DNA of 64,000 nt, taken from positions 15,200,974-15,264,973 of the forward strand of contig NC_135259.1 in assembly GCF_964204865.1 (NCBI RefSeq). Reading direction: 5' to 3'. The stretch comes from Styela clava. Lineage: Eukaryota; Chordata; Ascidiacea; Stolidobranchia; Styelidae. Of the stretch, positions 1 to 64,000 are shown piece after piece; the first letter of the stretch is position 1, and each line of letters begins with the position of its first letter. The notes below the pieces were generated by a model that was not told the DNA's origin, did no database searches, and saw only the letters and a program-made list of their open reading frames with translations. A program made the translations under genes and the position numbers.

Positions 1-295
1 GTATTTGAGGGTTGTCAATAGGACGCTGTCTAAACACAAAAGACGCGATCTTTTTATTACGAACCGTAGGAAATGCCTGCTTTATGGACTTTCACTATCT
101 GTTTAAATATGCTACTTTTCAAATCGCATATAAATCACTACAATTCATTTTGTAGAAATCTTATTTTCTTTATTATTATTGTACTTCAAAATTAAAAAAG
201 CAACAAGTAAAAGTAAACAATTCATAATCTCAATTTCATATGAGGTTGCATTTTTGTTTTTGTCTGTGATGTGGTGCTGCATATATTTACTGATG

Positions 296-1040
296 TCATT
301 CAGGAATGTTAAAGAAAGCAACGTCCATGCCTGGGAAAAAAATATATATATTTAGCATGAAGCTATAAAACTAAATAAGCTACGTAAGTAAACCACCTTC
401 GCTGAGCAAACTCCTTCTTTATATAAGAAGTCATACCAACGTTGAACTTCAATTTACCTGGATAGTACCCCATTCATAAAAACCTATTACTCAGTCTTTT
501 GAAATAAATCTTACCTATATCACTTTGCGTATCGTCAACAGATCTTTTCTTCTTTACAGACCACGGAGTGCCTTCAGGAAATCTTAAAATGTACAGAAAA
601 ATATATAACTATTGCATTTTCGGTACACCCGTAGTATGTGTACCAGGTTAGGGTTAGGCCATAATTTTATTTTGATTTCCCTTATTTTAGTTCTACTACG
701 AGTTTGGGGACTGTCTGTGATAGCCATGTGAATTTACCTCCTACCCATAGACTTCAGTACCTTTACACAACTTGATTTAAAATAGGCGAACAAAATTAGT
801 TACCTCCATATTGGTACACATACTTCTGGAGCGCCAACTTTTCAGTAACAACTGACTAAATATTATATACCACCGAGTATGTTTGTAATCTTGCAATTTG
901 ATGATATGATTGTTTCACCTAACATGTTATGAAAACACTTCAAAAACTTACCTTGTTGGACCTGCATCTGTTAACTGAGCCGCAATAAGTATTGCAACAC
1001 ACATCATCAACACCGGAAACAACAGTTTGAAAGTAGCCAT
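296..1040 (-). CDS. Small secreted peptide precursor, paralog C (3 exons)
   Basis: Exons on minus: 1040-952, 582-515, 330-296; together 192 nt, 63 aa. Exon 1 starts MATFKLLFPV and is almost entirely a hydrophobic signal peptide, ending GPT plus two bases (phase 2) at a GTAAG donor. Exon 2 reads through PWSVKKKRSVDD, with a KKKR basic cleavage site, and ends in phase 1 at GTAAG. Exon 3 follows a pyrimidine-rich acceptor and encodes GMDVAFFNIPE then TGA. An AATAAA signal lies on minus at 174-169. Exon number, both intron phases, the Trp before the basic site, the KR-Ser-x-Asp motif and the Asp-Val-Ala of the last exon all match the two genes at 3.1 and 6.6 kb, which is strong support for an otherwise tiny gene. 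Family not recognised; a secreted, furin-type processed peptide is inferred. Confidence 0.72.
608..836. repeat. MITE-like repeat, 'accaggttagggttaggcc' family, long variant
   Basis: About 220 bp with accaggttagggttaggcc near one end, a middle with acgagtttggggactgt, and an aacttgatttaaaatag segment near the other end, closed by ttggtacacatac. It lies in intron 1 of peptide gene C. Related copies are at about 18540-18740 (opposite orientation), 22797-22975 and 28796-28978. The last two are one insertion copied by segmental duplication. Confidence 0.7.
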
Positions 1041-3104
1041 ACCCGATTTTATAGGCTCCTCTTCAGTTTAGTTATTAGAAAACAATTTTCTAAAAATGAA
1101 ATAACATAGATTTCAATCATGATGCCAAGAAATAATCATGTGTTTTTATTTATTCATTGAATATCATGCAAATGAAGTCTCAATTTCCAAACTTCACTGC
1201 CCAAAGTTGTGCATTCGAATATATTTCAAAGATATTGAGACATCACTTGAAACCTCAATACAAAAATATTTATTATCAATTTTGTACTTCTCTAAATACA
1301 TAAAAAAAAAATAAGAAAATATCTCATCTATAATATAAATGAACAAGCAAACTCAATCTTTAGTTCTCATAACATCAGTGCCAACCAGGAAAATATAGTA
1401 ATACAAGGTAAATGAGTTCCTAATGAAAAAGAAATAAAATACGGTATAACAGACCCCCATATCACAAAGGCAATGATACCAACATAAGGAAGATCGGAAT
1501 TCAGAATGATTTTCAGCATATTGTAATTTCAATTTATAGCATTTGAATCCTTTTGATGGCTTAATGATTTGATTCCAAATATCTTACAGGTATGAATGTG
1601 TATTGGGAATCTGAGTGGTATTTGCGTTCACGTTCACTTGAACTAAAGTGCTTCAGATTATTGGTGATGGTGAATTAAGATAATTATACATTGGTGATGG
1701 ATACATATCTATCACGTCAACCCTATCCTTGAAATTACCTCCCATTAGCCTCCCAATACCACGTGACATTACACTTTTAAATTGCAGTAAAAGAATCTGC
1801 AAATCACTTTGGTATAATTTGGAAACTTGTATTTCCGTGAGTGTTGTGAAATTACCCCGTTCAAGTAGTTAGTAGGCAACCATTTCGTACATTCAAGTAA
1901 CGAATTATGAAGAGCATTGACATTTCGAGAGTTGAGTAATTCAACGTCAAATATTTTGTCTGTTAATGAAGTTGTACAAATGGTCGAGTATGAGCGGGTA
2001 ATGATTTTGCATAATTTAATCATGTGATTATATTTAATCATTGAACGCTGGTAACAACCAATTATGAACTTAGTATTCAAACATCACTACTCCAAATTGC
2101 TACATTTCAATATAATTAGATGATATAAAGAAACCTATTAAACCATCAATGCAGAAGAGCATTTTATATCCTCACGAATCATCAATCCTCGTGATATCAA
2201 TTATTTGTAGTATACTATAATCTACGAAATTACTGTAGTCTACAAAATTAATGTTGTGCTGTAATGATTTACCTTCACATTATGTAATTATATGATGCTC
2301 CTGTTGCATATCAATCTGATGTATTCAAATACAAGCACATATAGGGAATTTCTTCTTGGGCAGTTTAGAATTATCTCGTGTATAAGTATATTCCTAAAGA
2401 AATCTTTCGGACGATTGCATTAAAGTTGAGATTGTCTTGTAGTTTATTTCTTTGCCATAATTAAAAATTGTGAAGACAAAATGTTACAAAAAAAAAAAAA
2501 CTCTCGTAATAATTTAAAACCTATGACCTCACTTCTTTAGATACCCTTAAAAACAGAAAATACCTTTCATTCCTAATTTAATTTATAAGATTACTATCGA
2601 AGAACATTAAAGGATAAATAGTAAGTTTGTCACACAATGTAATTCGAACTTAATATTTTAGACGACTGACTGAATGATACATTTCTGCTAAATTATTTTA
2701 AAAAAATACGGATGATATTTAAAAAAAAAATCAGATTATGGTCATATTCCCTTAACATTAAGAAGTAGATGATAATCTATGCTTGGTGCGCCAATGAATA
2801 AATACATGTGCTTCTAATTCACACTTTGAAAAGTAGTAGTACTCTTTTGAATGATCTGTTTTTTTTTACAAAAGTTTCAATTTAAAGACATAAAAATATT
2901 TATCAGCTCAAACAAACGGTCTGATACATTTTAAAAGCAAAATTTACTCACAATTTCACGTTTAAGTCTGATAAATTTAATTAATTTGTAACGCACTTGT
3001 TCATACAGAAGAGGTTTGTATTACGATTTGGTGATTTACAAGTAAAACCTTTTTATTCGGACTAATCATATTTGCACAGTATGAGATTGTTCCACGATCG
3101 TAGC
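1041..3104. other. Intergenic, no gene seen
   Basis: I see no supportable gene between the divergent peptide genes C and A. From about 2000 the sequence is the left part of a duplicated unit whose second copy begins near 5325. Short ORFs here lack splice context or homologs in the other copy. Confidence 0.5.
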
Positions 3105-4210
3105 ATGAATTTAAAAATCTGTTGCACGTTTTTTATAATATGTACACTGATGATCAACATGGTAAACTCAGCTCAAAGTATTGTAGATGAAAATCAGAAA
3201 TCCTCCCCGCCAGGACCAACTACAAGGTATCCAATTGAAATGTTACATTTAATATTAATCAATAATAGAGATTAATATTGCATTTTCATCTTATTTGTTT
3301 ATTCAATAATTTTCCAAGTTTAGAGATTACTGGTGCAATTAAATTCAATAAATCTCAATAGCGGAAGTTTTTAGATGTGAGACTGAGTTGCTGAACGTTA
3401 AATTTGGGCAAAAGTACCAAAATAAAACAAAAAAAGTGTGTAGGTGTTTGCACATCTTTTTGGCAATGATGCAATAACGCGAATCCACCTAAGTTTATTC
3501 TAAACAATAAAATCTACTTTTTGCTAAATTGTTTATGATTGTTCTCGATCAGAATAGCTACTCCGCGGTGGGAGGGAAAGCGAAAAAGATCAATTGTTGA
3601 CGAGTCAGAACAACAAGGTAACATAATAATTTGGATTCATTAAAATATTTTTTTGTCATTTTATTGAAGAAACAACTTTTTGTGTTAATTTTGCGTTCAT
3701 GATAATTTCATGTTTGTCCGAATTTTGTACCAATATTATAAATTACAGTTTGGATTTGTCATTTTAATAACCTAACGATTGTCCCTCTCTAATAAAAATA
3801 ACAATTTAACAAAAGTTAAATTTTTAGATGAAGATCGTAAAAAGTACTTTTCTCATTTTTTAGAAAAACACAATATGACTAATTTCACTGATATGAAATA
3901 CCCCACTGTTAAGTCCCAGAAGTCCAAGTTAGATCATCTTTCTTCGCTCCTGTTTATTGACGAAATAAAATTATTACACAATATTGGTTTCTATCCTTTT
4001 TTTCTTTTTTGGAATATGTTCCGCAGATTCTGGTTTCATCAAATTCCATGCAAATATTGCAGCTTGAATTACTATACTATATGCATTGCAAGCGTATATT
4101 ATTTGATCACGTGGTTATTTTAATTTTAGCAAACGAAATCATTTCAGTGGTTTACTATTTTATATTTTACAGAACGAGACGTTGCGTCGTTTGAGGAAAC
4201 AACTTCTTGA
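3105..4210 (+). CDS. Small secreted peptide precursor, paralog A (3 exons)
   Basis: Exons 3105-3226, 3553-3617 and 4173-4210 give 74 aa. Exon 1 begins MNLKICCTFFIICTLM, a signal peptide ending near NSAQ, and runs to PGPTT plus two bases (phase 2, GTATCC donor). Exon 2 carries ATPRWEGKRKRSIVDESEQQ with the basic site KRKR before Ser, phase 1 out. Exon 3 encodes ERDVASFEETTS then TGA. AATAAA is at 4278-4283. An in-frame ATG at 3081 would add eight residues; I chose 3105 because the paralog at 6566 starts there and has no upstream in-frame ATG. The predicted C-terminal peptide after KRKR is acidic. Unknown family; a role as a processed secreted peptide is inferred from signal peptide plus basic site. 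Confidence 0.78.
3770..3990 (+). other. Insertion inside intron 2 of peptide gene A with a short open frame
   Basis: Comparison with intron 2 of gene B shows about 200 extra bases here. They contain a lysine-rich open frame (including KVKFLDEDRKKYFSHFLEKH) that has no start, no splice support and no recognised homolog. Most likely a fragment of a mobile element; this is inference. Confidence 0.35.
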
Positions 4211-5324
4211 TTATGAAACTTATGTAAAATGTCATCTTTATAGTTTGTTTATTGTTTTGCAAATACATTCATCTGAAAATAAATTTCCGACTACTTTTTT
4301 GAACAAAATTTATAGAAGAGGCTTTATAGATTTAAAATTTGAATTAGAAAACTTGAAACATAACCTTGCCGGCTAGTGGTAAATCTGAGAATGGAAGTTA
4401 CTGCTCTAGTATTATATTTTTTATTTACTTGTATCTGATATAAAGATACAAAGTTGTAAAACAAACAAAGACGAATATATGTGCATCTGGGGTATAGCAC
4501 AAGTTCTGGAACAAATATAGTATTAAATGAATCTTTAAATTAAATCTGACACAGTGATTATTTAAACAACTCTAATATGAAATGAGGAGAGCAGAGCATG
4601 GGCAAGTGCTCTATACCTAAACCGCAAAGTATTTTGTTAAGACACGTCGATTTTTTTGGATAATTATGTTTTTATTGAGTTTGAAAAAGTGTTGAGTTAT
4701 ACTCGTAGTGATTTAATTCTACAGCTAAAACCAACGATTAAACAATTTCTAGACATATAACACATAATTTTTAAAAACTGATATATCACTCGGTCAGTCA
4801 TTATATAATCCTAACTATTAGATTTCTTGTGGCATAAATATGTTAATTAAGTGACATTACAAATGTGCAAACACCAAAAAAAAGCATCCTAATAGAATGA
4901 ATAATCGTGAAATTACAGGTAAATTCGGATCACGTTTCCTTTAATTACTTAAATTATTTTTCGTGCAATAAATTCCGAGTTTGGCAATAGCATGGAACTT
5001 CAAGCTAATAGTAAGATAAAGCTTTTGAAAACGGATTTATCGCAAAATTAACGTTGCGTTGTAAGTTTGATTTGATGAAGAACGCAGTCTGTGATGATTG
5101 TTCTATTTTGTTTTAAGTCAGATCTTGCCAAACTGCTCCAATTGCAAATTGGTTTGGAGAATCTTCTTTATTCACACACATCATTCATGCGATTCGCCAT
5201 TATACAGCACACAGCGCTATTTAAAGTTTAAACGATTTAAACGTCGTGACACATATGATTTTGCATGGGCATGTTGGAGAATGATAATTTCATTTTGATT
5301 GCAGAAGTCAAGCATTTCAATAGT

Positions 5325-7890
5325 CAATGCTTAATTTAATCAAGTAATTATATTTAATCCTTGAACGCTGGTATCATGCAATTATGGACTTAGTATTCAA
5401 AATTGCTACATTTCAATATATTTCGATGATATAACGAAACCTATTAAACCATCGATGCAGAATAGCATTTTATATCCTCACAAATCATCAATTCTCATGG
5501 AATCAATTATTTGAAGTAAATGATCTGCAAAATTACTGTTGTGATGTAATGATTCATTCTCACTCACATTATATAATTAGGATGCTCCAATTCATAATAA
5601 TCTGATGTATTCAAATAAAATCACATAAGAGAATTTGTTTTTGCGAAGCCCAGTATTATTTCGTGAATAAGTATATGACAGTGTAGATCATTCACATGAT
5701 TGTATTAGAATTGAGATTGTCCTGCAGTTTTGACCTCTTTTTATGTCGGGGTTTAGTGTTTCAATAGCTTTTTTCAATGTTTGTTGAGAATTAAAAATTG
5801 TGAAGACAAAGTGTTACAAAATGGAAGAAACCTCACATTTAAAACCCATGACTCCGTCAAATAGTGGTTGACTAACAAGTTTCGGCTTTATACCGTATAG
5901 AATGATAATTTTGTGTTACAGCGATGCAGAAAATGCTTTGCGGAAACCAGCCAATATTTGAATTATTTTGTTTTATTTTTTAGATACCCTTAAAACAGAA
6001 AATACCTCCAATTCATAATTCAATTTATAGATTACTACCGAAGAGTATTGAAGGATGCTATAAATAGCAAGTTCGTCACAAAGTGTAATTCAAAAATCCT
6101 CTTAATCTTAATATTTCAAAACCGACTGACTGAATGATACATTTTTGCTAAATTATTTAAAAAGACGGACAATTTCATAATAAAGTTTTCAAAAAGCAGC
6201 ACATGGTCATATTACCAAAATATCAAGAAGTTCTTGGTGAGCCAATGAATAGATTGATGTATGTTCGATTCAAATTTTCACAAGTATAGTTGTACTTTTT
6301 CAATTGGTGTCAATTTTGTTTCACAAAACTTTTAATATAAAGATGAAAATAATAATCAGCTCAAACAAATAAATGGCTTGAGATAATTTCAATGCGAAAT
6401 TCTCGCACAATTCCAACTCTCTTTGCCAATTATTTTGGGAATATATACCAAGTCTGTTAAATTTAGACACAGATTTGGGGCACGGATTAGTAATTTACAA
6501 GTAAATTGTTTTTATTTAGAATTAAATATTTTTACACAATATAGAACCTGTTCTACGATCAAAACATGAAGTTTCAAATCTGCTGCGTGTTTTTTATAAT
6601 ATGTACGCTAATGATTAACATGGTAAACTCATCTCAAAGCAGTGTAGATAAAAACCAGGAATCCTACCCGCCAGACCCAACTACAAGGTATTCAATTAAA
6701 ATGTTTCATTTAATATTTATGATTAGCAGAGATTAATATTGAATTTTCCTCTTATATATTAAATGATACCAAGTTAAGAGATTATTTGTGCAATCAAAGT
6801 TTATAAATGTGGTATTTAGTTGCTGAACGTTAAATAAAGCAAAAGTACCAAACAAAAACAATGAGTGTGGAAGTCTTTCCACATCTTTTTGACAATGGCA
6901 ATACCGCACAACAAAAATGCACCTTTCTAAATTCATCTTGAATGAAAAATAACAAAAGCTATTGTTTGGTAAATTATTCATGATTGTTCCCAGAATGGCT
7001 ACTGCGGCGTGGAAAAAAAAGCGAAAAAGATCAATTGTTGATCAGTCAGAACATCAAGGTGAATGAATACCTTTTTTGCAATTTTCTCAACTAACAATTT
7101 TTTGTATCATTATATATTCAGTCCCGCATATTTGCTTTCGTGACGGTTTCATGTTTGTCTGAATTTTGAACAGATGTTTTAATATATATTTGGATTTTAC
7201 ACAATAGTTTTTGGTTTTCCCACTCTTTTTTCTTAGAATGTTTTCGGAGATTCTTGTCTTATGAAATTCCATGCGAATCTTAAAGCTTGAATTGATAAAA
7301 GCAGTGTGCATTGCACACGTATATTATTTGATCAGGAATTTGTTTTGATTTTATCACATGAAAACATTTCAGTAGTTTATTAATTTTTTTTATATTTTAC
7401 AGAAAGAGACGTTGCGTCGTTTGAGGCAACAACTTCTTGATCATGAAGCTTTGTACAAAGTCATTTTCTTAATTTGTATATTTTTGTTTTAATACCTTCA
7501 TCCAAAAATAAATTTCAGACTACGCTTTTTGAACATAAATTATAAAAGAGACCTTGTAGATTTTAAAATTTGAATCCAGGAACTTTAAACCAAACCCTCG
7601 TGGTAATTTGTAGAACTGAGAATGGCAGCTACTGCCATAATATTATATCATCCATTCCCCTATATCAGATACAAATATGTAAAATAAACAATGACAAACA
7701 TATAGCACAAGTTCAGCTTCTGGGACAAATATAGTATAAAAACGAATATTTTAATTAAATAGGACCCAGTGATTATTTCATCAACGTTAATATGAAATGA
7801 TCAGAGCATAGGCAAGCGCGCTAGAACCAAACCGCAAAGTATTTTGTTGAGGCACGTCGAATTTTTAGAACAATTGTTTTTTCATTGAGA
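5325..7890 (+). repeat. Tandem duplication unit 2 (carries peptide gene B)
   Basis: Second copy of the 2000-4680 unit, same orientation. It includes gene B and matching flanks. It has its own short insertions, for example around 5745-5790 and 5865-5975 relative to unit 1. Confidence 0.85.
6566..7440 (+). CDS. Small secreted peptide precursor, paralog B (3 exons)
   Basis: Exons 6566-6687, 6994-7058 and 7403-7440 give 74 aa, the same exon lengths as gene A (122, 65 and 38 nt). The signal peptide starts MKFQICCVFFIICTLM; exon 2 reads MATAAWKKKRKRSIVDQSEH; exon 3 reads ERDVASFEATTS then TGA. AATAAA is at 7507-7512, about the same distance past the stop as in gene A. Of 74 aligned residues, 18 differ from gene A, concentrated between the signal peptide and the basic site. 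The KRKRSIVD block and DVASFE are unchanged. All splice sites and the frame survive despite many intron differences, which indicates the gene is kept by selection. Function unknown; processed secreted peptide inferred. Confidence 0.8.
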
Positions 7891-9251
7891 AGCTGCGAAA
7901 ATGATTTTGTATATGATGATTGCCGAACTTCAATGGTGGGCCGTAGAAAGCACTTTTTACTCAGTCAGCTATAACAGCTATCTCTACTAGTCGGCGGTGT
8001 GAAAACAGAACCCAATGCACGGAATATATTTCGGAATAATTTATTGCCTGCGTTTTTTGAGGGGATTTGTTAATTAAGATAAAATTATTGAACCTATCTA
8101 TTGGTTATCTTTGTGACAGAGGGAACATTTTAGGCTGTTTGTCTGAAAGAGAAAACAAATTCAAGACGGGAGGCATATAAAATATTCTAAGTATTTGGAC
8201 GAAACGTGTACTATATCAATATTTACTGGTAATTAATTAGTTTATGCATTCTATTCAAATGCTTTCATTTGGGTGTTTGCAAATTTACAATGTCATTCTG
8301 ATCTATGCCACAATCTAAAAGAATTATAGAATGACTGCAGTGTGTTGTACCAGTTGTTCAAAATTGTTTTCGTGGGATCATTTACCATAATTGTTACAAT
8401 CATAAAGCTGTAAAGAACCAAATTTTTGAATTCCTCACTTGATACGAAATAGTTCGAAGTGTGGCGACCACAGAAATAATTATGTGCAATTTTGCTGGTT
8501 CACTAAAAAAGTATTACGAAAATGTATTTTTGTCACTAATAATTCTTGACTATAAACTATGTCTCGCTTGTTACTCTTATAGATTCGGTAAAAAAAATAA
8601 TAATATTGTGGCCGTTGTTGAAAAAAGTATCTGAAGAATTTTTTGAACACATTGCAAACTGACTGATCGATTTGGTTTTGACTACGGTATCGGGTTTTTG
8701 AAACTGCTTCCGCTTAACACGATTAACAATTTTCCATCTCTTCAATTTATCAGCTACACTGGCCAACACATTTTTTGGTGCTCAAGGTTTCTAAGCTGAT
8801 TTAGGTTAATTTAGGGGTGCTGAGTACGAAAATCATACTAGTTTTTTTCTCATCAGGTCAAATTGTTGAAATATTTGCTATTTTATACCTTTGTGGTGCT
8901 TAGGTTTTGCGTGCGACAAGATGACGCACAACCTGAATCTTCACCTGGTAAACATACTATGTTCAGGTTGTGCGCCATCTTGGTGCACATTCTACCCAAG
9001 CGCCCCTTTTTTACTTTAAAATTAGGGGATTTCTACATGCATTTTAGCGTTATAATTGCAAGTATAGGTTTTTATTGTGATGTATTCCAAAGGATTATGA
9101 TATCACACACCTTAAAAGTCAAAATAAAAGTCAAATTTACTATATAAAAAGATACGTAGTTGATAAAAAGTGGACACTGTGTAGCAAATAAGCCTGCCGA
9201 TTGCGGTATATTTTGTTAAGTCAGACAGGAAATGAATAATCTGCGTTGTTT
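7441..9251. other. Intergenic, repeat fragments only
   Basis: No supportable gene. A short MITE variant with inverted halves sits at about 8905-9000 (caagatg-gcgcacaacctga and its complement). A minus-strand open frame at 8557-8769 is rich in Lys/Arg but has no context and is left uncalled. Confidence 0.45.
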
Positions 9252-10784
9252 TGCTTGAGTTGCAGATTTTTGGAGCAAAAATTAAGAATGGCTACATCTT
9301 TTCTCAGTCGACATTGTTTAAACAGTCCAAATGTATTTTGCTATATTTGCGGAGAATATACATTGCAATTCTACAGGAAAGGGTTCAGTAAATTTGTGAG
9401 GTGTGCTTATTTTGCCTACTTCAGAATAATGTTGGGTGATCAAGATAAGTATGGGCACCCCATATTGTATGTAAGCAATGTGTTGAACATCTTCGATAGT
9501 GGACAAAAAAGGATAGAAAGTCACTCAGCTTTGGTATTCCAATGGTCTGGCGGGCTCCGAAAAATCATTTTGATGACTGCTACTTCTGTGCAGTAAACAC
9601 TAAGGGAATCAATAGAAAGAACAGAAAATCGTTGGTTTATCCAAACCTCGAGTCTGCAATTAGGCCAATTCAACAATGCAATGAAATTCCTGTTCCAGTG
9701 TTTGAAGGCTTGCCCAAATTGGAATTGTCTGGCTGTGAAGAAGACCTAACCTTCGTTTTTTCCACTGATAGTAGTGGAGGCACTGTTTCAGATATCGGTT
9801 TTCCTTCTTCACTGCCACAGCTTTTTTCTCAAGAGGAACTTAATAATCTGACTAGAGATCTCAACCTTTCCAAAGAATCTTCTGAACTTCTAGCTTCAAG
9901 ACTCAATAAAAAAAATCTACTTCAGCCGGAAACTCTCATAACATTCTATAGAAAACGCCATATTGAATTCTTGTCATATTTCACTCAGGAAAAAGACATA
10001 GAATATTGCAACAACGTTACCGGCCTGCTGCGGCACCTTGGTGTCCAACAGCATGATCCTCACAAAAATTTCATACAGACAACACCAATGGATCATATGT
10101 GTCGATTTGAAAATGATTGGATTTCTCCTTGGTCTACAAGGTGGCTACACAAAATTTCCTTGCTTCTTGTGTCTGTGGGACTGCGGGGCAAGAACACAGC
10201 ATTGAATAGAAAAAGATTGGCCTGTGCGCAGTGAGTTGATTCCTGGCCCTCTCAATGTTTTGGGTCCTACTTTGGTCGACCGTTCAAAAATTGTGTTTCC
10301 TCTTCTTCACATAAAGCTTGGCATCATGAAACAGCTCTTGAAAAAGATGGCAACGGTTTCAAATAAATTTGCAGGAAATATTCAGGTCTAACCACAGAAA
10401 AATTAGGAGCTGAAAATTTTGATGGATGTACAAATGTAGTAAAATTATTTTGGGGAAAAACAAAGGCGCCCAACTACAAAGTGCTTGTTGAAATACTACT
10501 TCGTCTTCGTCAACTGTGGTGCAAATATGAGCAGCAAGTGACATTTTTTGAACAGCCATCTTGCCCGTTTTCCAGAAAATCTAGGTGATGTGAGCAATAA
10601 GCAATGGGAGCGCTTCCATCAAGATATCAGCGACATAGAAGTTCGCTATCAAGGTTGTTGGGATTCAACCATGCTTGCAGACTACTGTTGGTCTATCAAG
10701 CGCGATGATGCCGGGGCCTTCAATTCTAGGAAATCATTAAAACGTCAATTTATAGTTAATGACATCTATTACAACTTCCAGCTT
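9252..10784 (+). pseudogene. Decayed transposon-derived protein (PENLG...ERFHQDIS type)
   Basis: Pieces in different frames: 9246-9596 (Cys-containing N-terminal part), 9542-10231 (WRAPKNHFDDCYFC; NLESAIRPI; LFSQEELNNLTRDL; LLASRLNKKNLL), and 10548-10784 (FPENLGDVSNKQWERFHQDI, then MLADYCWSIKRD). Between them, 10230-10540 still shows fragments such as VFPLLHIKLG. From memory these blocks occur in this order in a widespread family of transposon-associated proteins annotated as uncharacterised in fishes and arthropods; I cannot name the superfamily with certainty. At least three frame breaks separate the pieces, so this is a dead copy. No clear terminal repeats were found. Confidence 0.7.
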
Positions 10785-11337
10785 TAATTGTCAATATTTT
10801 GGTGAGATTCCATGAATATGTTCAATAAAATTACAGACAAATGTTGTTTCTTCAATTTGTCTATCCTAATTGTAGCTATCGGCATCCTGTATAGAGGGAT
10901 ATACCATAGAAGAAAAACTAGATCTGATAGAGAAAAAGTAACAGCATTTCTGGAATCAGCGCCCTGCTAAAAACGTTTAAAACATCTTAGGCACCATGAA
11001 TAAAAAAAAAAATTTTGTCGGCCAGTGCTATTTTAACTATTGAGATTCGGCATCATTTCAAAACTTCCTTTTCTCAAATTTAGTCAAAATTATTCACAAC
11101 TAAAATTTTAACGTAATTGACATTACCAATATAATTTAGTTGATAAAACCGCTTGATTACTAAAATTTACTGTCTCCTTGATCTTGAATGGCAAACCAAT
11201 TAGTTTGTCATTTGTAACATTCTTGTAAAAGCATATATATATACTGTTGAAATGTGTCTCTTGGATTTGTTGAGTTGGTACATGATGCAAAAAAGATAAA
11301 AGCAGTGGTTGAATACGTTGATGAACATGCCTTAGAC

Positions 11338-11625
11338 CAGGGGTGGGCAACATACGACCCGCGGGCCGGGTCCGGCCCGCGACGAGATTTCGACCGGCCC
11401 GCAGACTATACATAAGTACATTATGATATTACATTATTACACTTTTAGTACATTTGATAAATTCATTATGTGTTATTTGGTCTCTTTTTTTGTGAAGTTT
11501 AAACTTTACTTTAAACGCGATTTATAATTTACTTTCTTGCATTAGGGAATAAATATGTGATTAATATATTGAATACTATTCATGTTATAATCCGGCCCAC
11601 CGACTAGAAAAGTTGCCCACTTCTG
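11338..11625. mobile_element. hAT-like MITE, 288 bp, with perfect 8-bp TSD
   Basis: Begins caggggtgggcaac and ends gttgcccacttctg (imperfect inverted ends) with GC-rich sub-terminal motifs (cccgcgggcc). Flanked on both sides by ccttagac (11330-11337 and 11626-11633). An 8-bp duplication and CAGGG ends are typical of hAT. Confidence 0.9.
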
Positions 11626-12039
11626 CCTTAGACGGTCAGTTACATTGCTTCAGAAATTATGATGAAATACCCATTGTGCTGAAGACATTGAAATAAATGG
11701 ATAAACAGAGATATCCGATTTGAAATACCACTTTGATTCCATTTCGACTCTTTTTATTATTCAAGTCATAGCTGTATGATGTAGAGAGCATAATTTGTCA
11801 TGGCTATTCGAAATATTTTCAGAAACTTGCTGAAAATTACATTTTTACATAACAACCCTTTATATACGTTGGTCCCAATCGACTTTTTATACCCCTTTTA
11901 TAATATGACATAAATAGTTAATCAAACACGCTAGTACATTTTCCAATATATCTTTAAAAAGCTTATTTTCGTCGTTTTCCAATAAAAACGCGTCCAAATT
12001 ACGTAGCGCGAATGCGTCCGACCATACGCCGGTAAGAAG

Positions 12040-12580
12040 AGAGAAATTTCAAAAAAATTCGAGAAAAAGTTTCTCACTTTTAACGCTGGGGTCAACACGT
12101 GATTGATATGCGAGAGAAAGAGTTCTCCTTGGACGACCTTTAAGTCACCTTCAAAATAAAATAAGAGTGGGATTTTGAAGTGAAGTGATATTCGTTCTAT
12201 CGAAGAGCATTTGATCGCGTGCTGTCTGGTATCTTTGTTTGTTTATTATGAGCCGGAGAACGTTGCTCGCGCGTTCAAAATACTTCGTTTTCAACTAACA
12301 ACAGATTCTTTGTTTATTTTTAAGCTTTGAAAATTTCATACCAATAAAATTGACCTTGTAGCAAAATAAAAATTATACATAAAAAATATGATGACCTCAC
12401 CGTAATTAAGAACACTCGGATCAAGCATGGATAATTTAAACTCAAAAATTTTGAGTTTTGAAATTGGTTTTGTTCACATGTAGACCACTATGGAATACTA
12501 TTGACCCCCCAAAATACATTTAATCCAGCCATAATCCCAAATTACGACACAGGGCACCCCTTTATGACCAGGCCGATCCT
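12040..12580 (+). repeat. Dispersed repeat, copy 1 (copy 2 at about 34817-35358)
   Basis: About 540 bp shared in the same orientation, including the segment with gattgatatgcgagagaaag and the end gaccaggccgatcctat. In copy 2 it interrupts a segment that is continuous in the inverted paralog at 54 kb, so it behaves as an insertion. No coding capacity seen. Confidence 0.75.
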
Positions 12581-12586
12581 ATAGAG

Positions 12587-12892
12587 CAGGGGTGCACAAC
12601 ACGGGGCACACGTGCCAAATTTGGCACGCCATACGCTCAAACGTGGCACGCGGAAGGTTTTGAGAAAAAAAACTTATTTATTATATACATTAAAATATCA
12701 CGTTTATATCAAAATCAGCAGTTTTTCAGGACATTAAACTGTTTCAATAAATAGATATTCGTTATTATGTATTATTATTGGAATTTGTTCGTTTTACGGG
12801 AGTTAATTTACAATACCAACGATTGTGCGTGGCACGCGACAAGATTATTTGAAAAATTTGGCACATGTCCTCATTTGTGTTGTGCACCCCTG
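12587..12892. mobile_element. hAT-like MITE, 306 bp, copy 1
   Basis: Ends caggggtgcacaacac and gtgttgtgcacccctg; inside are tggcacg motifs. Nearly identical to 20269-20574. Left flank ctatagag; right flank cgtctagt; these are not a matching pair (see findings). Confidence 0.88.
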
Positions 12893-15035
12893 CGTCTAGT
12901 CGATACAATATAACCTCCTCTATTTTTAAGTTATGACCTACTCAGCCAAAGTTCTGATGACGTCGATCTGATCGCTGATAAAACGGCTCTGCTATACTGG
13001 TAATGGTTTTCATAGAAAAGAATCGTCTCTAAGCAAATTTGCGATTACTGAAATACCAGATGCTAAATATATATATTTGTATAACATAGATGGATCAGAC
13101 GCTACTAAAATTCGTTTGCACCAACCCCTATCGGTAGCTACGTGACTGATGCATAGACAAAAAAAAATATTCAAAGCTGCGAGTTCTCAAGATAAGGAAA
13201 TGGAGACAAATATCCGTGGACTCATAATGGTAACCCATTGATGTCAGAGCGACTCGCTACAATTTTATATTAATTTTTAAGACGATAAACCGTAAATAAA
13301 TATTAATGCCCAGCATTTAATTTAATTCTGGGATTTTGACATGTCTTCCTCGATAGGTACAAGGATAGTGGTGTTTCAAACGTCACAATGAGCCGATAAG
13401 AGTTCTTCGCGTTCGCTGTTGATACTCGTAGTGACATTCTCACGCAGTTTTTCACTTGCAGTGTAGATAATTACGAAAAATATTTTAAAGATACATGATG
13501 CGTGCCCTTTCTAAACTTCATTCAAAGCTTTACGGCGTGCCTCTGTCTTTGCTTCGTTTATATTTTGGTATTTATGATACACAAAGAAATAATACAGTAT
13601 TATGGGCTGCATTTCGCGATAAATATTTCTAATTATTGTCGAGTTTACAGTGATGTCGTGTCGTGGGTAGGACATAACAAAAGTCACAATCTTAGGTAAG
13701 CAAAAGGCTTGAATAAGTCATCTAGCTCTCTAAACTGCTAACCAGTCGAGACCACTGTTTATGATATGGCTAATCCATCATTTACAGGTCAACTCATTTC
13801 AATGTGCAACAGTCCGTATTTCACAATGAAGTATCACCCATTTTACAGTCGTACCAAAAATGCAAAAGAATAAAGATCTTGGTCAGACTCTTTCTCAGGG
13901 CATAGTTCCTTCAGCCCTGCCAAGCGACTGAAGCCCCTCTCGCAATAGTGTTGGTTTCGCTAAGCCCCCCCCCCCAAAAAAAAAAAAAAACTTTTCTCAA
14001 ACCTCCCTGTCAGACTGTTAAGCTATACTTGTTCCTAGTCTTTCTCTCTTATATGATGCCAGAAAAATATATCATATATTAGGCTTGTTACAATTTATTA
14101 GCTACCAATCAGTTACAATAAAATTGATATAGTTAATAACTAATATTGATTTAAAATTGAAATTACAGAAAAAAATACACATATAGTATGAACATTGAGA
14201 TGACTAAACCGAACCAAATATTTAAATGCTGTTGAAATTGGTGGTCTTCGACATGAGTAATCCTTGGCTTTGAGAATGATTTAAAAAGTTTTTATTCAGA
14301 AATTTGTAATTGCTCGGCATATAATTCATTTCTGATAATTGTAGAGGTTGCGCAATCAAATGAACAATGTTTATCTTCAAGTTTCAACATTGTAATAATA
14401 TTCAATTTTTAACAAGGATTAATGGAGAAATGCTGCTGGAATTTAGAATATTTGATATTACATATTCAGGAATAATTTTTCAAAATAGTGAATTAATTGG
14501 TTTTGGGCATCCCTGTAATAGGCAGAATTGAAATATATATAAAAGTCAAATTAGTTTTGACAGACTCCTGATAGCATATTAAACAGTCTGGGAAACAGTT
14601 TTGATACTTGGCGGTGGAGGAGACAAGATTCATAATGATTTCACTTGGTTATATCGATCGATATATATCGATATTCTCAGGCGAAATCAACGTCAACTCA
14701 AATCGACCTAAGTGATTTAAGAGTTTTGCTGCACACTAACACACATAAGGATAAGAGCTTATCCTCGCCGAAACCAAATCATTGGCGCAACTAAAATCGA
14801 ATTTGAGCATTTTTTTTTATTTAAATTTTTCAGAGCAAATTCGCCAATACTAAAAGTAGATAGAATATTGATAAAAAGAATTGAAAGCAAATACTGACGC
14901 ACATTGAGCCGCCTGTCAATTTATTTGTGCTGATAAATTTGTTACAGTGCGTTCAAGAGTCTCTAATGTTCAAAGTTATCATTGATATAAATGTATGGAA
15001 AATGAATTGCTATAAATGCATTTATTACTTTACAG

Positions 15036-15498
15036 CAGGGGTTCCCAAACTTTATTGACCGCGGGCCAAAATTAGAATAGGAAGGATGTTCGCGGGCCGA
15101 AAGAAACATGTTTGTTTGACTCATAATGGCGCTCTATGTCACATTGCCACAGAACTGGCATAGTTCGTTGGAAAATTGGACACATCTCTGAAATTTGATT
15201 CCTTTCAATACAGAAATACAAGTCTAGTTTATGTTTTTGTTTGTCATCTCAAACCTTTCTCACATGACTGAAAACTAAATTACTGCCCTATGTATTCCTA
15301 ATACCGGTACGTATAACTGATATATTGGTATAATCGAATTGCTATAATAAACACGAGCTTAAACTGCGATAATGACATAACGATTGGCGAAAAGGTAGAA
15401 ACAAAATCTGTTTCACAATTCCACTTAAGCTCGGCGGGCCATTTTAAATCGTTACGCGGGCCGGATTTGGCCAGCGGGCCGCGGTTTGGGAGCCCCTG
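15036..15498. mobile_element. hAT-like MITE, 463 bp, with perfect 8-bp TSD
   Basis: Ends caggggttcccaaactt and ggtttgggagcccctg, with gcgggcc motifs near both ends. Target duplication ctttacag at 15028-15035 and 15499-15506. Confidence 0.92.
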
Positions 15499-15619
15499 CT
15501 TTACAGGGATTAGTATTTGTTTGCAGTAGATTTATGGTTTTGATAATTACTTGGAAAAGTGAAAAGAGATAAATTTACAATTCGCTTTTTGATCAAACTA
15601 AACTATGGGTACATCGGAA

Positions 15620-15708
15620 CATTGTATGTGTACCAGGTTAGGTTTAGGCCATAATTTCGAGTACAAATACCCTAACCTGGTACACATGCTATGTTCCGGG
15701 AGCGCCTA
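15620..15708. repeat. MITE of the gtatgtgtaccaggttagg family, short palindromic copy
   Basis: Left half ends gtaccaggttaggtttaggcc, right half is its complement (ccctaacctggtacacat). It lies just downstream of the coiled-coil gene stop codon on minus. Confidence 0.7.
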
Positions 15709-15724
15709 ATAAACACGATTAAAA

Positions 15725-18330
15725 TCAGTTGAGTTTATCAGCCAATCCAGACTCAACTTCATCTACCAGAAAATTTCCAACAATGGCAATCACAACACCA
15801 ATTGCTTCAACCAGGAATGGAAAAGGCGATATAATATCCACACATCCACAAGCTACAATCATGATTATCAATGGCAGGACCCAATCCTGTAACACAAAAT
15901 GCTGGGTTTTAATTACCGTAGTTTTGAAATTGAGAATGAAAGAGTACTTTTAGTTGTCGACTTATGATAAGAATTCAACCGAACCTTGAAATAGATGAGC
16001 TGACGGTACTCCCGAAGTATGTGAACCAAGATGGCGGACACCGGAATGTAGTATGTGCACCAGGTTAGGGTTAGGCCATAATTTCAGGTACAAATGCAAC
16101 GGGAGTAACTTGGCCTGTGTCCGAACTTGTAATAAGGAAAATTGGAATAGAATTGTGGCCTACGTTCCGGTGTCCGCCATCTTGATTCACATACTTCAAG
16201 AGTACCGAACTGTCATCACCAACTATTACATCCAATTATTTAATAAAAATGTCAATTGGGTCTTCTGTCAAAGTAAAACAAGCAAATATCGACAAAGATG
16301 GATATGTATGATAAGAAAAGATGAAATACTTGAAACTCAACTCACGAGATCTGAACCTTCGATTCCCCACAATTCCGCTGCTGCTTTAGTCACATCTTCC
16401 ATTTCCACTCCAGCCTTTTCTAACATGGTTTCCAGTTTGTTACAAAAATTTGTATTTTTCTGTAGGAAGTGAGAAATGAGTATGAAAATTATTAGACAAT
16501 GAGAAAAATGAAGCTAAAAACTGCTCCCGAACCACTAGAATGGATACAGGGCGCTCAGGTGGATGTGCACCAAGATGTCGCACAACCTGATAACCCTGGG
16601 CTGGTACACATACTATGTTCAGGTTGTGCACCATCTTGGTACACATACTACGGGAAACCGGGTACAGGAATAATGGTTCGCCCAGATATTAAATACTAAT
16701 TTTGGTACTCCGGTAGTATGTGAACCAAGATGGCGGACACAGGAACGTAGCATCTGTACCAGGTTAGAGTTAAGCCATCATTTCAGGACAAATACTACGC
16801 GAGTCACTTGGCTAGTCCTCGAACTCGTAATAGAACCAAAATCAGAACAATTGGATTAAAATTGAACCTAACACTAAGCTGGTACACAAACTACGTTCCG
16901 GTGTCCCTCATTTTGATTCACATACTTCGGGAGTAACTTAAAGCAGTAGTAAATACCGGAAACTGTTTTATCAACTCCATCAATTCAGCCATCAGGTCCT
17001 CCTTGGGCAAATTCTTGCTTCCTAAGTCCTCGATCTTCTTTTTCATGTCTTCCTTGTTCTTAGAATCACTTTCGAAGCTCTTGCGGAGTGATTTAATCTC
17101 ATCCTAAATGGAAAAGATCCAAATTTTGAAATTGATGCAAGGCAGAATTATGAAGATGAAATAGTGTTTGCCTCTAAAGCTGAAAGAGACTGGTGATTCG
17201 AACCTGCGAACCCACGCAGAGTAAAGAGATGAAGAGGCGAGCATATTCCTAACACTTAGCACGATGAGCCACACCACCGCACCTTCAGGTACTTTAATAA
17301 CATCATAATAGAAGTATTTGACTTTGAAAATATCTATACTCCTGAAAACGCTTGATTTTATACGTTCATAATGGCATCGCAAGGTAGAGACAGCCATGAC
17401 CAAGCCCAATTTTAATTATTTTGTGGCGTCTGAAGCTGTCGCAAAACCATGGCGGGATTTCCAAACCATGGCCGCCATGGCCAAACCACGGCGACTGACT
17501 TTTAAGCTGCCACAAACCAATGACAAGATGCTGTAACAAAGGCATGTCGGCTGTAATGGCAGGGCTGCCCCTGATGGTGACAAATATTAGTTAAGTTGGA
17601 ACGCCGCGGTTCGTTAGTGGCAGGAGCTGCCATGGAGTGGTAAGAACTGCGACTCGCCATGAAGGCATTCTCATCTAATTATTACACCGTCAACTTAGAG
17701 ACAGAATGTAATTATTTCTAGAAAATAATTGAAAATACATCATGACCTCGCCGCATTTCTCCTGTATTTCTCTCACTTTGTCTTGATGCTTTTCCATGAG
17801 ATGTTTTATTCCAGCCTTGGAAAATAGAACACCTCTGTTATATTAGAATGCACAACCCATGGCTTGAACTGCATAGGATAGATTTTAGATTCCAGGTGAA
17901 AGACTTGCCATTTAGTTTATTTTTCAGGTTATCATAGATAAAAAACTTAACAGAATAACTTAGTTTTCCCAAATTATCAAGTATGGCTACGAACGGACCC
18001 AGGAGCGTAGCCAGGGGGTTGTTTTGGGGGTCGGAAAAAAATTGAAATCATCTCTCTGTATCGCACATAGTAAATTTTCGTAGCTTGAAACGCGCTAGCT
18101 GTTTCGATCTAACTTGGCAAATAAAAATTTCAACCTGGTACACATACTACGTCCCTGTGTCCGCCATCTTGGTCCACATACTACGCAATTAACCAAGCAA
18201 GGCCGGGTAAACAGTAATTTCTGTGAAACGAGGTAGACCCAATTTATGGTCGAGAAAGAAATATAATTTAGAAACTTACACAAGGGGCTGTTCCATCGGA
18301 AGCTTGGGCGCCGCTTGGTACTTCAGACAT
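15725..18330 (-). CDS. Coiled-coil protein with two C-terminal TM segments (5 exons)
   Basis: Exons on minus: 18330-18280, 17815-17747, 17103-16957, 16459-16346 and 15886-15725. All junctions are phase 0 and the joined frame is 180 aa. It starts MSEVPSGAQASDGTAPC. Exons 2-3 are highly charged and predicted coiled coil (HQDKVREIQEKCGE; KNKEDMKKKIEDLGSK). Exon 4 has LETMLEKAGVEMEDVTKAAA. Exon 5 begins DWVLPLIIMIVACG, a hydrophobic segment, then a second one around EAIGVVIAIVGNFL, and ends DKLN. There is no signal peptide, so an internal membrane or tail-anchored hairpin is likely. Donors are GTAAGT and GTGAGT for exons 1 and 4; those of exons 2 (GTCATG) and 3 (GTATTT) are weak. Introns hold MITEs. 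Protein family not recognised. Confidence 0.7.
16008..16204. repeat. MITE with 'aagatggcggacaccgga' inverted ends
   Basis: Left end actcccgaagtatgtgaacc followed by aagatggcggacaccgga and the accaggttagggttaggcc core. Right end is the complement (ccggtgtccgccatcttg, then cacatacttc). Lies in intron 4 of the coiled-coil gene. Confidence 0.8.
16553..16662. repeat. Small inverted-repeat element, caccaagatg-cgcacaacctg variant
   Basis: The left arm has gtgcaccaagatgtcgcaca, the right arm caggttgtgcaccatcttgg. Same layout as the variant at 8905-9000. Intron 3 of the coiled-coil gene. Confidence 0.65.
16704..16940. repeat. MITE with 'aagatggcggacac' inverted ends
   Basis: Same family as 16008-16204: gtatgtgaaccaagatggcg at left, ttgattcacatacttcggga at right. 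Second copy in the same gene, intron 3. Confidence 0.75.
17172..17285 (-). repeat. tRNA-derived SINE, copy 1
   Basis: On minus it reads ggtgcggtggtgtggctcat, an A-box-like start, and then ggttcgcaggttcgaatcac, with a good B-box (GGTTCGAATC). The spacing is tRNA-like but the acceptor stem does not pair, so it is a SINE head and not a tRNA gene. A second copy is at 41085-41285. Confidence 0.65.
18128..18188. repeat. MITE end fragment
   Basis: Contains cctggtacacatactacgtc and ccgccatcttggtccacata, the right end of the aagatggcgg family. Intron 1 of the coiled-coil gene. Confidence 0.7.
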
Positions 18331-18539
18331 AATATATATTAATTAAGACTTATATTTAATTCCCAATTATTTATTCAAGATGTTCAACTTTAATAAACAA
18401 GGGATAGTCAATCAATATTTTTGATATACTTAGTTTAGAATCATATGATCCAGATGGCATTATTTATTTAAGAACTAACTTTAAATTTTTAAATATTTTG
18501 AATACAAACGTAAAGCAGACTTGTCGTTGCAGTTTTCAA

Positions 18540-18740
18540 AATGGCACTCAAGACGTTTGCCAATATGGAGGTAACTAGTTTTGTTCACCTACTTTACATC
18601 AAGTTGTGTAAAAAGACGGAAGCCCATGAGCAGGGGGTGTATTCACTTGGCAAACACAGACAGTCTCATAATGCAACTAAAATAAGGTCAATCGGGATAA
18701 AATTATGGCCAAACCCTGACCTGGTACAACGGGATCCAAT
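18540..18740. repeat. MITE-like repeat, long variant, inverted copy
   Basis: Complement of the element at 608-836: gaggtaactagttttgttca at left and aaaccctgacctggtac at right. The 100-aa open frame across it is an accident of the repeat. Confidence 0.65.
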
Positions 18741-19689
18741 GTATACCGTAAGTTGGATATTCAGGTGGCAAACTTTTAAAATATATTTGAGTCCCATGCC
18801 ATCGACTTGCACACGGTGTGAGCCGAAAGAAGTTAAAAAATAATAGCACCTTACGTGATCGTGGCTGCTTTCGTAAAGCTTTGTTTGAAGTGTGAAGCCG
18901 CTTTATAAAATATGCTAATAATTCCCACCAATAAAATCTGATTTTTTACAAAATATTCGTCAAAAAAAGGAAAGCGTTGGGGCCGTGTAGAAACAGGGAT
19001 CAATTAGCCTGTAATTGTACCAACTTTTATCGATCGATAAAAAAGTTTCTATTTATTCAAAATTTTGAGCACAATAAAACTTCGCATTCCGCCACGTTAT
19101 TAATTATATATGTTTCTCAGTAATCTAAGCTTCCTAAATCTGAAAATACCGCAATGCTCTCATCTAAATTTACTGCAAAATAAAGGCGATATTTAAATGT
19201 CTGCCTCACAACCTGTAAGGTATCCTGGTGGAACTAAATGCTCTAAGTAAAGCAGCATAATATAATAGGTTTCATTTCTCGAATTTTGAATCGCAACCTG
19301 ATTACAAACGTTACAAAGAAAAAGCGCATAACACTCCATCGCATAAATTGTAACCAATACCCTGTCGTGCCGAAGAATTCCAGTGGCAACAAAAACAGCG
19401 TATGGGTGATATGTGAATACGATCCGATAATGTGCGTAGCTTGGTAATAATAAATGTCTTCCCAAAGGTGCCCTTATCGTAACTTTACTATTCATACTCG
19501 ACCCATAATCAAATCGATTGAGGTAACGAGACTCATATCACGAAGACGGTGCTTACAAATAGCGATTGGTTATTAATATAAAAGTACAATTGTATTGATA
19601 ATGATATTCGATATAAAAAAAATAAATATTTTAAAGGGAACTCTCCCATTTTGTAAAAATCGTAACTTAAGCTGTATATATTTATATTA
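18741..19689. other. No gene called
   Basis: A minus-strand open frame at 19193-19495 has an amino-acid composition that could be coding (several Cys and aromatic residues), but no start context, splice partner or paralog in the window supports it. Confidence 0.4.
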
Positions 19690-20154
19690 CAGGGTGGTCC
19701 ATGGTTGTCGGCTCCGGCGGCCACAAAATTATATTTGCATTCTTCGCGGGCCACAATAGTGCCGAGAATATGTAAAGTGCAATAAAAACAAACGTTTAGT
19801 TTTACAAACACATAGTTACCAGGCATTCCTAACCTAGGCTAATAGAATCCGCATTCGATTTTTTGTTTTCTATGATGCCTATATTGTTAGCATATATTCT
19901 CGACCAAAACATTGGAAAGCAAGATACCAATTTAGACTGCCCAGCACATTATTTAACTTCGCTAGTTACGTCAGCTAGCCATAACACTAATCAATTCAGT
20001 GACATTAGTGATGTAACAATATGCCAAAAGATTTTTCTGATTAATTTTATGACAAAACAACACGAAACTCGATACTCTCCGAATGCGACGCGGGCCGTAT
20101 ATAATGAAGCGGTGGGCCACATGTGGCCCGCGGGCCTGGGTTTGGACCACCCTG
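19690..20154. mobile_element. hAT-like element, about 465 bp
   Basis: Ends cagggtggtcca and tggaccaccctg, with ggcccgcgggcc near the right end. Flanks are AT-rich (ttatatta and atttataa), so an exact duplication cannot be read. Confidence 0.8.
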
Positions 20155-20268
20155 ATTTATAACAACGCTTGAGTTTGAATGAATTCAAAAACATTACATT
20201 TGTGTATTAAATATTAATTTATTACGTTAGGCTTCTTTTTAATTTTGAAGATACGGGGTTCTCTAGTC

Positions 20269-20574
20269 CAGGGGTGCACAACACGGGGCACGCGTGCCAA
20301 ATTTGGCACGCCATACGCTCAAACGTGGCACGCGGAAGGTTTTGAAAAAAAAAATTTATTTATGATATACATTAAAATATCACGTTTATATCAAAATCAG
20401 CAGTTTTTCAGGACATTAAACTGGTTCAATAAATAGATATTCGTTATTATGTATTATTATTGGAATTTGTTCGTTTTACGGGAGTTAATTTACAATACCA
20501 ACGATTGTGCGTGGCACGCGACAAGATTATTTGAAAAATTTGGCACATGTCCTCATTTGTGTTGTGCACCCCTG
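20269..20574. mobile_element. hAT-like MITE, 306 bp, copy 2
   Basis: Same orientation and almost the same sequence as 12587-12892. Left flank ctctagtc (20261-20268), right flank ctatagag (20575-20582). Confidence 0.88.
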
Positions 20575-20907
20575 CTATAGAGTACTAATAATATGTTTTC
20601 TAATCATGGAGGTAAATGACTTAAATATTCGAACCATGTATCAGTATTTATACTTCAAATATTGAAGAACAAGAAGTTTTCTCATATCGATGAACATGCT
20701 TATGTTTCGTCCGATGATTAATTTACAGGAAGTTTTATACAACTATAAATATATATTTGATCATGGGAAGTCATTAATGTATCAAGTTATGACAATACTG
20801 GCTTATATTGGTATTAGTATCTGTAATCTGAGTAGAAAATTTAACAAAAACACTATTTAGAAAAAACAGGTATTTCATAATTCAAATCAAAAAATTTGGA
20901 AGAGAAT

Positions 20908-21757
20908 ATGTCAGATTTAGGTAAGATAATATAACGTATATGTATATATTTATTTGGCGTAGAATAGAAAATGAGTTATATCAATTTCATATATGTTAGT
21001 ACAGGATGCTGACTGTTTTGTTTATTGACAATGTACTTTCTGACCAGACGTTCCTAATATCATCAATTGTATGTGCTCGTTTGTTTTACATTAAAAATTA
21101 ACATAGGCCAAAGAATAGTATGGGACTTTTGCTTTTTGCATGTTTAACAAATGAACTTTTTACGTCTAAATGCTAGGGTCCGACTAAATTTTTTATTCAA
21201 ATCGTCTTTTTAAGAAAACACAGTTACCGTGATAGAAGAAACTCGAATTAGTAGAAAGAAAATGATCGCTATCGGCGTCTTCATCATTGTGATTCTTATA
21301 GTTATCATCGTTTTAGGAGTCGTTCTTGCCATAATTTCACCTACGATACCTGAGCAAACTACAGATACTGACAAGCTAATTTCAAGTCAGCAGCCGATCA
21401 ATACTTCTGTCGAAATTGGTAAATATGTATATTCCGTCTTGTCTCGTTTTAGTACTTTGAAAATTGCCAAATAAATAAGAACCATTTATATGGCATTGTT
21501 AGGGCATTAATAAATCACGTTGCATTTAGAGACTACAACTGCGCTATCTACAACAGCAAATATGAACAATATGTATATGGTTCAACCGCCTGTCACGCAA
21601 TTTTAGCCAAAAAGACCCTGTAAGTGGATAAAATCAATTATTAATTTTTCTAGTTTTCTGTGTATACATTTGTTTTTACAGATTATTATTGAAGCTAAAA
21701 TATATGCCACACGGTGCGCTATTTCCAATTTTCATGGCATCACCGCATGAAACTTCG
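20908..21757 (+). CDS. Small type II membrane protein gene (3-4 exons, end uncertain)
   Basis: Exon 1 is 20908-20920 (ATGTCAGATTTAG, phase 1, GTAAGA donor). Exon 2 is 21224-21418: VTVIEETRISRKKM, then a long hydrophobic anchor (IGVFIIVILIVIIVLGVV) and a Thr/Ser/Gln-rich stalk, ending phase 1. This mirrors the C-type lectin gene at 54.4 kb, whose exon 1 is also 13 nt and phase 1 and whose exon 2 also codes anchor plus stalk. Exon 3 has two overlapping acceptors. From 21530 it reads a Thr-rich ETTTALSTT tail and stops at 21604-21606. From 21532 it reads DYNCAIYNSKYEQY, stays open to 21619 and can join 21682-21757, ending HETSK. Both are in phase. AATAAA signals follow near 21800. Function unknown. 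Confidence 0.5.
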
Positions 21758-22233
21758 AAGTAAAAAACGAATCCAATAGAGCCCACAGAAATTTTTGAAA
21801 TAAATAAAATAGAAAAAAAAATAAAATAGCCTTTCTGGTGACAAAAACCTGACTACTAAAAAGTTCAAAGCAATTAATAGATCCTAAGTTGACGAGCGAA
21901 GTGGTTTTTTTGCAACAACAAGATACAGAATACCAAGATGAATACCAACATCAATAATTTAACAAAATGATCCAATTCAATACGGCAATGAATGAGCACT
22001 TTCATTCATTAACTTGAGTTCAGCAAATATAATTCTGTAATCTACAACAATAAACAAGTATAACCTCCAACTATTAGTTAAAGAATACTGTGCTGCTAGA
22101 AATCTATAAAATATATATTTTTTTTTTATTTCTTGCCATAATATGAAAAATTTGCCCGATGACAATGAACATTTATTTTTAGAATTTTTTTACTTCTTAT
22201 TCCAATTCTGATGAACCTACTGAAAAAGGGACA

Positions 22234-22692
22234 ATGACGACAAGAAAATTCTTATTTATTCGTCGGCTTATTCAATACATCATCATTACTTTACTATATA
22301 ATATTTCATCTTTACTTGTCAATCGTCAGAACATGTTTGTTTATGAACTTTTTATTGTATACATCGCACAATATATATTTAAATTGATCCATAATTTGTA
22401 TACAGAAATTGCATCTCATAGCTCACGACTTGTTTGTTCAAATTTTAAGATTAGTACTTCCAATGGTTTAATTTGTGTGGTTTCAGTAAATTTGGAATGT
22501 CATTGTGGATATTATCCAATGCGAATATACACAATAAGTTTTACAACGCGTAATGATGATTTTAATTACTCTTATTTGTGTACCTCGTTGTATTACACGT
22601 ATGAGGTAATGAGAGCATGCCCCGCAGGAGAAATCTATTATTCACATTCAATTAATAATACGGTGAAGGGTGATTTACTAAAAGATTTCTAA
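22234..22692 (+). CDS. Hypothetical open frame, part copied at 28522-28683
   Basis: Open frame of up to 152 codons with a hydrophobic N-terminal part and a Cys-containing C-terminal half (SNGLICVVSVNLECHCGYYP; RACPAGEIYYSHSINNT). Its last 53 codons are inside the segmental duplication; the two copies differ at two bases there, both third-position synonymous, and the stop is conserved. The first 44 bases after the stop are also identical, with about eight differences in the next 70, so the coding signal is weak but real. The duplication breakpoint falls within the frame. It could be a terminal exon of an unseen gene. No family recognised. Confidence 0.3.
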   Translation: MTTRKFLFIRRLIQYIIITLLYNISSLLVNRQNMFVYELFIVYIAQYIFKLIHNLYTEIASHSSRLVCSNFKISTSNGLICVVSVNLECHCGYYPMRIYTISFTTRNDDFNYSYLCTSLYYTYEVMRACPAGEIYYSHSINNTVKGDLLKDF

Positions 22693-23047
22693 GTACAGAA
22701 ACTTTAGCATTTATATTAATGAACTTGCTGGAGAAGCTTACATGTTCAAAAGCTTAGAGGCGTGAGTTAGTAAGATATTCTAACGTCCAATTTTTGACAC
22801 TCCCGTAGTGTGTACCAGGTTAGGGTTAGGCCATAATTTATTTCGATTTTTCTCCTTTTAGTTCGATTACGAGTTCACGGACTGTTTGTGTTAGTCAATG
22901 GAATATACCCCTTGCATACAAGTATCAGTCATTTCACACAACTTGATGTAAAGTAGGCGAACAAAAAAGGTGCGGACAATTTGAATAAAAAAGTCTACTA
23001 AAGCTTTCAAATTGAAAATTGTATTACCTATTGCGATTTTTATGAAG

Positions 23048-24070
23048 ATGGAGCAATTCTATAAAAATGCAACTAGATCATATTACAATGTAAACGAAAC
23101 TTCATTATCACCAACCCATGAACCAAACGCAGCGATGTATTGGACCGTCTTCATCATTTTAACTGTTGGGGTTGCAGCGAGTGCATTGTACCTGTTCGTA
23201 GTTTTCATTCATAAAGAGATCAACTTCACTTCACGAAAAGGAGACTCTAAAGCTGTAATGTTGGCTAAGATAATGAGAGTGGTTAAAATTTTTATGACAT
23301 TATTCATATTTCTTGAAAGTGTTACCAGCGCAGGTTTTAGAGTGTTTTCTTATAAAGGTATCCCTGGATATTGCTACATCGGAGAAATAAGTAAGGGGGC
23401 ACTAGCAAATGTTGGGAGCCTTGCTATATATCTTATATTCTGGCTCAGACAAAGAATGTTATACAATAACTCAGTACTGCGGGATTTGACAAATGTTTTC
23501 ACCCGAACCCTAAGTGCTGCTGCGCTATCGTTAATTGTTATATGGCATGTTGGTATCGGTATTGTATTTTCTATGATTGATCCCATTTATGAGATTGTAA
23601 ACTATGACTGTAAGCTTGTAGATAGTGATAAAGTTATGACTATGGTATGGATTGCACTTTTTATCACAATTATTCTTCTTCAATCCATACTACTATTTCT
23701 TTTCGCCCACCCGCTTTATAACCATCGAAAAGAGTCAAAATGGATGAATAATGATAAGAAAAACACGAATGATATGCTTCACGTCCTACAGCGGGCGTTT
23801 GCTTCAGCGCTAGCGTTTGTCATTTCCGGAGCTCTAATAAATTTTATTAGCGGATTTGTAAAACATGATTGGGTTGGACCAATTCTCTACTCCACAGGAC
23901 AATTCATCGACCTTGTTGTTGTAACTTTGTCATTTACTGACTGGAAACAAACGGTGATGCCTTGCTGTACTGAACCAATTAATCAATTCTCATCCACACG
24001 CAACACTACACGAACATGTGCATTATCCATGCGTGTTATGCCGAATTCAACATCAAATCCGCAGAAGTAA
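23048..24070 (+). CDS. Orphan 7TM receptor R1 (intronless, subfamily 1)
   Basis: 340 aa in one exon. Start chosen at 23048 (MEQFYKNATR) because R5 at 39 kb starts at the equivalent Met; an ATG six bases upstream is also in frame. The N-terminus has NAT and NET glycosylation sites and no signal peptide. Seven hydrophobic segments lie at about residues 31-54, 76-98, 113-133, 154-174, 198-221, 249-270 and 276-297. Cys109 before TM3 and Cys188 in the loop before TM5 could form the usual GPCR disulfide. WLRQR follows TM3, where class A receptors have DRY; HPLYNHR ends TM5; SFTDWKQT ends TM7. No class A signature (DRY, NPxxY) is visible. I infer a lineage-specific GPCR-like receptor, ligand unknown. 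Plus-strand gene facing R2. Confidence 0.85.
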   Translation: MEQFYKNATRSYYNVNETSLSPTHEPNAAMYWTVFIILTVGVAASALYLFVVFIHKEINFTSRKGDSKAVMLAKIMRVVKIFMTLFIFLESVTSAGFRVFSYKGIPGYCYIGEISKGALANVGSLAIYLIFWLRQRMLYNNSVLRDLTNVFTRTLSAAALSLIVIWHVGIGIVFSMIDPIYEIVNYDCKLVDSDKVMTMVWIALFITIILLQSILLFLFAHPLYNHRKESKWMNNDKKNTNDMLHVLQRAFASALAFVISGALINFISGFVKHDWVGPILYSTGQFIDLVVVTLSFTDWKQTVMPCCTEPINQFSSTRNTTRTCALSMRVMPNSTSNPQK

Positions 24071-27000
24071 GACATATGAAGTTGTAAAATATTGATGAAC
24101 ATTATATCAGAAAACAATGAACAAAAAAGTGGTATTAAATGTTAATGCAAAGATAAAACAATTTTTTCTAGTCCTCTGCCTAAGTTTTATTACAAACAAA
24201 TTATTTATCATTGCTAAAGAAAGAAAATTGCATTGGGTTAATTATATTACCTCTAATTTACATAAAATGTAGTTTATCTCACAGCTTTGTTATTTTTTTC
24301 AGATTTAATGTGCTGGTTTATTTAAAGTGTTTCGTTTTATTTGTTTTTCATTGTATAGATAATTTTCTTTTTTCTATATTATTTCTTATTAGTAAATTCA
24401 TTCTTCTGCAAGAAGATAGTTCTTTTTTTTATTAGAAGTCAGTTGAAAGTCTCTTATCGAGATAAGTAGATCCTAGTCGTTCTGGACGCGAATAAAAATC
24501 AATCAACCGAATTGATCATGTCATGCAATATCACACAGATCAGACGATATAAGTTGATGATCAATATAGAAGTAATTATGGGACATGAAGAGGACCTATA
24601 CAGATAATTTTGTTAAATTATCGTTAGTATTCTTGTTGTTGTGAAAATATCACTCGATCGTGACGTCGTCAAAATAGAAAATTGCGCTTTGTGTGGTGAT
24701 TCCGTGATTGCATTTCAGCTATCTGGTGAGCAGTCAGCAGAGCAGTGATAAAGAAGAGCCTCCTCCCTTTTTATTTTATTTTCGACTCTTCGATTGCAAA
24801 TTCGATCTGTTCAAAGCCAAATAAAATGTATTTGTATTCAAATCTTTAATCTCCCTTGAAAATCCCCTTCTATCCACCGGTATTATTTTACTCTCTCGAG
24901 GTATATTATATGCATCTTCTAAAAAATTTCTGCCAAAAACATCTTTGCAGTTTTAGCAAAAATTGTATCCCACAAATTGATATCAGATTGATGTTTCCTG
25001 CTTCTGCTTTGATGGTAACTGTTGGCACAGAGCCTTGTTTATGAATTAATTGTGGAGCGAGACTCTGTCCACATAGGGTGTACGGATAGGCCAATACCAA
25101 ATAGTCCCGGCGACCAAGGTTGCACTCCGAAAAGACAAGCACTATCAGCACAGGATGTTTGATTCTTTGTGGTGTGTTGTAAACTGAACAGTACGAACAA
25201 CAAAATACCCTTATTACGTCACATATAAAATTCCAATAATCAAAGACGGCATCACGAACGGTTATTATATTTGGGTAAACAAATTACCTCTGCAGGTACC
25301 TCACACATGACATAAAAACAAATAGAGACTGATGTATAGCTTAGAATAATAAAATTGTATATAATAAACTTATAGTAGTAGTTTGAACTTTAAATCGCAA
25401 TAACCTCATTGACCTCTTTAGCAGTAGTATAAATCAGTACAAATATCCCATATATAATCACCCCGATTAGCCTATAAGACGCCCATTGGCCATAAAATCA
25501 AAAATAACATTCTCAGTCAGAAACATCCAAAACCTTGCAGCATGAGGACCCATGATTCCGTAGTATATGAATCAAGATGGCGGGCACCGGAACGTAGTAT
25601 GTGTACCAGGATAGGGTTAGGCCATAATTCCAAGTACAAATACTACGGGAGTTCTCAAACTTTCCAATTTGCCTTATTTTAGCTCTAATACGAGTTCAGG
25701 GACTGGCCTAGTGACTCCGGTAGTATTTATACCTGAAATGATTGCCTAATCTTAACATGTTACACATACAGTAGACATATACGTTCCGGCGCCCGCCATC
25801 TTGGTTCACATACTTAGGGTGTACCCAGAAATTTTTTTTTTTTCCAGTTTTAGGTTCAAGTAAGCTAATATTATTGACAGACATATATTTATTGGAGAAC
25901 TAATTTTGAAGGACTCGTATTATTGATATATTAAATTCAATTAAAACTGTACCGACATAATTCTTCATTGCTAGAAAATATATATCTGTTTTAGTCAAGA
26001 AATTACCAAAAAACATGAAATTGCTAAAACGGTAAAACAATATGTACATTGACGATAGCGAGAGGCCCGCATTAACTTCTGCCAATAAACAATCAAAATA
26101 TCAAACTTTGAATTACAACGGACGGACCGCAACGCTTATTTTTGTGTCAGTTTCAACTCAACACGAAATACTACTGATATTTGCTTTCGCTTTACGCTAA
26201 AAAAACGCCACACAACACCCCTTGTTACGATATAGATTTGTGCGCAGATAATAATATGTTTAGGAGCAGTTTTTGTTCTTATACATTAAAAAAGTGAGTT
26301 CGTTCGAGGGCCACAAAAAAATTGTTCGCGGGCTTCAGTTTACAGACTACTGTTCTAAAAGAACTACACTAATCCCATTTGCTTGCTTCGTTCATGCGTG
26401 AGCATAATTAGTCGAAAATTCACGCTTCTCACTTAAACTTTACAGAGTGTTTACTGCATTTATAATTGAACATTCACCAACATTAACAAGCTTTTAAACA
26501 TAATTGCCAAACAAACTGGAATTGTGAAATTATCAAAGAACAAGTTTTTATCTCATTAATACAAAATGAACAATTACATATCAATTTGAGTGTTTCCTCA
26601 AATTTTATTGATAGTAGAGAGCATAGCAACCACACGAAGAATGACTCGAGCTGCTAATAACATATCTAGTAATTCATCTTCGACTTAAGAAAGAAGAATA
26701 ATTTCCTTATTATTTTACTGCAAAATTGCGAATTTTAAAGTTGATTTGAGTGATATTTCACATTGACGTTTCAATTTAGGATTGCACATTGTTTGGAAAT
26801 AGCCGTTTCGAGAAATAAATTGGTATGTAGTACTCCTCCTCTTATAAGTTTTTTTACATTTTGTGAGATGGCAAGTAACTTATTTACAATAATTTACCTT
26901 AATGCGGGAACAGCTATATAAAGTTAAGCCGTCAGCCGATTTGAATTTTTTTTCATATATTATATAAATTATAGTATAATTATCAATTTATTGGAATAAA

Positions 27001-27500
27001 ACTATAAAATAGAAAGCGAACATGAACATCTTCAATCATAAAATGTGTATTGAATATAAAATATTTCATATATATTGGGATAATCTTCCCTAGTTTAGTA
27101 TATTCATACATTATAAGAAAGATGAATCAGTAATAACATGAATGCTATAAAAAATTTCATACAATTATGTATATGAAATTACATTTGTGGAAATAATATT
27201 TATTCAACTTTAATGAAATACACGATATACATAATTCCACACTATCAATATCAAGTAGCCTATACGCCACGCACCAGGGATCTTCAAACTTGGCCCTGAC
27301 AAGTGGGTCGTGAGGAAGAAGGTTTTAAAAACACTGCTCTCTGAATTTACAACTTTTATTTTGCAGTTTTCTAAAAACTATAAAATGTTTAATATTCTAA
27401 GCAGAAAATACGCGCTGTGTTCAAAATTTGCATGTTATTTTTAATTAACCAGGCTATTGCCTTCAAACTAATATTAGACAAAAAGGAAGTATCATTCGTA
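24071..27500. other. Between R1 and R2: no gene
   Basis: AT-rich. It holds a complete MITE at 25552-25822, a decayed gcgggc-type hAT remnant near 26290-26360, and 3' sequence of R2. The stretch 26080-27500 is matched in inverted orientation at 47.1-49.5 kb. Confidence 0.55.
25552..25822. repeat. MITE with 'aagatggcgg' inverted ends
   Basis: Left end has atgaatcaagatggcgggca, the accaggatagggttaggcc core and actacgggagt; right end has gcgcccgccatcttggttca. Same family as 16008-16204 and 49511-49738. Confidence 0.78.
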
Positions 27501-28490
27501 TTAGACTGCTGATTGCGTCGTGTTGGTTGTTGAGGTAACATTCTTGATTGCACGGGTCTGACTCTTCCAACAAGGCATTACGGTGCTTCTCCAATTAGGG
27601 AATGAAATAATCATGAATGTAAAGTCCGAAAATGAACCAATAGTGCGGAGTATCGCAGCTAACAAACCATCAGCGATCACTCCACTGACCAGAAAAAGCA
27701 TTCCACTGAAAAGGACAAAGCCTACCGTTGCAAACAAAGCACGTTGTAATACGGGAAGAATATTAATTGTATTTGCATTATTCATAAATTTTACTTCTAT
27801 TCGATGCTTATACAGTGGGTAGCTAAAAAGTAGTAATAATGATGTCTGAAGCAAAAGTACGACAGCAAATATAGCAATCCAGGGTATCCCTGTAAAAGAA
27901 GTTTGTTCCATGACGGTGCATTTATAATTTACAAATATGTACGTTTTGTGTGTCATTGCAAAGGAAATTGCAATCCCAATATGTAGTAGAGCAATCAAAA
28001 ATATCGCAGCCCTGCTTGCAACACGAGTGAAAGCATTTGTCAAATTTTCCAGAACAGGATTGCTGTATAAAACTCTTTGCCTTAGCCAAAAGAAGAAAAA
28101 CGTACCGAAGCTAACGGAATTTGATACTACACCTTTGGCGGCTTCAATGACGTAACAATGATTCTCCGTATAGTAAAACTTAGTTGTCATTTCTTGTCCA
28201 AGAGCGATAGCACTCTCGATAAACGTTAACAGAGTCACAATAATTTTAGCAATTTTTGAAAGCTTTGCCAAACTCCCAGTACCATGAGTCTTTCCTGAAC
28301 TTTGATCCTCTCTTAACTCTTTCAAAATAAGAACCAGCAAGATATATGCTGTAGTTGCTACGACTCCAGATACCAAAATTATGTAAATGATCCAATAAAT
28401 AACGATATGCCTCTGTTCTTCGCTGCTTCCAGAAGAAGAGTTAACCATATAATAAATTAAGCTCGTTGAGTTTTCATATTGAGTCTCCAT
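27501..28490 (-). CDS. Orphan 7TM receptor R2 (intronless, subfamily 2)
   Basis: 329 aa on minus, start at 28490 (METQYENSTSLIYYM), stop at 27501. Subfamily 2 differs from R1 by a shorter C-terminus and by the cytoplasmic loop KTHGTGSLAKL, but keeps the family plan: Cys in HCYVIEAAKG before TM3, FWLRQRVLYSNPVL after TM3, a loop Cys in VNYKC before TM5, SYPLYKHRIEVKFMNN after TM5, VLQRALFATVGF at TM6 and ISFPNWRSTVMPC after TM7. N-glycosylation sites NST and NSS are at the N-terminus. Most similar to R4 and R6. The left boundary of the second duplication unit lies only about 25 bp beyond its start codon, so R2 lacks the upstream region that R4 and R6 share and may be driven by different sequence. 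Confidence 0.85.
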   Translation of the reverse strand: METQYENSTSLIYYMVNSSSGSSEEQRHIVIYWIIYIILVSGVVATTAYILLVLILKELREDQSSGKTHGTGSLAKLSKIAKIIVTLLTFIESAIALGQEMTTKFYYTENHCYVIEAAKGVVSNSVSFGTFFFFWLRQRVLYSNPVLENLTNAFTRVASRAAIFLIALLHIGIAISFAMTHKTYIFVNYKCTVMEQTSFTGIPWIAIFAVVLLLQTSLLLLFSYPLYKHRIEVKFMNNANTINILPVLQRALFATVGFVLFSGMLFLVSGVIADGLLAAILRTIGSFSDFTFMIISFPNWRSTVMPCWKSQTRAIKNVTSTTNTTQSAV

Positions 28491-29039
28491 GATGAACAAT
28501 GAAGACGCGAATGTAGGCTACATAATAAGTTTTACAACGCGTAATGATGATTTTAATTACTCTTATTTGTGTACTTCGTTGTATTACACGTATGAGGTAA
28601 TGAGAGCATGCCCCGCAGGAGAAATCTATTATTCACATTCAATTAATAATACCGTGAAGGGTGATTTACTAAAAGATTTCTAAGTACAGAAACTTTAGCA
28701 TTTATATTAATGAACTTGCTGGAGAAGTTTCCATGTTCAGAAGCTTAAAGGCGTGAGTTAGTAAGAGATTCTAAAGTGCAATTTTTGGATACTACCGTGG
28801 TGTGTACCAGGTTAGGGTTAGGCCCTAATTTATTCCGATTTTTCCTATTTTAGTTCAATTACAATTTCACGGAATGTTTGTGTTAGTCAATGGAATATAC
28901 CCCTTGCATACAAGTATCAGTCCTTTCACACAACTTGATGTAAAGTAGGCGAATAAAAAAGGTGCGGCCAATTTGAACAAAAAAGTCTACTAAAGCTTTC
29001 AAATTGAAAATTGTATTACCTATTGCGATTTTTATGAAG

Positions 29040-30045
29040 ATGAAGCAATTCTATAAAAATGCAACTAGCTCATATTACAATGTAAACGAAACTTCATTAT
29101 CACCAACCCATGAACCAAACGCAGCGATGTATTGGACAGTCTTCATAATTTTAACTGTTGGGGTTGCAGCGAGTGCAATGTACCTGTTCGCAGTTTTCAT
29201 TCATAAAGAGATCAACTTCACTTCACGAAAAGGAGACTCTAAAGCTGTAATGTTGGCTAAGATAATGAGAGTGGTTAAAATTTTTATGACATTATTCATA
29301 TTCCTTGAAAGTGTTGCCAGCGCAAGTTTCAGAGTGTTTTCTTATAAAGGTACCCTGAATATTGCTACATCGGAGAAATAAGTAAGGGGGCACTAGCAAA
29401 TGTTGGGAGCCTAGCTATATATCTTATATTCTGGCTCAGACAAAGAATGTTATACAATAACTCAGTACTGCGGGATTTGACAAATGTTTTCACCTGAACC
29501 CTAAGTGCTGCTGAGCTATCGTTGATTGTTATATGGCATGTTGGTATCGGTCTTGTATTTTCTATGATTGATCCCATTTATGAGATTGTAAACTATGACT
29601 GTGAGCTTGTAGATAGTGATAAAGTTATGAGCATAATATGGATTGCACTTTTTTTCACAATTATACTTCTTCAATCTATATTACTATTTCATTTTGCTCA
29701 CCCGCTTTATAAGCATCGAAAAGAGTCAAAATGGATGAATAATGATACGAAAAATACGAATGATATGCTTCACGTCTGACAGCGGGCGTTTGCTTCAGCG
29801 CTAGCGTTTGTCATTTCCGGAGCTCTAATAAATTTCATTAGCGGATTTGTAAAACATGATTGAGTTGGACCAATTCTCTACTCCGCAGGACAATTCATCG
29901 ACCTTGTTGTTGTAACTTTGTCATTTACTGACTGGAAACAAACGGTGATGCCTTGTTGTACTGAACCAATTAATCAATTCTCATCTACACGCAACACAAC
30001 ACGAACATTTGCAGTATCCATACGACATCAAATCCGCAGAAGTAA
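29040..30045 (+). pseudogene. 7TM receptor R3, pseudogene of R1
   Basis: Copy of R1 inside duplication unit 2, starting at the equivalent ATG (MKQFYKNATSSYYN). A one-base deletion near 29350 (where R1 reads GIPGYCYI) shifts the frame, and premature stops occur in place of Arg at about 29492, at the LQRA position (about 29777) and in place of Trp at about 29861. A short deletion lies near the C-terminal end. The rest is still very similar to R1, so inactivation is recent. Confidence 0.92.
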
Positions 30046-31805
30046 GACATATGAAGTTGTAAAATATTGATGAAGAACATATCAGAAAACAATGAACAAA
30101 AAAAGTTGTATTGAATGTTAATGCAAAGATAAAACAATTTTTTCAAGTCTTCTGCTTAAGTTTTGTTACACACAATTCTTTTATCATTGTAAATTTAGAT
30201 GTCAAATTTCAAAAAAGTCTTAAATAAGTTTTTCGAAAAGTATATTCAAATTTTATTTTAATGCGTTTTCTTTTCTTCTGTTATGAACCTCTTGGAAACT
30301 TACAAGTTCTTATTATATCTTTGATCAGATTTAAATAATTCACTTAATATTATCATGTCCATATTTGGATTTTTTTAAATCATTAGACTTAGGCCTATAC
30401 GAAATTTTTACCCAGAGTTCAGGCCTATAAATATGACTATTACTGCAATCGCGCATGGTTACCTTCAGGTATAAATATACCGAGAATAAACAAACTGGTA
30501 GCGTGTATACGATTCAAAAATATGAGGAAACCGCGGGAAATGTTAATTTGTCGAATATTACAATATAGGGACAAAGATAAAAATTCGATAGATAATAGGA
30601 AACGAACTTTCGACATATTGCTCAGCCTTAGACCACTTTGTTTCAACTTAAATATAATTGTATTGTGAATTAGAAACTGACAAACTTTTTTTACATAGAA
30701 AACGGCAATTCGTTTTAAACAATATTTAGATTATTATGACCCAACGATTTCTCGTTTCAGGTTCAATTAGGCAAATATGATTAACAGGCATTATATTTCT
30801 TTGAGAACTAATGTTGAAGGAAGTATAGATATTTATATTCTGTAAACTCGCTCGGACTCATATTAAGAATTTATATTAAATTTAATTAAAACTGCACCGA
30901 CATAATTCTTCATTGCTAGAAAATATATATCTGTTTTAATACCAAAATTACAAAAACATAAAAGTTATAAAACTGTCGTCGTAAAACTTTATGTACTGCT
31001 GGGCCAAATATGTACATTGACGATCATTGTGTAGTTATCAATTTATTTCCAATAACAATAAAATACAAAGGGAACATAAACATCTTTAATGATAAAACAT
31101 ATATTGAATATACAATATTACATATTTATTGTGTTATTCTTCCCTAGTTTTACATTATAAGAAAGATAAAGCAGGAATAACATGAATGGTATAAAAAACA
31201 ATTTATACAATTATATATATAAAATTACATTTGTGGAAATAATATTTATTCAACTTTAATGAAATACATGATATACATAATTCCCCACTATCAATATCAA
31301 GTAGCCTATACGCCATGCACCAGGGATCTTCAAACTATGGACAACAGCCCCTCGGTGGAGGTTCAATGGGGTTCGCTGTAAAATCTTTCTCGACATTAAC
31401 TTATGTTAAAACAAAATATCGATGAAGCTTGAAAAATTTGGAACCAATACTGACCCAACATCGCCGAAAAAAGCCAAGATTTTTTTATACGAATATATGC
31501 AAACACATTGGTCCCAGTTGAAGTTTTGTCAATTTTATCATTTTTTTTTTATTAGTTTTCATATTTTTGAATCATACTTTATTTGTTCTTGAGAGTCACA
31601 AAAAAGTGGGTCGTGAGGAAGAAGGCTTGAAGAACACTGCTCTTTCAATTTGCAACTTTAATTTTGCAGTTTTCTAAAAACTCTTAACTGTTTAATATAT
31701 TCTAAGCAAAAAATACGCGCTGTGTTCGAAATTTACATGATATTTTTAATTGACCAGGCTATTGCCTACACACCAACACTAGACAAAAAGGAAGTATCAT
31801 TCGTA
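30046..31805. other. Between R3 pseudogene and R4: no gene
   Basis: AT-rich flank shared in part with 24071-27500. At 31318-31650 a block starting cagggatcttcaaact and ending aagaacactg looks like a degraded hAT element; a shortened version lies at 27281-27340. Confidence 0.5.
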
Positions 31806-32795
31806 TTAGACTGCTGATTGCGTCGTGTTGGTTGTTGAGGTAACATTCTTGGCAGCACGGGTCTGACTCGTCCAACAAGGCATTACGGTGTTTTTCCAAT
31901 TAGGGAATGAAATAATCATAAATGTAAAGTCCGAAAATGAACCAATAGTGCGGAGTATCGCAGCTAACAAACCATCAGCGATCACTCCACTGACCAGAAA
32001 AAGAGTTCCACTGAAAAGAACAAAGCCTATCGTTGCAAACAAAGCACGTTGTAATACAGGAAGAATATTAATTGTATTTGCGTTATTCATAAATTTTACT
32101 TCTATTCGATGCTTATACAGTGGGTAGCTGAAAAGTAGTAATAATGATGTCTGAAGCAAAAGTACAACAACAAATATAGCAATCCAGGGTATCCCTGTAG
32201 AGGAAGTTTGTTCCATGATGGTGCATTTATAATTTACAAATTTGTACGTTATATGTGTCATTGCAAAGGAAACTGCAATCCCAATATGTAGTAGAGCAAT
32301 CAAAAATATCGAGGCCTTGCTTGCAACACGAGTAAAAGCATTTGTCAATTCTGTCAGAACAGGATTGCTGTATAAAACTCGTTGCCTTAGCCAAAAAGAA
32401 AAAAACATACCGAAGCTAACGAAATTCGATACTATACCTTTCGCAGTTTCAATAATGTAACAATGATCCGGTGTATCGTAAAACTTAGTTGTCAATTCTT
32501 GCCCAATAGGGATAGCACTCTCGATAAACGTCATCAGAGTCACAATAATTTTAGCAATTCTTGAAAACTTCGCCAAACTCCCAGTACCATGGGTGTTTCC
32601 TGAACTTTGGCCACCTTTTATTTCTTCCAAAATAAGAACCACCAAGGTATATGCAGTAGTTGTTGCGACTCCAGATACCAAAATTATGTGAATTATCCAA
32701 TAAATAGCGACATGCCTCTGTTCTTCGGGGCTTTCAAAAGAAGAGTTCACCATATTATAAAGTAAGCTAGTTGAGTTTTCATATTGTTTCTCCAT
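31806..32795 (-). CDS. Orphan 7TM receptor R4 (intronless, subfamily 2)
   Basis: 329 aa on minus. The open frame extends 74 codons upstream to 33017, but I place the start at 32795 (MEKQYENSTSLLYNM) because R2 and R6 begin at the same Met and the upstream residues do not look like a receptor N-terminus. Motifs: HCYIIETAKG with Cys before TM3, FWLRQRVLYSNPVL after TM3, VNYKC in the second extracellular loop, YPLYKHRIEVKF after TM5, FPNWKNTVMPCW after TM7. The protein is close to R6; their upstream flanks (32.8-34.1 and 44.65-46.08 kb, inverted) are also duplicated, so both may share promoter elements. Confidence 0.86.
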   Translation of the reverse strand: MEKQYENSTSLLYNMVNSSFESPEEQRHVAIYWIIHIILVSGVATTTAYTLVVLILEEIKGGQSSGNTHGTGSLAKFSRIAKIIVTLMTFIESAIPIGQELTTKFYDTPDHCYIIETAKGIVSNFVSFGMFFSFWLRQRVLYSNPVLTELTNAFTRVASKASIFLIALLHIGIAVSFAMTHITYKFVNYKCTIMEQTSSTGIPWIAIFVVVLLLQTSLLLLFSYPLYKHRIEVKFMNNANTINILPVLQRALFATIGFVLFSGTLFLVSGVIADGLLAAILRTIGSFSDFTFMIISFPNWKNTVMPCWTSQTRAAKNVTSTTNTTQSAV

Positions 32796-34816
32796 GTTGA
32801 ACAATGAAAACGGTAATCCCAAATGCCTGTTTATAGTTTGCTCGATTTGATTTTGTCTTAAATATCTTATGCTCTGATGTGAACTCATCAATATCATTAA
32901 GGAAAAACCCTGTATAATATTTATATTTAATTTGAAGTTCCATTCTTCCAACAATCGTTTTTGCATTGTACAAACATACAAATACTGTATCATTACTTTA
33001 AAAAAGAAAAAATGCACATCAATTTACGCAATGGGATTATTAATTATACAATCAATTGATAAATCCTTTTGTATCAATGGTTCAATTGCTTGAAATTCCA
33101 TCCTAGCAGCATGAAAATTCGTGATATAACTGCCAAAAGCAAGTTCATGATTCTGCAATTACATAGGTATATACTACTCCGTGTGATTTCTCTAGCTTTC
33201 TTGCAATTGATTTGCATATCAACTTTTAAGACGACCTATTTTGTTTTTTCGGGTTACTTTTTGAAATTGCACAATTCCGGATAACTCTTTTGAAAAGTTT
33301 AATTACAGAAAAATTATAAACATCGTAAAATATGCTTAAACATCAAATGATCCATTCGAAGCATAACATTACTGTTTAAACAATTGGAAAATTACATACA
33401 AAGTATATTCGAGAAAAATAAACACAACCCCAAGTGATTTTCGAGATTTGTACAAGGTATGGCGAATACTCATGATTATTGCATTTATCATTTTGATTTT
33501 TTTTTATGTACGAAAGTGAAGATATGTTATGTCAGCATTTTTCAGAAACTGAATACAGCTTCTGCGAAAAACGAAATATTTGTGTCATAATAAAAAAAAA
33601 CTTGGTAATATTCAAATAATTTGAGCAATGATTTTGGTTGTTTCGGTATAGTTACAAACACCACAAATACATCTCTTCATGGAAAATACTTGTTTATTAC
33701 TTTTCGGAAATGAAGATCGTATGTGTTGTAATCAACACGACGGTCAAAGAGTTCGGACCAGGCTAATTTTCTTTATTTCAACAACACCATTTACCGTGTC
33801 ATCAATTTTTATACACTTTAACTGTGTTCCTAATTTAGATGCTCAAAATTGAGGTTATATTGCATCTACTTTAGCGGTACAATTTTTTATGTTGACCAAT
33901 CTATTGTATTAGAAATGTTGAAATGGATCGAGATAAAAATATTCATGTGGGCAATTGGACGCTGTTTCTTGTTGGCACTGATTCATTGATCACTCTCATG
34001 AAACTGGCGATAATAGTGCCGGTAAATATGATAGTATTTTAAAGGGCACAAACACTGACGAGCAATTAGTCTCGAGGAAACCTTTCTCGAGTTTTAACAT
34101 GACGGTTTTTAATATTTTATTTTCGTATTCTCTGTGGTGAGGCCTTTTGAACACATATTTCGATACATATGGATTTCCAAAATTACTTTAAATTCAATGC
34201 TCCAAATTTGACAGTGTTTCATAACGGTTTCGACTGTAGTTTTTATGTCAAACTTCTTTAAAATAATAAATCTAGATATTATCAATTTTAACTCAGGGTT
34301 TCTCGAGGGCATATATACGTCATTTTAAATTTTTGATACTTCTTTTACATAGTTTGTATTTGTATATTATACTGAGTCAAGTGTGTACGTAACTGTAAAA
34401 CTATGGTCTGTGTTTAAAATAAGCCTTGTATTCATGGTCATCATGTATTACATGGCACAACAAATATGTTACACCAATTCCTTGAAAGGTTGAACATCTT
34501 ATTCATAGATTTTCAAAAGCCAAAATGGTATTTTGCTATTTCTTAGATAGGCTGTATACCTGATGTTCTCAAGATTATTTTGACACATATTTTAAAGTAC
34601 ATGAAGTACATATATATACTCTGGTTATGTTATCAGCTTTATATCTTTCACGAATATTGATGTTCGGAATCGTCGCCTTCGTTACGAAGTGCAGTGGATT
34701 GTCTCAATATTTAAGTTATTACCCTGACATGTGATTATCGATTACTAATTAAAGACCTGAAATTATTGCAATATATCAATCTGATATTCCGTCTACTGTT
34801 TCGAAGAAAGATTTTT

Positions 34817-35358
34817 CAAAAAATTTCAAAAAACTTCGAAAAAAAGTTTCTCACTTTTAACGCTGTGGTCGACACGTGATTGATATGCGAGAGAAAGAGT
34901 TCTCTTTTAGAAGAGCTTTACGTCGCCTTCAAAATAAAACAAGAGTGGGATTTGTAAGTGAAGTGATATTCGTTTTATCGAAGAGCATTTGATCGCGTGC
35001 TGTCTGGTATCTTTGTTTGTTTATTATGAGCCGGAGAACGTTGCTCGCGCGTTCAAAATACTTCGTTTTCAACTAACAACAGATTCTTTGTTTATTTTTA
35101 AGCTTTGAAATACTCATACAAATAAAATTGACCTTGTTGCAAAATGAAAATTATACATAAAAAAATGTGATGACGTCACCGTAATTAAGAACACTCGAAT
35201 CAAGCCTGGCTAATTTAAACTCAAACATTTTGAGTTTTGAAATTGGTTTTGTTCACATGCAGACCACTATGAAATACTATTGACCCCCCAAAATACATTT
35301 AATTCAGCCATAATTCCAAATTATGACACAGATTAGCCATTTAAGACCAGGCCGATCC
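34817..35358 (+). repeat. Dispersed repeat, copy 2
   Basis: Same orientation as 12040-12580. Absent from the inverted paralog near 53.95 kb, whose flanks join directly, so this is an insertion after or during duplication. Confidence 0.75.
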
Positions 35359-36136
35359 TATTGGGTTTTAAATAAAAGTCAAAGAAAGTCGCTCTTCTTT
35401 CGTGTCCAGGGAACCACACGAAGTAATGTGAGACATACCAACAAACTGCTTCTAGATTTGATGTTAAAACTACTCGGAAGATGGAATAGTTAAAACTGTC
35501 ATGAACATAATTTATTTTCCTTTAATTACAACTCAATATAACTGTTCCGGTATACACGAAACCCTTCGACGTAAACTGGCTGAAGATCAACTATGACTTT
35601 ACTTGATTTATGACTGTTCAGTACAATATAGTGAATTTTGGACTTAACTTTTGATTTAATAAAAAAACGCTTGAATCTGCAATAATAAAAATATTAGATA
35701 TGAGATGTCCCAATATCTTTTTCTGAAACGTGGCATTTGATTGTAGCCGCAATCGTAATCATTTGAAAGAGCCAGTTTTCATAGTTTAATTTGAATTTAA
35801 TTAAACCTTCAAGTATTTGAGCTTGTAAATTTTTCTAGACAATAGTAAGTTTTGTCATCGATATATTACATATATTTTTGTCCTAAAAAGTAATTAGTAA
35901 ACGTAAGCGATATCTGCGATAAAAACAATGAACGGAGGTTTTATGTTCCCGTCCAAATCTGAAAACATAATACCTGCATGAAACGCGCGTTTGTGTGGCA
36001 AAATGTTTTTTCTAAAACAGTAAACCAATCACCTAATGCAATTTCATTTTTTTCGGCTGAATATTTAATTAAATTCGTGTGAAATTACAAACGCTTTTCA
36101 TGTAGATGTAACGAACGATTCTTAGAATATAAATGT

Positions 36137-36348
36137 ACAGTCTCGAAGAGTTGAATAATCAGAATTGATACAGATGAACATATATACAAAGCAACTGCGG
36201 CGTATTTTTCATGCTTTAACCAGCTTAAAGTCTCAGTCTCAGCCTGGTTTATTACTTTAATGTGAAATACCCTCTCTTCAGTAGCAACAACGCACGTTGG
36301 TTCTTAGTGTCAAGTGCTGCCTGCACAACTTCAAATTCCCTATCCGTG
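36137..36348 (-). pseudogene. Decayed copy of the membrane-anchor exon at 49862
   Basis: On minus it reads VVQAALDTKNQRALLLL, then GYFTLK followed by stops, and further on LKHEKYAAVALYICSSV. These match the 49.9-kb exon in order. The acceptor AG at the 5' edge has become GG and the middle of the exon carries stops and a frame change. Confidence 0.75.
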
Positions 36349-38025
36349 AAATGTTTTCAAATACCCGGTAGAATTTGGACGTCAGCAAGTAGTGTGAATT
36401 TATATTTGGCTTATATAGACCAGGGTTTCGGGATTAAAAAGGTTTTGGGGTGTGGGTAAACCCGGAACATTCTTACAGTAAGCCAATGTACGTCGAGTTA
36501 TCAGTGAATCGCTCAGTGAATAGAGCAGACTAGTGTTGACAATGACGTATGAGTTTGTGTCTGCACTGCAAATCACGCAAGATCGCCTTAAAAAATAAAA
36601 ATTCATTTGAAAATTAGGGCGGGTGTGGGGTCGGGGCATGGCAGGCTTGATTTTAAAGTCGACTTATGCCCCTAATTAGACTTGACCTGCGATTCGGGCT
36701 TTGGGAACGCCTAACGAACACAGTATTCGACGGCATCCATGGTGAAATAGATGGGGGCTCCTCAAGCTTCGCCCAATTAATGTGAGTGAAAATGGGTAAA
36801 CCAAATCCAGGCTGTGCGTTTTTCATTCAATGCTCTATATATATTGGATCGTACATCTTAAAAACATTTGTTTATTTATTCAGCGTTTATTATTGTTTAC
36901 ATAGCCTTCCCAAAGCGATCGTATGCACGCAATAATTAGGTATTGAGAGATAGATAGGAATGTAGAACGGTTTTATTTTATGTTAAAGGAAGCTAATGAG
37001 TGTCTCTGTGTGCGATTAACAGCACTTATATCTTGTTTTTTTTTTGTGTTGTATTTTTGATTTAATAAAACTACTGGCGATAAGGTTATATTTTTAGTGT
37101 AGGCTATTTTGCGGGTTACATCAGGGCTATGTTTTTTTTTTATCCATAGCCTTATCGCTTTCTATCGGCTATTGGCTTTATCAAACATTTTGCGACCTGC
37201 TTATTACTTTGTAACGAAAGAGTATCAGAGCGAACGCAATTCATTTAAGAACCAGTGGTATAAAGGAGTATGTCCCTATATGCTTATCCTTACCGCGTAT
37301 TACTGCCGTTAGTAGACATCCGCTATAGCGGAGTAAACCCCAATCTGAACAACTCTGAGATCAGAAGCACATAATATATTGTCGTGATAAATGTTTGTAT
37401 ATTGTAAAGTTACACGATCGAATTGAATCCAAAACATATATTGAAATACACACTTTAATATTAATACCAGTAATATGGTTCAAATCCAAATATGTAATAA
37501 TGCAAAAACATGAAAAACACCATTTTCAACTTTCAAACACGTCACAAATAGGTTGATACAAAGAAAGCTCTGCATAAAGAGTAAATCTTTCGCAGCGATA
37601 AATCACCATCAGGAAGATTACTACAATGACCTATCTTCATTGAATTCAACATGCTATTAACACAAAGGGGTTAAATAACATTAAAAAACATAGGTATAAT
37701 CCACACGCTACAGGGGACGGAAACTTAATCCTTTCAAAGCTATGGAATAGTCTGCAGTCTTTTCAACACGACAATAAGCATATACAAAATATAGAAACAA
37801 ATAAGGTTGCAGATGGAATTATATTGCACTTTTCCAAAAGTAACAGCGTGTGTTACATATTTTAGTCGTTCTTCAATTAAGCACATTAAATTGAAAAACA
37901 AGTTCGGGGCTAGTTTTCGGAGATTATTCTAAAAGATCTGCGTATGTTGCATCAAACAGGTTTTTGAGGTCTGTAATATTACAAGCACCTACCGTAATAT
38001 ATTACTATTCTTATGTCTATTTAGG

Positions 38026-39048
38026 CTATTTCATGGGATCTGCCTTTGGTTTTGCAATAACACTGAGAGAAATCCGAACGGTTGATTTCATTGTGTGGCT
38101 ACGTACAGTAGCGGATTCTCCTGCTCTTTCTGTTTGACGGAATAGAACTGTTTGCTTCCAATCGGAAAAAGACATTGTAACAATAACAAGGTCGCGTAAT
38201 TGGCCTATCGAATGAAGAATAGGTCCAATCCAATCATGTCTAACGAACCCACCAGTCATATTAATTACTGCCCCAGAGATAACAAACGCTAACGTCCCAG
38301 CAAATGCTCGTTGCATCACAGGAAGCAAGTCGGCCATGTTTTTATTCTTCATCCACTTTGATTCTATCCGGTGCTTATAAAGTGGATGTAGAAAAAGAAA
38401 TAATAATATTGATTGCAGGAGAGCAACTGTGACAAGGAGTGAAATCCATACCAGGCTTGTAATTGTACCACTAACCATGAGCTTACATTTGTAATTTACT
38501 ATCTCATGTATGAAAGGAACCCTAGAAAATGTAACACCAATTCCAATATGCCATATTACAATAATTATGATGGCGGTAGCACTTAAGGTACGAGTGATAA
38601 CATTGGTCAAATCTTTAAGCACTGGGTTTTTGTACAACAGTCTTTGTCTGAGCCAAAATATAACATAAATATTAAAGCTTCCAATGGTTGATACTGTTCC
38701 TGTTGCTAATTCTTCAATGTAGCAATAATCAGGATTGCCAAAAAGAGACAAAATTTTGAAACTTGCATGCGTAATGCTGTTAATGAGTACAAAAAATGCC
38801 ATTGAGATTTTAATCATTCTCATCAGTTTAATCGATGTCTTGCCTTCAGCTTTTTGTCTTCTTTGAGTAAAACTGATTTCTTTATAAATAAACGCGCTAA
38901 GGATGTACGTTGCAATCGTCGCAACTACAAAAGTCACAATTATATAAATTGTCCAGTACACCATTGATTGTTCTGGTGTTTCCGTGGTCGAACTCGACGA
39001 CGTCCAATTAAACGTCTGATTAGTTGCATTATCATAGTATTGCTCCAT
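38026..39048 (-). CDS. Orphan 7TM receptor R5 (intronless, subfamily 1)
   Basis: 340 aa on minus, starting MEQYYDNATNQTFNWTSS with NAT, NQT and NWT glycosylation sites. It is the more diverged partner of R1, with the same length and motif order: DYCYIEELATG (Cys before TM3), FWLRQRLLYKNPVLKDL after TM3, VNYKCKLM with the loop Cys, HPLYKHRIESKWMKN after TM5, VMQRAFAGTLAFVISGA at TM6 and SFSDWKQTV after TM7. The tail is Ser/Thr-rich and basic, offering phosphorylation sites. The frame is intact although it is well diverged from R1, which argues that subfamily 1 is functional. It lies alone between the two inverted arms. Confidence 0.87.
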   Translation of the reverse strand: MEQYYDNATNQTFNWTSSSSTTETPEQSMVYWTIYIIVTFVVATIATYILSAFIYKEISFTQRRQKAEGKTSIKLMRMIKISMAFFVLINSITHASFKILSLFGNPDYCYIEELATGTVSTIGSFNIYVIFWLRQRLLYKNPVLKDLTNVITRTLSATAIIIIVIWHIGIGVTFSRVPFIHEIVNYKCKLMVSGTITSLVWISLLVTVALLQSILLFLFLHPLYKHRIESKWMKNKNMADLLPVMQRAFAGTLAFVISGAVINMTGGFVRHDWIGPILHSIGQLRDLVIVTMSFSDWKQTVLFRQTERAGESATVRSHTMKSTVRISLSVIAKPKADPMK

Positions 39049-39587
39049 GTTAAACGCTGTCAGTATAATTTTAAAATCAAAATATTTTTAAAACCTCAAC
39101 TTCAAAACGTCAAAGTTAAGAAATATGTTTCATGAGAAGATGAAGTAATGGCTGCACTAACTTAAATACTTGTCTTCCACTAAATTGCTCTTTTCTTCGC
39201 GTGCAAGTTGAAATCAGTTTCAAAAAGGCTTAACAATATTTTAATTTTCATATACAGGCAAATTGATCATTAAATAAGAGAAAATCAGTAATCACGAGAA
39301 TGAACATGTATTATCTACTTTCTTAATAACCGTATATGTATATGCTTATGTACTCTAAATAAAGTATTGTTTGGCATAATCACACAGCGTATACAACGCC
39401 ATTCCATCGATTGAACATTACGTACCAATTTTCCAAATATTTTGAAAGTGATAACCAGCCTTGAATACCGTAATCATTGAATTTTAATAATGCATTGTTG
39501 TTTCGTGAATACAATAATACATTCGCACTAGATTCTAGTATGTTCTAGTGACAAGAACATAAGAATATTCGAAACTGTAAACCGAAC

Positions 39588-39845
39588 ATGAATCGACATA
39601 CGACATGGTCAATTTTTTATTTGAAAAAACCTTACATTAAGAATTATGCTGTTATTTGTCGGATTATTTACATGATCTTGAAAACCGGTATTGTAACAAT
39701 TACAACATATGTCTTGCTGTTCCTCATTCCTAAAAAAAAAGTAAGTAAAAAATCAGGAAACTCGAATGTTACCAGCAGGGATTTGGCGAATATTTTGAAA
39801 ATTACTAAAATTACTGCTAAACGCTATGGGCTAATGTGGTTATAT
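39588..39845 (+). pseudogene. 7TM receptor relic (TM1 region only)
   Basis: An 86-codon frame whose middle (IIYMILKTGIVTITTYVLL, then RDLANILKITKITAK) lines up with TM1 and the first loop of subfamily 2 (IIYIILVSGVVATTAYILL; SLAKLSKIAKII). No TM2-TM7 follows. A truncated remnant, divergently oriented to R5. Confidence 0.65.
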
Positions 39846-40876
39846 TGATATCCCGTCCACGAAATAAACTGATTTTATTTTGTATATGAAAATCATCGCC
39901 ATCGCGTTTAATTAGCCTCACAAATGTTTTCAACAATATTTATTTCAAATTGAAATATTAATTAGAAGTGATATCCAAATAATTTGAATTAAGTAATACT
40001 TTGTAAAAAAATAGTATAAATTGTTCAAGTGACCAGAGGCTCAGTAAAATTCTCCATTTTGGTTAAAAGGTTGATCTTTCATATGTCATTGATTTGAATC
40101 AGAACTTATAGAGTCATTTGCAGATGGATTATAAGATTTAAGCTTTTTAAGTGGCCGATTGGCCAATAATGTTATTCAATATCAATAGCCATTTAAAAAA
40201 AATTTGCATCGATTGTTTGTACGACTAAAATTAATTAAAAGGTAAATGTATTTCACTTGGCAAAGCTTTATTAAACAACTGTCTGAAGTTTTAGGAGCTA
40301 TGTAGTGAGGATTAGGTGAGGAGCGCAGGCTTTCGATTGATTTTGCACAATCAAATACGAATACTGCAAAACATAGTCTAGATCTGTTAACATTATTACC
40401 TCTAAACATAATAGTTTGAAAAAAAAAACAGTCTTCATCATTTTTGTACTAAATGTTAATCATAAATTGTCAATAACAAATTTGTTCGAATCTTGGATAA
40501 TTTTTTTTTATAAATAAACGAATTAGTAGAAAAATATATTTTTTGAACCTTTTCGCATCGGTCCCGAAATATGTTGTTTTCACGCTCGGTATTCTCACTT
40601 TTAAATTTATATACTATTTGCTCCAAATTAATAAACACCGGTCTTATTATTTTTTCAAAGAATCTGAACGCAAAATTGTGAGACCTTGATAATACTGTGC
40701 TGTATTTATAATACGGTTCTCCTTTTTTATTGGACAGTCCTATTTTTCGTATAATCATCTTATAAGTTTTATGGAAAACACGATACTGAAAATTGGGAGA
40801 CCTTGATAAAACTGTGTTCTTTTTATACTGAACAGGTCTATTTTTCGTATAATCATATTACATTATTTGCGAAAAG
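39846..40876. other. No gene
   Basis: AT-rich sequence with a short imperfect direct repeat around 40675-40760 and 40790-40855 (gagaccttgataa, attttcgtataatcat). Nothing else supportable. Confidence 0.45.
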
Positions 40877-42087
40877 ATGTTTTTAGTTCATTTCGTACTA
40901 AGCTTGATTATGACACAACTAATAACGTGTCTGGAAACGCCCTCTGAACCTACAGGTAAATTTGTGAGTTTTTAAAAATTATATATGTATTTATTATGTT
41001 GGTCGTTAATTTCGGAATAAATAGGATAGGATTTTCAAATTCATCGTGGTGAGAAGGAAAGCCGGTGAGACGAATTAACCTTATTTCGATCCACGGCCTC
41101 TCGTCTGGTTAACAATCCAAGTCGGTATGGCATTGATTAACGTTGTTTGTTTCAGATGCATGGATTTGATAGTGTAGGAACACACATGATTACTCCCCAC
41201 GGGTTTCAAACCCGCGAACACACGCAGGGTAATCATAGGTGCGATGACAAGCGTATTCGTAACGCATAGCACGATACGCCATCTGATTTTCTGCGATCTA
41301 ATAATACTTAAATTCTCATAAATTAAGTCGAATGTGTAGCATATAATAGAACAAATTATTCAGATTCAAATCGCAATTTTATTTTATTAAACTGCGTTTT
41401 ACTTACAGAGACTGATGATTTAAATTTTCACTTTGTGGAAGTCAAAGAAGTACACCACTATACTACACCGTAAGTTTCAAGTCAATTATTTTTAAGAAAC
41501 TGCCCAGTTTTTTTACTATCCGGCAAAAGTATATTTGTTGTTGTTGATTATTACAGTCATTTTATAAAATATCAATTTTAAAATTTAAGAAGTAAATCGA
41601 AATTTTATTGCAGTTATATATATTTAGATTTACGAACCATTTCGTAATAAATCACATGTGCACACGCCCGATGTTTCATGCAATCAGATTAGGTGGAAAA
41701 TCTAGATATGGAAGAAATACTATTTTCATGAAATTGAACAAAAATTATAAACCATGTTTTGAGATTCAACCGCCACAAATTCAGCTATTGATATAAAGAT
41801 ATTTGTTTTTATTTGACATTTGATATATTTGTTGAATAAAACAAAGTAATAATATTTTTAATATTTTATTTTCCATTTATTGCTTCAAGACTTACATCTG
41901 GAAAACTTACTTCGTTTGAACGCGCAAACCCAAACTTTTTATGGAACAGAAGAAAGCGGAGTGATGATGAATTATGGGCAGGTTAAATTTAAAAGTGTTC
42001 TTTGGGTTAAAATATTTTTAACATTTATCTGAGTAAACGAATTTCACTATTTTGTTTTCAGAAAATGCAGATATTCTGTTGGATTGA
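40877..42087 (+). CDS. Small secreted peptide precursor, paralog D (4 exons)
   Basis: Exons 40877-40955, 41409-41469, 41890-41981 and 42062-42087 join in frame to 85 aa. Exon 1 is a signal peptide (MFLVHFVLSLIMTQLITC). Exon 2 (ETDDLNFHFVEVKEVHHYTT) is extra relative to genes A-C. Exon 3 enters in phase 2 and leaves in phase 1, as exon 2 does in A-C, and carries NPNFLWNRRKRSDDELWA: Trp, a basic site RRKR, then Ser-Asp-Asp. Exon 4 encodes ENADILLD then TGA, matching the short acidic last exon of the family. AATAAA is at 42127-42132. Placed between receptor genes R5 and R6. Function unknown; the shared cleavage motif and phases make membership in the A-C family likely despite low overall identity. 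Confidence 0.68.
41085..41285 (-). repeat. tRNA-derived SINE, copy 2
   Basis: On minus: atggcgtatcgtgctatgcg (A-box region) and gttcgcgggtttgaaaccc (B-box region). Related to the copy at 17172-17285. Lies in intron 1 of peptide gene D. Confidence 0.6.
41628..41796 (+). other. Possible alternative last exon of peptide gene D
   Basis: After an acceptor ending atatatttag, the phase needed by exon 2 opens a frame of 55 codons that includes RLGGKSRYGRNTIFMKLNKN and YKPC before TAA at 41794-41796. Basic and glycine-basic motifs resemble peptide processing sites, but a stronger acceptor 14 bases upstream is out of frame. It may be only intron. Confidence 0.25.
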
Positions 42088-45000
42088 AATATTTTCCCAC
42101 CAGATTCGTATGATGTCAAGGATTCAAATAAAAAAAATTTATTTTGTCGTATTTTTTTACATGAAATAATTATTCTAGCGGTTGTATTTTTTTTTTGTAA
42201 TATACAGGGTGGTCGCTGGAAAACCAGCTAGAAAACCAGCTAGACATCTTGTCAATCCCCAATTCGGATGTTCACTTTTGAAAAAAATAACCTTCCTGTC
42301 AAAGTCTAAAAGCGGTTTCCTGCTTTTCCCGTGATATGGGTTTCAAAACAGAAATCAAATAGAAGCTATAGATATGGATGTTTTTCTCACCCCTGAAAGA
42401 TTCTCTCTATACTTCATCATTGCAAACTTTTAAACGATTATTTTGTGAGTGTTTTGGAAAGTTGTCGCTCACAACTCAACTAGCTTACGTGTTCAAAACT
42501 ATCAATTTTCAATCAAAAACTGACAATAACACGTAAAACTGCCAAAATGAGGAGTGATTTAAACGTGCATTTCAGTAAAATATTACTTTTTGTTGTGCAT
42601 TCATTTCATCATGTCAAACTTTTATTAAAAAGAAACCATGTTGAATCTCAGTTAGAAATTGGGAAACGGATATCTATTGCAGAACTTGTTTCTTTCGTAT
42701 ATATTTATTTATATTAACCCTTGTGGTAAACAATCTAATATAACAAAAGCAGACACAACAAAGTACATACCCAAGCGACATTCCAAACGAAGAGTATAAA
42801 AAAATATTGTTTTAACGTGAAAAATCCCAGATAAACGGAAATCAATACAATGTAGAACTGACCTATAATTTTGTTGTTTAATTCGGTAGCTGCTTGCGAA
42901 CAAGATTACAAATTACATTACTCCTCTGAAATATATAAAAAATAATAAAGTAATCTTAGGTTGTGTATCTTTAGAACAGTGGTTCTCAACATTTTTTAGT
43001 TTTCGAACCAATAAAATTTCGAAACTAATTTTGCGGAACGGAAACATTTAAAATCAACCGAGAATGTCATAAACACAAAACATAATTAAACAAATGTAAT
43101 TGCGACATAAGTATGCAATTCAGAAGCAGTCATCTAATTTAATGAGAAATTCCCTGCTGTCTTTTTGATATAATGCGTGTTTTGAAAGCGGTTCCCATGT
43201 AATTTCTGCAAGGCAAAGTAGAGCGTTGACTTCCACACGATTTCTCTGTTTGGTTCTTACGAGAAACGATAAAAAAAACTTTTTTTTCTTACATAAGTAA
43301 GTTGTACAAAAAATGAGCTTTAATTCAATAGATTTGTCACTGAGTTCAGGATATTCCGATATTGCGATATTCAAAATTGTGACAATGGTACCCAGCAGTT
43401 CGGGGTTAGAAATGGGCGCGTTCTGTCATCTGGCCAAGTTCTGTTCACGAATCAAGAGGAGGTAAAACTCACAAAATAAATGTGCAGGACATCAATGTCT
43501 TGCATTTTGAAATTGCAATATAATATTGGAATATATTTGGCGGACTGGCGGGGAGGTTGACGGGGACCGGCGCTAGTCCGCGGATGGCGGTTGAGATCCA
43601 CTGCTACTAATAAGAATGAAGATTGTGTATATATCACATTACTTGATTGTGCCTCATTTTTCTATATAGAAAGTTTCTATTAATAAAACCGAAATACAAA
43701 CCTAAAATGTAGTCAAGCATATTATTCCATTCAACAACGTTTCTTTCATTCAATTTGATTGACATATCTTTTATTATACAGCAATATATACCGCAAATGC
43801 AAAAGTTATAGGGATCACACAAATCAGAGGTATGGCGAAGATCCCGAACATCAATATTTGTGATAATTGAGGTTGAAGCTGATATCATAACCAGAGTTGA
43901 TGTATTTTAAAGTTATGCTAAAACAATCACATACTTGAGATTGCCTATTCGAAGAATTGCTACATACCATTTCTCGGAGGCTTTTGAAAACTCAATATAT
44001 ATCTTCAACATTTCTGGTTTTGAAAAAACTCAAGGAATCAGTGCAAAATTCGAGTTGTGCAATGTAATAAATAATGACCATATACAAAGCTTATTTCACA
44101 TGATATAGACCATACTTTTATAATTAACTACACACTTAACTTACTATGGGCCTACCAACCAAACCCGAGCTACGAAGAAGAAGCACCAAAATCAAAATGG
44201 CGTATATTTGTTCGAGAAACCCCACTTTTGATCAATCTTTTTATATATAAGGCCGTTGACAAGCATTAACTTGCGATTTCCAGTTTGGCCACGACAACAG
44301 TTCTAGTCAGCATGCCTAGCCTCGCAGTTGTTGTACTATGTTCGGAATGTTCATTTATTTAGGAAACTTCCGGTAACTCGACACGTGCAAACAGCATAAG
44401 TGGAATCATAAGAAAATGGCACACGATCCCGAGGCCAGAGGACGGCGAGGAGTTATATTTTTACACTCACGTGCTAGACTGCGAACTAGAATTAAGATAC
44501 CCCAGCAATAGTTGGGCCAGATAATTATAGAATTGGATTTATGCAACAATAAGTAATAGTGAACAGTGTAGTGGAAAGTGATAGTGGGAAACATGGAAAA
44601 ATATTCTCGCAAAGTAAAAACATAAAGGCTGCATAACAAAAAATACAAAAATAAAATACCAAAAATTTTTCCGCAAGGATAATTGCTCGTCAGTGTTTAT
44701 AATCTAAAACATGACTATATTTACTATCGCGAGTTTCATCAGAGTGATCATATATTAGGGTCAACAAGAAACGCCGTAAATTTCCCCACATGAATATTTT
44801 TATCTTGATCCTTTTCAACATTTGTGATACAATAAACATTATAAAGTAGCTCAACTCAAAGAGGACCTGAAGCCAAGTTTTCCTACAATGCCAATTCCTG
44901 TCAATTAATTATACAGCATTTCGAATGATTACTAAAGTAGATTGAATATTTAATTTTAGGCATCTAGATTAAGAATATATTTGGAGTGTAAAAAAATTTC

Positions 45001-46084
45001 AAACGATACTTTATTGAAATAATAAACATTAGCCTGGTCCGGGCACATAGACCCCAGTGATGCTTACTACACAAACATCTTATTTTCGAAATGTAATAAA
45101 AAGTGTTTTCCGCGAAGAGATGTAATTGTGGTATTTGTAACCATGCCAAAACAACCAAAATCATGGCTCAAATTAATCGATTATTATCAAGTTTATTTCA
45201 TTATGACACAGATTTTTCTTTTGTTCAAAAGCTGTAATCAGTTTCTGAATGATGCTGACATGACACATCTTCAAATTCGTGCAAAAAAAATCAAAACAAT
45301 AATGAATGCAATAATCATGAGTATTCGCCATACCTTGTACAATCCTCGAAAACCGCTTGAGGTTTATTTTATTTTTAGAGAATAGCACATTATAATCAAA
45401 CTTTGTATGCAATTTGACAATTGTTTAGAAAGTAATAGCATGCTTTGAATAAATGATCAAATGTTTTAGTGTATATCACGATGTTTTATAATTTTTATGC
45501 AATTACACTTTTCAAGAGAGGAAATGAAATAACCGGGAAACTTTTGACTTTTAAAATAGAAAATTCCAAATAGGTCGTGAAAGTTGATATGCAATTTTTT
45601 AACACTATTAGCAGCATTACGTGATATAGTTTATAAGGTTTTGAACCTATTTTTGCCTGGAAGCAAGAGAAAGCACACGGAGTAGTATGTGCATGTACAA
45701 ACCGCGTTTTGCTGAATTTTGAACACCGTCTAAAATTACTGATTTTGGCAGTTTCATCCACGAATTTTTTATGCTGCTAGGATTGCATTCCAAGCAATAG
45801 AACCATTGATACAAAAGGACTTATCAATTGAATGTATAATTATATTAATCCGTAAATCGATGTGTATTTTTTTCTTTTTTACTGTAATGATACGGTGTTT
45901 GTATACTTGTTCAGTGCTAAGACGATTATGGGAAGAATGGAACTCCAAATGAAATATAAATAATATACAGGGTTTTTCTTTAACGATAATAATATGTTCA
46001 AATCAGAGCATAAGATATTCAAGACAAAATCAAATCGAGCAAACTATAAACAGGCATCTGGAATTACCATCTACCTTGTTCAAC
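42088..46084. other. No intact gene; partly inverted duplicate of 33-34 kb
   Basis: 44.65-46.08 kb is the inverted partner of 32.8-34.15 kb. At 42206 a hAT-like end (cagggtggtcgctgg) occurs, with its complement only at 47893-47907. The rest is AT-rich with no supportable gene. Confidence 0.5.
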
Positions 46085-47074
46085 ATGGAGAAACAATATG
46101 AAAACTCCACCAGGTTAATTTATAATATGGTAAACTCTTCTTTTGAAAGCCCCGAAGAACAAAGGCATGTCGTTATTTATTGGATAATTTACATAATTTT
46201 GGTATCAGGAGTGGCAACAATTACTGCATATATTTTGCTGGTTCTTATTTTGAAAGAGATAAAAGGGGGCCAAAGTTTAGGAAAGACTCATGGTACTGGG
46301 AGTTTGGCGAAGCTTTCAAGAATTGCCAAAATTATTGTGACTCTGATGACGTTTATCGAGAGTGCTATCTCTCTTGGACAAGAAATGACAACCAAATTTT
46401 ACGATACGCCGGATCATTGTTACATTATTGAAGCCTCCAAAGGCATAGTAGCGAATTTCGTTAGCTTCGGTATATATTTCTCCTTTTGGCTAAGGCAACG
46501 AGTTTTATACAGCAATCCTGTTCTGACAAATTTGACAAATGCTTTTACTCGTGTTGCGAGCAAGACCTCGATATTTTTGATTGCTCTATTTCATATTGGA
46601 ATTGCAGTTTCATTTGCAATGACACACAAAACGTACAAATTTGTAAACTATAAATGCACTGTCATGGAACAAACTTCCTCTACTGGGATACCCTGGATTG
46701 CTATATTTGTTGTTGTACTTTTGCTTCAGACATCATTATTACTACTTTTCAGCTACCCACTGTATAAGCATCGAATAGAAGTAAAATTTATGAATAACGC
46801 AAATACAATGAATATTCTTCCTGTATTACAACGTGCTTTATTTGCAACTTTAGGCTTTGTTCTTTTCAGTGGGACTCTTTTTATTGTCAGTGGAATGATC
46901 GCTGATGGTTTATTAGCTGCGATACTCCGCGCTATTGGTTCATTCACAGACTTCGCATTTATGATTATTTCATTCCCTGATTGGAGAAACACCGTAATGC
47001 CTTGTTGGAAGAGTCAGACCCGTGCTGTTAAGACTGTTTCTTCAATAAGCAACACGATGCAATCAGTTGTCTAA
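46085..47074 (+). CDS. Orphan 7TM receptor R6 (intronless, subfamily 2)
   Basis: 329 aa, starting MEKQYENSTRLIYNM at 46085. All family motifs are present: HCYIIEASKG before TM3, FWLRQRVLYSNPVL after TM3, VNYKC in the loop, YPLYKHRIEVKFMNN after TM5, VLQRALFATLGF at TM6, FPDWRNTVMPCW after TM7. It is the inverted partner of R4 and R2. Differences between the three are scattered, the frame is intact in all, and the loops before TM2 and after TM7 vary most. Flanks on both sides are duplicated. The gene also lies between two opposed hAT-like ends (42206 and 47907), though I do not claim these form one element. Confidence 0.87.
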   Translation: MEKQYENSTRLIYNMVNSSFESPEEQRHVVIYWIIYIILVSGVATITAYILLVLILKEIKGGQSLGKTHGTGSLAKLSRIAKIIVTLMTFIESAISLGQEMTTKFYDTPDHCYIIEASKGIVANFVSFGIYFSFWLRQRVLYSNPVLTNLTNAFTRVASKTSIFLIALFHIGIAVSFAMTHKTYKFVNYKCTVMEQTSSTGIPWIAIFVVVLLLQTSLLLLFSYPLYKHRIEVKFMNNANTMNILPVLQRALFATLGFVLFSGTLFIVSGMIADGLLAAILRAIGSFTDFAFMIISFPDWRNTVMPCWKSQTRAVKTVSSISNTMQSVV

Positions 47075-48795
47075 TACAAATGATACTTTTATTTTGCCTA
47101 ATGTTTTTGTGTTAGGCAATAGCCTGGTTAATTGAAACTAACATGCAATCTTCGCTTACCATATTACCCTTTTGAAATTTCTAGAAAATAATAAAAACTG
47201 CAAAATAAAAACTTACAGATTTAAATGATGGTGTTTTGCGAGCCTTTTTCATTACGACCAACTTGGCATAGGGTATAAATTTGTTGTGACCTTCGGGAAC
47301 TAAAATTAAGTCAAATTTAAAATACGGAAATTATTAAAAAAATAAAATTGACAAAATCTTCTATTGGAACGATGTATTTGCATATAGTCGCAGATAAAAA
47401 AACGAATCTTGGATCTATTTTGGCAATGATCGGTCTCAGTATAGGTTACAAATCTTTTAAATTTGGTCGATATTTTGTTTTAACATAAGTGTCGAAAAGA
47501 TTATACCGCAACCCCATTTGCATGCACATTTTTATTTTGTTATTTCTACTTGTAAAAATGTATTAGTTTACTAATTTGTGAAAGAATAACGCAATAAATA
47601 TGTTATTTGTATTCAATATATATTGGATGGTGGCTAGAAAAGCAGAAAATTTGAGGGTCAGATGAGATCACGAATAAAAAGCGTGGTTACTCATTTCTTC
47701 TTCGATACGTTTTTATTTCTTTTTGGTTCTAGGTTGTTTTAGGTTGATACATTTTAGGTTTTACTGCTATAAAGTGCATGGGCGTCATTTCGAGCATCTG
47801 TGAGTGTAATAAAACATGTGCCTACATAAAATATCGTGAAAGTCATTTTTTGTAAAAATAAATAGCTGTTTGACAAATTTTCTATATCTCCAGCGACCAC
47901 CCTGTATATTTTATGATAGAAAATGGTTGTGTTCTCTTTCTATTTTATAGTTTTATTGCAAAAAAATTGATAACTACACTATGATGTATGTCATATATAT
48001 ATGAAAATGGATACAAGTTAAGATCGACTGACGGCTTCAATTTAAATAGTTGTTATACCGAAAGACATTACTGTAAATAAGTTACTTGCCATCTCACAAA
48101 ATGTGAAAAAGCTTATATGAGGAGGACGGTTTCATACCATTAAATTCTCGGAAGGGCTACTTTCAAACAATGTGCAGTTCTAGATTAAAAAGTTATTGTG
48201 AAAATTCACCTAAATAACTTTGAAATTTTCAATTTTACAGTAAAAATATTGACGAAATGATTCATCGTTCCTAAGTCGATAAGTAGAGATAATTGACGAT
48301 GAATTAATAGATATGTGATTTGCATCTCGAGTCCTTCTTCGAGTGGTACTCATGCATTAATTTATCAATAAAATTCAAAGAAACACTCAAATTTATATAT
48401 ATTTATTTATTTCAAATTAAAGAGATAAAAGCTTATTTTTCATATATTTCAAACATTCAATTTATTTTGCAATTCTTTTAAATCAGCTCTGAATGTTTGT
48501 GAATGTTTAATTAAAAGTGCAGTACACACTCTGTAAAGAATTATGCGGCCCATGAACAAAGCGAGCGAATAGGATTAGTGTAGTTGTGTTGGAACAGTAG
48601 TCTGCAAGCTGTGGCCCTCGAACAAATTTTTTGTGGCCCTCAAACCAGCTCACTTTGAATAGATACCTGCTCATAAACATAATATTATCTCCGTGCGGAT
48701 TTGAGTCGTTACAATGGCTGTTGTGCGGCGTTTGTTTTGTAGTAATTAGCGTAAAGCAAAAGCATGTATCAGTAGTTTTCGTTTATAGTCTAGTC

Positions 48796-49454
48796 CAGGG
48801 TCGTCCAACCCGTGGCCCGCGGGCCACATGTGGCCCGCCGAAGCTTTCCGAGTGGCCCGCGCGGTATTATTCGAATCCCAACGCCTTTCACAAATGTGGG
48901 CCATTATTAAAAACCTCTAATAAAAAAAATATTTCTCGTCATTCAAACACGCGAGAAGCACCACCCAGCTATCAAAAGCGTATTTATGTCTCTTTGTGAG
49001 CGTTATTGCTGGAAAGAGATGTTTGAATTTATTTTTATCGTCTGCCATGTATTTCAATCTGTTCTTCTGTCTTTTTTTCTGTGAATCTAGAAGAGGCAGT
49101 TTTTATGACCTCAATATTTGACAGCTTTTAGGCTACTTGTACGAGTACGCTTTTTTGCGGATGAACCTCGTCAAATCCCCCGTGAGATCACTAATTTCTG
49201 ACAATCAAACTTGTTGGATAAAAGCGGTGTCATAATTGACATTGAAATATGTATGTGTGGTTAAAAACTTTTGACTTAACTGTATCTTTGTAATTTCATT
49301 GTTTTTATAACTTTGGTGTGAAGGTTTTGTTTGTCTTTTCATTAATCTGTAGTCGGTGTAGTGAAAACTAGAACATAACAATCATGCCAAGTGGCCCGGG
49401 CAATCATTCGTAAACTAAATTTGGCCCTCTGGTCAAAAAGGTTGGACAACCTTG
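48796..49454. mobile_element. hAT-like element, 659 bp, with perfect 8-bp TSD
   Basis: Ends cagggtcgtccaaccc and ggttggacaaccttg, ggcccgcgggcc near the left end. Target duplication gtctagtc at 48788-48795 and 49455-49462. The inverted paralog near 26.2 kb lacks it. No transposase. Confidence 0.92.
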
Positions 49455-49510
49455 GTCTAGTCTCTAACACAGAAATACGAGTTGAGGCCTGTTATAGTTT
49501 GAAGTTAGAT

Positions 49511-49738
49511 GTGGCGATTGGGTATTCCGATAGTATGTGAACCAAGATGGCGGACACTGGAACGTAGTATATGTACCAGGTTAGGCCATAATTTTATTCC
49601 AATTTTAGTTCTATTCTATTCTATTTAGTTCGGGGACTAGCCGGGTGACTCCCGTAGTATTTGAAATTATGGCCTAACTCTAACCTGGTACACCTACTAC
49701 GTTCCGGTATCCGCCATCTTGATTCACATACTACGGGA
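49511..49738. repeat. MITE with 'aagatggcggacac' inverted ends
   Basis: Left: tagtatgtgaaccaagatgg, with accaggttaggcc core; right: ccgccatcttgattcacata followed by ctacggga. Full-length member of the family at 16008-16204. Confidence 0.8.
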
Positions 49739-49861
49739 CACCAAATATTGTTTATTGGCGAAAATTAAGCCCGGAACCCGGGTTTGTATGAGCGAAATAT
49801 AAATCTATACTACTTATTGATGTTTAAATTCTCACCAGGCATTTATAAAATTTTTTTACAG

Positions 49862-50085
49862 ATAGCAAATTTAATGTCGTGAAGTCAGCACTTGACACTA
49901 CGAACCAAATTGCGTTGTTGCAACTGGAGGGCGGATATTTTAGATTAAAAAATAATAAACCAGAGACGGTGACTCTTCAAAGCAGGTTTAAACATGAAGA
50001 ATACGAGTACATTGCAATTGTATTGTATATATGTTCATCTGTATTAGTTCTGATTATTCTTTTTTTCAAGATTATACATTTATGA
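49862..50085 (+). CDS. Terminal exon of a membrane protein (partial gene)
   Basis: Open from a T-rich acceptor (ttttttacag) at 49861, phase 1, to TGA at 50083-50085. It reads VVKSALDTTNQIALLQLEGG, a charged stretch, and then a hydrophobic segment IAIVLYICSSVLVLIILFF close to the C-terminus: a single-pass type I or tail anchor. There is no Met near the start, so upstream exons are needed and I did not find them in the repeat-filled sequence before it. A decayed inverted copy at 36137-36348 keeps the same residues in LDTxNQxALL and LYICSSV. The coding call rests on that pattern. The protein is unknown. Confidence 0.45.
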
Positions 50086-50388
50086 TTCTAAGAATCGTTG
50101 GTTACACCTAAATGAAATCATTTGTGTATTCGATCATCTCACCATTATTTAGTTGAATGTCCAACCGAATAAAATGGGATTGCATCAAGTGAGGATAATA
50201 GTTATCGCAATATCATACATTCGAAAGTTGAATATGTTTTCCATTCTTTTTTAATTATTTCACCGTTTTAGCTAAAAAAAAACTTGCCACACAAACACGC
50301 GTTTCATGCTGTTATTATATGTTTTCAGATTTGGACGGGAACATAAAACCTCCGTCCATTATAAAAAGTTGTGTTTTTATAGCATATC

Positions 50389-53300
50389 GTCACACTAATA
50401 AAAAAATTGCCTAAGTCACTTTTTGTCGATTTTGAGATTTTGCTATCGCTGGATTCGTTGGGGAAAGATCTATCTTTCTATGTTATTTAAACATTCATAT
50501 CTGGTATAAATCAACCGCTAGGGGACAAAAACGAATCTGCTATCTCAGGAGGTGGACTTAGGCAGATTTTGGTTTTGCCTAAGCTGACTATAATTGAGAT
50601 AGGCACATTTAAACACGCCTGTCCGCATCCAGTTTTTGTACGTTCTGGTGTCGTTACGACACTCTTCGACTAGCAACGCTTTCTGGTTCAAGTAGGGTGT
50701 ACTAAAATATATATATATTTCAACATCTGGACGCTACCGGCAAGTAATTGTAGTGATCGAATATTAACAGTATGGAGTCCAGGAAGCTGAGAAACTATGC
50801 TCTACTTGGAAATGCTTCTGCAAATGATAGTGTCACACGTGGTAAGTTATTGAACGCCAAAAATGGCGATAGTAACGAGCGATCTTCATATGTATTCGTA
50901 TTTAATTTTCACAGATGAGGTGAACGAAGTTGGAAGGTTTTATAGAGCTTCAGCTCGATGGCTGCGAGGGGCATTCCGCTGCATATTTATATAGTGAAAG
51001 TGGCTATTTACCGTTTCACGAACTACTAGATATTGATGTAAGTCTCGATAATCTGGGCACGATGAGTATCTCGGACAGTACCAATGAAGGCTCTACAAGA
51101 TCAGATGGCACTATTGAAACCTATGAAGAGCCCTCACCTAACCGAGAAAAGTGACCAGTGCACGGTAAATGGAAAAAAATAAAGGAAAAATCAGGCGCCT
51201 CCGTGGAAAATCATATAGAAACTGGAAAGGAAAGGATGTGCCCAATCGTCAACCAGGGCCACCATGTAGATCTGCATTCTGTAGCAAAGTCAAAACTCGC
51301 CAGTGTAACGTTGTAGATGAAGATCAAATACTTCCTATGTTCATTAAATTTTGGTCTATGACGACTTGGAATGAACGCAAAATATTCATAAATACTCTGG
51401 TTGGGACACATGAGGTTAAACAACAAAGATCATCCGGTGTATCTAGGAGAAAATCTTAATATGTTTACCAACTAAAGCTTCCGAATGGTTCTGAGCTGCA
51501 AGTCTGCAAAGAAATGTTTGCTTCCACGTTTGGGATGCCTTGCAGAACTTTGGTATCTTGGATTAAAGATAAACCTCTTCTAACCAAACAGCTGTTGTTC
51601 AAGCAGGTCCGAAAAGTGGAAAGTGTGCAAAAGTAAGTGAAAGGGATAGAGAGTTTATAAAAGAGTGGCTCAGCACACTACCAACTGTAGACTCCCATTA
51701 TTGCAGAAAATTGCCAAGTTACAGAAACATAAAATTTTTGTATCCAGGCACCACAATATCTGCCCTCCACAGACATTACCAAAATGTTGCAGAGGAAGAA
51801 AACAGTAGGGTCGTTAGTGAAGCTTATTTCAACGAGATTTTCCACAGATATAAATACTCAGTTTTCATTCCCCGAAAGGATCAGTGTGATAAGTGTGTAG
51901 GTTACAAACATGGTAACATGAGTACAGTTGAGTATAGCTTGCATATCAAACTGAAGGATGATGCTAGAAAAGAAAAAATAACCGACAAAGATTCTGCAAG
52001 TGCAAATAAATCCGTTTGGACGATGGATCTACAGGCCGTGCTTTTATGTCCTAGAACGAGAGCTAGTACCTCATATTACAGAACTAAGCTACAGGTACAC
52101 AATTTCACTTTATATGATACGAAAACAAAAGCAGGTTACTGTTACGTCTGGAATGAAACTGAAGGCAATCTTTCTAGTGAAGTATTTGCTTACTTGCAGT
52201 TTGAGCATTTTAAGCGAATCATTTGTAATAATCCCGAAATGAAGCATATCATAGTTTGGAGCGATGGATGTGGTTACCAAAATAGGAATAGCACGGTAGC
52301 CAATGCATATTCTAGTCTGACAAGAACTTACAACATAGATATAGAGCAAAAATTTTTGGTGGCTGGACATACACAAATGGAATGTGACTCGATGCACAGC
52401 GTCATTGAACGAAAGATCGTAGGCGACATTTTTTCTGAAAGAGATTTGATCGTACTTATGGAATCCGCAAGAATCCATCCATCACCCTATCATGTTCGCC
52501 AAGTGAGGCACACTGATTTCAAAAGAATGAATCAATTGTTCCTTCAAAGCATTAGACCCGGAAAAAGAGTAGGAGATCCCAGAGTGCATGATTTGCGTGC
52601 CCTGAAGTACGAAAGTGATGGTAATATTCGTTACAAGCTTTCGTTTAAGAAAGAAATTTGGAAAGCGCTACCACACCGTGTACAGAATGTTCAAAGTCAA
52701 TGGGTGCCAATGTTCAGATCTCGTATTCCAGTTTGTGCAAGGAAATTTAATGATCTTCAAGAAATGAAATCAATTATGCCAATTGACTGTCATCCTTTTT
52801 ATGACAACCTTCCTCACGAGCAGATTATACAAACTTAAATGAAGTATACTACTATAAATTCATGATTACAGTTGTTTGTTTATGTTGATGTTTTAGGTTC
52901 CAAAGAGTTATTTATGTTTTGATTCTATTATATTGTTTGTTGCTTGAGTTGTGAAATTTTAGATTCCTTGTATCAATTGAATACAATACATCTGGCCTGT
53001 GGGCTGACATCTATTCTTATGATCATCAAAGCCAAATTATGATTAAGGAGGAATATCGAATTTTGACTTGGCTTTCGTGTCATATTAATTTAATGGAAGT
53101 CACTCTCTCATTATTTGCCGAATGGACTTTTACAAAGTATATAGGTCAAGCGAACGTACAGAGAAAATATAGGGCGAAGATGTGAATAATATTGCCTAAC
53201 GCAGGGTGCGGGAATAAAAAAAATGCCTAAGTCAATTTTAGCGCATATAAAATAGAATTTGGAAATTATAGATATCCTAAAATAATTAAAAATTTGATAA

Positions 53301-53419
53301 GATAAATCTAGATAAAAAAAATTTTGAAATAGATTGAAAAATGGGAAAGTTATAAAGTTTTTTTTGATTTACTCAAAATGTTAAAATTTGACTTAGGCAA
53401 TTTTTTTTATTAGTCTGAC
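50389..53419 (+). mobile_element. DNA transposon with about 31-bp TIRs, 3.0 kb
   Basis: Left end gtcacactaataaaaaaatt followed by gcctaagtca; the right end read on minus is gtcagactaataaaaaaaat followed by tgcctaagtca. Flanks carry atatc on both sides (50384-50388 and 53421-53425, with one g between element and right copy), a likely short target duplication. The inverted paralog near 35.9 kb has the flanks joined, which confirms the insertion. It encodes the broken transposase described separately. Confidence 0.9.
50772..52838 (+). pseudogene. Broken DDE-like transposase of the 50.4-53.4 kb element
   Basis: A short first exon (50772-50841, MESRKLRNYALLG, phase 1) is followed by pieces in three frames: 50930-51154 (acidic), 51169-51459 (GKSYRNWKGKDVPNRQPGPP, then Cys residues), the same frame after a stop to about 51636 (LPNGSELQVCKEMF), and 51640-52838. 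The last piece, about 400 codons, holds a CxxC motif (DQCDKCVGYKHG), WTMDLQAVLLCPR, YVWNETEGNLSSEVFAYL, VWSDGCGYQNRNSTVANA and VAGHTQMECDSMHSVIE. The acidic and His residues in these blocks fit a DDE-type catalytic core of the kind seen in DUF7869-like transposon proteins; that assignment is from memory. Two frameshifts and one in-frame stop make it inactive as read. Confidence 0.8.
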
Positions 53420-54420
53420 GATATCGCATATTCTCACAAAGTTTGCTAATTACTCTTTAGGACGGAAAGATATGTAATATATCGATGACAAAACTAACTA
53501 CAATCTAAAATAATTAACGGTTTGTGGTTATAATAAAATACCACGTTTTAAAAAAATATTGTGACATCTTATAACTAATATTTTTATTATCGCAGATTCA
53601 AGCGTCTATTTTTTTTTTTTATCAAATCAAAAGTCAAGTACGAAGTTCACAATGTTATACTGAACTGTAGTTAATCAAGCAAGGTCATAGTTGATCCTCA
53701 AGCAGTTTGCATCGGTGAGTTCCGTGTACCGGAACAGATATACTGAGTTGTAATCAGAGGAAGCTTTAGAAATGAATTATGTTTATGACTATTTAAATTA
53801 TTTCATCTTCCGATTAGATTTAACATCAAAGCTAGAAAAGGTTTGTTGTTATTTTTTACATTACTTCGTGTGGTTGATGCTGAACATGTAAGAAGAGACT
53901 TTCTTTCATTCATCAATGATATTTCTATTTTGTAAGCAGGTAAAGCAATTATTGGAATAAAATTGTTAGCATTCGATAATCACATGTCAGGTTAATAACT
54001 CAAATATTGACTATCCACTACAATACACTACGTAATAAACCATTAGATTTTTTTTTATAAATAATGAATGCTAAAAATTGAAGTGTCATTCCCGTAAGTG
54101 GGAAATCCAACTGATTATTGTTTATTAGTAAAAATTATTTCGTTTGTCGAGAAAATATGTAACGACAATATAAGAAATATAAAAGGATTGAAATAAATTT
54201 AATTGTCAAATGTGGTCCCCTCGTATACCTAATGTACCTCGTATACCTAATGTACCTCGTATACCTAATTGTCACATTCTTTATTTATTCACATGTTGTC
54301 TTGTTGGACTAAAACTATTTGATATATTTTTCTGTTATTTTTGTTTAGATATTTTTAGTTAGCTTGCTCAGTTTGGCAATATTGAAAAAGTTTTACAGAA
54401 GCTGAATTGCACAAAAAGAT
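53420..54420. other. No gene; inverted partner of 34.7-35.9 kb
   Basis: 53.42-54.05 kb matches 35.88-34.68 kb in reverse. At 54221-54270 an 18-bp unit (tcgtatacctaatgtacc) occurs just under three times in tandem. Confidence 0.6.
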
Positions 54421-57400
54421 ATGTGTGAACCAGGTAATTTACTTTTCATGTTGTTGGTTGAGCTTGTAATGGTTGCAGCTTTCTGAAAATATTTTGTCTG
54501 GTAGTTTCTGGAAAGCTTTCTATACGGTTTGGTATAGTCACTGTACAATTAGAACAAGAATATAGTAGAGATTTTACAACTTTTGAAATAAAACGCATTC
54601 TTCTTTCTTATCTATATACCAATGCCAGACAAAATTTGGCAACAAACCAGATTTGAAATTTTGTTATCGTCGGGTACTTCGTATTATTAAAATGGACTAG
54701 AGTTAAAAACCTTATTTGAAATTAATCTTGAAATTCCTATATAAATTAATTATTGAATACTTTGTTCAAAGCAACTAATTCCAATATATGTTCAGGATCA
54801 TGCGCAAGAAGGAATCTCTGGGTGATACTCACAAACGTATTAATTGTTGTTTTACTCGGAGTGGTTGCTGGAGTGGCCATTGCTGTGTACATGCAGCAGA
54901 ATAGCAAGGCAAGTGGTGGTATTGAAACCACCACACACAATACTTCTAGCACCAACAGTACTGCTTCGGAAATTACTATGCAAAATGCAGGGAGTGCCAA
55001 TACCCAACCGACAACTCAGAATAGCATCCTAGAATTGACTACTCAAATTGTGGGGAGTACCAATCATCAACCAACAACTCAGAATATCAACTCAGAATTA
55101 ACTACTCAAATTGTGGGGAGTACCAATCATCAACCAACAACTCAGAATATCAACTCAGAATTAACTACTCAAATTGTAGGGAGTACCAATCATCAACCAA
55201 CGACCCAGAATAATCCTTCTGAAACGACTCCCGCCCCAAGTATGCTACCAGGTAAAAAGTTGCGTGTAACTAACGCGTTTCAAATTTCCATACCTAAAAA
55301 ACAATCAATAACTACTTTTGAATATTTTATTTCATTATATGACAAAAGATTGCCTTTTTTAGATTTTTTTGTGTGTGTAAAGCATACAAAAATTCTTGGT
55401 ATTGGGCAATCTACAAGCAAAAAAATATTAAACAGTGAAACCTCATGTTCGAAAATATCACTGTTGCATACTTTTTATGCTATAGTCTATGTTTGGATTC
55501 TCCCGGACTATTTCATTATTGTTACTGTTGTTAATGCGATTGCCCCATAATTGACAGCTTTTTCATTATGTATGACTGATATTTCTCACAGATTGTCAGA
55601 GTAGAGTCAACAATGTTTCTATCGCTGGAGCCAACATATCATGGATCAATAACACCGGATCGTGCATGTTCGCTTTCTACTATCGACCAACATTAATAAC
55701 CTACAACAAGGTAAAATAATGTTGGACACGTAATGTACTTATGCATCGTTTTGGTATTTTTATTATTATGGTATTATTAGAATTCTTTTTCTCATTCTTA
55801 TTCCTATTGTTACCAAAAATCGCCTTTTTCATTAAATATTGGATAAATTGCTTTGAAATTTTCAGCGTTAAATATTGTATTTTTTGTTAGAAGGCTACTA
55901 CTTTTATATATTTCAAAAATTTCTGTGGGCTCCAAGGGATTTGTTGTTTGTTTGTGATGACGTCAACAAAATTAAAAATTGCGCAACCTGTGGCGGCACT
56001 GCGTTCGTTAATTGGTGGTCAGGCGAAGTCGTGAACACTGCGGCATCGGTAGTCTACTGCGACAGATTGCATACCCGTACTACTTCGTTTTGGCTTTCGT
56101 GTCCATACATTCGAGCATCTCTTTCGTGTCACTAATATTTAATAATCGCTGACGATGAATAATCAAAATAAGTCAATTTAAAACGAAGAATGTTTCGATG
56201 TAAATATCTTGCGTTTCTCTGGTCTATACATCAATATCAATTTTATCTCATTTTTTTAACATTATCGTTTTTTTGCTGTTGTTGTTGCTCCTGCGGTTAA
56301 TTGAATTTTATTGTATGTATTAAAACAATACTCTTACTATTCAATAACAGAGTGCTTCATTTTGTGAGAAGAACGGTGGAAGTATCGGGCAAATTGATAA
56401 TGCACGTACACATGAGAAAACTAATGCCGCGATTCGCAGCCTCACTTCAGACTTTCCTGTTTACATTTGGATTGGATTGCAAATTGATCCTGTGGTAAAT
56501 ACTTTTAATCATCGTTTCTACTTTCTAATAAAAGTCAACAAATAAAATTGATACTAAATTGCTTCAAGATCTATAGTTTACAGCAGGGGTGTGCAAACTG
56601 CGGCCCGCGGGCCAAATGCGGCCCTCAAGGAAAAATTGTGCGGCCTGCGGAGAAGATCTGGTACGTGCGAGCAATTCCAATCCCTTTGCGTCGCAAAGCA
56701 TATACCATTGTCACTGTCATTCTAGCAAAACTAACTGGAAAAATTCTGTTGCAAAATTGAATAGCAATAGCACCCCTAACATAACGTAAGATCAATATCA
56801 AAAAGAAACAATTTTTTGTGACTGAAAAAAGAAGGGCTATCTTAAATAAAAGTGCGGCCCGCTGCTTTACTCATTTACTTGTATCTGTCCCTCATATAAT
56901 AAAGGTTGCACACCCCTGGTTTACAAAATAGATTTTTGGTCGCTCGGGCTTTCCATATATAGAAATGCTATAAATTGAGCACTGAGCACCCATCTTGAGC
57001 ACTTTACTGCATAAACTATAAAGACATGAAAATATGAAGTTGATTCCGATCTGCGTGTTGTCGCCAAAATGTTTTGCCAAACTTTTTTCCTTATTTCGAA
57101 TGAAATCACTTTTGTCGAAAATCTGTTGATAATATTCCTATAAAAAATATATATATTAGTTGATATTATGGTTGCATAGTTATGCAAGGATAGCCGTAAA
57201 TGAATTTTAAATGTTTTATGATACAGGTAGTAAAAGTCGTTTCCTGTAAATAAACAAATCTTTGAATATTCTACAGAGTCGAAACACAACGTTCCCCAGT
57301 TCAAGAGCCTATACCAATTTCCAGGAAATAAACCCTAATCCAGAATATACTAACGTCATTGCATATGTTACAAATTCGACCGGATATATGAAAAATGTAT

Positions 57401-57441
57401 CCCCAAAAATAAGTAATCGGGGTGCTATTTGCTTCCTATAA
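54421..57441 (+). CDS. Type II membrane protein with repeat stalk and C-type lectin-like domain (5 exons)
   Basis: Exons 54421-54433, 54796-55251, 55592-55710, 56351-56494 and 57277-57441 join to 298 aa. Exon 1 codes only MCEP plus one base. Exon 2 gives a short basic cytoplasmic end (SCARRNLW), the anchor VILTNVLIVVLLGVVAGVAI, and a Thr/Gln/Asn-rich stalk with a 21-residue unit (TTQIVGSTNHQPTTQN core) three times. Exons 3-5 form the lectin-like domain: CQSRVNNVSIAGANISWINN, SASFCEKNGGSIGQIDNAR, VYIWIGLQID, and the end NRGAICFL. The CEKNGG and YIWIGL blocks are typical of C-type lectin folds. The usual third Cys and the EPN/WND sugar-binding motifs are not visible, so calcium-dependent sugar binding is doubtful. 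Extracellular recognition is inferred. Intron 4 hosts a hAT MITE. Confidence 0.85.
55038..55226 (+). repeat. 63-bp tandem repeat in the lectin-like gene, 3 units
   Basis: Units start at 55038, 55101 and 55164 with actactcaaattgt. The nucleotide sequences of the units are almost identical, so the array is young and likely to vary in copy number. It lies within exon 2 and keeps frame (63 = 21 codons). A related, diverged unit precedes it. Confidence 0.93.
56584..56918. mobile_element. hAT-like MITE, 335 bp, in intron 4 of the lectin-like gene
   Basis: Ends caggggtgtgcaaact and ggttgcacacccctg; gcggcccgcgggcc near the left end. Target duplication gtttacag (56576-56583) and gtttacaa (56919-56926), one mismatch. 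Confidence 0.88.
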
Positions 57442-59414
57442 GCTGATTAATTCATCTGTATAAACTTCGCCTTCAACCAAGAGTTTAGTAGAGAAATTCG
57501 GCAAGTTTCTTTTGCGGGAAAATTCTTGCCATCGTCCGTTTACAAGAATGCTGTTTTCTTTTACAATATATATGACATTTTAAAAACAAAATATGTGTTA
57601 CTACCAGAAACCTATTTAAATACATAATTGTATTCGTCATTATAATAAATAAAAAATAAAAAAATTTTCAATCATAAAACTCTAATCCGGCTGTTAAATT
57701 CCATTGCAAAACTAACAATATTAATAGAATTCAAGTTTGCAATTATGAAAAGCTTGTAGAAAGTCAATGACGTTTTTTCATGCAATTATTTGGTTCAAAA
57801 TAATAATGATCCGAATAAAATAAACATGAGGGTTAGATTACTCTGATTGCTTTTCAAAGATGTTTTAAATTCTTTGTTTGCAAACTAGTTTTAAACCTAG
57901 CTACATTGAAAATGAGTAACATTTTCATTTTATGTGGTGTAATGAACCTTCTGTTGAACTCTGGCTTTTTGTATGACTGCTTTAATAAAATATAAGTCAA
58001 TTGATATTGGGGTATTCAGAAATGGCAAAAATGAGTAATAAAACCGAAGACAATTTTGTTGTTTTCTTATGAAGTGGGTATGTGTACTTCTCAGTTTAGG
58101 TGAATCAGCTCTTAGGCCTTAACCTAAATAATATTTTGTTGGACCAAGGTTTAGATTAGGGTCGGGTAAGTCTGATCTACTGTCTCGGTTGCTTCAGTTG
58201 CAAACATGTTTTTCTGGGATACTCTCTTATAAACACGAAATATTAAACACATTCAAGGTGGGTCAATGTCCAATTTTCATGACAGGAAATGCTTTGAAGT
58301 AGTCATATAAAATGACTCAATATTTTTATAAATTACAGTGTGCTTTTTTCGAACTTTGATTTTTAAATTCAGTGATTTGATGAAATATTATCGAACTAAT
58401 ATAATCTGCATTAGAATCGCATGATAGGAAACATGAATTAGACAAACCAAATTAAAAAATGTTCTGAATGCATTCTCCATTCATGAACTTTCGGAAATCA
58501 CATATACAGATAAAATTAGAAAAATATTCCTATAATACAGGGGAGGAGATAAAACCACAAAAGAATATCCACAGATATTTTACATACATTGTCAAAAAGT
58601 ACTTATTCATCAGTGACAATCAAGTCAAGCCATATTTATTTTACTGAATCCCGTGGGTTGGCACCGCCATTGAAATCATTAAAGAAAATTAGCACGAGGA
58701 CACCAAGAAAAAGGGGGCACCACAGAATTTTTATAGTCGAATTTTCATTTGCGTTTCAGTGTTAATGAAATAATTAGAGTTGGTATGACGACTCAAACCT
58801 CAATATTGTCCCCGTTAAATTTTAAACTATCGTCTTAAACCTTTTTCGGAGGATGCACGCGTTCGTAGCACAAAACTGCCCTATATTTTTAACACTGTGT
58901 ATTTCGATAAGCTATAGAAACTCCAGATTGCATTGAATTACCATCCTAATATATTTATTAGGTGTAGAAGACGATCTGACTCAAATAATTTGGTAGTCAT
59001 GGAGATACCCTTGTGTCCTATCAGATATGTACAAGAAAATGTTAAACATGCAGGATATTATTTATTAACAAGATAAGAATAATTGGAAGTTAAAAATTAT
59101 GTTAGAATATATCGGACATGATGGCTCAACTTACTATTGATATTGTGATAGTTAGTGCATTGTGAATCTAATTCAAACTGTTTGAAAGTTATTCACGCTA
59201 CTCTGTATAGCAGGAATACCCGTCAAAAATAGTGCAGCAATATGATGACATGGATTGCGATAAAAACCAAAATAGATAAATCACCTTTCCCCGCATGAAA
59301 TTTGAAAAAAAAAATAGTACAAGAAGCGCACAACAGATAGACATTGCAGCAAACAATGTACAATGTTGCAATGTACTTCGTAAATAACCCGGATTTACTT
59401 AATTGTGTTTAAGA
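57442..59414. other. No gene seen
   Basis: AT-rich sequence with no open frame or splice pattern I can support. AATAAA-like signals near 57643-57660 probably serve the lectin-like gene. Confidence 0.5.
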
Positions 59415-59839
59415 TTATCGTGGAGATATAAAAATACTATCTTTGGGAGACCAGTTGATATAGAGTAAGACGCTACGACAATCTGTCAAACCAGTGCTTG
59501 GCCTTGCTAAAATGGTAGAAACATCTGAACACTTGGCAAAAAGGAAATACATTTCATAAACTTCATAGACAATTACCAGATCACTGTGAAAGAGCATGGG
59601 CATCAATCTTAAAATCTTCGATCCCAATTTATCCATGTTTTTGCGTGAAATATCATATGAAATATATTGATAGAAAGAAAACAATATCTCACAATTTTTT
59701 TTAGAATATATACTTACATCAGCACATTTCCAGGTTATCATAAATATTTATTCTCAAACTTCATGTTTTACATTACCTTCAAGTATCGCCTTTTTCTTAA
59801 CTTTACCAGAGACATGTCCAGCAAGCTGTTCCAGATTAT
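59415..59839 (-). CDS. Last two exons of an unidentified minus-strand gene (partial)
   Basis: Exon 59839-59777 follows an acceptor (cttcttaccag) and reads NLEQLAGHVSGKVKKKAILE, phase 1 in and out, with a GTAATG donor. Exon 59506-59415 follows gtttctaccattttag and reads RPSTGLTDCRSVLLYINW, ending ISPR then TAA, in the phase required. The two-exon fit is good but short, and no upstream exon was found up to 63 kb. The larger open frame at 59415-59741 overlaps the second exon. The gene may continue upstream through long introns or may be a remnant. Not recognised. Confidence 0.35.
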
Positions 59840-60340
59840 CTGGTAAGAAGTTGTTTAATTAAGTGGCAATGAGATTTAATTTAATAAAAAACTACTTGTC
59901 AAAACAGTTAATCGAAAGGTGTACTCAAAATATTGTATTTGAAAACAGCAAGAGATCCACCGTAATCATACATAAAATAGGTGAAAATGATATGATAATT
60001 TTTTAAATATTATTCTATTTGTACAAAAATATTATTGAATTAATGATGTTGCGTAAAAATTAGAATACACATTTGTTTTTCAAGTTTGTCTTACAGTCAT
60101 TCGCATTCAGTGTTTACTGTAACAAAAAAAATTCTGTTAACGCTCTTCCGCCTAAGTTGCCTAGTAGGTGGAATTTAAAAGTTGAAAATAAATTAAGCTC
60201 TGGTGATGCAAATCGACTTTGTTTTGATTTCATACTCTCAACTTAAATCGATTTCATTAAAATGTAGGCAATACTCAGCGATTCTATTGTTCGAATTCAA
60301 CGAAAGCATCTTCCCTATACTTTCAAAAATATCAAAATAA

Positions 60341-60595
60341 CACATATTATTGACAAACACACTTGAATTTATACGTGAACAATTCAATTTCATTTGGCGT
60401 TATGTTACTCATTTTTTGCACGGAGGTGTCCTGTTACATTTGCATGATTGGTGTGAACAGTTTCGTACCAAGTGCCATCCGTGTGAGTTAAAATATCGAT
60501 TGTTCAGTATTTTCAGAAATTGGGTGAAATTTGACAATTTGGCAAACAACATAAAAAACGTCAATGATGAAAGCAATTCAGAAAAAAAGTTTTAA
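60341..60595 (+). pseudogene. Carbohydrate sulfotransferase-like C-terminal fragment
   Basis: An 81-codon frame with HLHDWCEQFRTKCHPCELKY followed by a charged stretch (KFDNLANNIKN) and TAA. The spacing of Trp, Cys-x-Pro-Cys and Tyr recalls the C-terminal block of the Golgi HNK-1/chondroitin sulfotransferase family (Sulfotransfer_2), where an HW...C.PC...Y.F pattern precedes the end. A stop codon at 60338-60340 closes the frame, there is no Met, and no acceptor AG lies before the homologous part, so it reads as a detached fragment. The assignment rests on a short motif and is uncertain. Confidence 0.35.
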
Positions 60596-60918
60596 ACTGT
60601 ATTTAAAAAAAAAAACACACTTTTAACTTTAAATTGACAAATAATCCATATACAATAGCATATCTTCGAGTTCAACTTGTCATCACGGTGGATCCTCCAT
60701 GTTATTTTATAACCCAAGATGTATATTAATGGATGAATGATGGTTTTTGGAATTTTTTGATAACAGATCTCCGATACGGCCTTTTAAATTTCCCAAAGTG
60801 GAAAGGGATGACGAGAAAGCGAGAAGAATGGAAGATTTTTAGGCGGAAAAATAACGTTAACTGCAAAAATGAATAACTAGTCTGCGAAAATGAATAACTA
60901 GTAGCCCAGCGCTATAGA

Positions 60919-61715
60919 CAGGGTTACCATCTACCTAAAGCTAAAAATAAGCACGGGTGTCAAAAGGTTATTTTTGGGGGTATCTTTTATCCACTCATTC
61001 TTAGATTAGAAGTCGCTTTGAACAAGTTTGTATGCAGCCTCGAAATCGCCAAAGCCACCGAAAGGCACGAAGTCACAGCCACACGCAATCTTTGAAGTCT
61101 TCATACTTTAATGTTTCTTGCAAAATTCTTATGTTTTGTGGTAGTATTGCGGGCACTAATAGCTGTTTTCCCATGACCTCTACATTGATATCACTGTCAC
61201 AGTTGCAGCACTGAGCATAGCTTTTAGCCTCTCGACTTTGTTTTGCATTAGCAGATTTTCTTTTCATATTCAAAACGGAACTCGTGCTTACGCTTACTCA
61301 ATGTCAGTGGTTTGACCTTGAAAACAGTATCACTAAAATCTAGCAGCATTTATTGTGGATAATTGAGACGTCACAATAATAACGCAGCGGAGTGCAAATA
61401 CGCGTTGCGTATAATCATAACATCTTCCCTCGTTTCCTCGAAAGATTTGTACGCAAAACACAAACAACGAGTCATCCATGTTTCTAAGACAAAAAAGGCA
61501 CTTTTCTTAGAAATAAGCACATAGTTACTTTATAACGTGTATGCCGCACGTTCATGTGTTTTAGGCCAGTATGGTCTTGTGTATACATCCCGTCTTCATA
61601 TTTACTAACTCCTGTGTTTTTGCTTTTACGAGACGAATAAACATACATACATACATAAGAAGCGGGCTAGAAAATAAGCACAAATCTTAGAAATAAGCAC
61701 GATAGGGTAACCCAG
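60919..61715. mobile_element. hAT-like element, 797 bp, with coding remnant
   Basis: Ends cagggttacc and ggtaacccag, with aataagcac motifs inside both ends. Target duplication gctataga (60911-60918) and gctatagg (61716-61723), one mismatch. On minus at 61273-61073 a frame reads REAKSYAQCCNCDSDINV, which could be a zinc-finger remnant of a transposase or a captured gene. Confidence 0.82.
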
Positions 61716-63129
61716 GCTATAGGATACTGACTACGGATCAGTTCAGGACATGAAACAATTATGGATGGGCACGAACCGCTGGAGCTTATTGTTCTAACAT
61801 TCTTTTGTTATGCATCTGGATTCCTTGAATTGTTAATCCACAGTCCACATCGATATTACGGAAGTTACTCGTCAGCTTTGATAACCACTGTCATGATCAT
61901 TTTCCCCACGGTCTAAATCTGTTGCTACATCTTCAATTTAAATTTGCGCCTTGACTTTGCTACACTACCGAATTGGTCACAACCAAAAATATAAAACTGG
62001 AAGCAATTATCAGTCATGTTAGGCTCAATATTGGGTACTCCCGAAGTATGTGAACCGAGATGGCGGACACCGGAAAATATATGCTTGAATGCGGTTGAAT
62101 GTTTGCGAACGGTAGGTTTTAATCATATCGGTAACGGCATGATATATACGGTTTACATATTTCACTGTCAGGTGAACAATCATTTATAGTGGCTAAACGA
62201 CAAGGGTTATGTGGTCAGGTTTCAACTTCAACTCCCCAGTCATCGGTCAATAAATCATTTCAGGTTTATTCAATACTTGTAAAACATCAGGATTTTGCTG
62301 AATTGGAATTGTGAATTCAGAAGCTGTAGAGAATGACAAGCAGAGAGTGCAAGTTTGTAACCAGAACATATTGAAGATCAATAAACAGGCGGAATGCCAA
62401 TATTTGCGGTTTCCATATTTTCTTGTGTTCGGGTTTTCAATACAACAACACGAACGTGTTTCAATGGCCTGTCATGGGTGTTTTAACCTTGGAAAGGTAA
62501 TCTGAGTTGGGGAACACTGAATTGTGTTTGAAACTCATCCTAAGTTTTGCCCATGAGTCTGAATTGACCCATGAATCCTATTTAATGTGAGACGAACTTT
62601 GAAATAAGCAATGTACATGTGTAATTCATAATAAGGATCTTTATTTGAAGCTGCTAGTTCCAACGACTGCCCGTAGGCGCCCGTGATTAAACTATAGCAC
62701 AGTGCGATATGTTTACAAATATCGAAATGACGCAATGTTTCACATGACTTTGTATGATCTCAGCTGTTTTTATTGCGAAGTCACGCTGTGTTCTGTGAAG
62801 GGATTTAGCACCGGTGTTTTCTACTTTTGTTTTTCGCAGCTTTTCTTGCACTGTAATAAGTAATGAATAGGATTTAATGAATTAGGTTAATTCGTGGAGG
62901 TATATAAATTTGTAATTTAGATGTAGCAGATATAGTTTGTATTCAAGCTTATGGTAAAGCTTAAGGGAAGCCGTCTGACTATACCAGTATACACTACAAG
63001 AGTTGAAGAGCTGTAACATTCCCCTCTACACGTACACCAATCTCTGAATCTGCCAATACTGCGATAGTCAGCGTCTACTAACCAGCTATCAGAGTATTCT
63101 GGTGAATGAACGTCCTGCAAATAGTGAAA

Positions 63130-64000
63130 ATGGCCCATAAATTCGATTGGAGTTTAAAGCCATTGGTTTTTGCTTTGTTGGCATGCACAGTGAGATCGGA
63201 ACTTGTGGATTCTGAAACAGGTGATACAGCAGTACAGTGATACCAAAATATTTACATAGGCTAGGTCTAAGTTGAAGTTTTAATCTTGATAATGATTATA
63301 ATTTTGTGATTGTAAGTAACAAATCTCACAGTTCAGCTGAGTTAGTAGGTAAGTTTTCTAATCAACTTTCTGAATTTAGTACATTCAGACATTCTGATTT
63401 TACCACTTCTGCACTTGTAGTAATACCTGATGCATGACAGTTCAGAATAATTTCATTGTAGTCTAAGTATGCTGCTGCGATTTCAGTACATGGCAATTCT
63501 GCAATGTCATGTTTCTTTGTTGGGTTGATGATGTCAGTTTGCTGAATTGTACTGAAGTCAGAAAATTGATTAGACCAATCGTATGTTTCATTTAGCTACT
63601 GATATATTTGTATTAAGATAAATTTGTAGAAATTTTGTAAAATTATTTGTTATAATGTAGGCTATTCATTGGATATCTGATATTTTTTATTGGATTCATG
63701 TGTATTTAACAAGATCGATTTTGAAATTTTTTCTAATTGTTAATTTGTATTTTATTTTCTAATTTCAGCTGTTATCACTTGGGATACATCGCTCAACTTG
63801 GAAAAAAATGAAACGAAGAACCTACGATTTCATTCATCATCTCCACCTCATTGTGAAGTGATTTTGCATCTTGAGACAGTTCATGTTCATTCACAAAGCA
63901 AAAATGATTCCTCGCCTGTTAAATTCAATTCAACTGTAAGTTGTGTTTAAATTATAAATGAGTTGTTTATGCAATTGTTGTGAATATGCATAGAACACTT
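63130..64000 (+). CDS. 5' end of a secreted or type I membrane protein gene (partial)
   Basis: Exon 63130-63220 begins ATGGCCCATAAATTCG and encodes a signal peptide (SLKPLVFALLACTVRS), leaving in phase 1 at GTGATA. Exon 63769-63935 follows a strong acceptor (tttctaatttcag) and reads VITWDTSLNLEKNETKNLRF, then SPPHCEVILHLETVHVHSQS and FNST, with NET, NDS and NST glycosylation sites and one Cys. It leaves in phase 0 at GTAAG; 56 codons. The gene runs off the window. Extracellular beta-strand-like sequence is plausible but the family is not recognised. Confidence 0.7.

Follow-up and report, generated by a model that had tools for sequence, protein, structure and literature searches.

Do four sets of very short exons in a 64,000-nt stretch of Styela clava DNA (the window), which an earlier note joined into small peptide precursors, represent real genes, and if so, how many relatives do they have and what might they encode? 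The answer reached here is a cluster of more than 20 tiny multi-exon genes on one chromosome. They resemble precursors of short secreted peptides, and genes for receptor-like membrane proteins are scattered among them. The window spans one end of this cluster.

Gene models in the window

Genes A, B and C have the three-exon build that had been ascribed to all four genes, with GT..AG junctions, a phase-2 followed by a phase-1 intron, and intact joined frames of 74, 74 and 63 aa, respectively (Table 1). Gene D departs from this scheme: a phase-1 intron follows its signal exon, and an intact frame is attained only with a fourth exon. AATAAA indeed lies close behind three of the genes, 67 nt past the stop of A, 66 nt past that of B and ~40 nt past D; for C, the nearest AATAAA or ATTAAA is 121 nt behind the stop.

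Table 1. Positions in the window of peptide-gene exons and 7TM-like genes
Feature	Positions	Strand	Remarks
Gene C exon 1	952..1040	-	Start codon, signal-like segment; ends in phase 2
Gene C exon 2	515..582	-	PW-SV-KKKR-SVDD; entered in phase 2, left in phase 1; leave-group-out profile E 0.0026
Gene C exon 3	296..330	-	GMDVAFFNIPE stop
Gene A exon 1	3105..3226	+	Another in-frame ATG at 3081
Gene A exon 2	3553..3617	+	RWEG-KRKR-SIVDESEQQ; leave-group-out profile E 1.4e-5
Gene A exon 3	4173..4210	+	(E)RDVASFEETTS stop
Gene B exon 1	6566..6687	+	Part of the joined 74 aa frame
Gene B exon 2	6994..7058	+	AWK-KKRKR-SIVDQSEHQ; leave-group-out profile E only 0.39, yet clear paralog of A
Gene B exon 3	7403..7440	+	(E)RDVASFEATTS stop
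Gene D exon 1	40877..40955	+	Signal exon, ends in phase 1; tentative family member
Gene D extra exon 2	41409..41469	+	61 nt, required for frame; ends in phase 2
Gene D exon 3	41890..41981	+	FLWN-RRKR-SDDELWA; entered in phase 2, left in phase 1
Gene D exon 4	42062..42087	+	(E)NADILLD stop
7TM-like gene	23048..24067	+	Single exon, 340 aa; associated with cluster
7TM-like gene	27504..28490	-	329 aa; associated with cluster
Broken 7TM-like copy	29040..29378	+	Initial open segment; downstream continuation of the homology interrupted by stops
7TM-like gene	31809..32795	-	329 aa; associated with cluster
7TM-like gene	38029..39048	-	340 aa; associated with cluster
7TM-like gene	46085..47071	+	329 aa; beyond gene D

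Across all six frames, the window contains the motif [KR][KR]KR[ST]x(0-2)[DE] four times, and each of the four is accompanied by AG and GT in phase and by a Trp at most six residues upstream. Windows simulated with a third-order Markov model (n = 150) contain 0.17 motifs on average and none with Trp, AG and GT together, a comparison that is partly post hoc, as the motif was taken from the finding itself. The loci outside the window, namely 25 further exon-2 loci and the blindly found gene R, provide the better tests.

Gene D is the weakest of the four. Exon-2 profiles built without it give no match at E ≤ 100 in one run and E = 20 in another. Against a whole-precursor profile it scores 5.8 bits, above 500 of 500 shuffles, but weak. 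We keep D in the family tentatively, on its architecture and motif.

The cluster and its evolution

An exon-2 profile returns 29 cluster loci, and a blind pattern adds gene R, compared with four genes originally. The 29 exon-2 loci, window genes included, occupy ~136 kb of one contig (C13:15.107-15.243 Mb). Complete joined frames are modeled at 23 of them, comprising 22 three-exon genes and the four-exon gene D; the remaining six are partial or altered, and some copies are clearly broken. Outside the window, complete three-exon models are obtained at 19 of the 25 loci. With the precursors B, H, P, S and N as genome queries, matches are confined to this same stretch at E ≤ 10.

Gene R sits 12.7 Mb from the cluster; its three exons form a complete gene whose two introns have the family phases. 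It was reached by a blind 23-base pattern, which hits eight places (seven cluster loci and R) versus none for the reversed pattern. A precursor profile built without R matches it at E = 4e-10, a value attained by 0 of 500 shuffles, and its exon 2 scores E = 4.5e-7 against a profile that excludes it. In tblastn, the R precursor matches only itself, and it is therefore profile and architecture that link it to the family. PDB sequences yield nothing meaningful for R.

The cluster-wide models were sought with phase-2 acceptors and phase-1 donors only, and acidity counted towards the exon-3 score in one round; for genes seen only in the cluster-wide search, agreement in phase and acidity of the tail are therefore partly built in. 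A scan open to all intron phases puts a phase-2 acceptor at the top for 12 of 13 loci; a phase-1 GT donor leads at 10 of them, with H1, H2 and I as the three that deviate at the donor. Without the acidity bonus, the same exon 3 comes out on top in 9 of 11 complete genes and second for I and B. Exon 3 is also backed by conservation within the paralog groups A/B, F/G, H, S/J and P. When each group is left out of the exon-2 profile in turn, at least one member is recovered at E < 0.02 in 9 of 10 cluster groups, D being the miss; with the J/S/O group left out, 4 of the 10 listed loci are recovered (E 0.0066 to 1.1). Individual groups deviate in detail: intron 2 of H and I can be modeled only with a GC donor, and the S group has no Trp.

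Seven paralog pairs differ at 171 of 1560 exon sites and at 772 of 3829 intron sites. Of their indels, 44 of 61 in introns but 0 of 5 in exons would break the frame. In 14 of 16 pairs, dN is smaller than dS, while the mature part alone has dN above dS in F1/F2, H1/H2, J1/J2 and C/G. The earlier suggestion that the propeptide diverges fastest holds for A/B, where four of seven residues differ in the middle segment and 3 of 21 in the tail, but is not borne out over the seven pairs summed (differing residues: signal and pre-segment 102/242, middle 29/65, tail 58/138); over these pairs, the tail is conserved no better than the middle or the signal.

The 29 loci with R, the frame kept in exons and the predominance of dN < dS support the view of a processed-peptide family, with secretion and processing predicted from the sequence; the family is real and far larger than four. 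Pfam-A searches with nine precursors (A and R excluded) give no family over the curated cut-off; the one match, of B to YxzE, is sub-threshold (E = 0.013, 17 of 40 bits). As far as Pfam (nine precursors), PDB sequences (R) and literature searches extend, the family appears to be undescribed.

Predicted products and neighboring 7TM-like genes

Among 15 representative precursors, all contain a run with [KR]-K-R, and Arg, Pro, Trp and K-R form near-invariant columns. The N-terminus is hydrophobic and signal-like, as judged by hydropathy alone. Gly directly precedes the basic run in 8 of the 15; an amidation Gly is thus not universal here, nor is it a universal requirement of prohormones. The tail carries a negative net charge in 15 of 15 representatives and Cys in 0 of 15. 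The Cys framework of Cys-rich toxin or defensin precursors is absent from these tails.

We favor, at a probability of about 0.6, secreted, convertase-processed peptide precursors under birth-and-death evolution, with the acidic tail as product. Confidence is moderate because phase agreement is partly built into the models and because the statement commits to the tail. Exon 1 would supply a signal-like segment for entry into the secretory pathway, exon 2 the Pro/Trp-rich middle segment and a furin/prohormone-convertase-type basic site, and exons 2 and 3 jointly the short acidic, Cys-free tail. A cut after [KR]-K-R would free an acidic peptide of 15-26 residues, starting with S, N or D, that could act extracellularly. 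About half of the representatives have Gly ahead of the basic run, and from these a second peptide with an amidated C-terminus (...W-x-NH2) might arise. A peptide starting at the Ser after KR, as envisaged earlier, may accordingly be listed as one of two live product options, the amidated middle peptide being the other. Local duplication would multiply the genes while others die, which fits peptides communicating with cells, individuals or microbes.

The precursors could instead be neuropeptide-like, with the middle Pro/Trp segment as active product and the acidic tail as a spacer of the kind discarded in many small prohormones. Cleavage at the basic run and after the conserved Arg close to the junction of exons 1 and 2, then trimming to Gly and amidation, would yield products such as ...PWS-NH2 or ...PPWP-NH2. 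The Gly found immediately before the basic run in eight representatives and the near-invariant columns both speak for this alternative, which we consider a genuine possibility at odds well below even. Tunicate antimicrobial precursors with anionic parts exist, and an acidic tail behind a basic site, as well as birth-and-death clustering, would suit host-defence precursors that combine a cationic mature part with a polyanionic C-terminal propiece; the N-terminal product would, however, be short with abundant Pro, and the basic run itself contributes much of its positive charge, which makes this reading improbable. Finally, the clearly broken copies and the shortness of the frames could point to decaying or chance exons, that is, duplicated non-coding DNA whose frames remain open by accident. 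Such an origin is very unlikely given the difference between exon and intron indels and the blind discovery of R, elsewhere and with the same build.

Six 7TM loci, one of them broken, lie within 24 kb at the right end of the cluster, with gene D among them, and another broken 7TM copy is found inside the left end. A random 140-kb stretch has a probability of 0.0008 of containing six or more such matches, a figure obtained post hoc. No Pfam family is over the cut-off for three of the 7TM-like genes or for eight window frames, and PDB sequences give nothing meaningful for one of these genes. The structure predicted for one 7TM-like gene contains seven long helices, with a hairpin between the fourth and fifth, at a mean pLDDT of 40, too weak to use. 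Foldseek with this model finds no match at E ≤ 0.001; among the best 50 of 104 weak matches, 44 are GPCRs, which carries no evidential weight with such a query.

By analogy with fungal pheromone/receptor loci, whose layout is similar, the cluster might be an animal ligand-receptor supergene, in which fast-diversifying secreted peptides would serve as ligands of co-clustered, co-diversifying orphan 7TM receptors in recognition between individuals or gametes. We regard this idea as doubtful. Against it, gene D is the sole peptide gene between the 7TM genes of the window and also the weakest family member, and no peptide exon turns up in the 30 kb read at C3:23.9 Mb, where the one further close 7TM relative is located. 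A sperm-attractant role was an early guess that came from no data and was set aside.

Other scans add little. Rfam and tRNA searches are empty, the assembly yields no COX1 match, and a Ciona-type spliced leader is not seen as a repeated element (two matches versus one in the control). One GH6 exon match over the cut-off (E = 1.5e-6) points to a probable tunicate host, to which the leader result adds nothing.

Significance and comparison with known systems

With exons of 20-120 nt and products of fewer than 90 residues, genes of this kind are easily missed by annotation, and a cluster of more than 20, with no family match in the searches made here, suggests that non-model animals possess entire repertoires of secreted peptides that have yet to be noticed. 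The locus offers a defined set of peptides that can be assayed against the adjoining receptor-like genes. It also provides a rule for ortholog hunting in related genomes: a Pro/Trp segment, [KR]n-KR, and phase-2 then phase-1 introns.

Small prohormones of the GnRH-/NPF-like type consist of signal, peptide, basic site and a flanking acidic peptide. The precursors described here resemble them in the signal-like exon, the single convertase-type site, the short acidic C-terminal piece and the small size, with Gly before the site in 8 of 15, and differ in having no Pfam match (nine precursors), no universal amidation site and a large tandem cluster. Mouse ESPs are tandem families of secreted communication peptides. 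The likeness to them, drawn by description, lies in clustered tiny genes that are rapidly born and lost and whose peptides are, in the present case, predicted to be secreted, whereas here 7TM-like genes sit inside and beside the cluster. Tunicate antimicrobial peptides of the clavanin/styelin/Ci-MAM type likewise derive from small precursors with an anionic part; in contrast to these, no cationic mature segment is obvious here, and the acidic tail follows the basic site. CiEMa is a Ciona-specific hemocyte peptide for which unusual cuts have been inferred between Trp and Asn and between Gly and Asp (PMC10888236). Its cuts are not at a basic site, unlike those predicted here, and the excerpted account of it does not mention a cluster (PMC10888236). 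By description, from the same excerpt, CiEMa (PMC10888236) and the present family are alike as small, lineage-specific tunicate peptide precursors without known relatives, with secretion predicted for the present family.

Gene models and extent of the cluster

In the 376.6-Mb genome (379 contigs), the window spans positions 15200974-15264973 of contig NC_135259.1 (C13). The putative peptide genes A, B and C are built as the earlier note had claimed, with three exons joined in phase 2 and then phase 1 by GT..AG introns; their joined frames encode 74, 74 and 63 residues, respectively. Gene D, to which the same layout had been ascribed, does have a W-RRKR exon with a phase-2 intron in front and a phase-1 intron behind, but a phase-1 intron also follows its signal exon, and a fourth exon (41409-41469) is needed for the joined frame of 85 residues. 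Six-frame translation of the window contains four copies of the basic motif with Ser/Thr and an acidic residue behind it, and these are the sites in A, B, C and D. Simulated windows contain a mean of 0.17 motifs, and in 0 of 150 is a motif accompanied by Trp and by in-phase splice signals on both sides. A 115-aa open frame (3776-4123) lies in A intron 2, over a ~218-nt stretch missing in B. Because similar DNA seems, by eye, to adjoin an A-like fragment at C13:15128.7 kb, B may have lost this stretch.

The proposed family is real, but the number of four was too low: there are 29 cluster loci and one distant member, R. With B as genome query, a further copy was found ~72 kb beyond the window, and an exon-2 profile scan of 280 kb around that copy gave 31 rows, two of which were left out as non-family; the 29 loci span 15.107-15.243 Mb. 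Complete models comprise 22 three-exon genes and one four-exon gene (D), and six loci are partial or altered (Table). The cluster-wide modelling sought phase-2 acceptors and phase-1 donors only. When all phases were modeled at 13 loci, a phase-2 acceptor came top at 12 of them, and at 10 the best donor was a phase-1 GT; the remaining three, paralogs H1, H2 and I, need a GC donor. GC-AG introns with a common CAG|GC site are apparently used by H and I at C13:15120.8, 15132.7 and 15142.4 kb. A recent segmental duplication at C13:15117.8-15136.2 kb has copied a segment containing F, H and J genes; the copies lie ~10-12 kb apart, and one J copy lacks its start codon. An isolated first exon containing stops lies at C13:15110732. 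Among the best-scoring candidates, genome queries with B, H, P, S and N (E<=10) gave no match beyond the cluster stretch.

Receptor-like genes of the window (window positions) and altered peptide loci (contig positions)
Feature	Position	Detail
7TM-like gene	23048-24067	
7TM-like gene	27504-28490	
7TM-like gene	31809-32795	
7TM-like gene	38029-39048	
7TM-like gene	46085-47071	
Broken 7TM-like copy	from 29040	
Altered locus	C13:15116889	exon-2 fragment
Altered locus	C13:15125608	start codon lost
Altered locus	C13:15128696	convincing first exon not found
Altered locus	C13:15196584	first exon out of frame; without in-phase acceptor
Altered locus	C13:15107526	its group's last exon not found within 900 nt
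Altered locus	C13:15166580	last exon open, without stop in 160 nt read

Coding signature and the distant member

Seven paralog pairs differ at 171 of 1560 aligned exon sites and 772 of 3829 intron sites; out-of-frame indels account for 0 of 5 in exons and 44 of 61 in introns. Of 16 partly non-independent pairs, 14 have a dN lower than dS (A vs B, 0.134 and 0.237). The other two, F1/F2 and H1/H2, are near-identical with zero synonymous change, and S1/S6 is almost tied (dN 0.040, dS 0.042). When the comparison is restricted to the mature part, dN is the larger value in F1/F2, H1/H2, J1/J2 and C/G.

With profiles built by leaving out one group at a time, nine of the 10 cluster groups have at least one member recovered at E<0.02. 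Within groups, B alone has E 0.39, and J/S/O loci are recovered in 4 of 10 cases. D, a tentative member, is not recovered by the profile made without it. A 23-base pattern for P-W-x-G-K-K-K-R has eight matches in the whole genome (reversed pattern, 0); seven are cluster loci and the eighth is R (C13:2409894). Read by eye, R is a complete gene with the phases of the cluster genes. It begins with a signal-like exon; exon 2 reads RHPSPPSPSPWSG-KKKR-SIELNEDDIE, and the last exon (E)MEVIFELDDA. Against profiles made without R, its exon 2 scores E 4.5e-7 and its precursor E 4e-10, a precursor score equalled by none of 500 shuffles. As a tblastn query of the genome, R matches only itself. The peptide genes are a real family of tiny precursors, predicted from sequence to be secreted, which has expanded within a single cluster and has one member far from it.

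Candidate peptide products

In all 15 representative precursors the tail behind the basic run has 15-26 residues, is net negative and lacks Cys. The choice of exon 3 was partly scored by acidity in the first cluster-wide modelling, from which the second took most positions; without this bonus the same exon 3 ranks top in 9 of 11 complete genes and second for I and B. Exon 3 is conserved within paralog groups. The alignment positions that hardly vary are an Arg close to the exon 1/2 border, Pro, Trp, and the Lys and Arg of the site. Since the tail is present in every representative, we favor it as the acting product. The main rival is an amidated middle peptide, the layout of which is seen in the 8 of 15 representatives with Gly immediately before the basic run; the other seven lack this Gly. 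The propeptide had been thought to diverge fastest. Over seven pairs, divergence is instead level (signal plus pre 0.42, middle 0.45, tail 0.42), so conservation leaves the choice between tail and middle peptide undecided.

Neighboring genes and relation to known systems

Also in the window are five intact genes, each a single exon encoding 329 or 340 aa, and one broken copy, with 38-85% identity to one of them. They look like 7TM proteins in a low-confidence model, for which Foldseek gives no significant match (GPCRs make up 44 of the 50 weak matches listed); Pfam assigns no family to the three searched. Genome-wide, at least 122 match rows belong to this family; apart from the cluster here, the largest group (15) lies at C16:3.02-3.09 Mb. 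Around D, at 15.224-15.248 Mb, are six 7TM loci (one of them broken), and a broken locus lies inside the peptide cluster at its left end (15.113 Mb). A random 140-kb stretch has at least six matches with a post hoc probability of 0.0008 (120 of 122 rows). No peptide exon was found in 30 kb at the sole close 7TM relative elsewhere (C3:23.9 Mb). Co-location is suggestive only, and a peptide-receptor link would be a bold reading.

Elsewhere in the window, two adjoining open frames (51169-52838) are probably a transposable element, the second with a sub-threshold DUF7869 match (E 4.7e-4, 20.2 of 26 bits). A 266-aa frame (54750-55550) combines a hydrophobic segment with a Thr/Asn-rich stretch, the latter a 63-nt tandem repeat of 3.5 copies (54990-55212). 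A Ciona-type spliced leader was sought and is not a repeated element here. One GH6 exon exceeds the Pfam cut-off. For tunicates, PMC7464555, PMC6523144 and PMC10334666 describe GH6-1 and a cellulose synthase that includes a GH6 part, and one of these papers reports that a cellulose synthase gene was found in no other animal; we infer that GH6 is missing from other animals. A tunicate host is probable.

Judged by titles and abstract starts, in a search covering few subscription journals, none of the matches listed describes such a peptide cluster. With no description found in the literature searched, the family is new, and the kind of gene is a known one.
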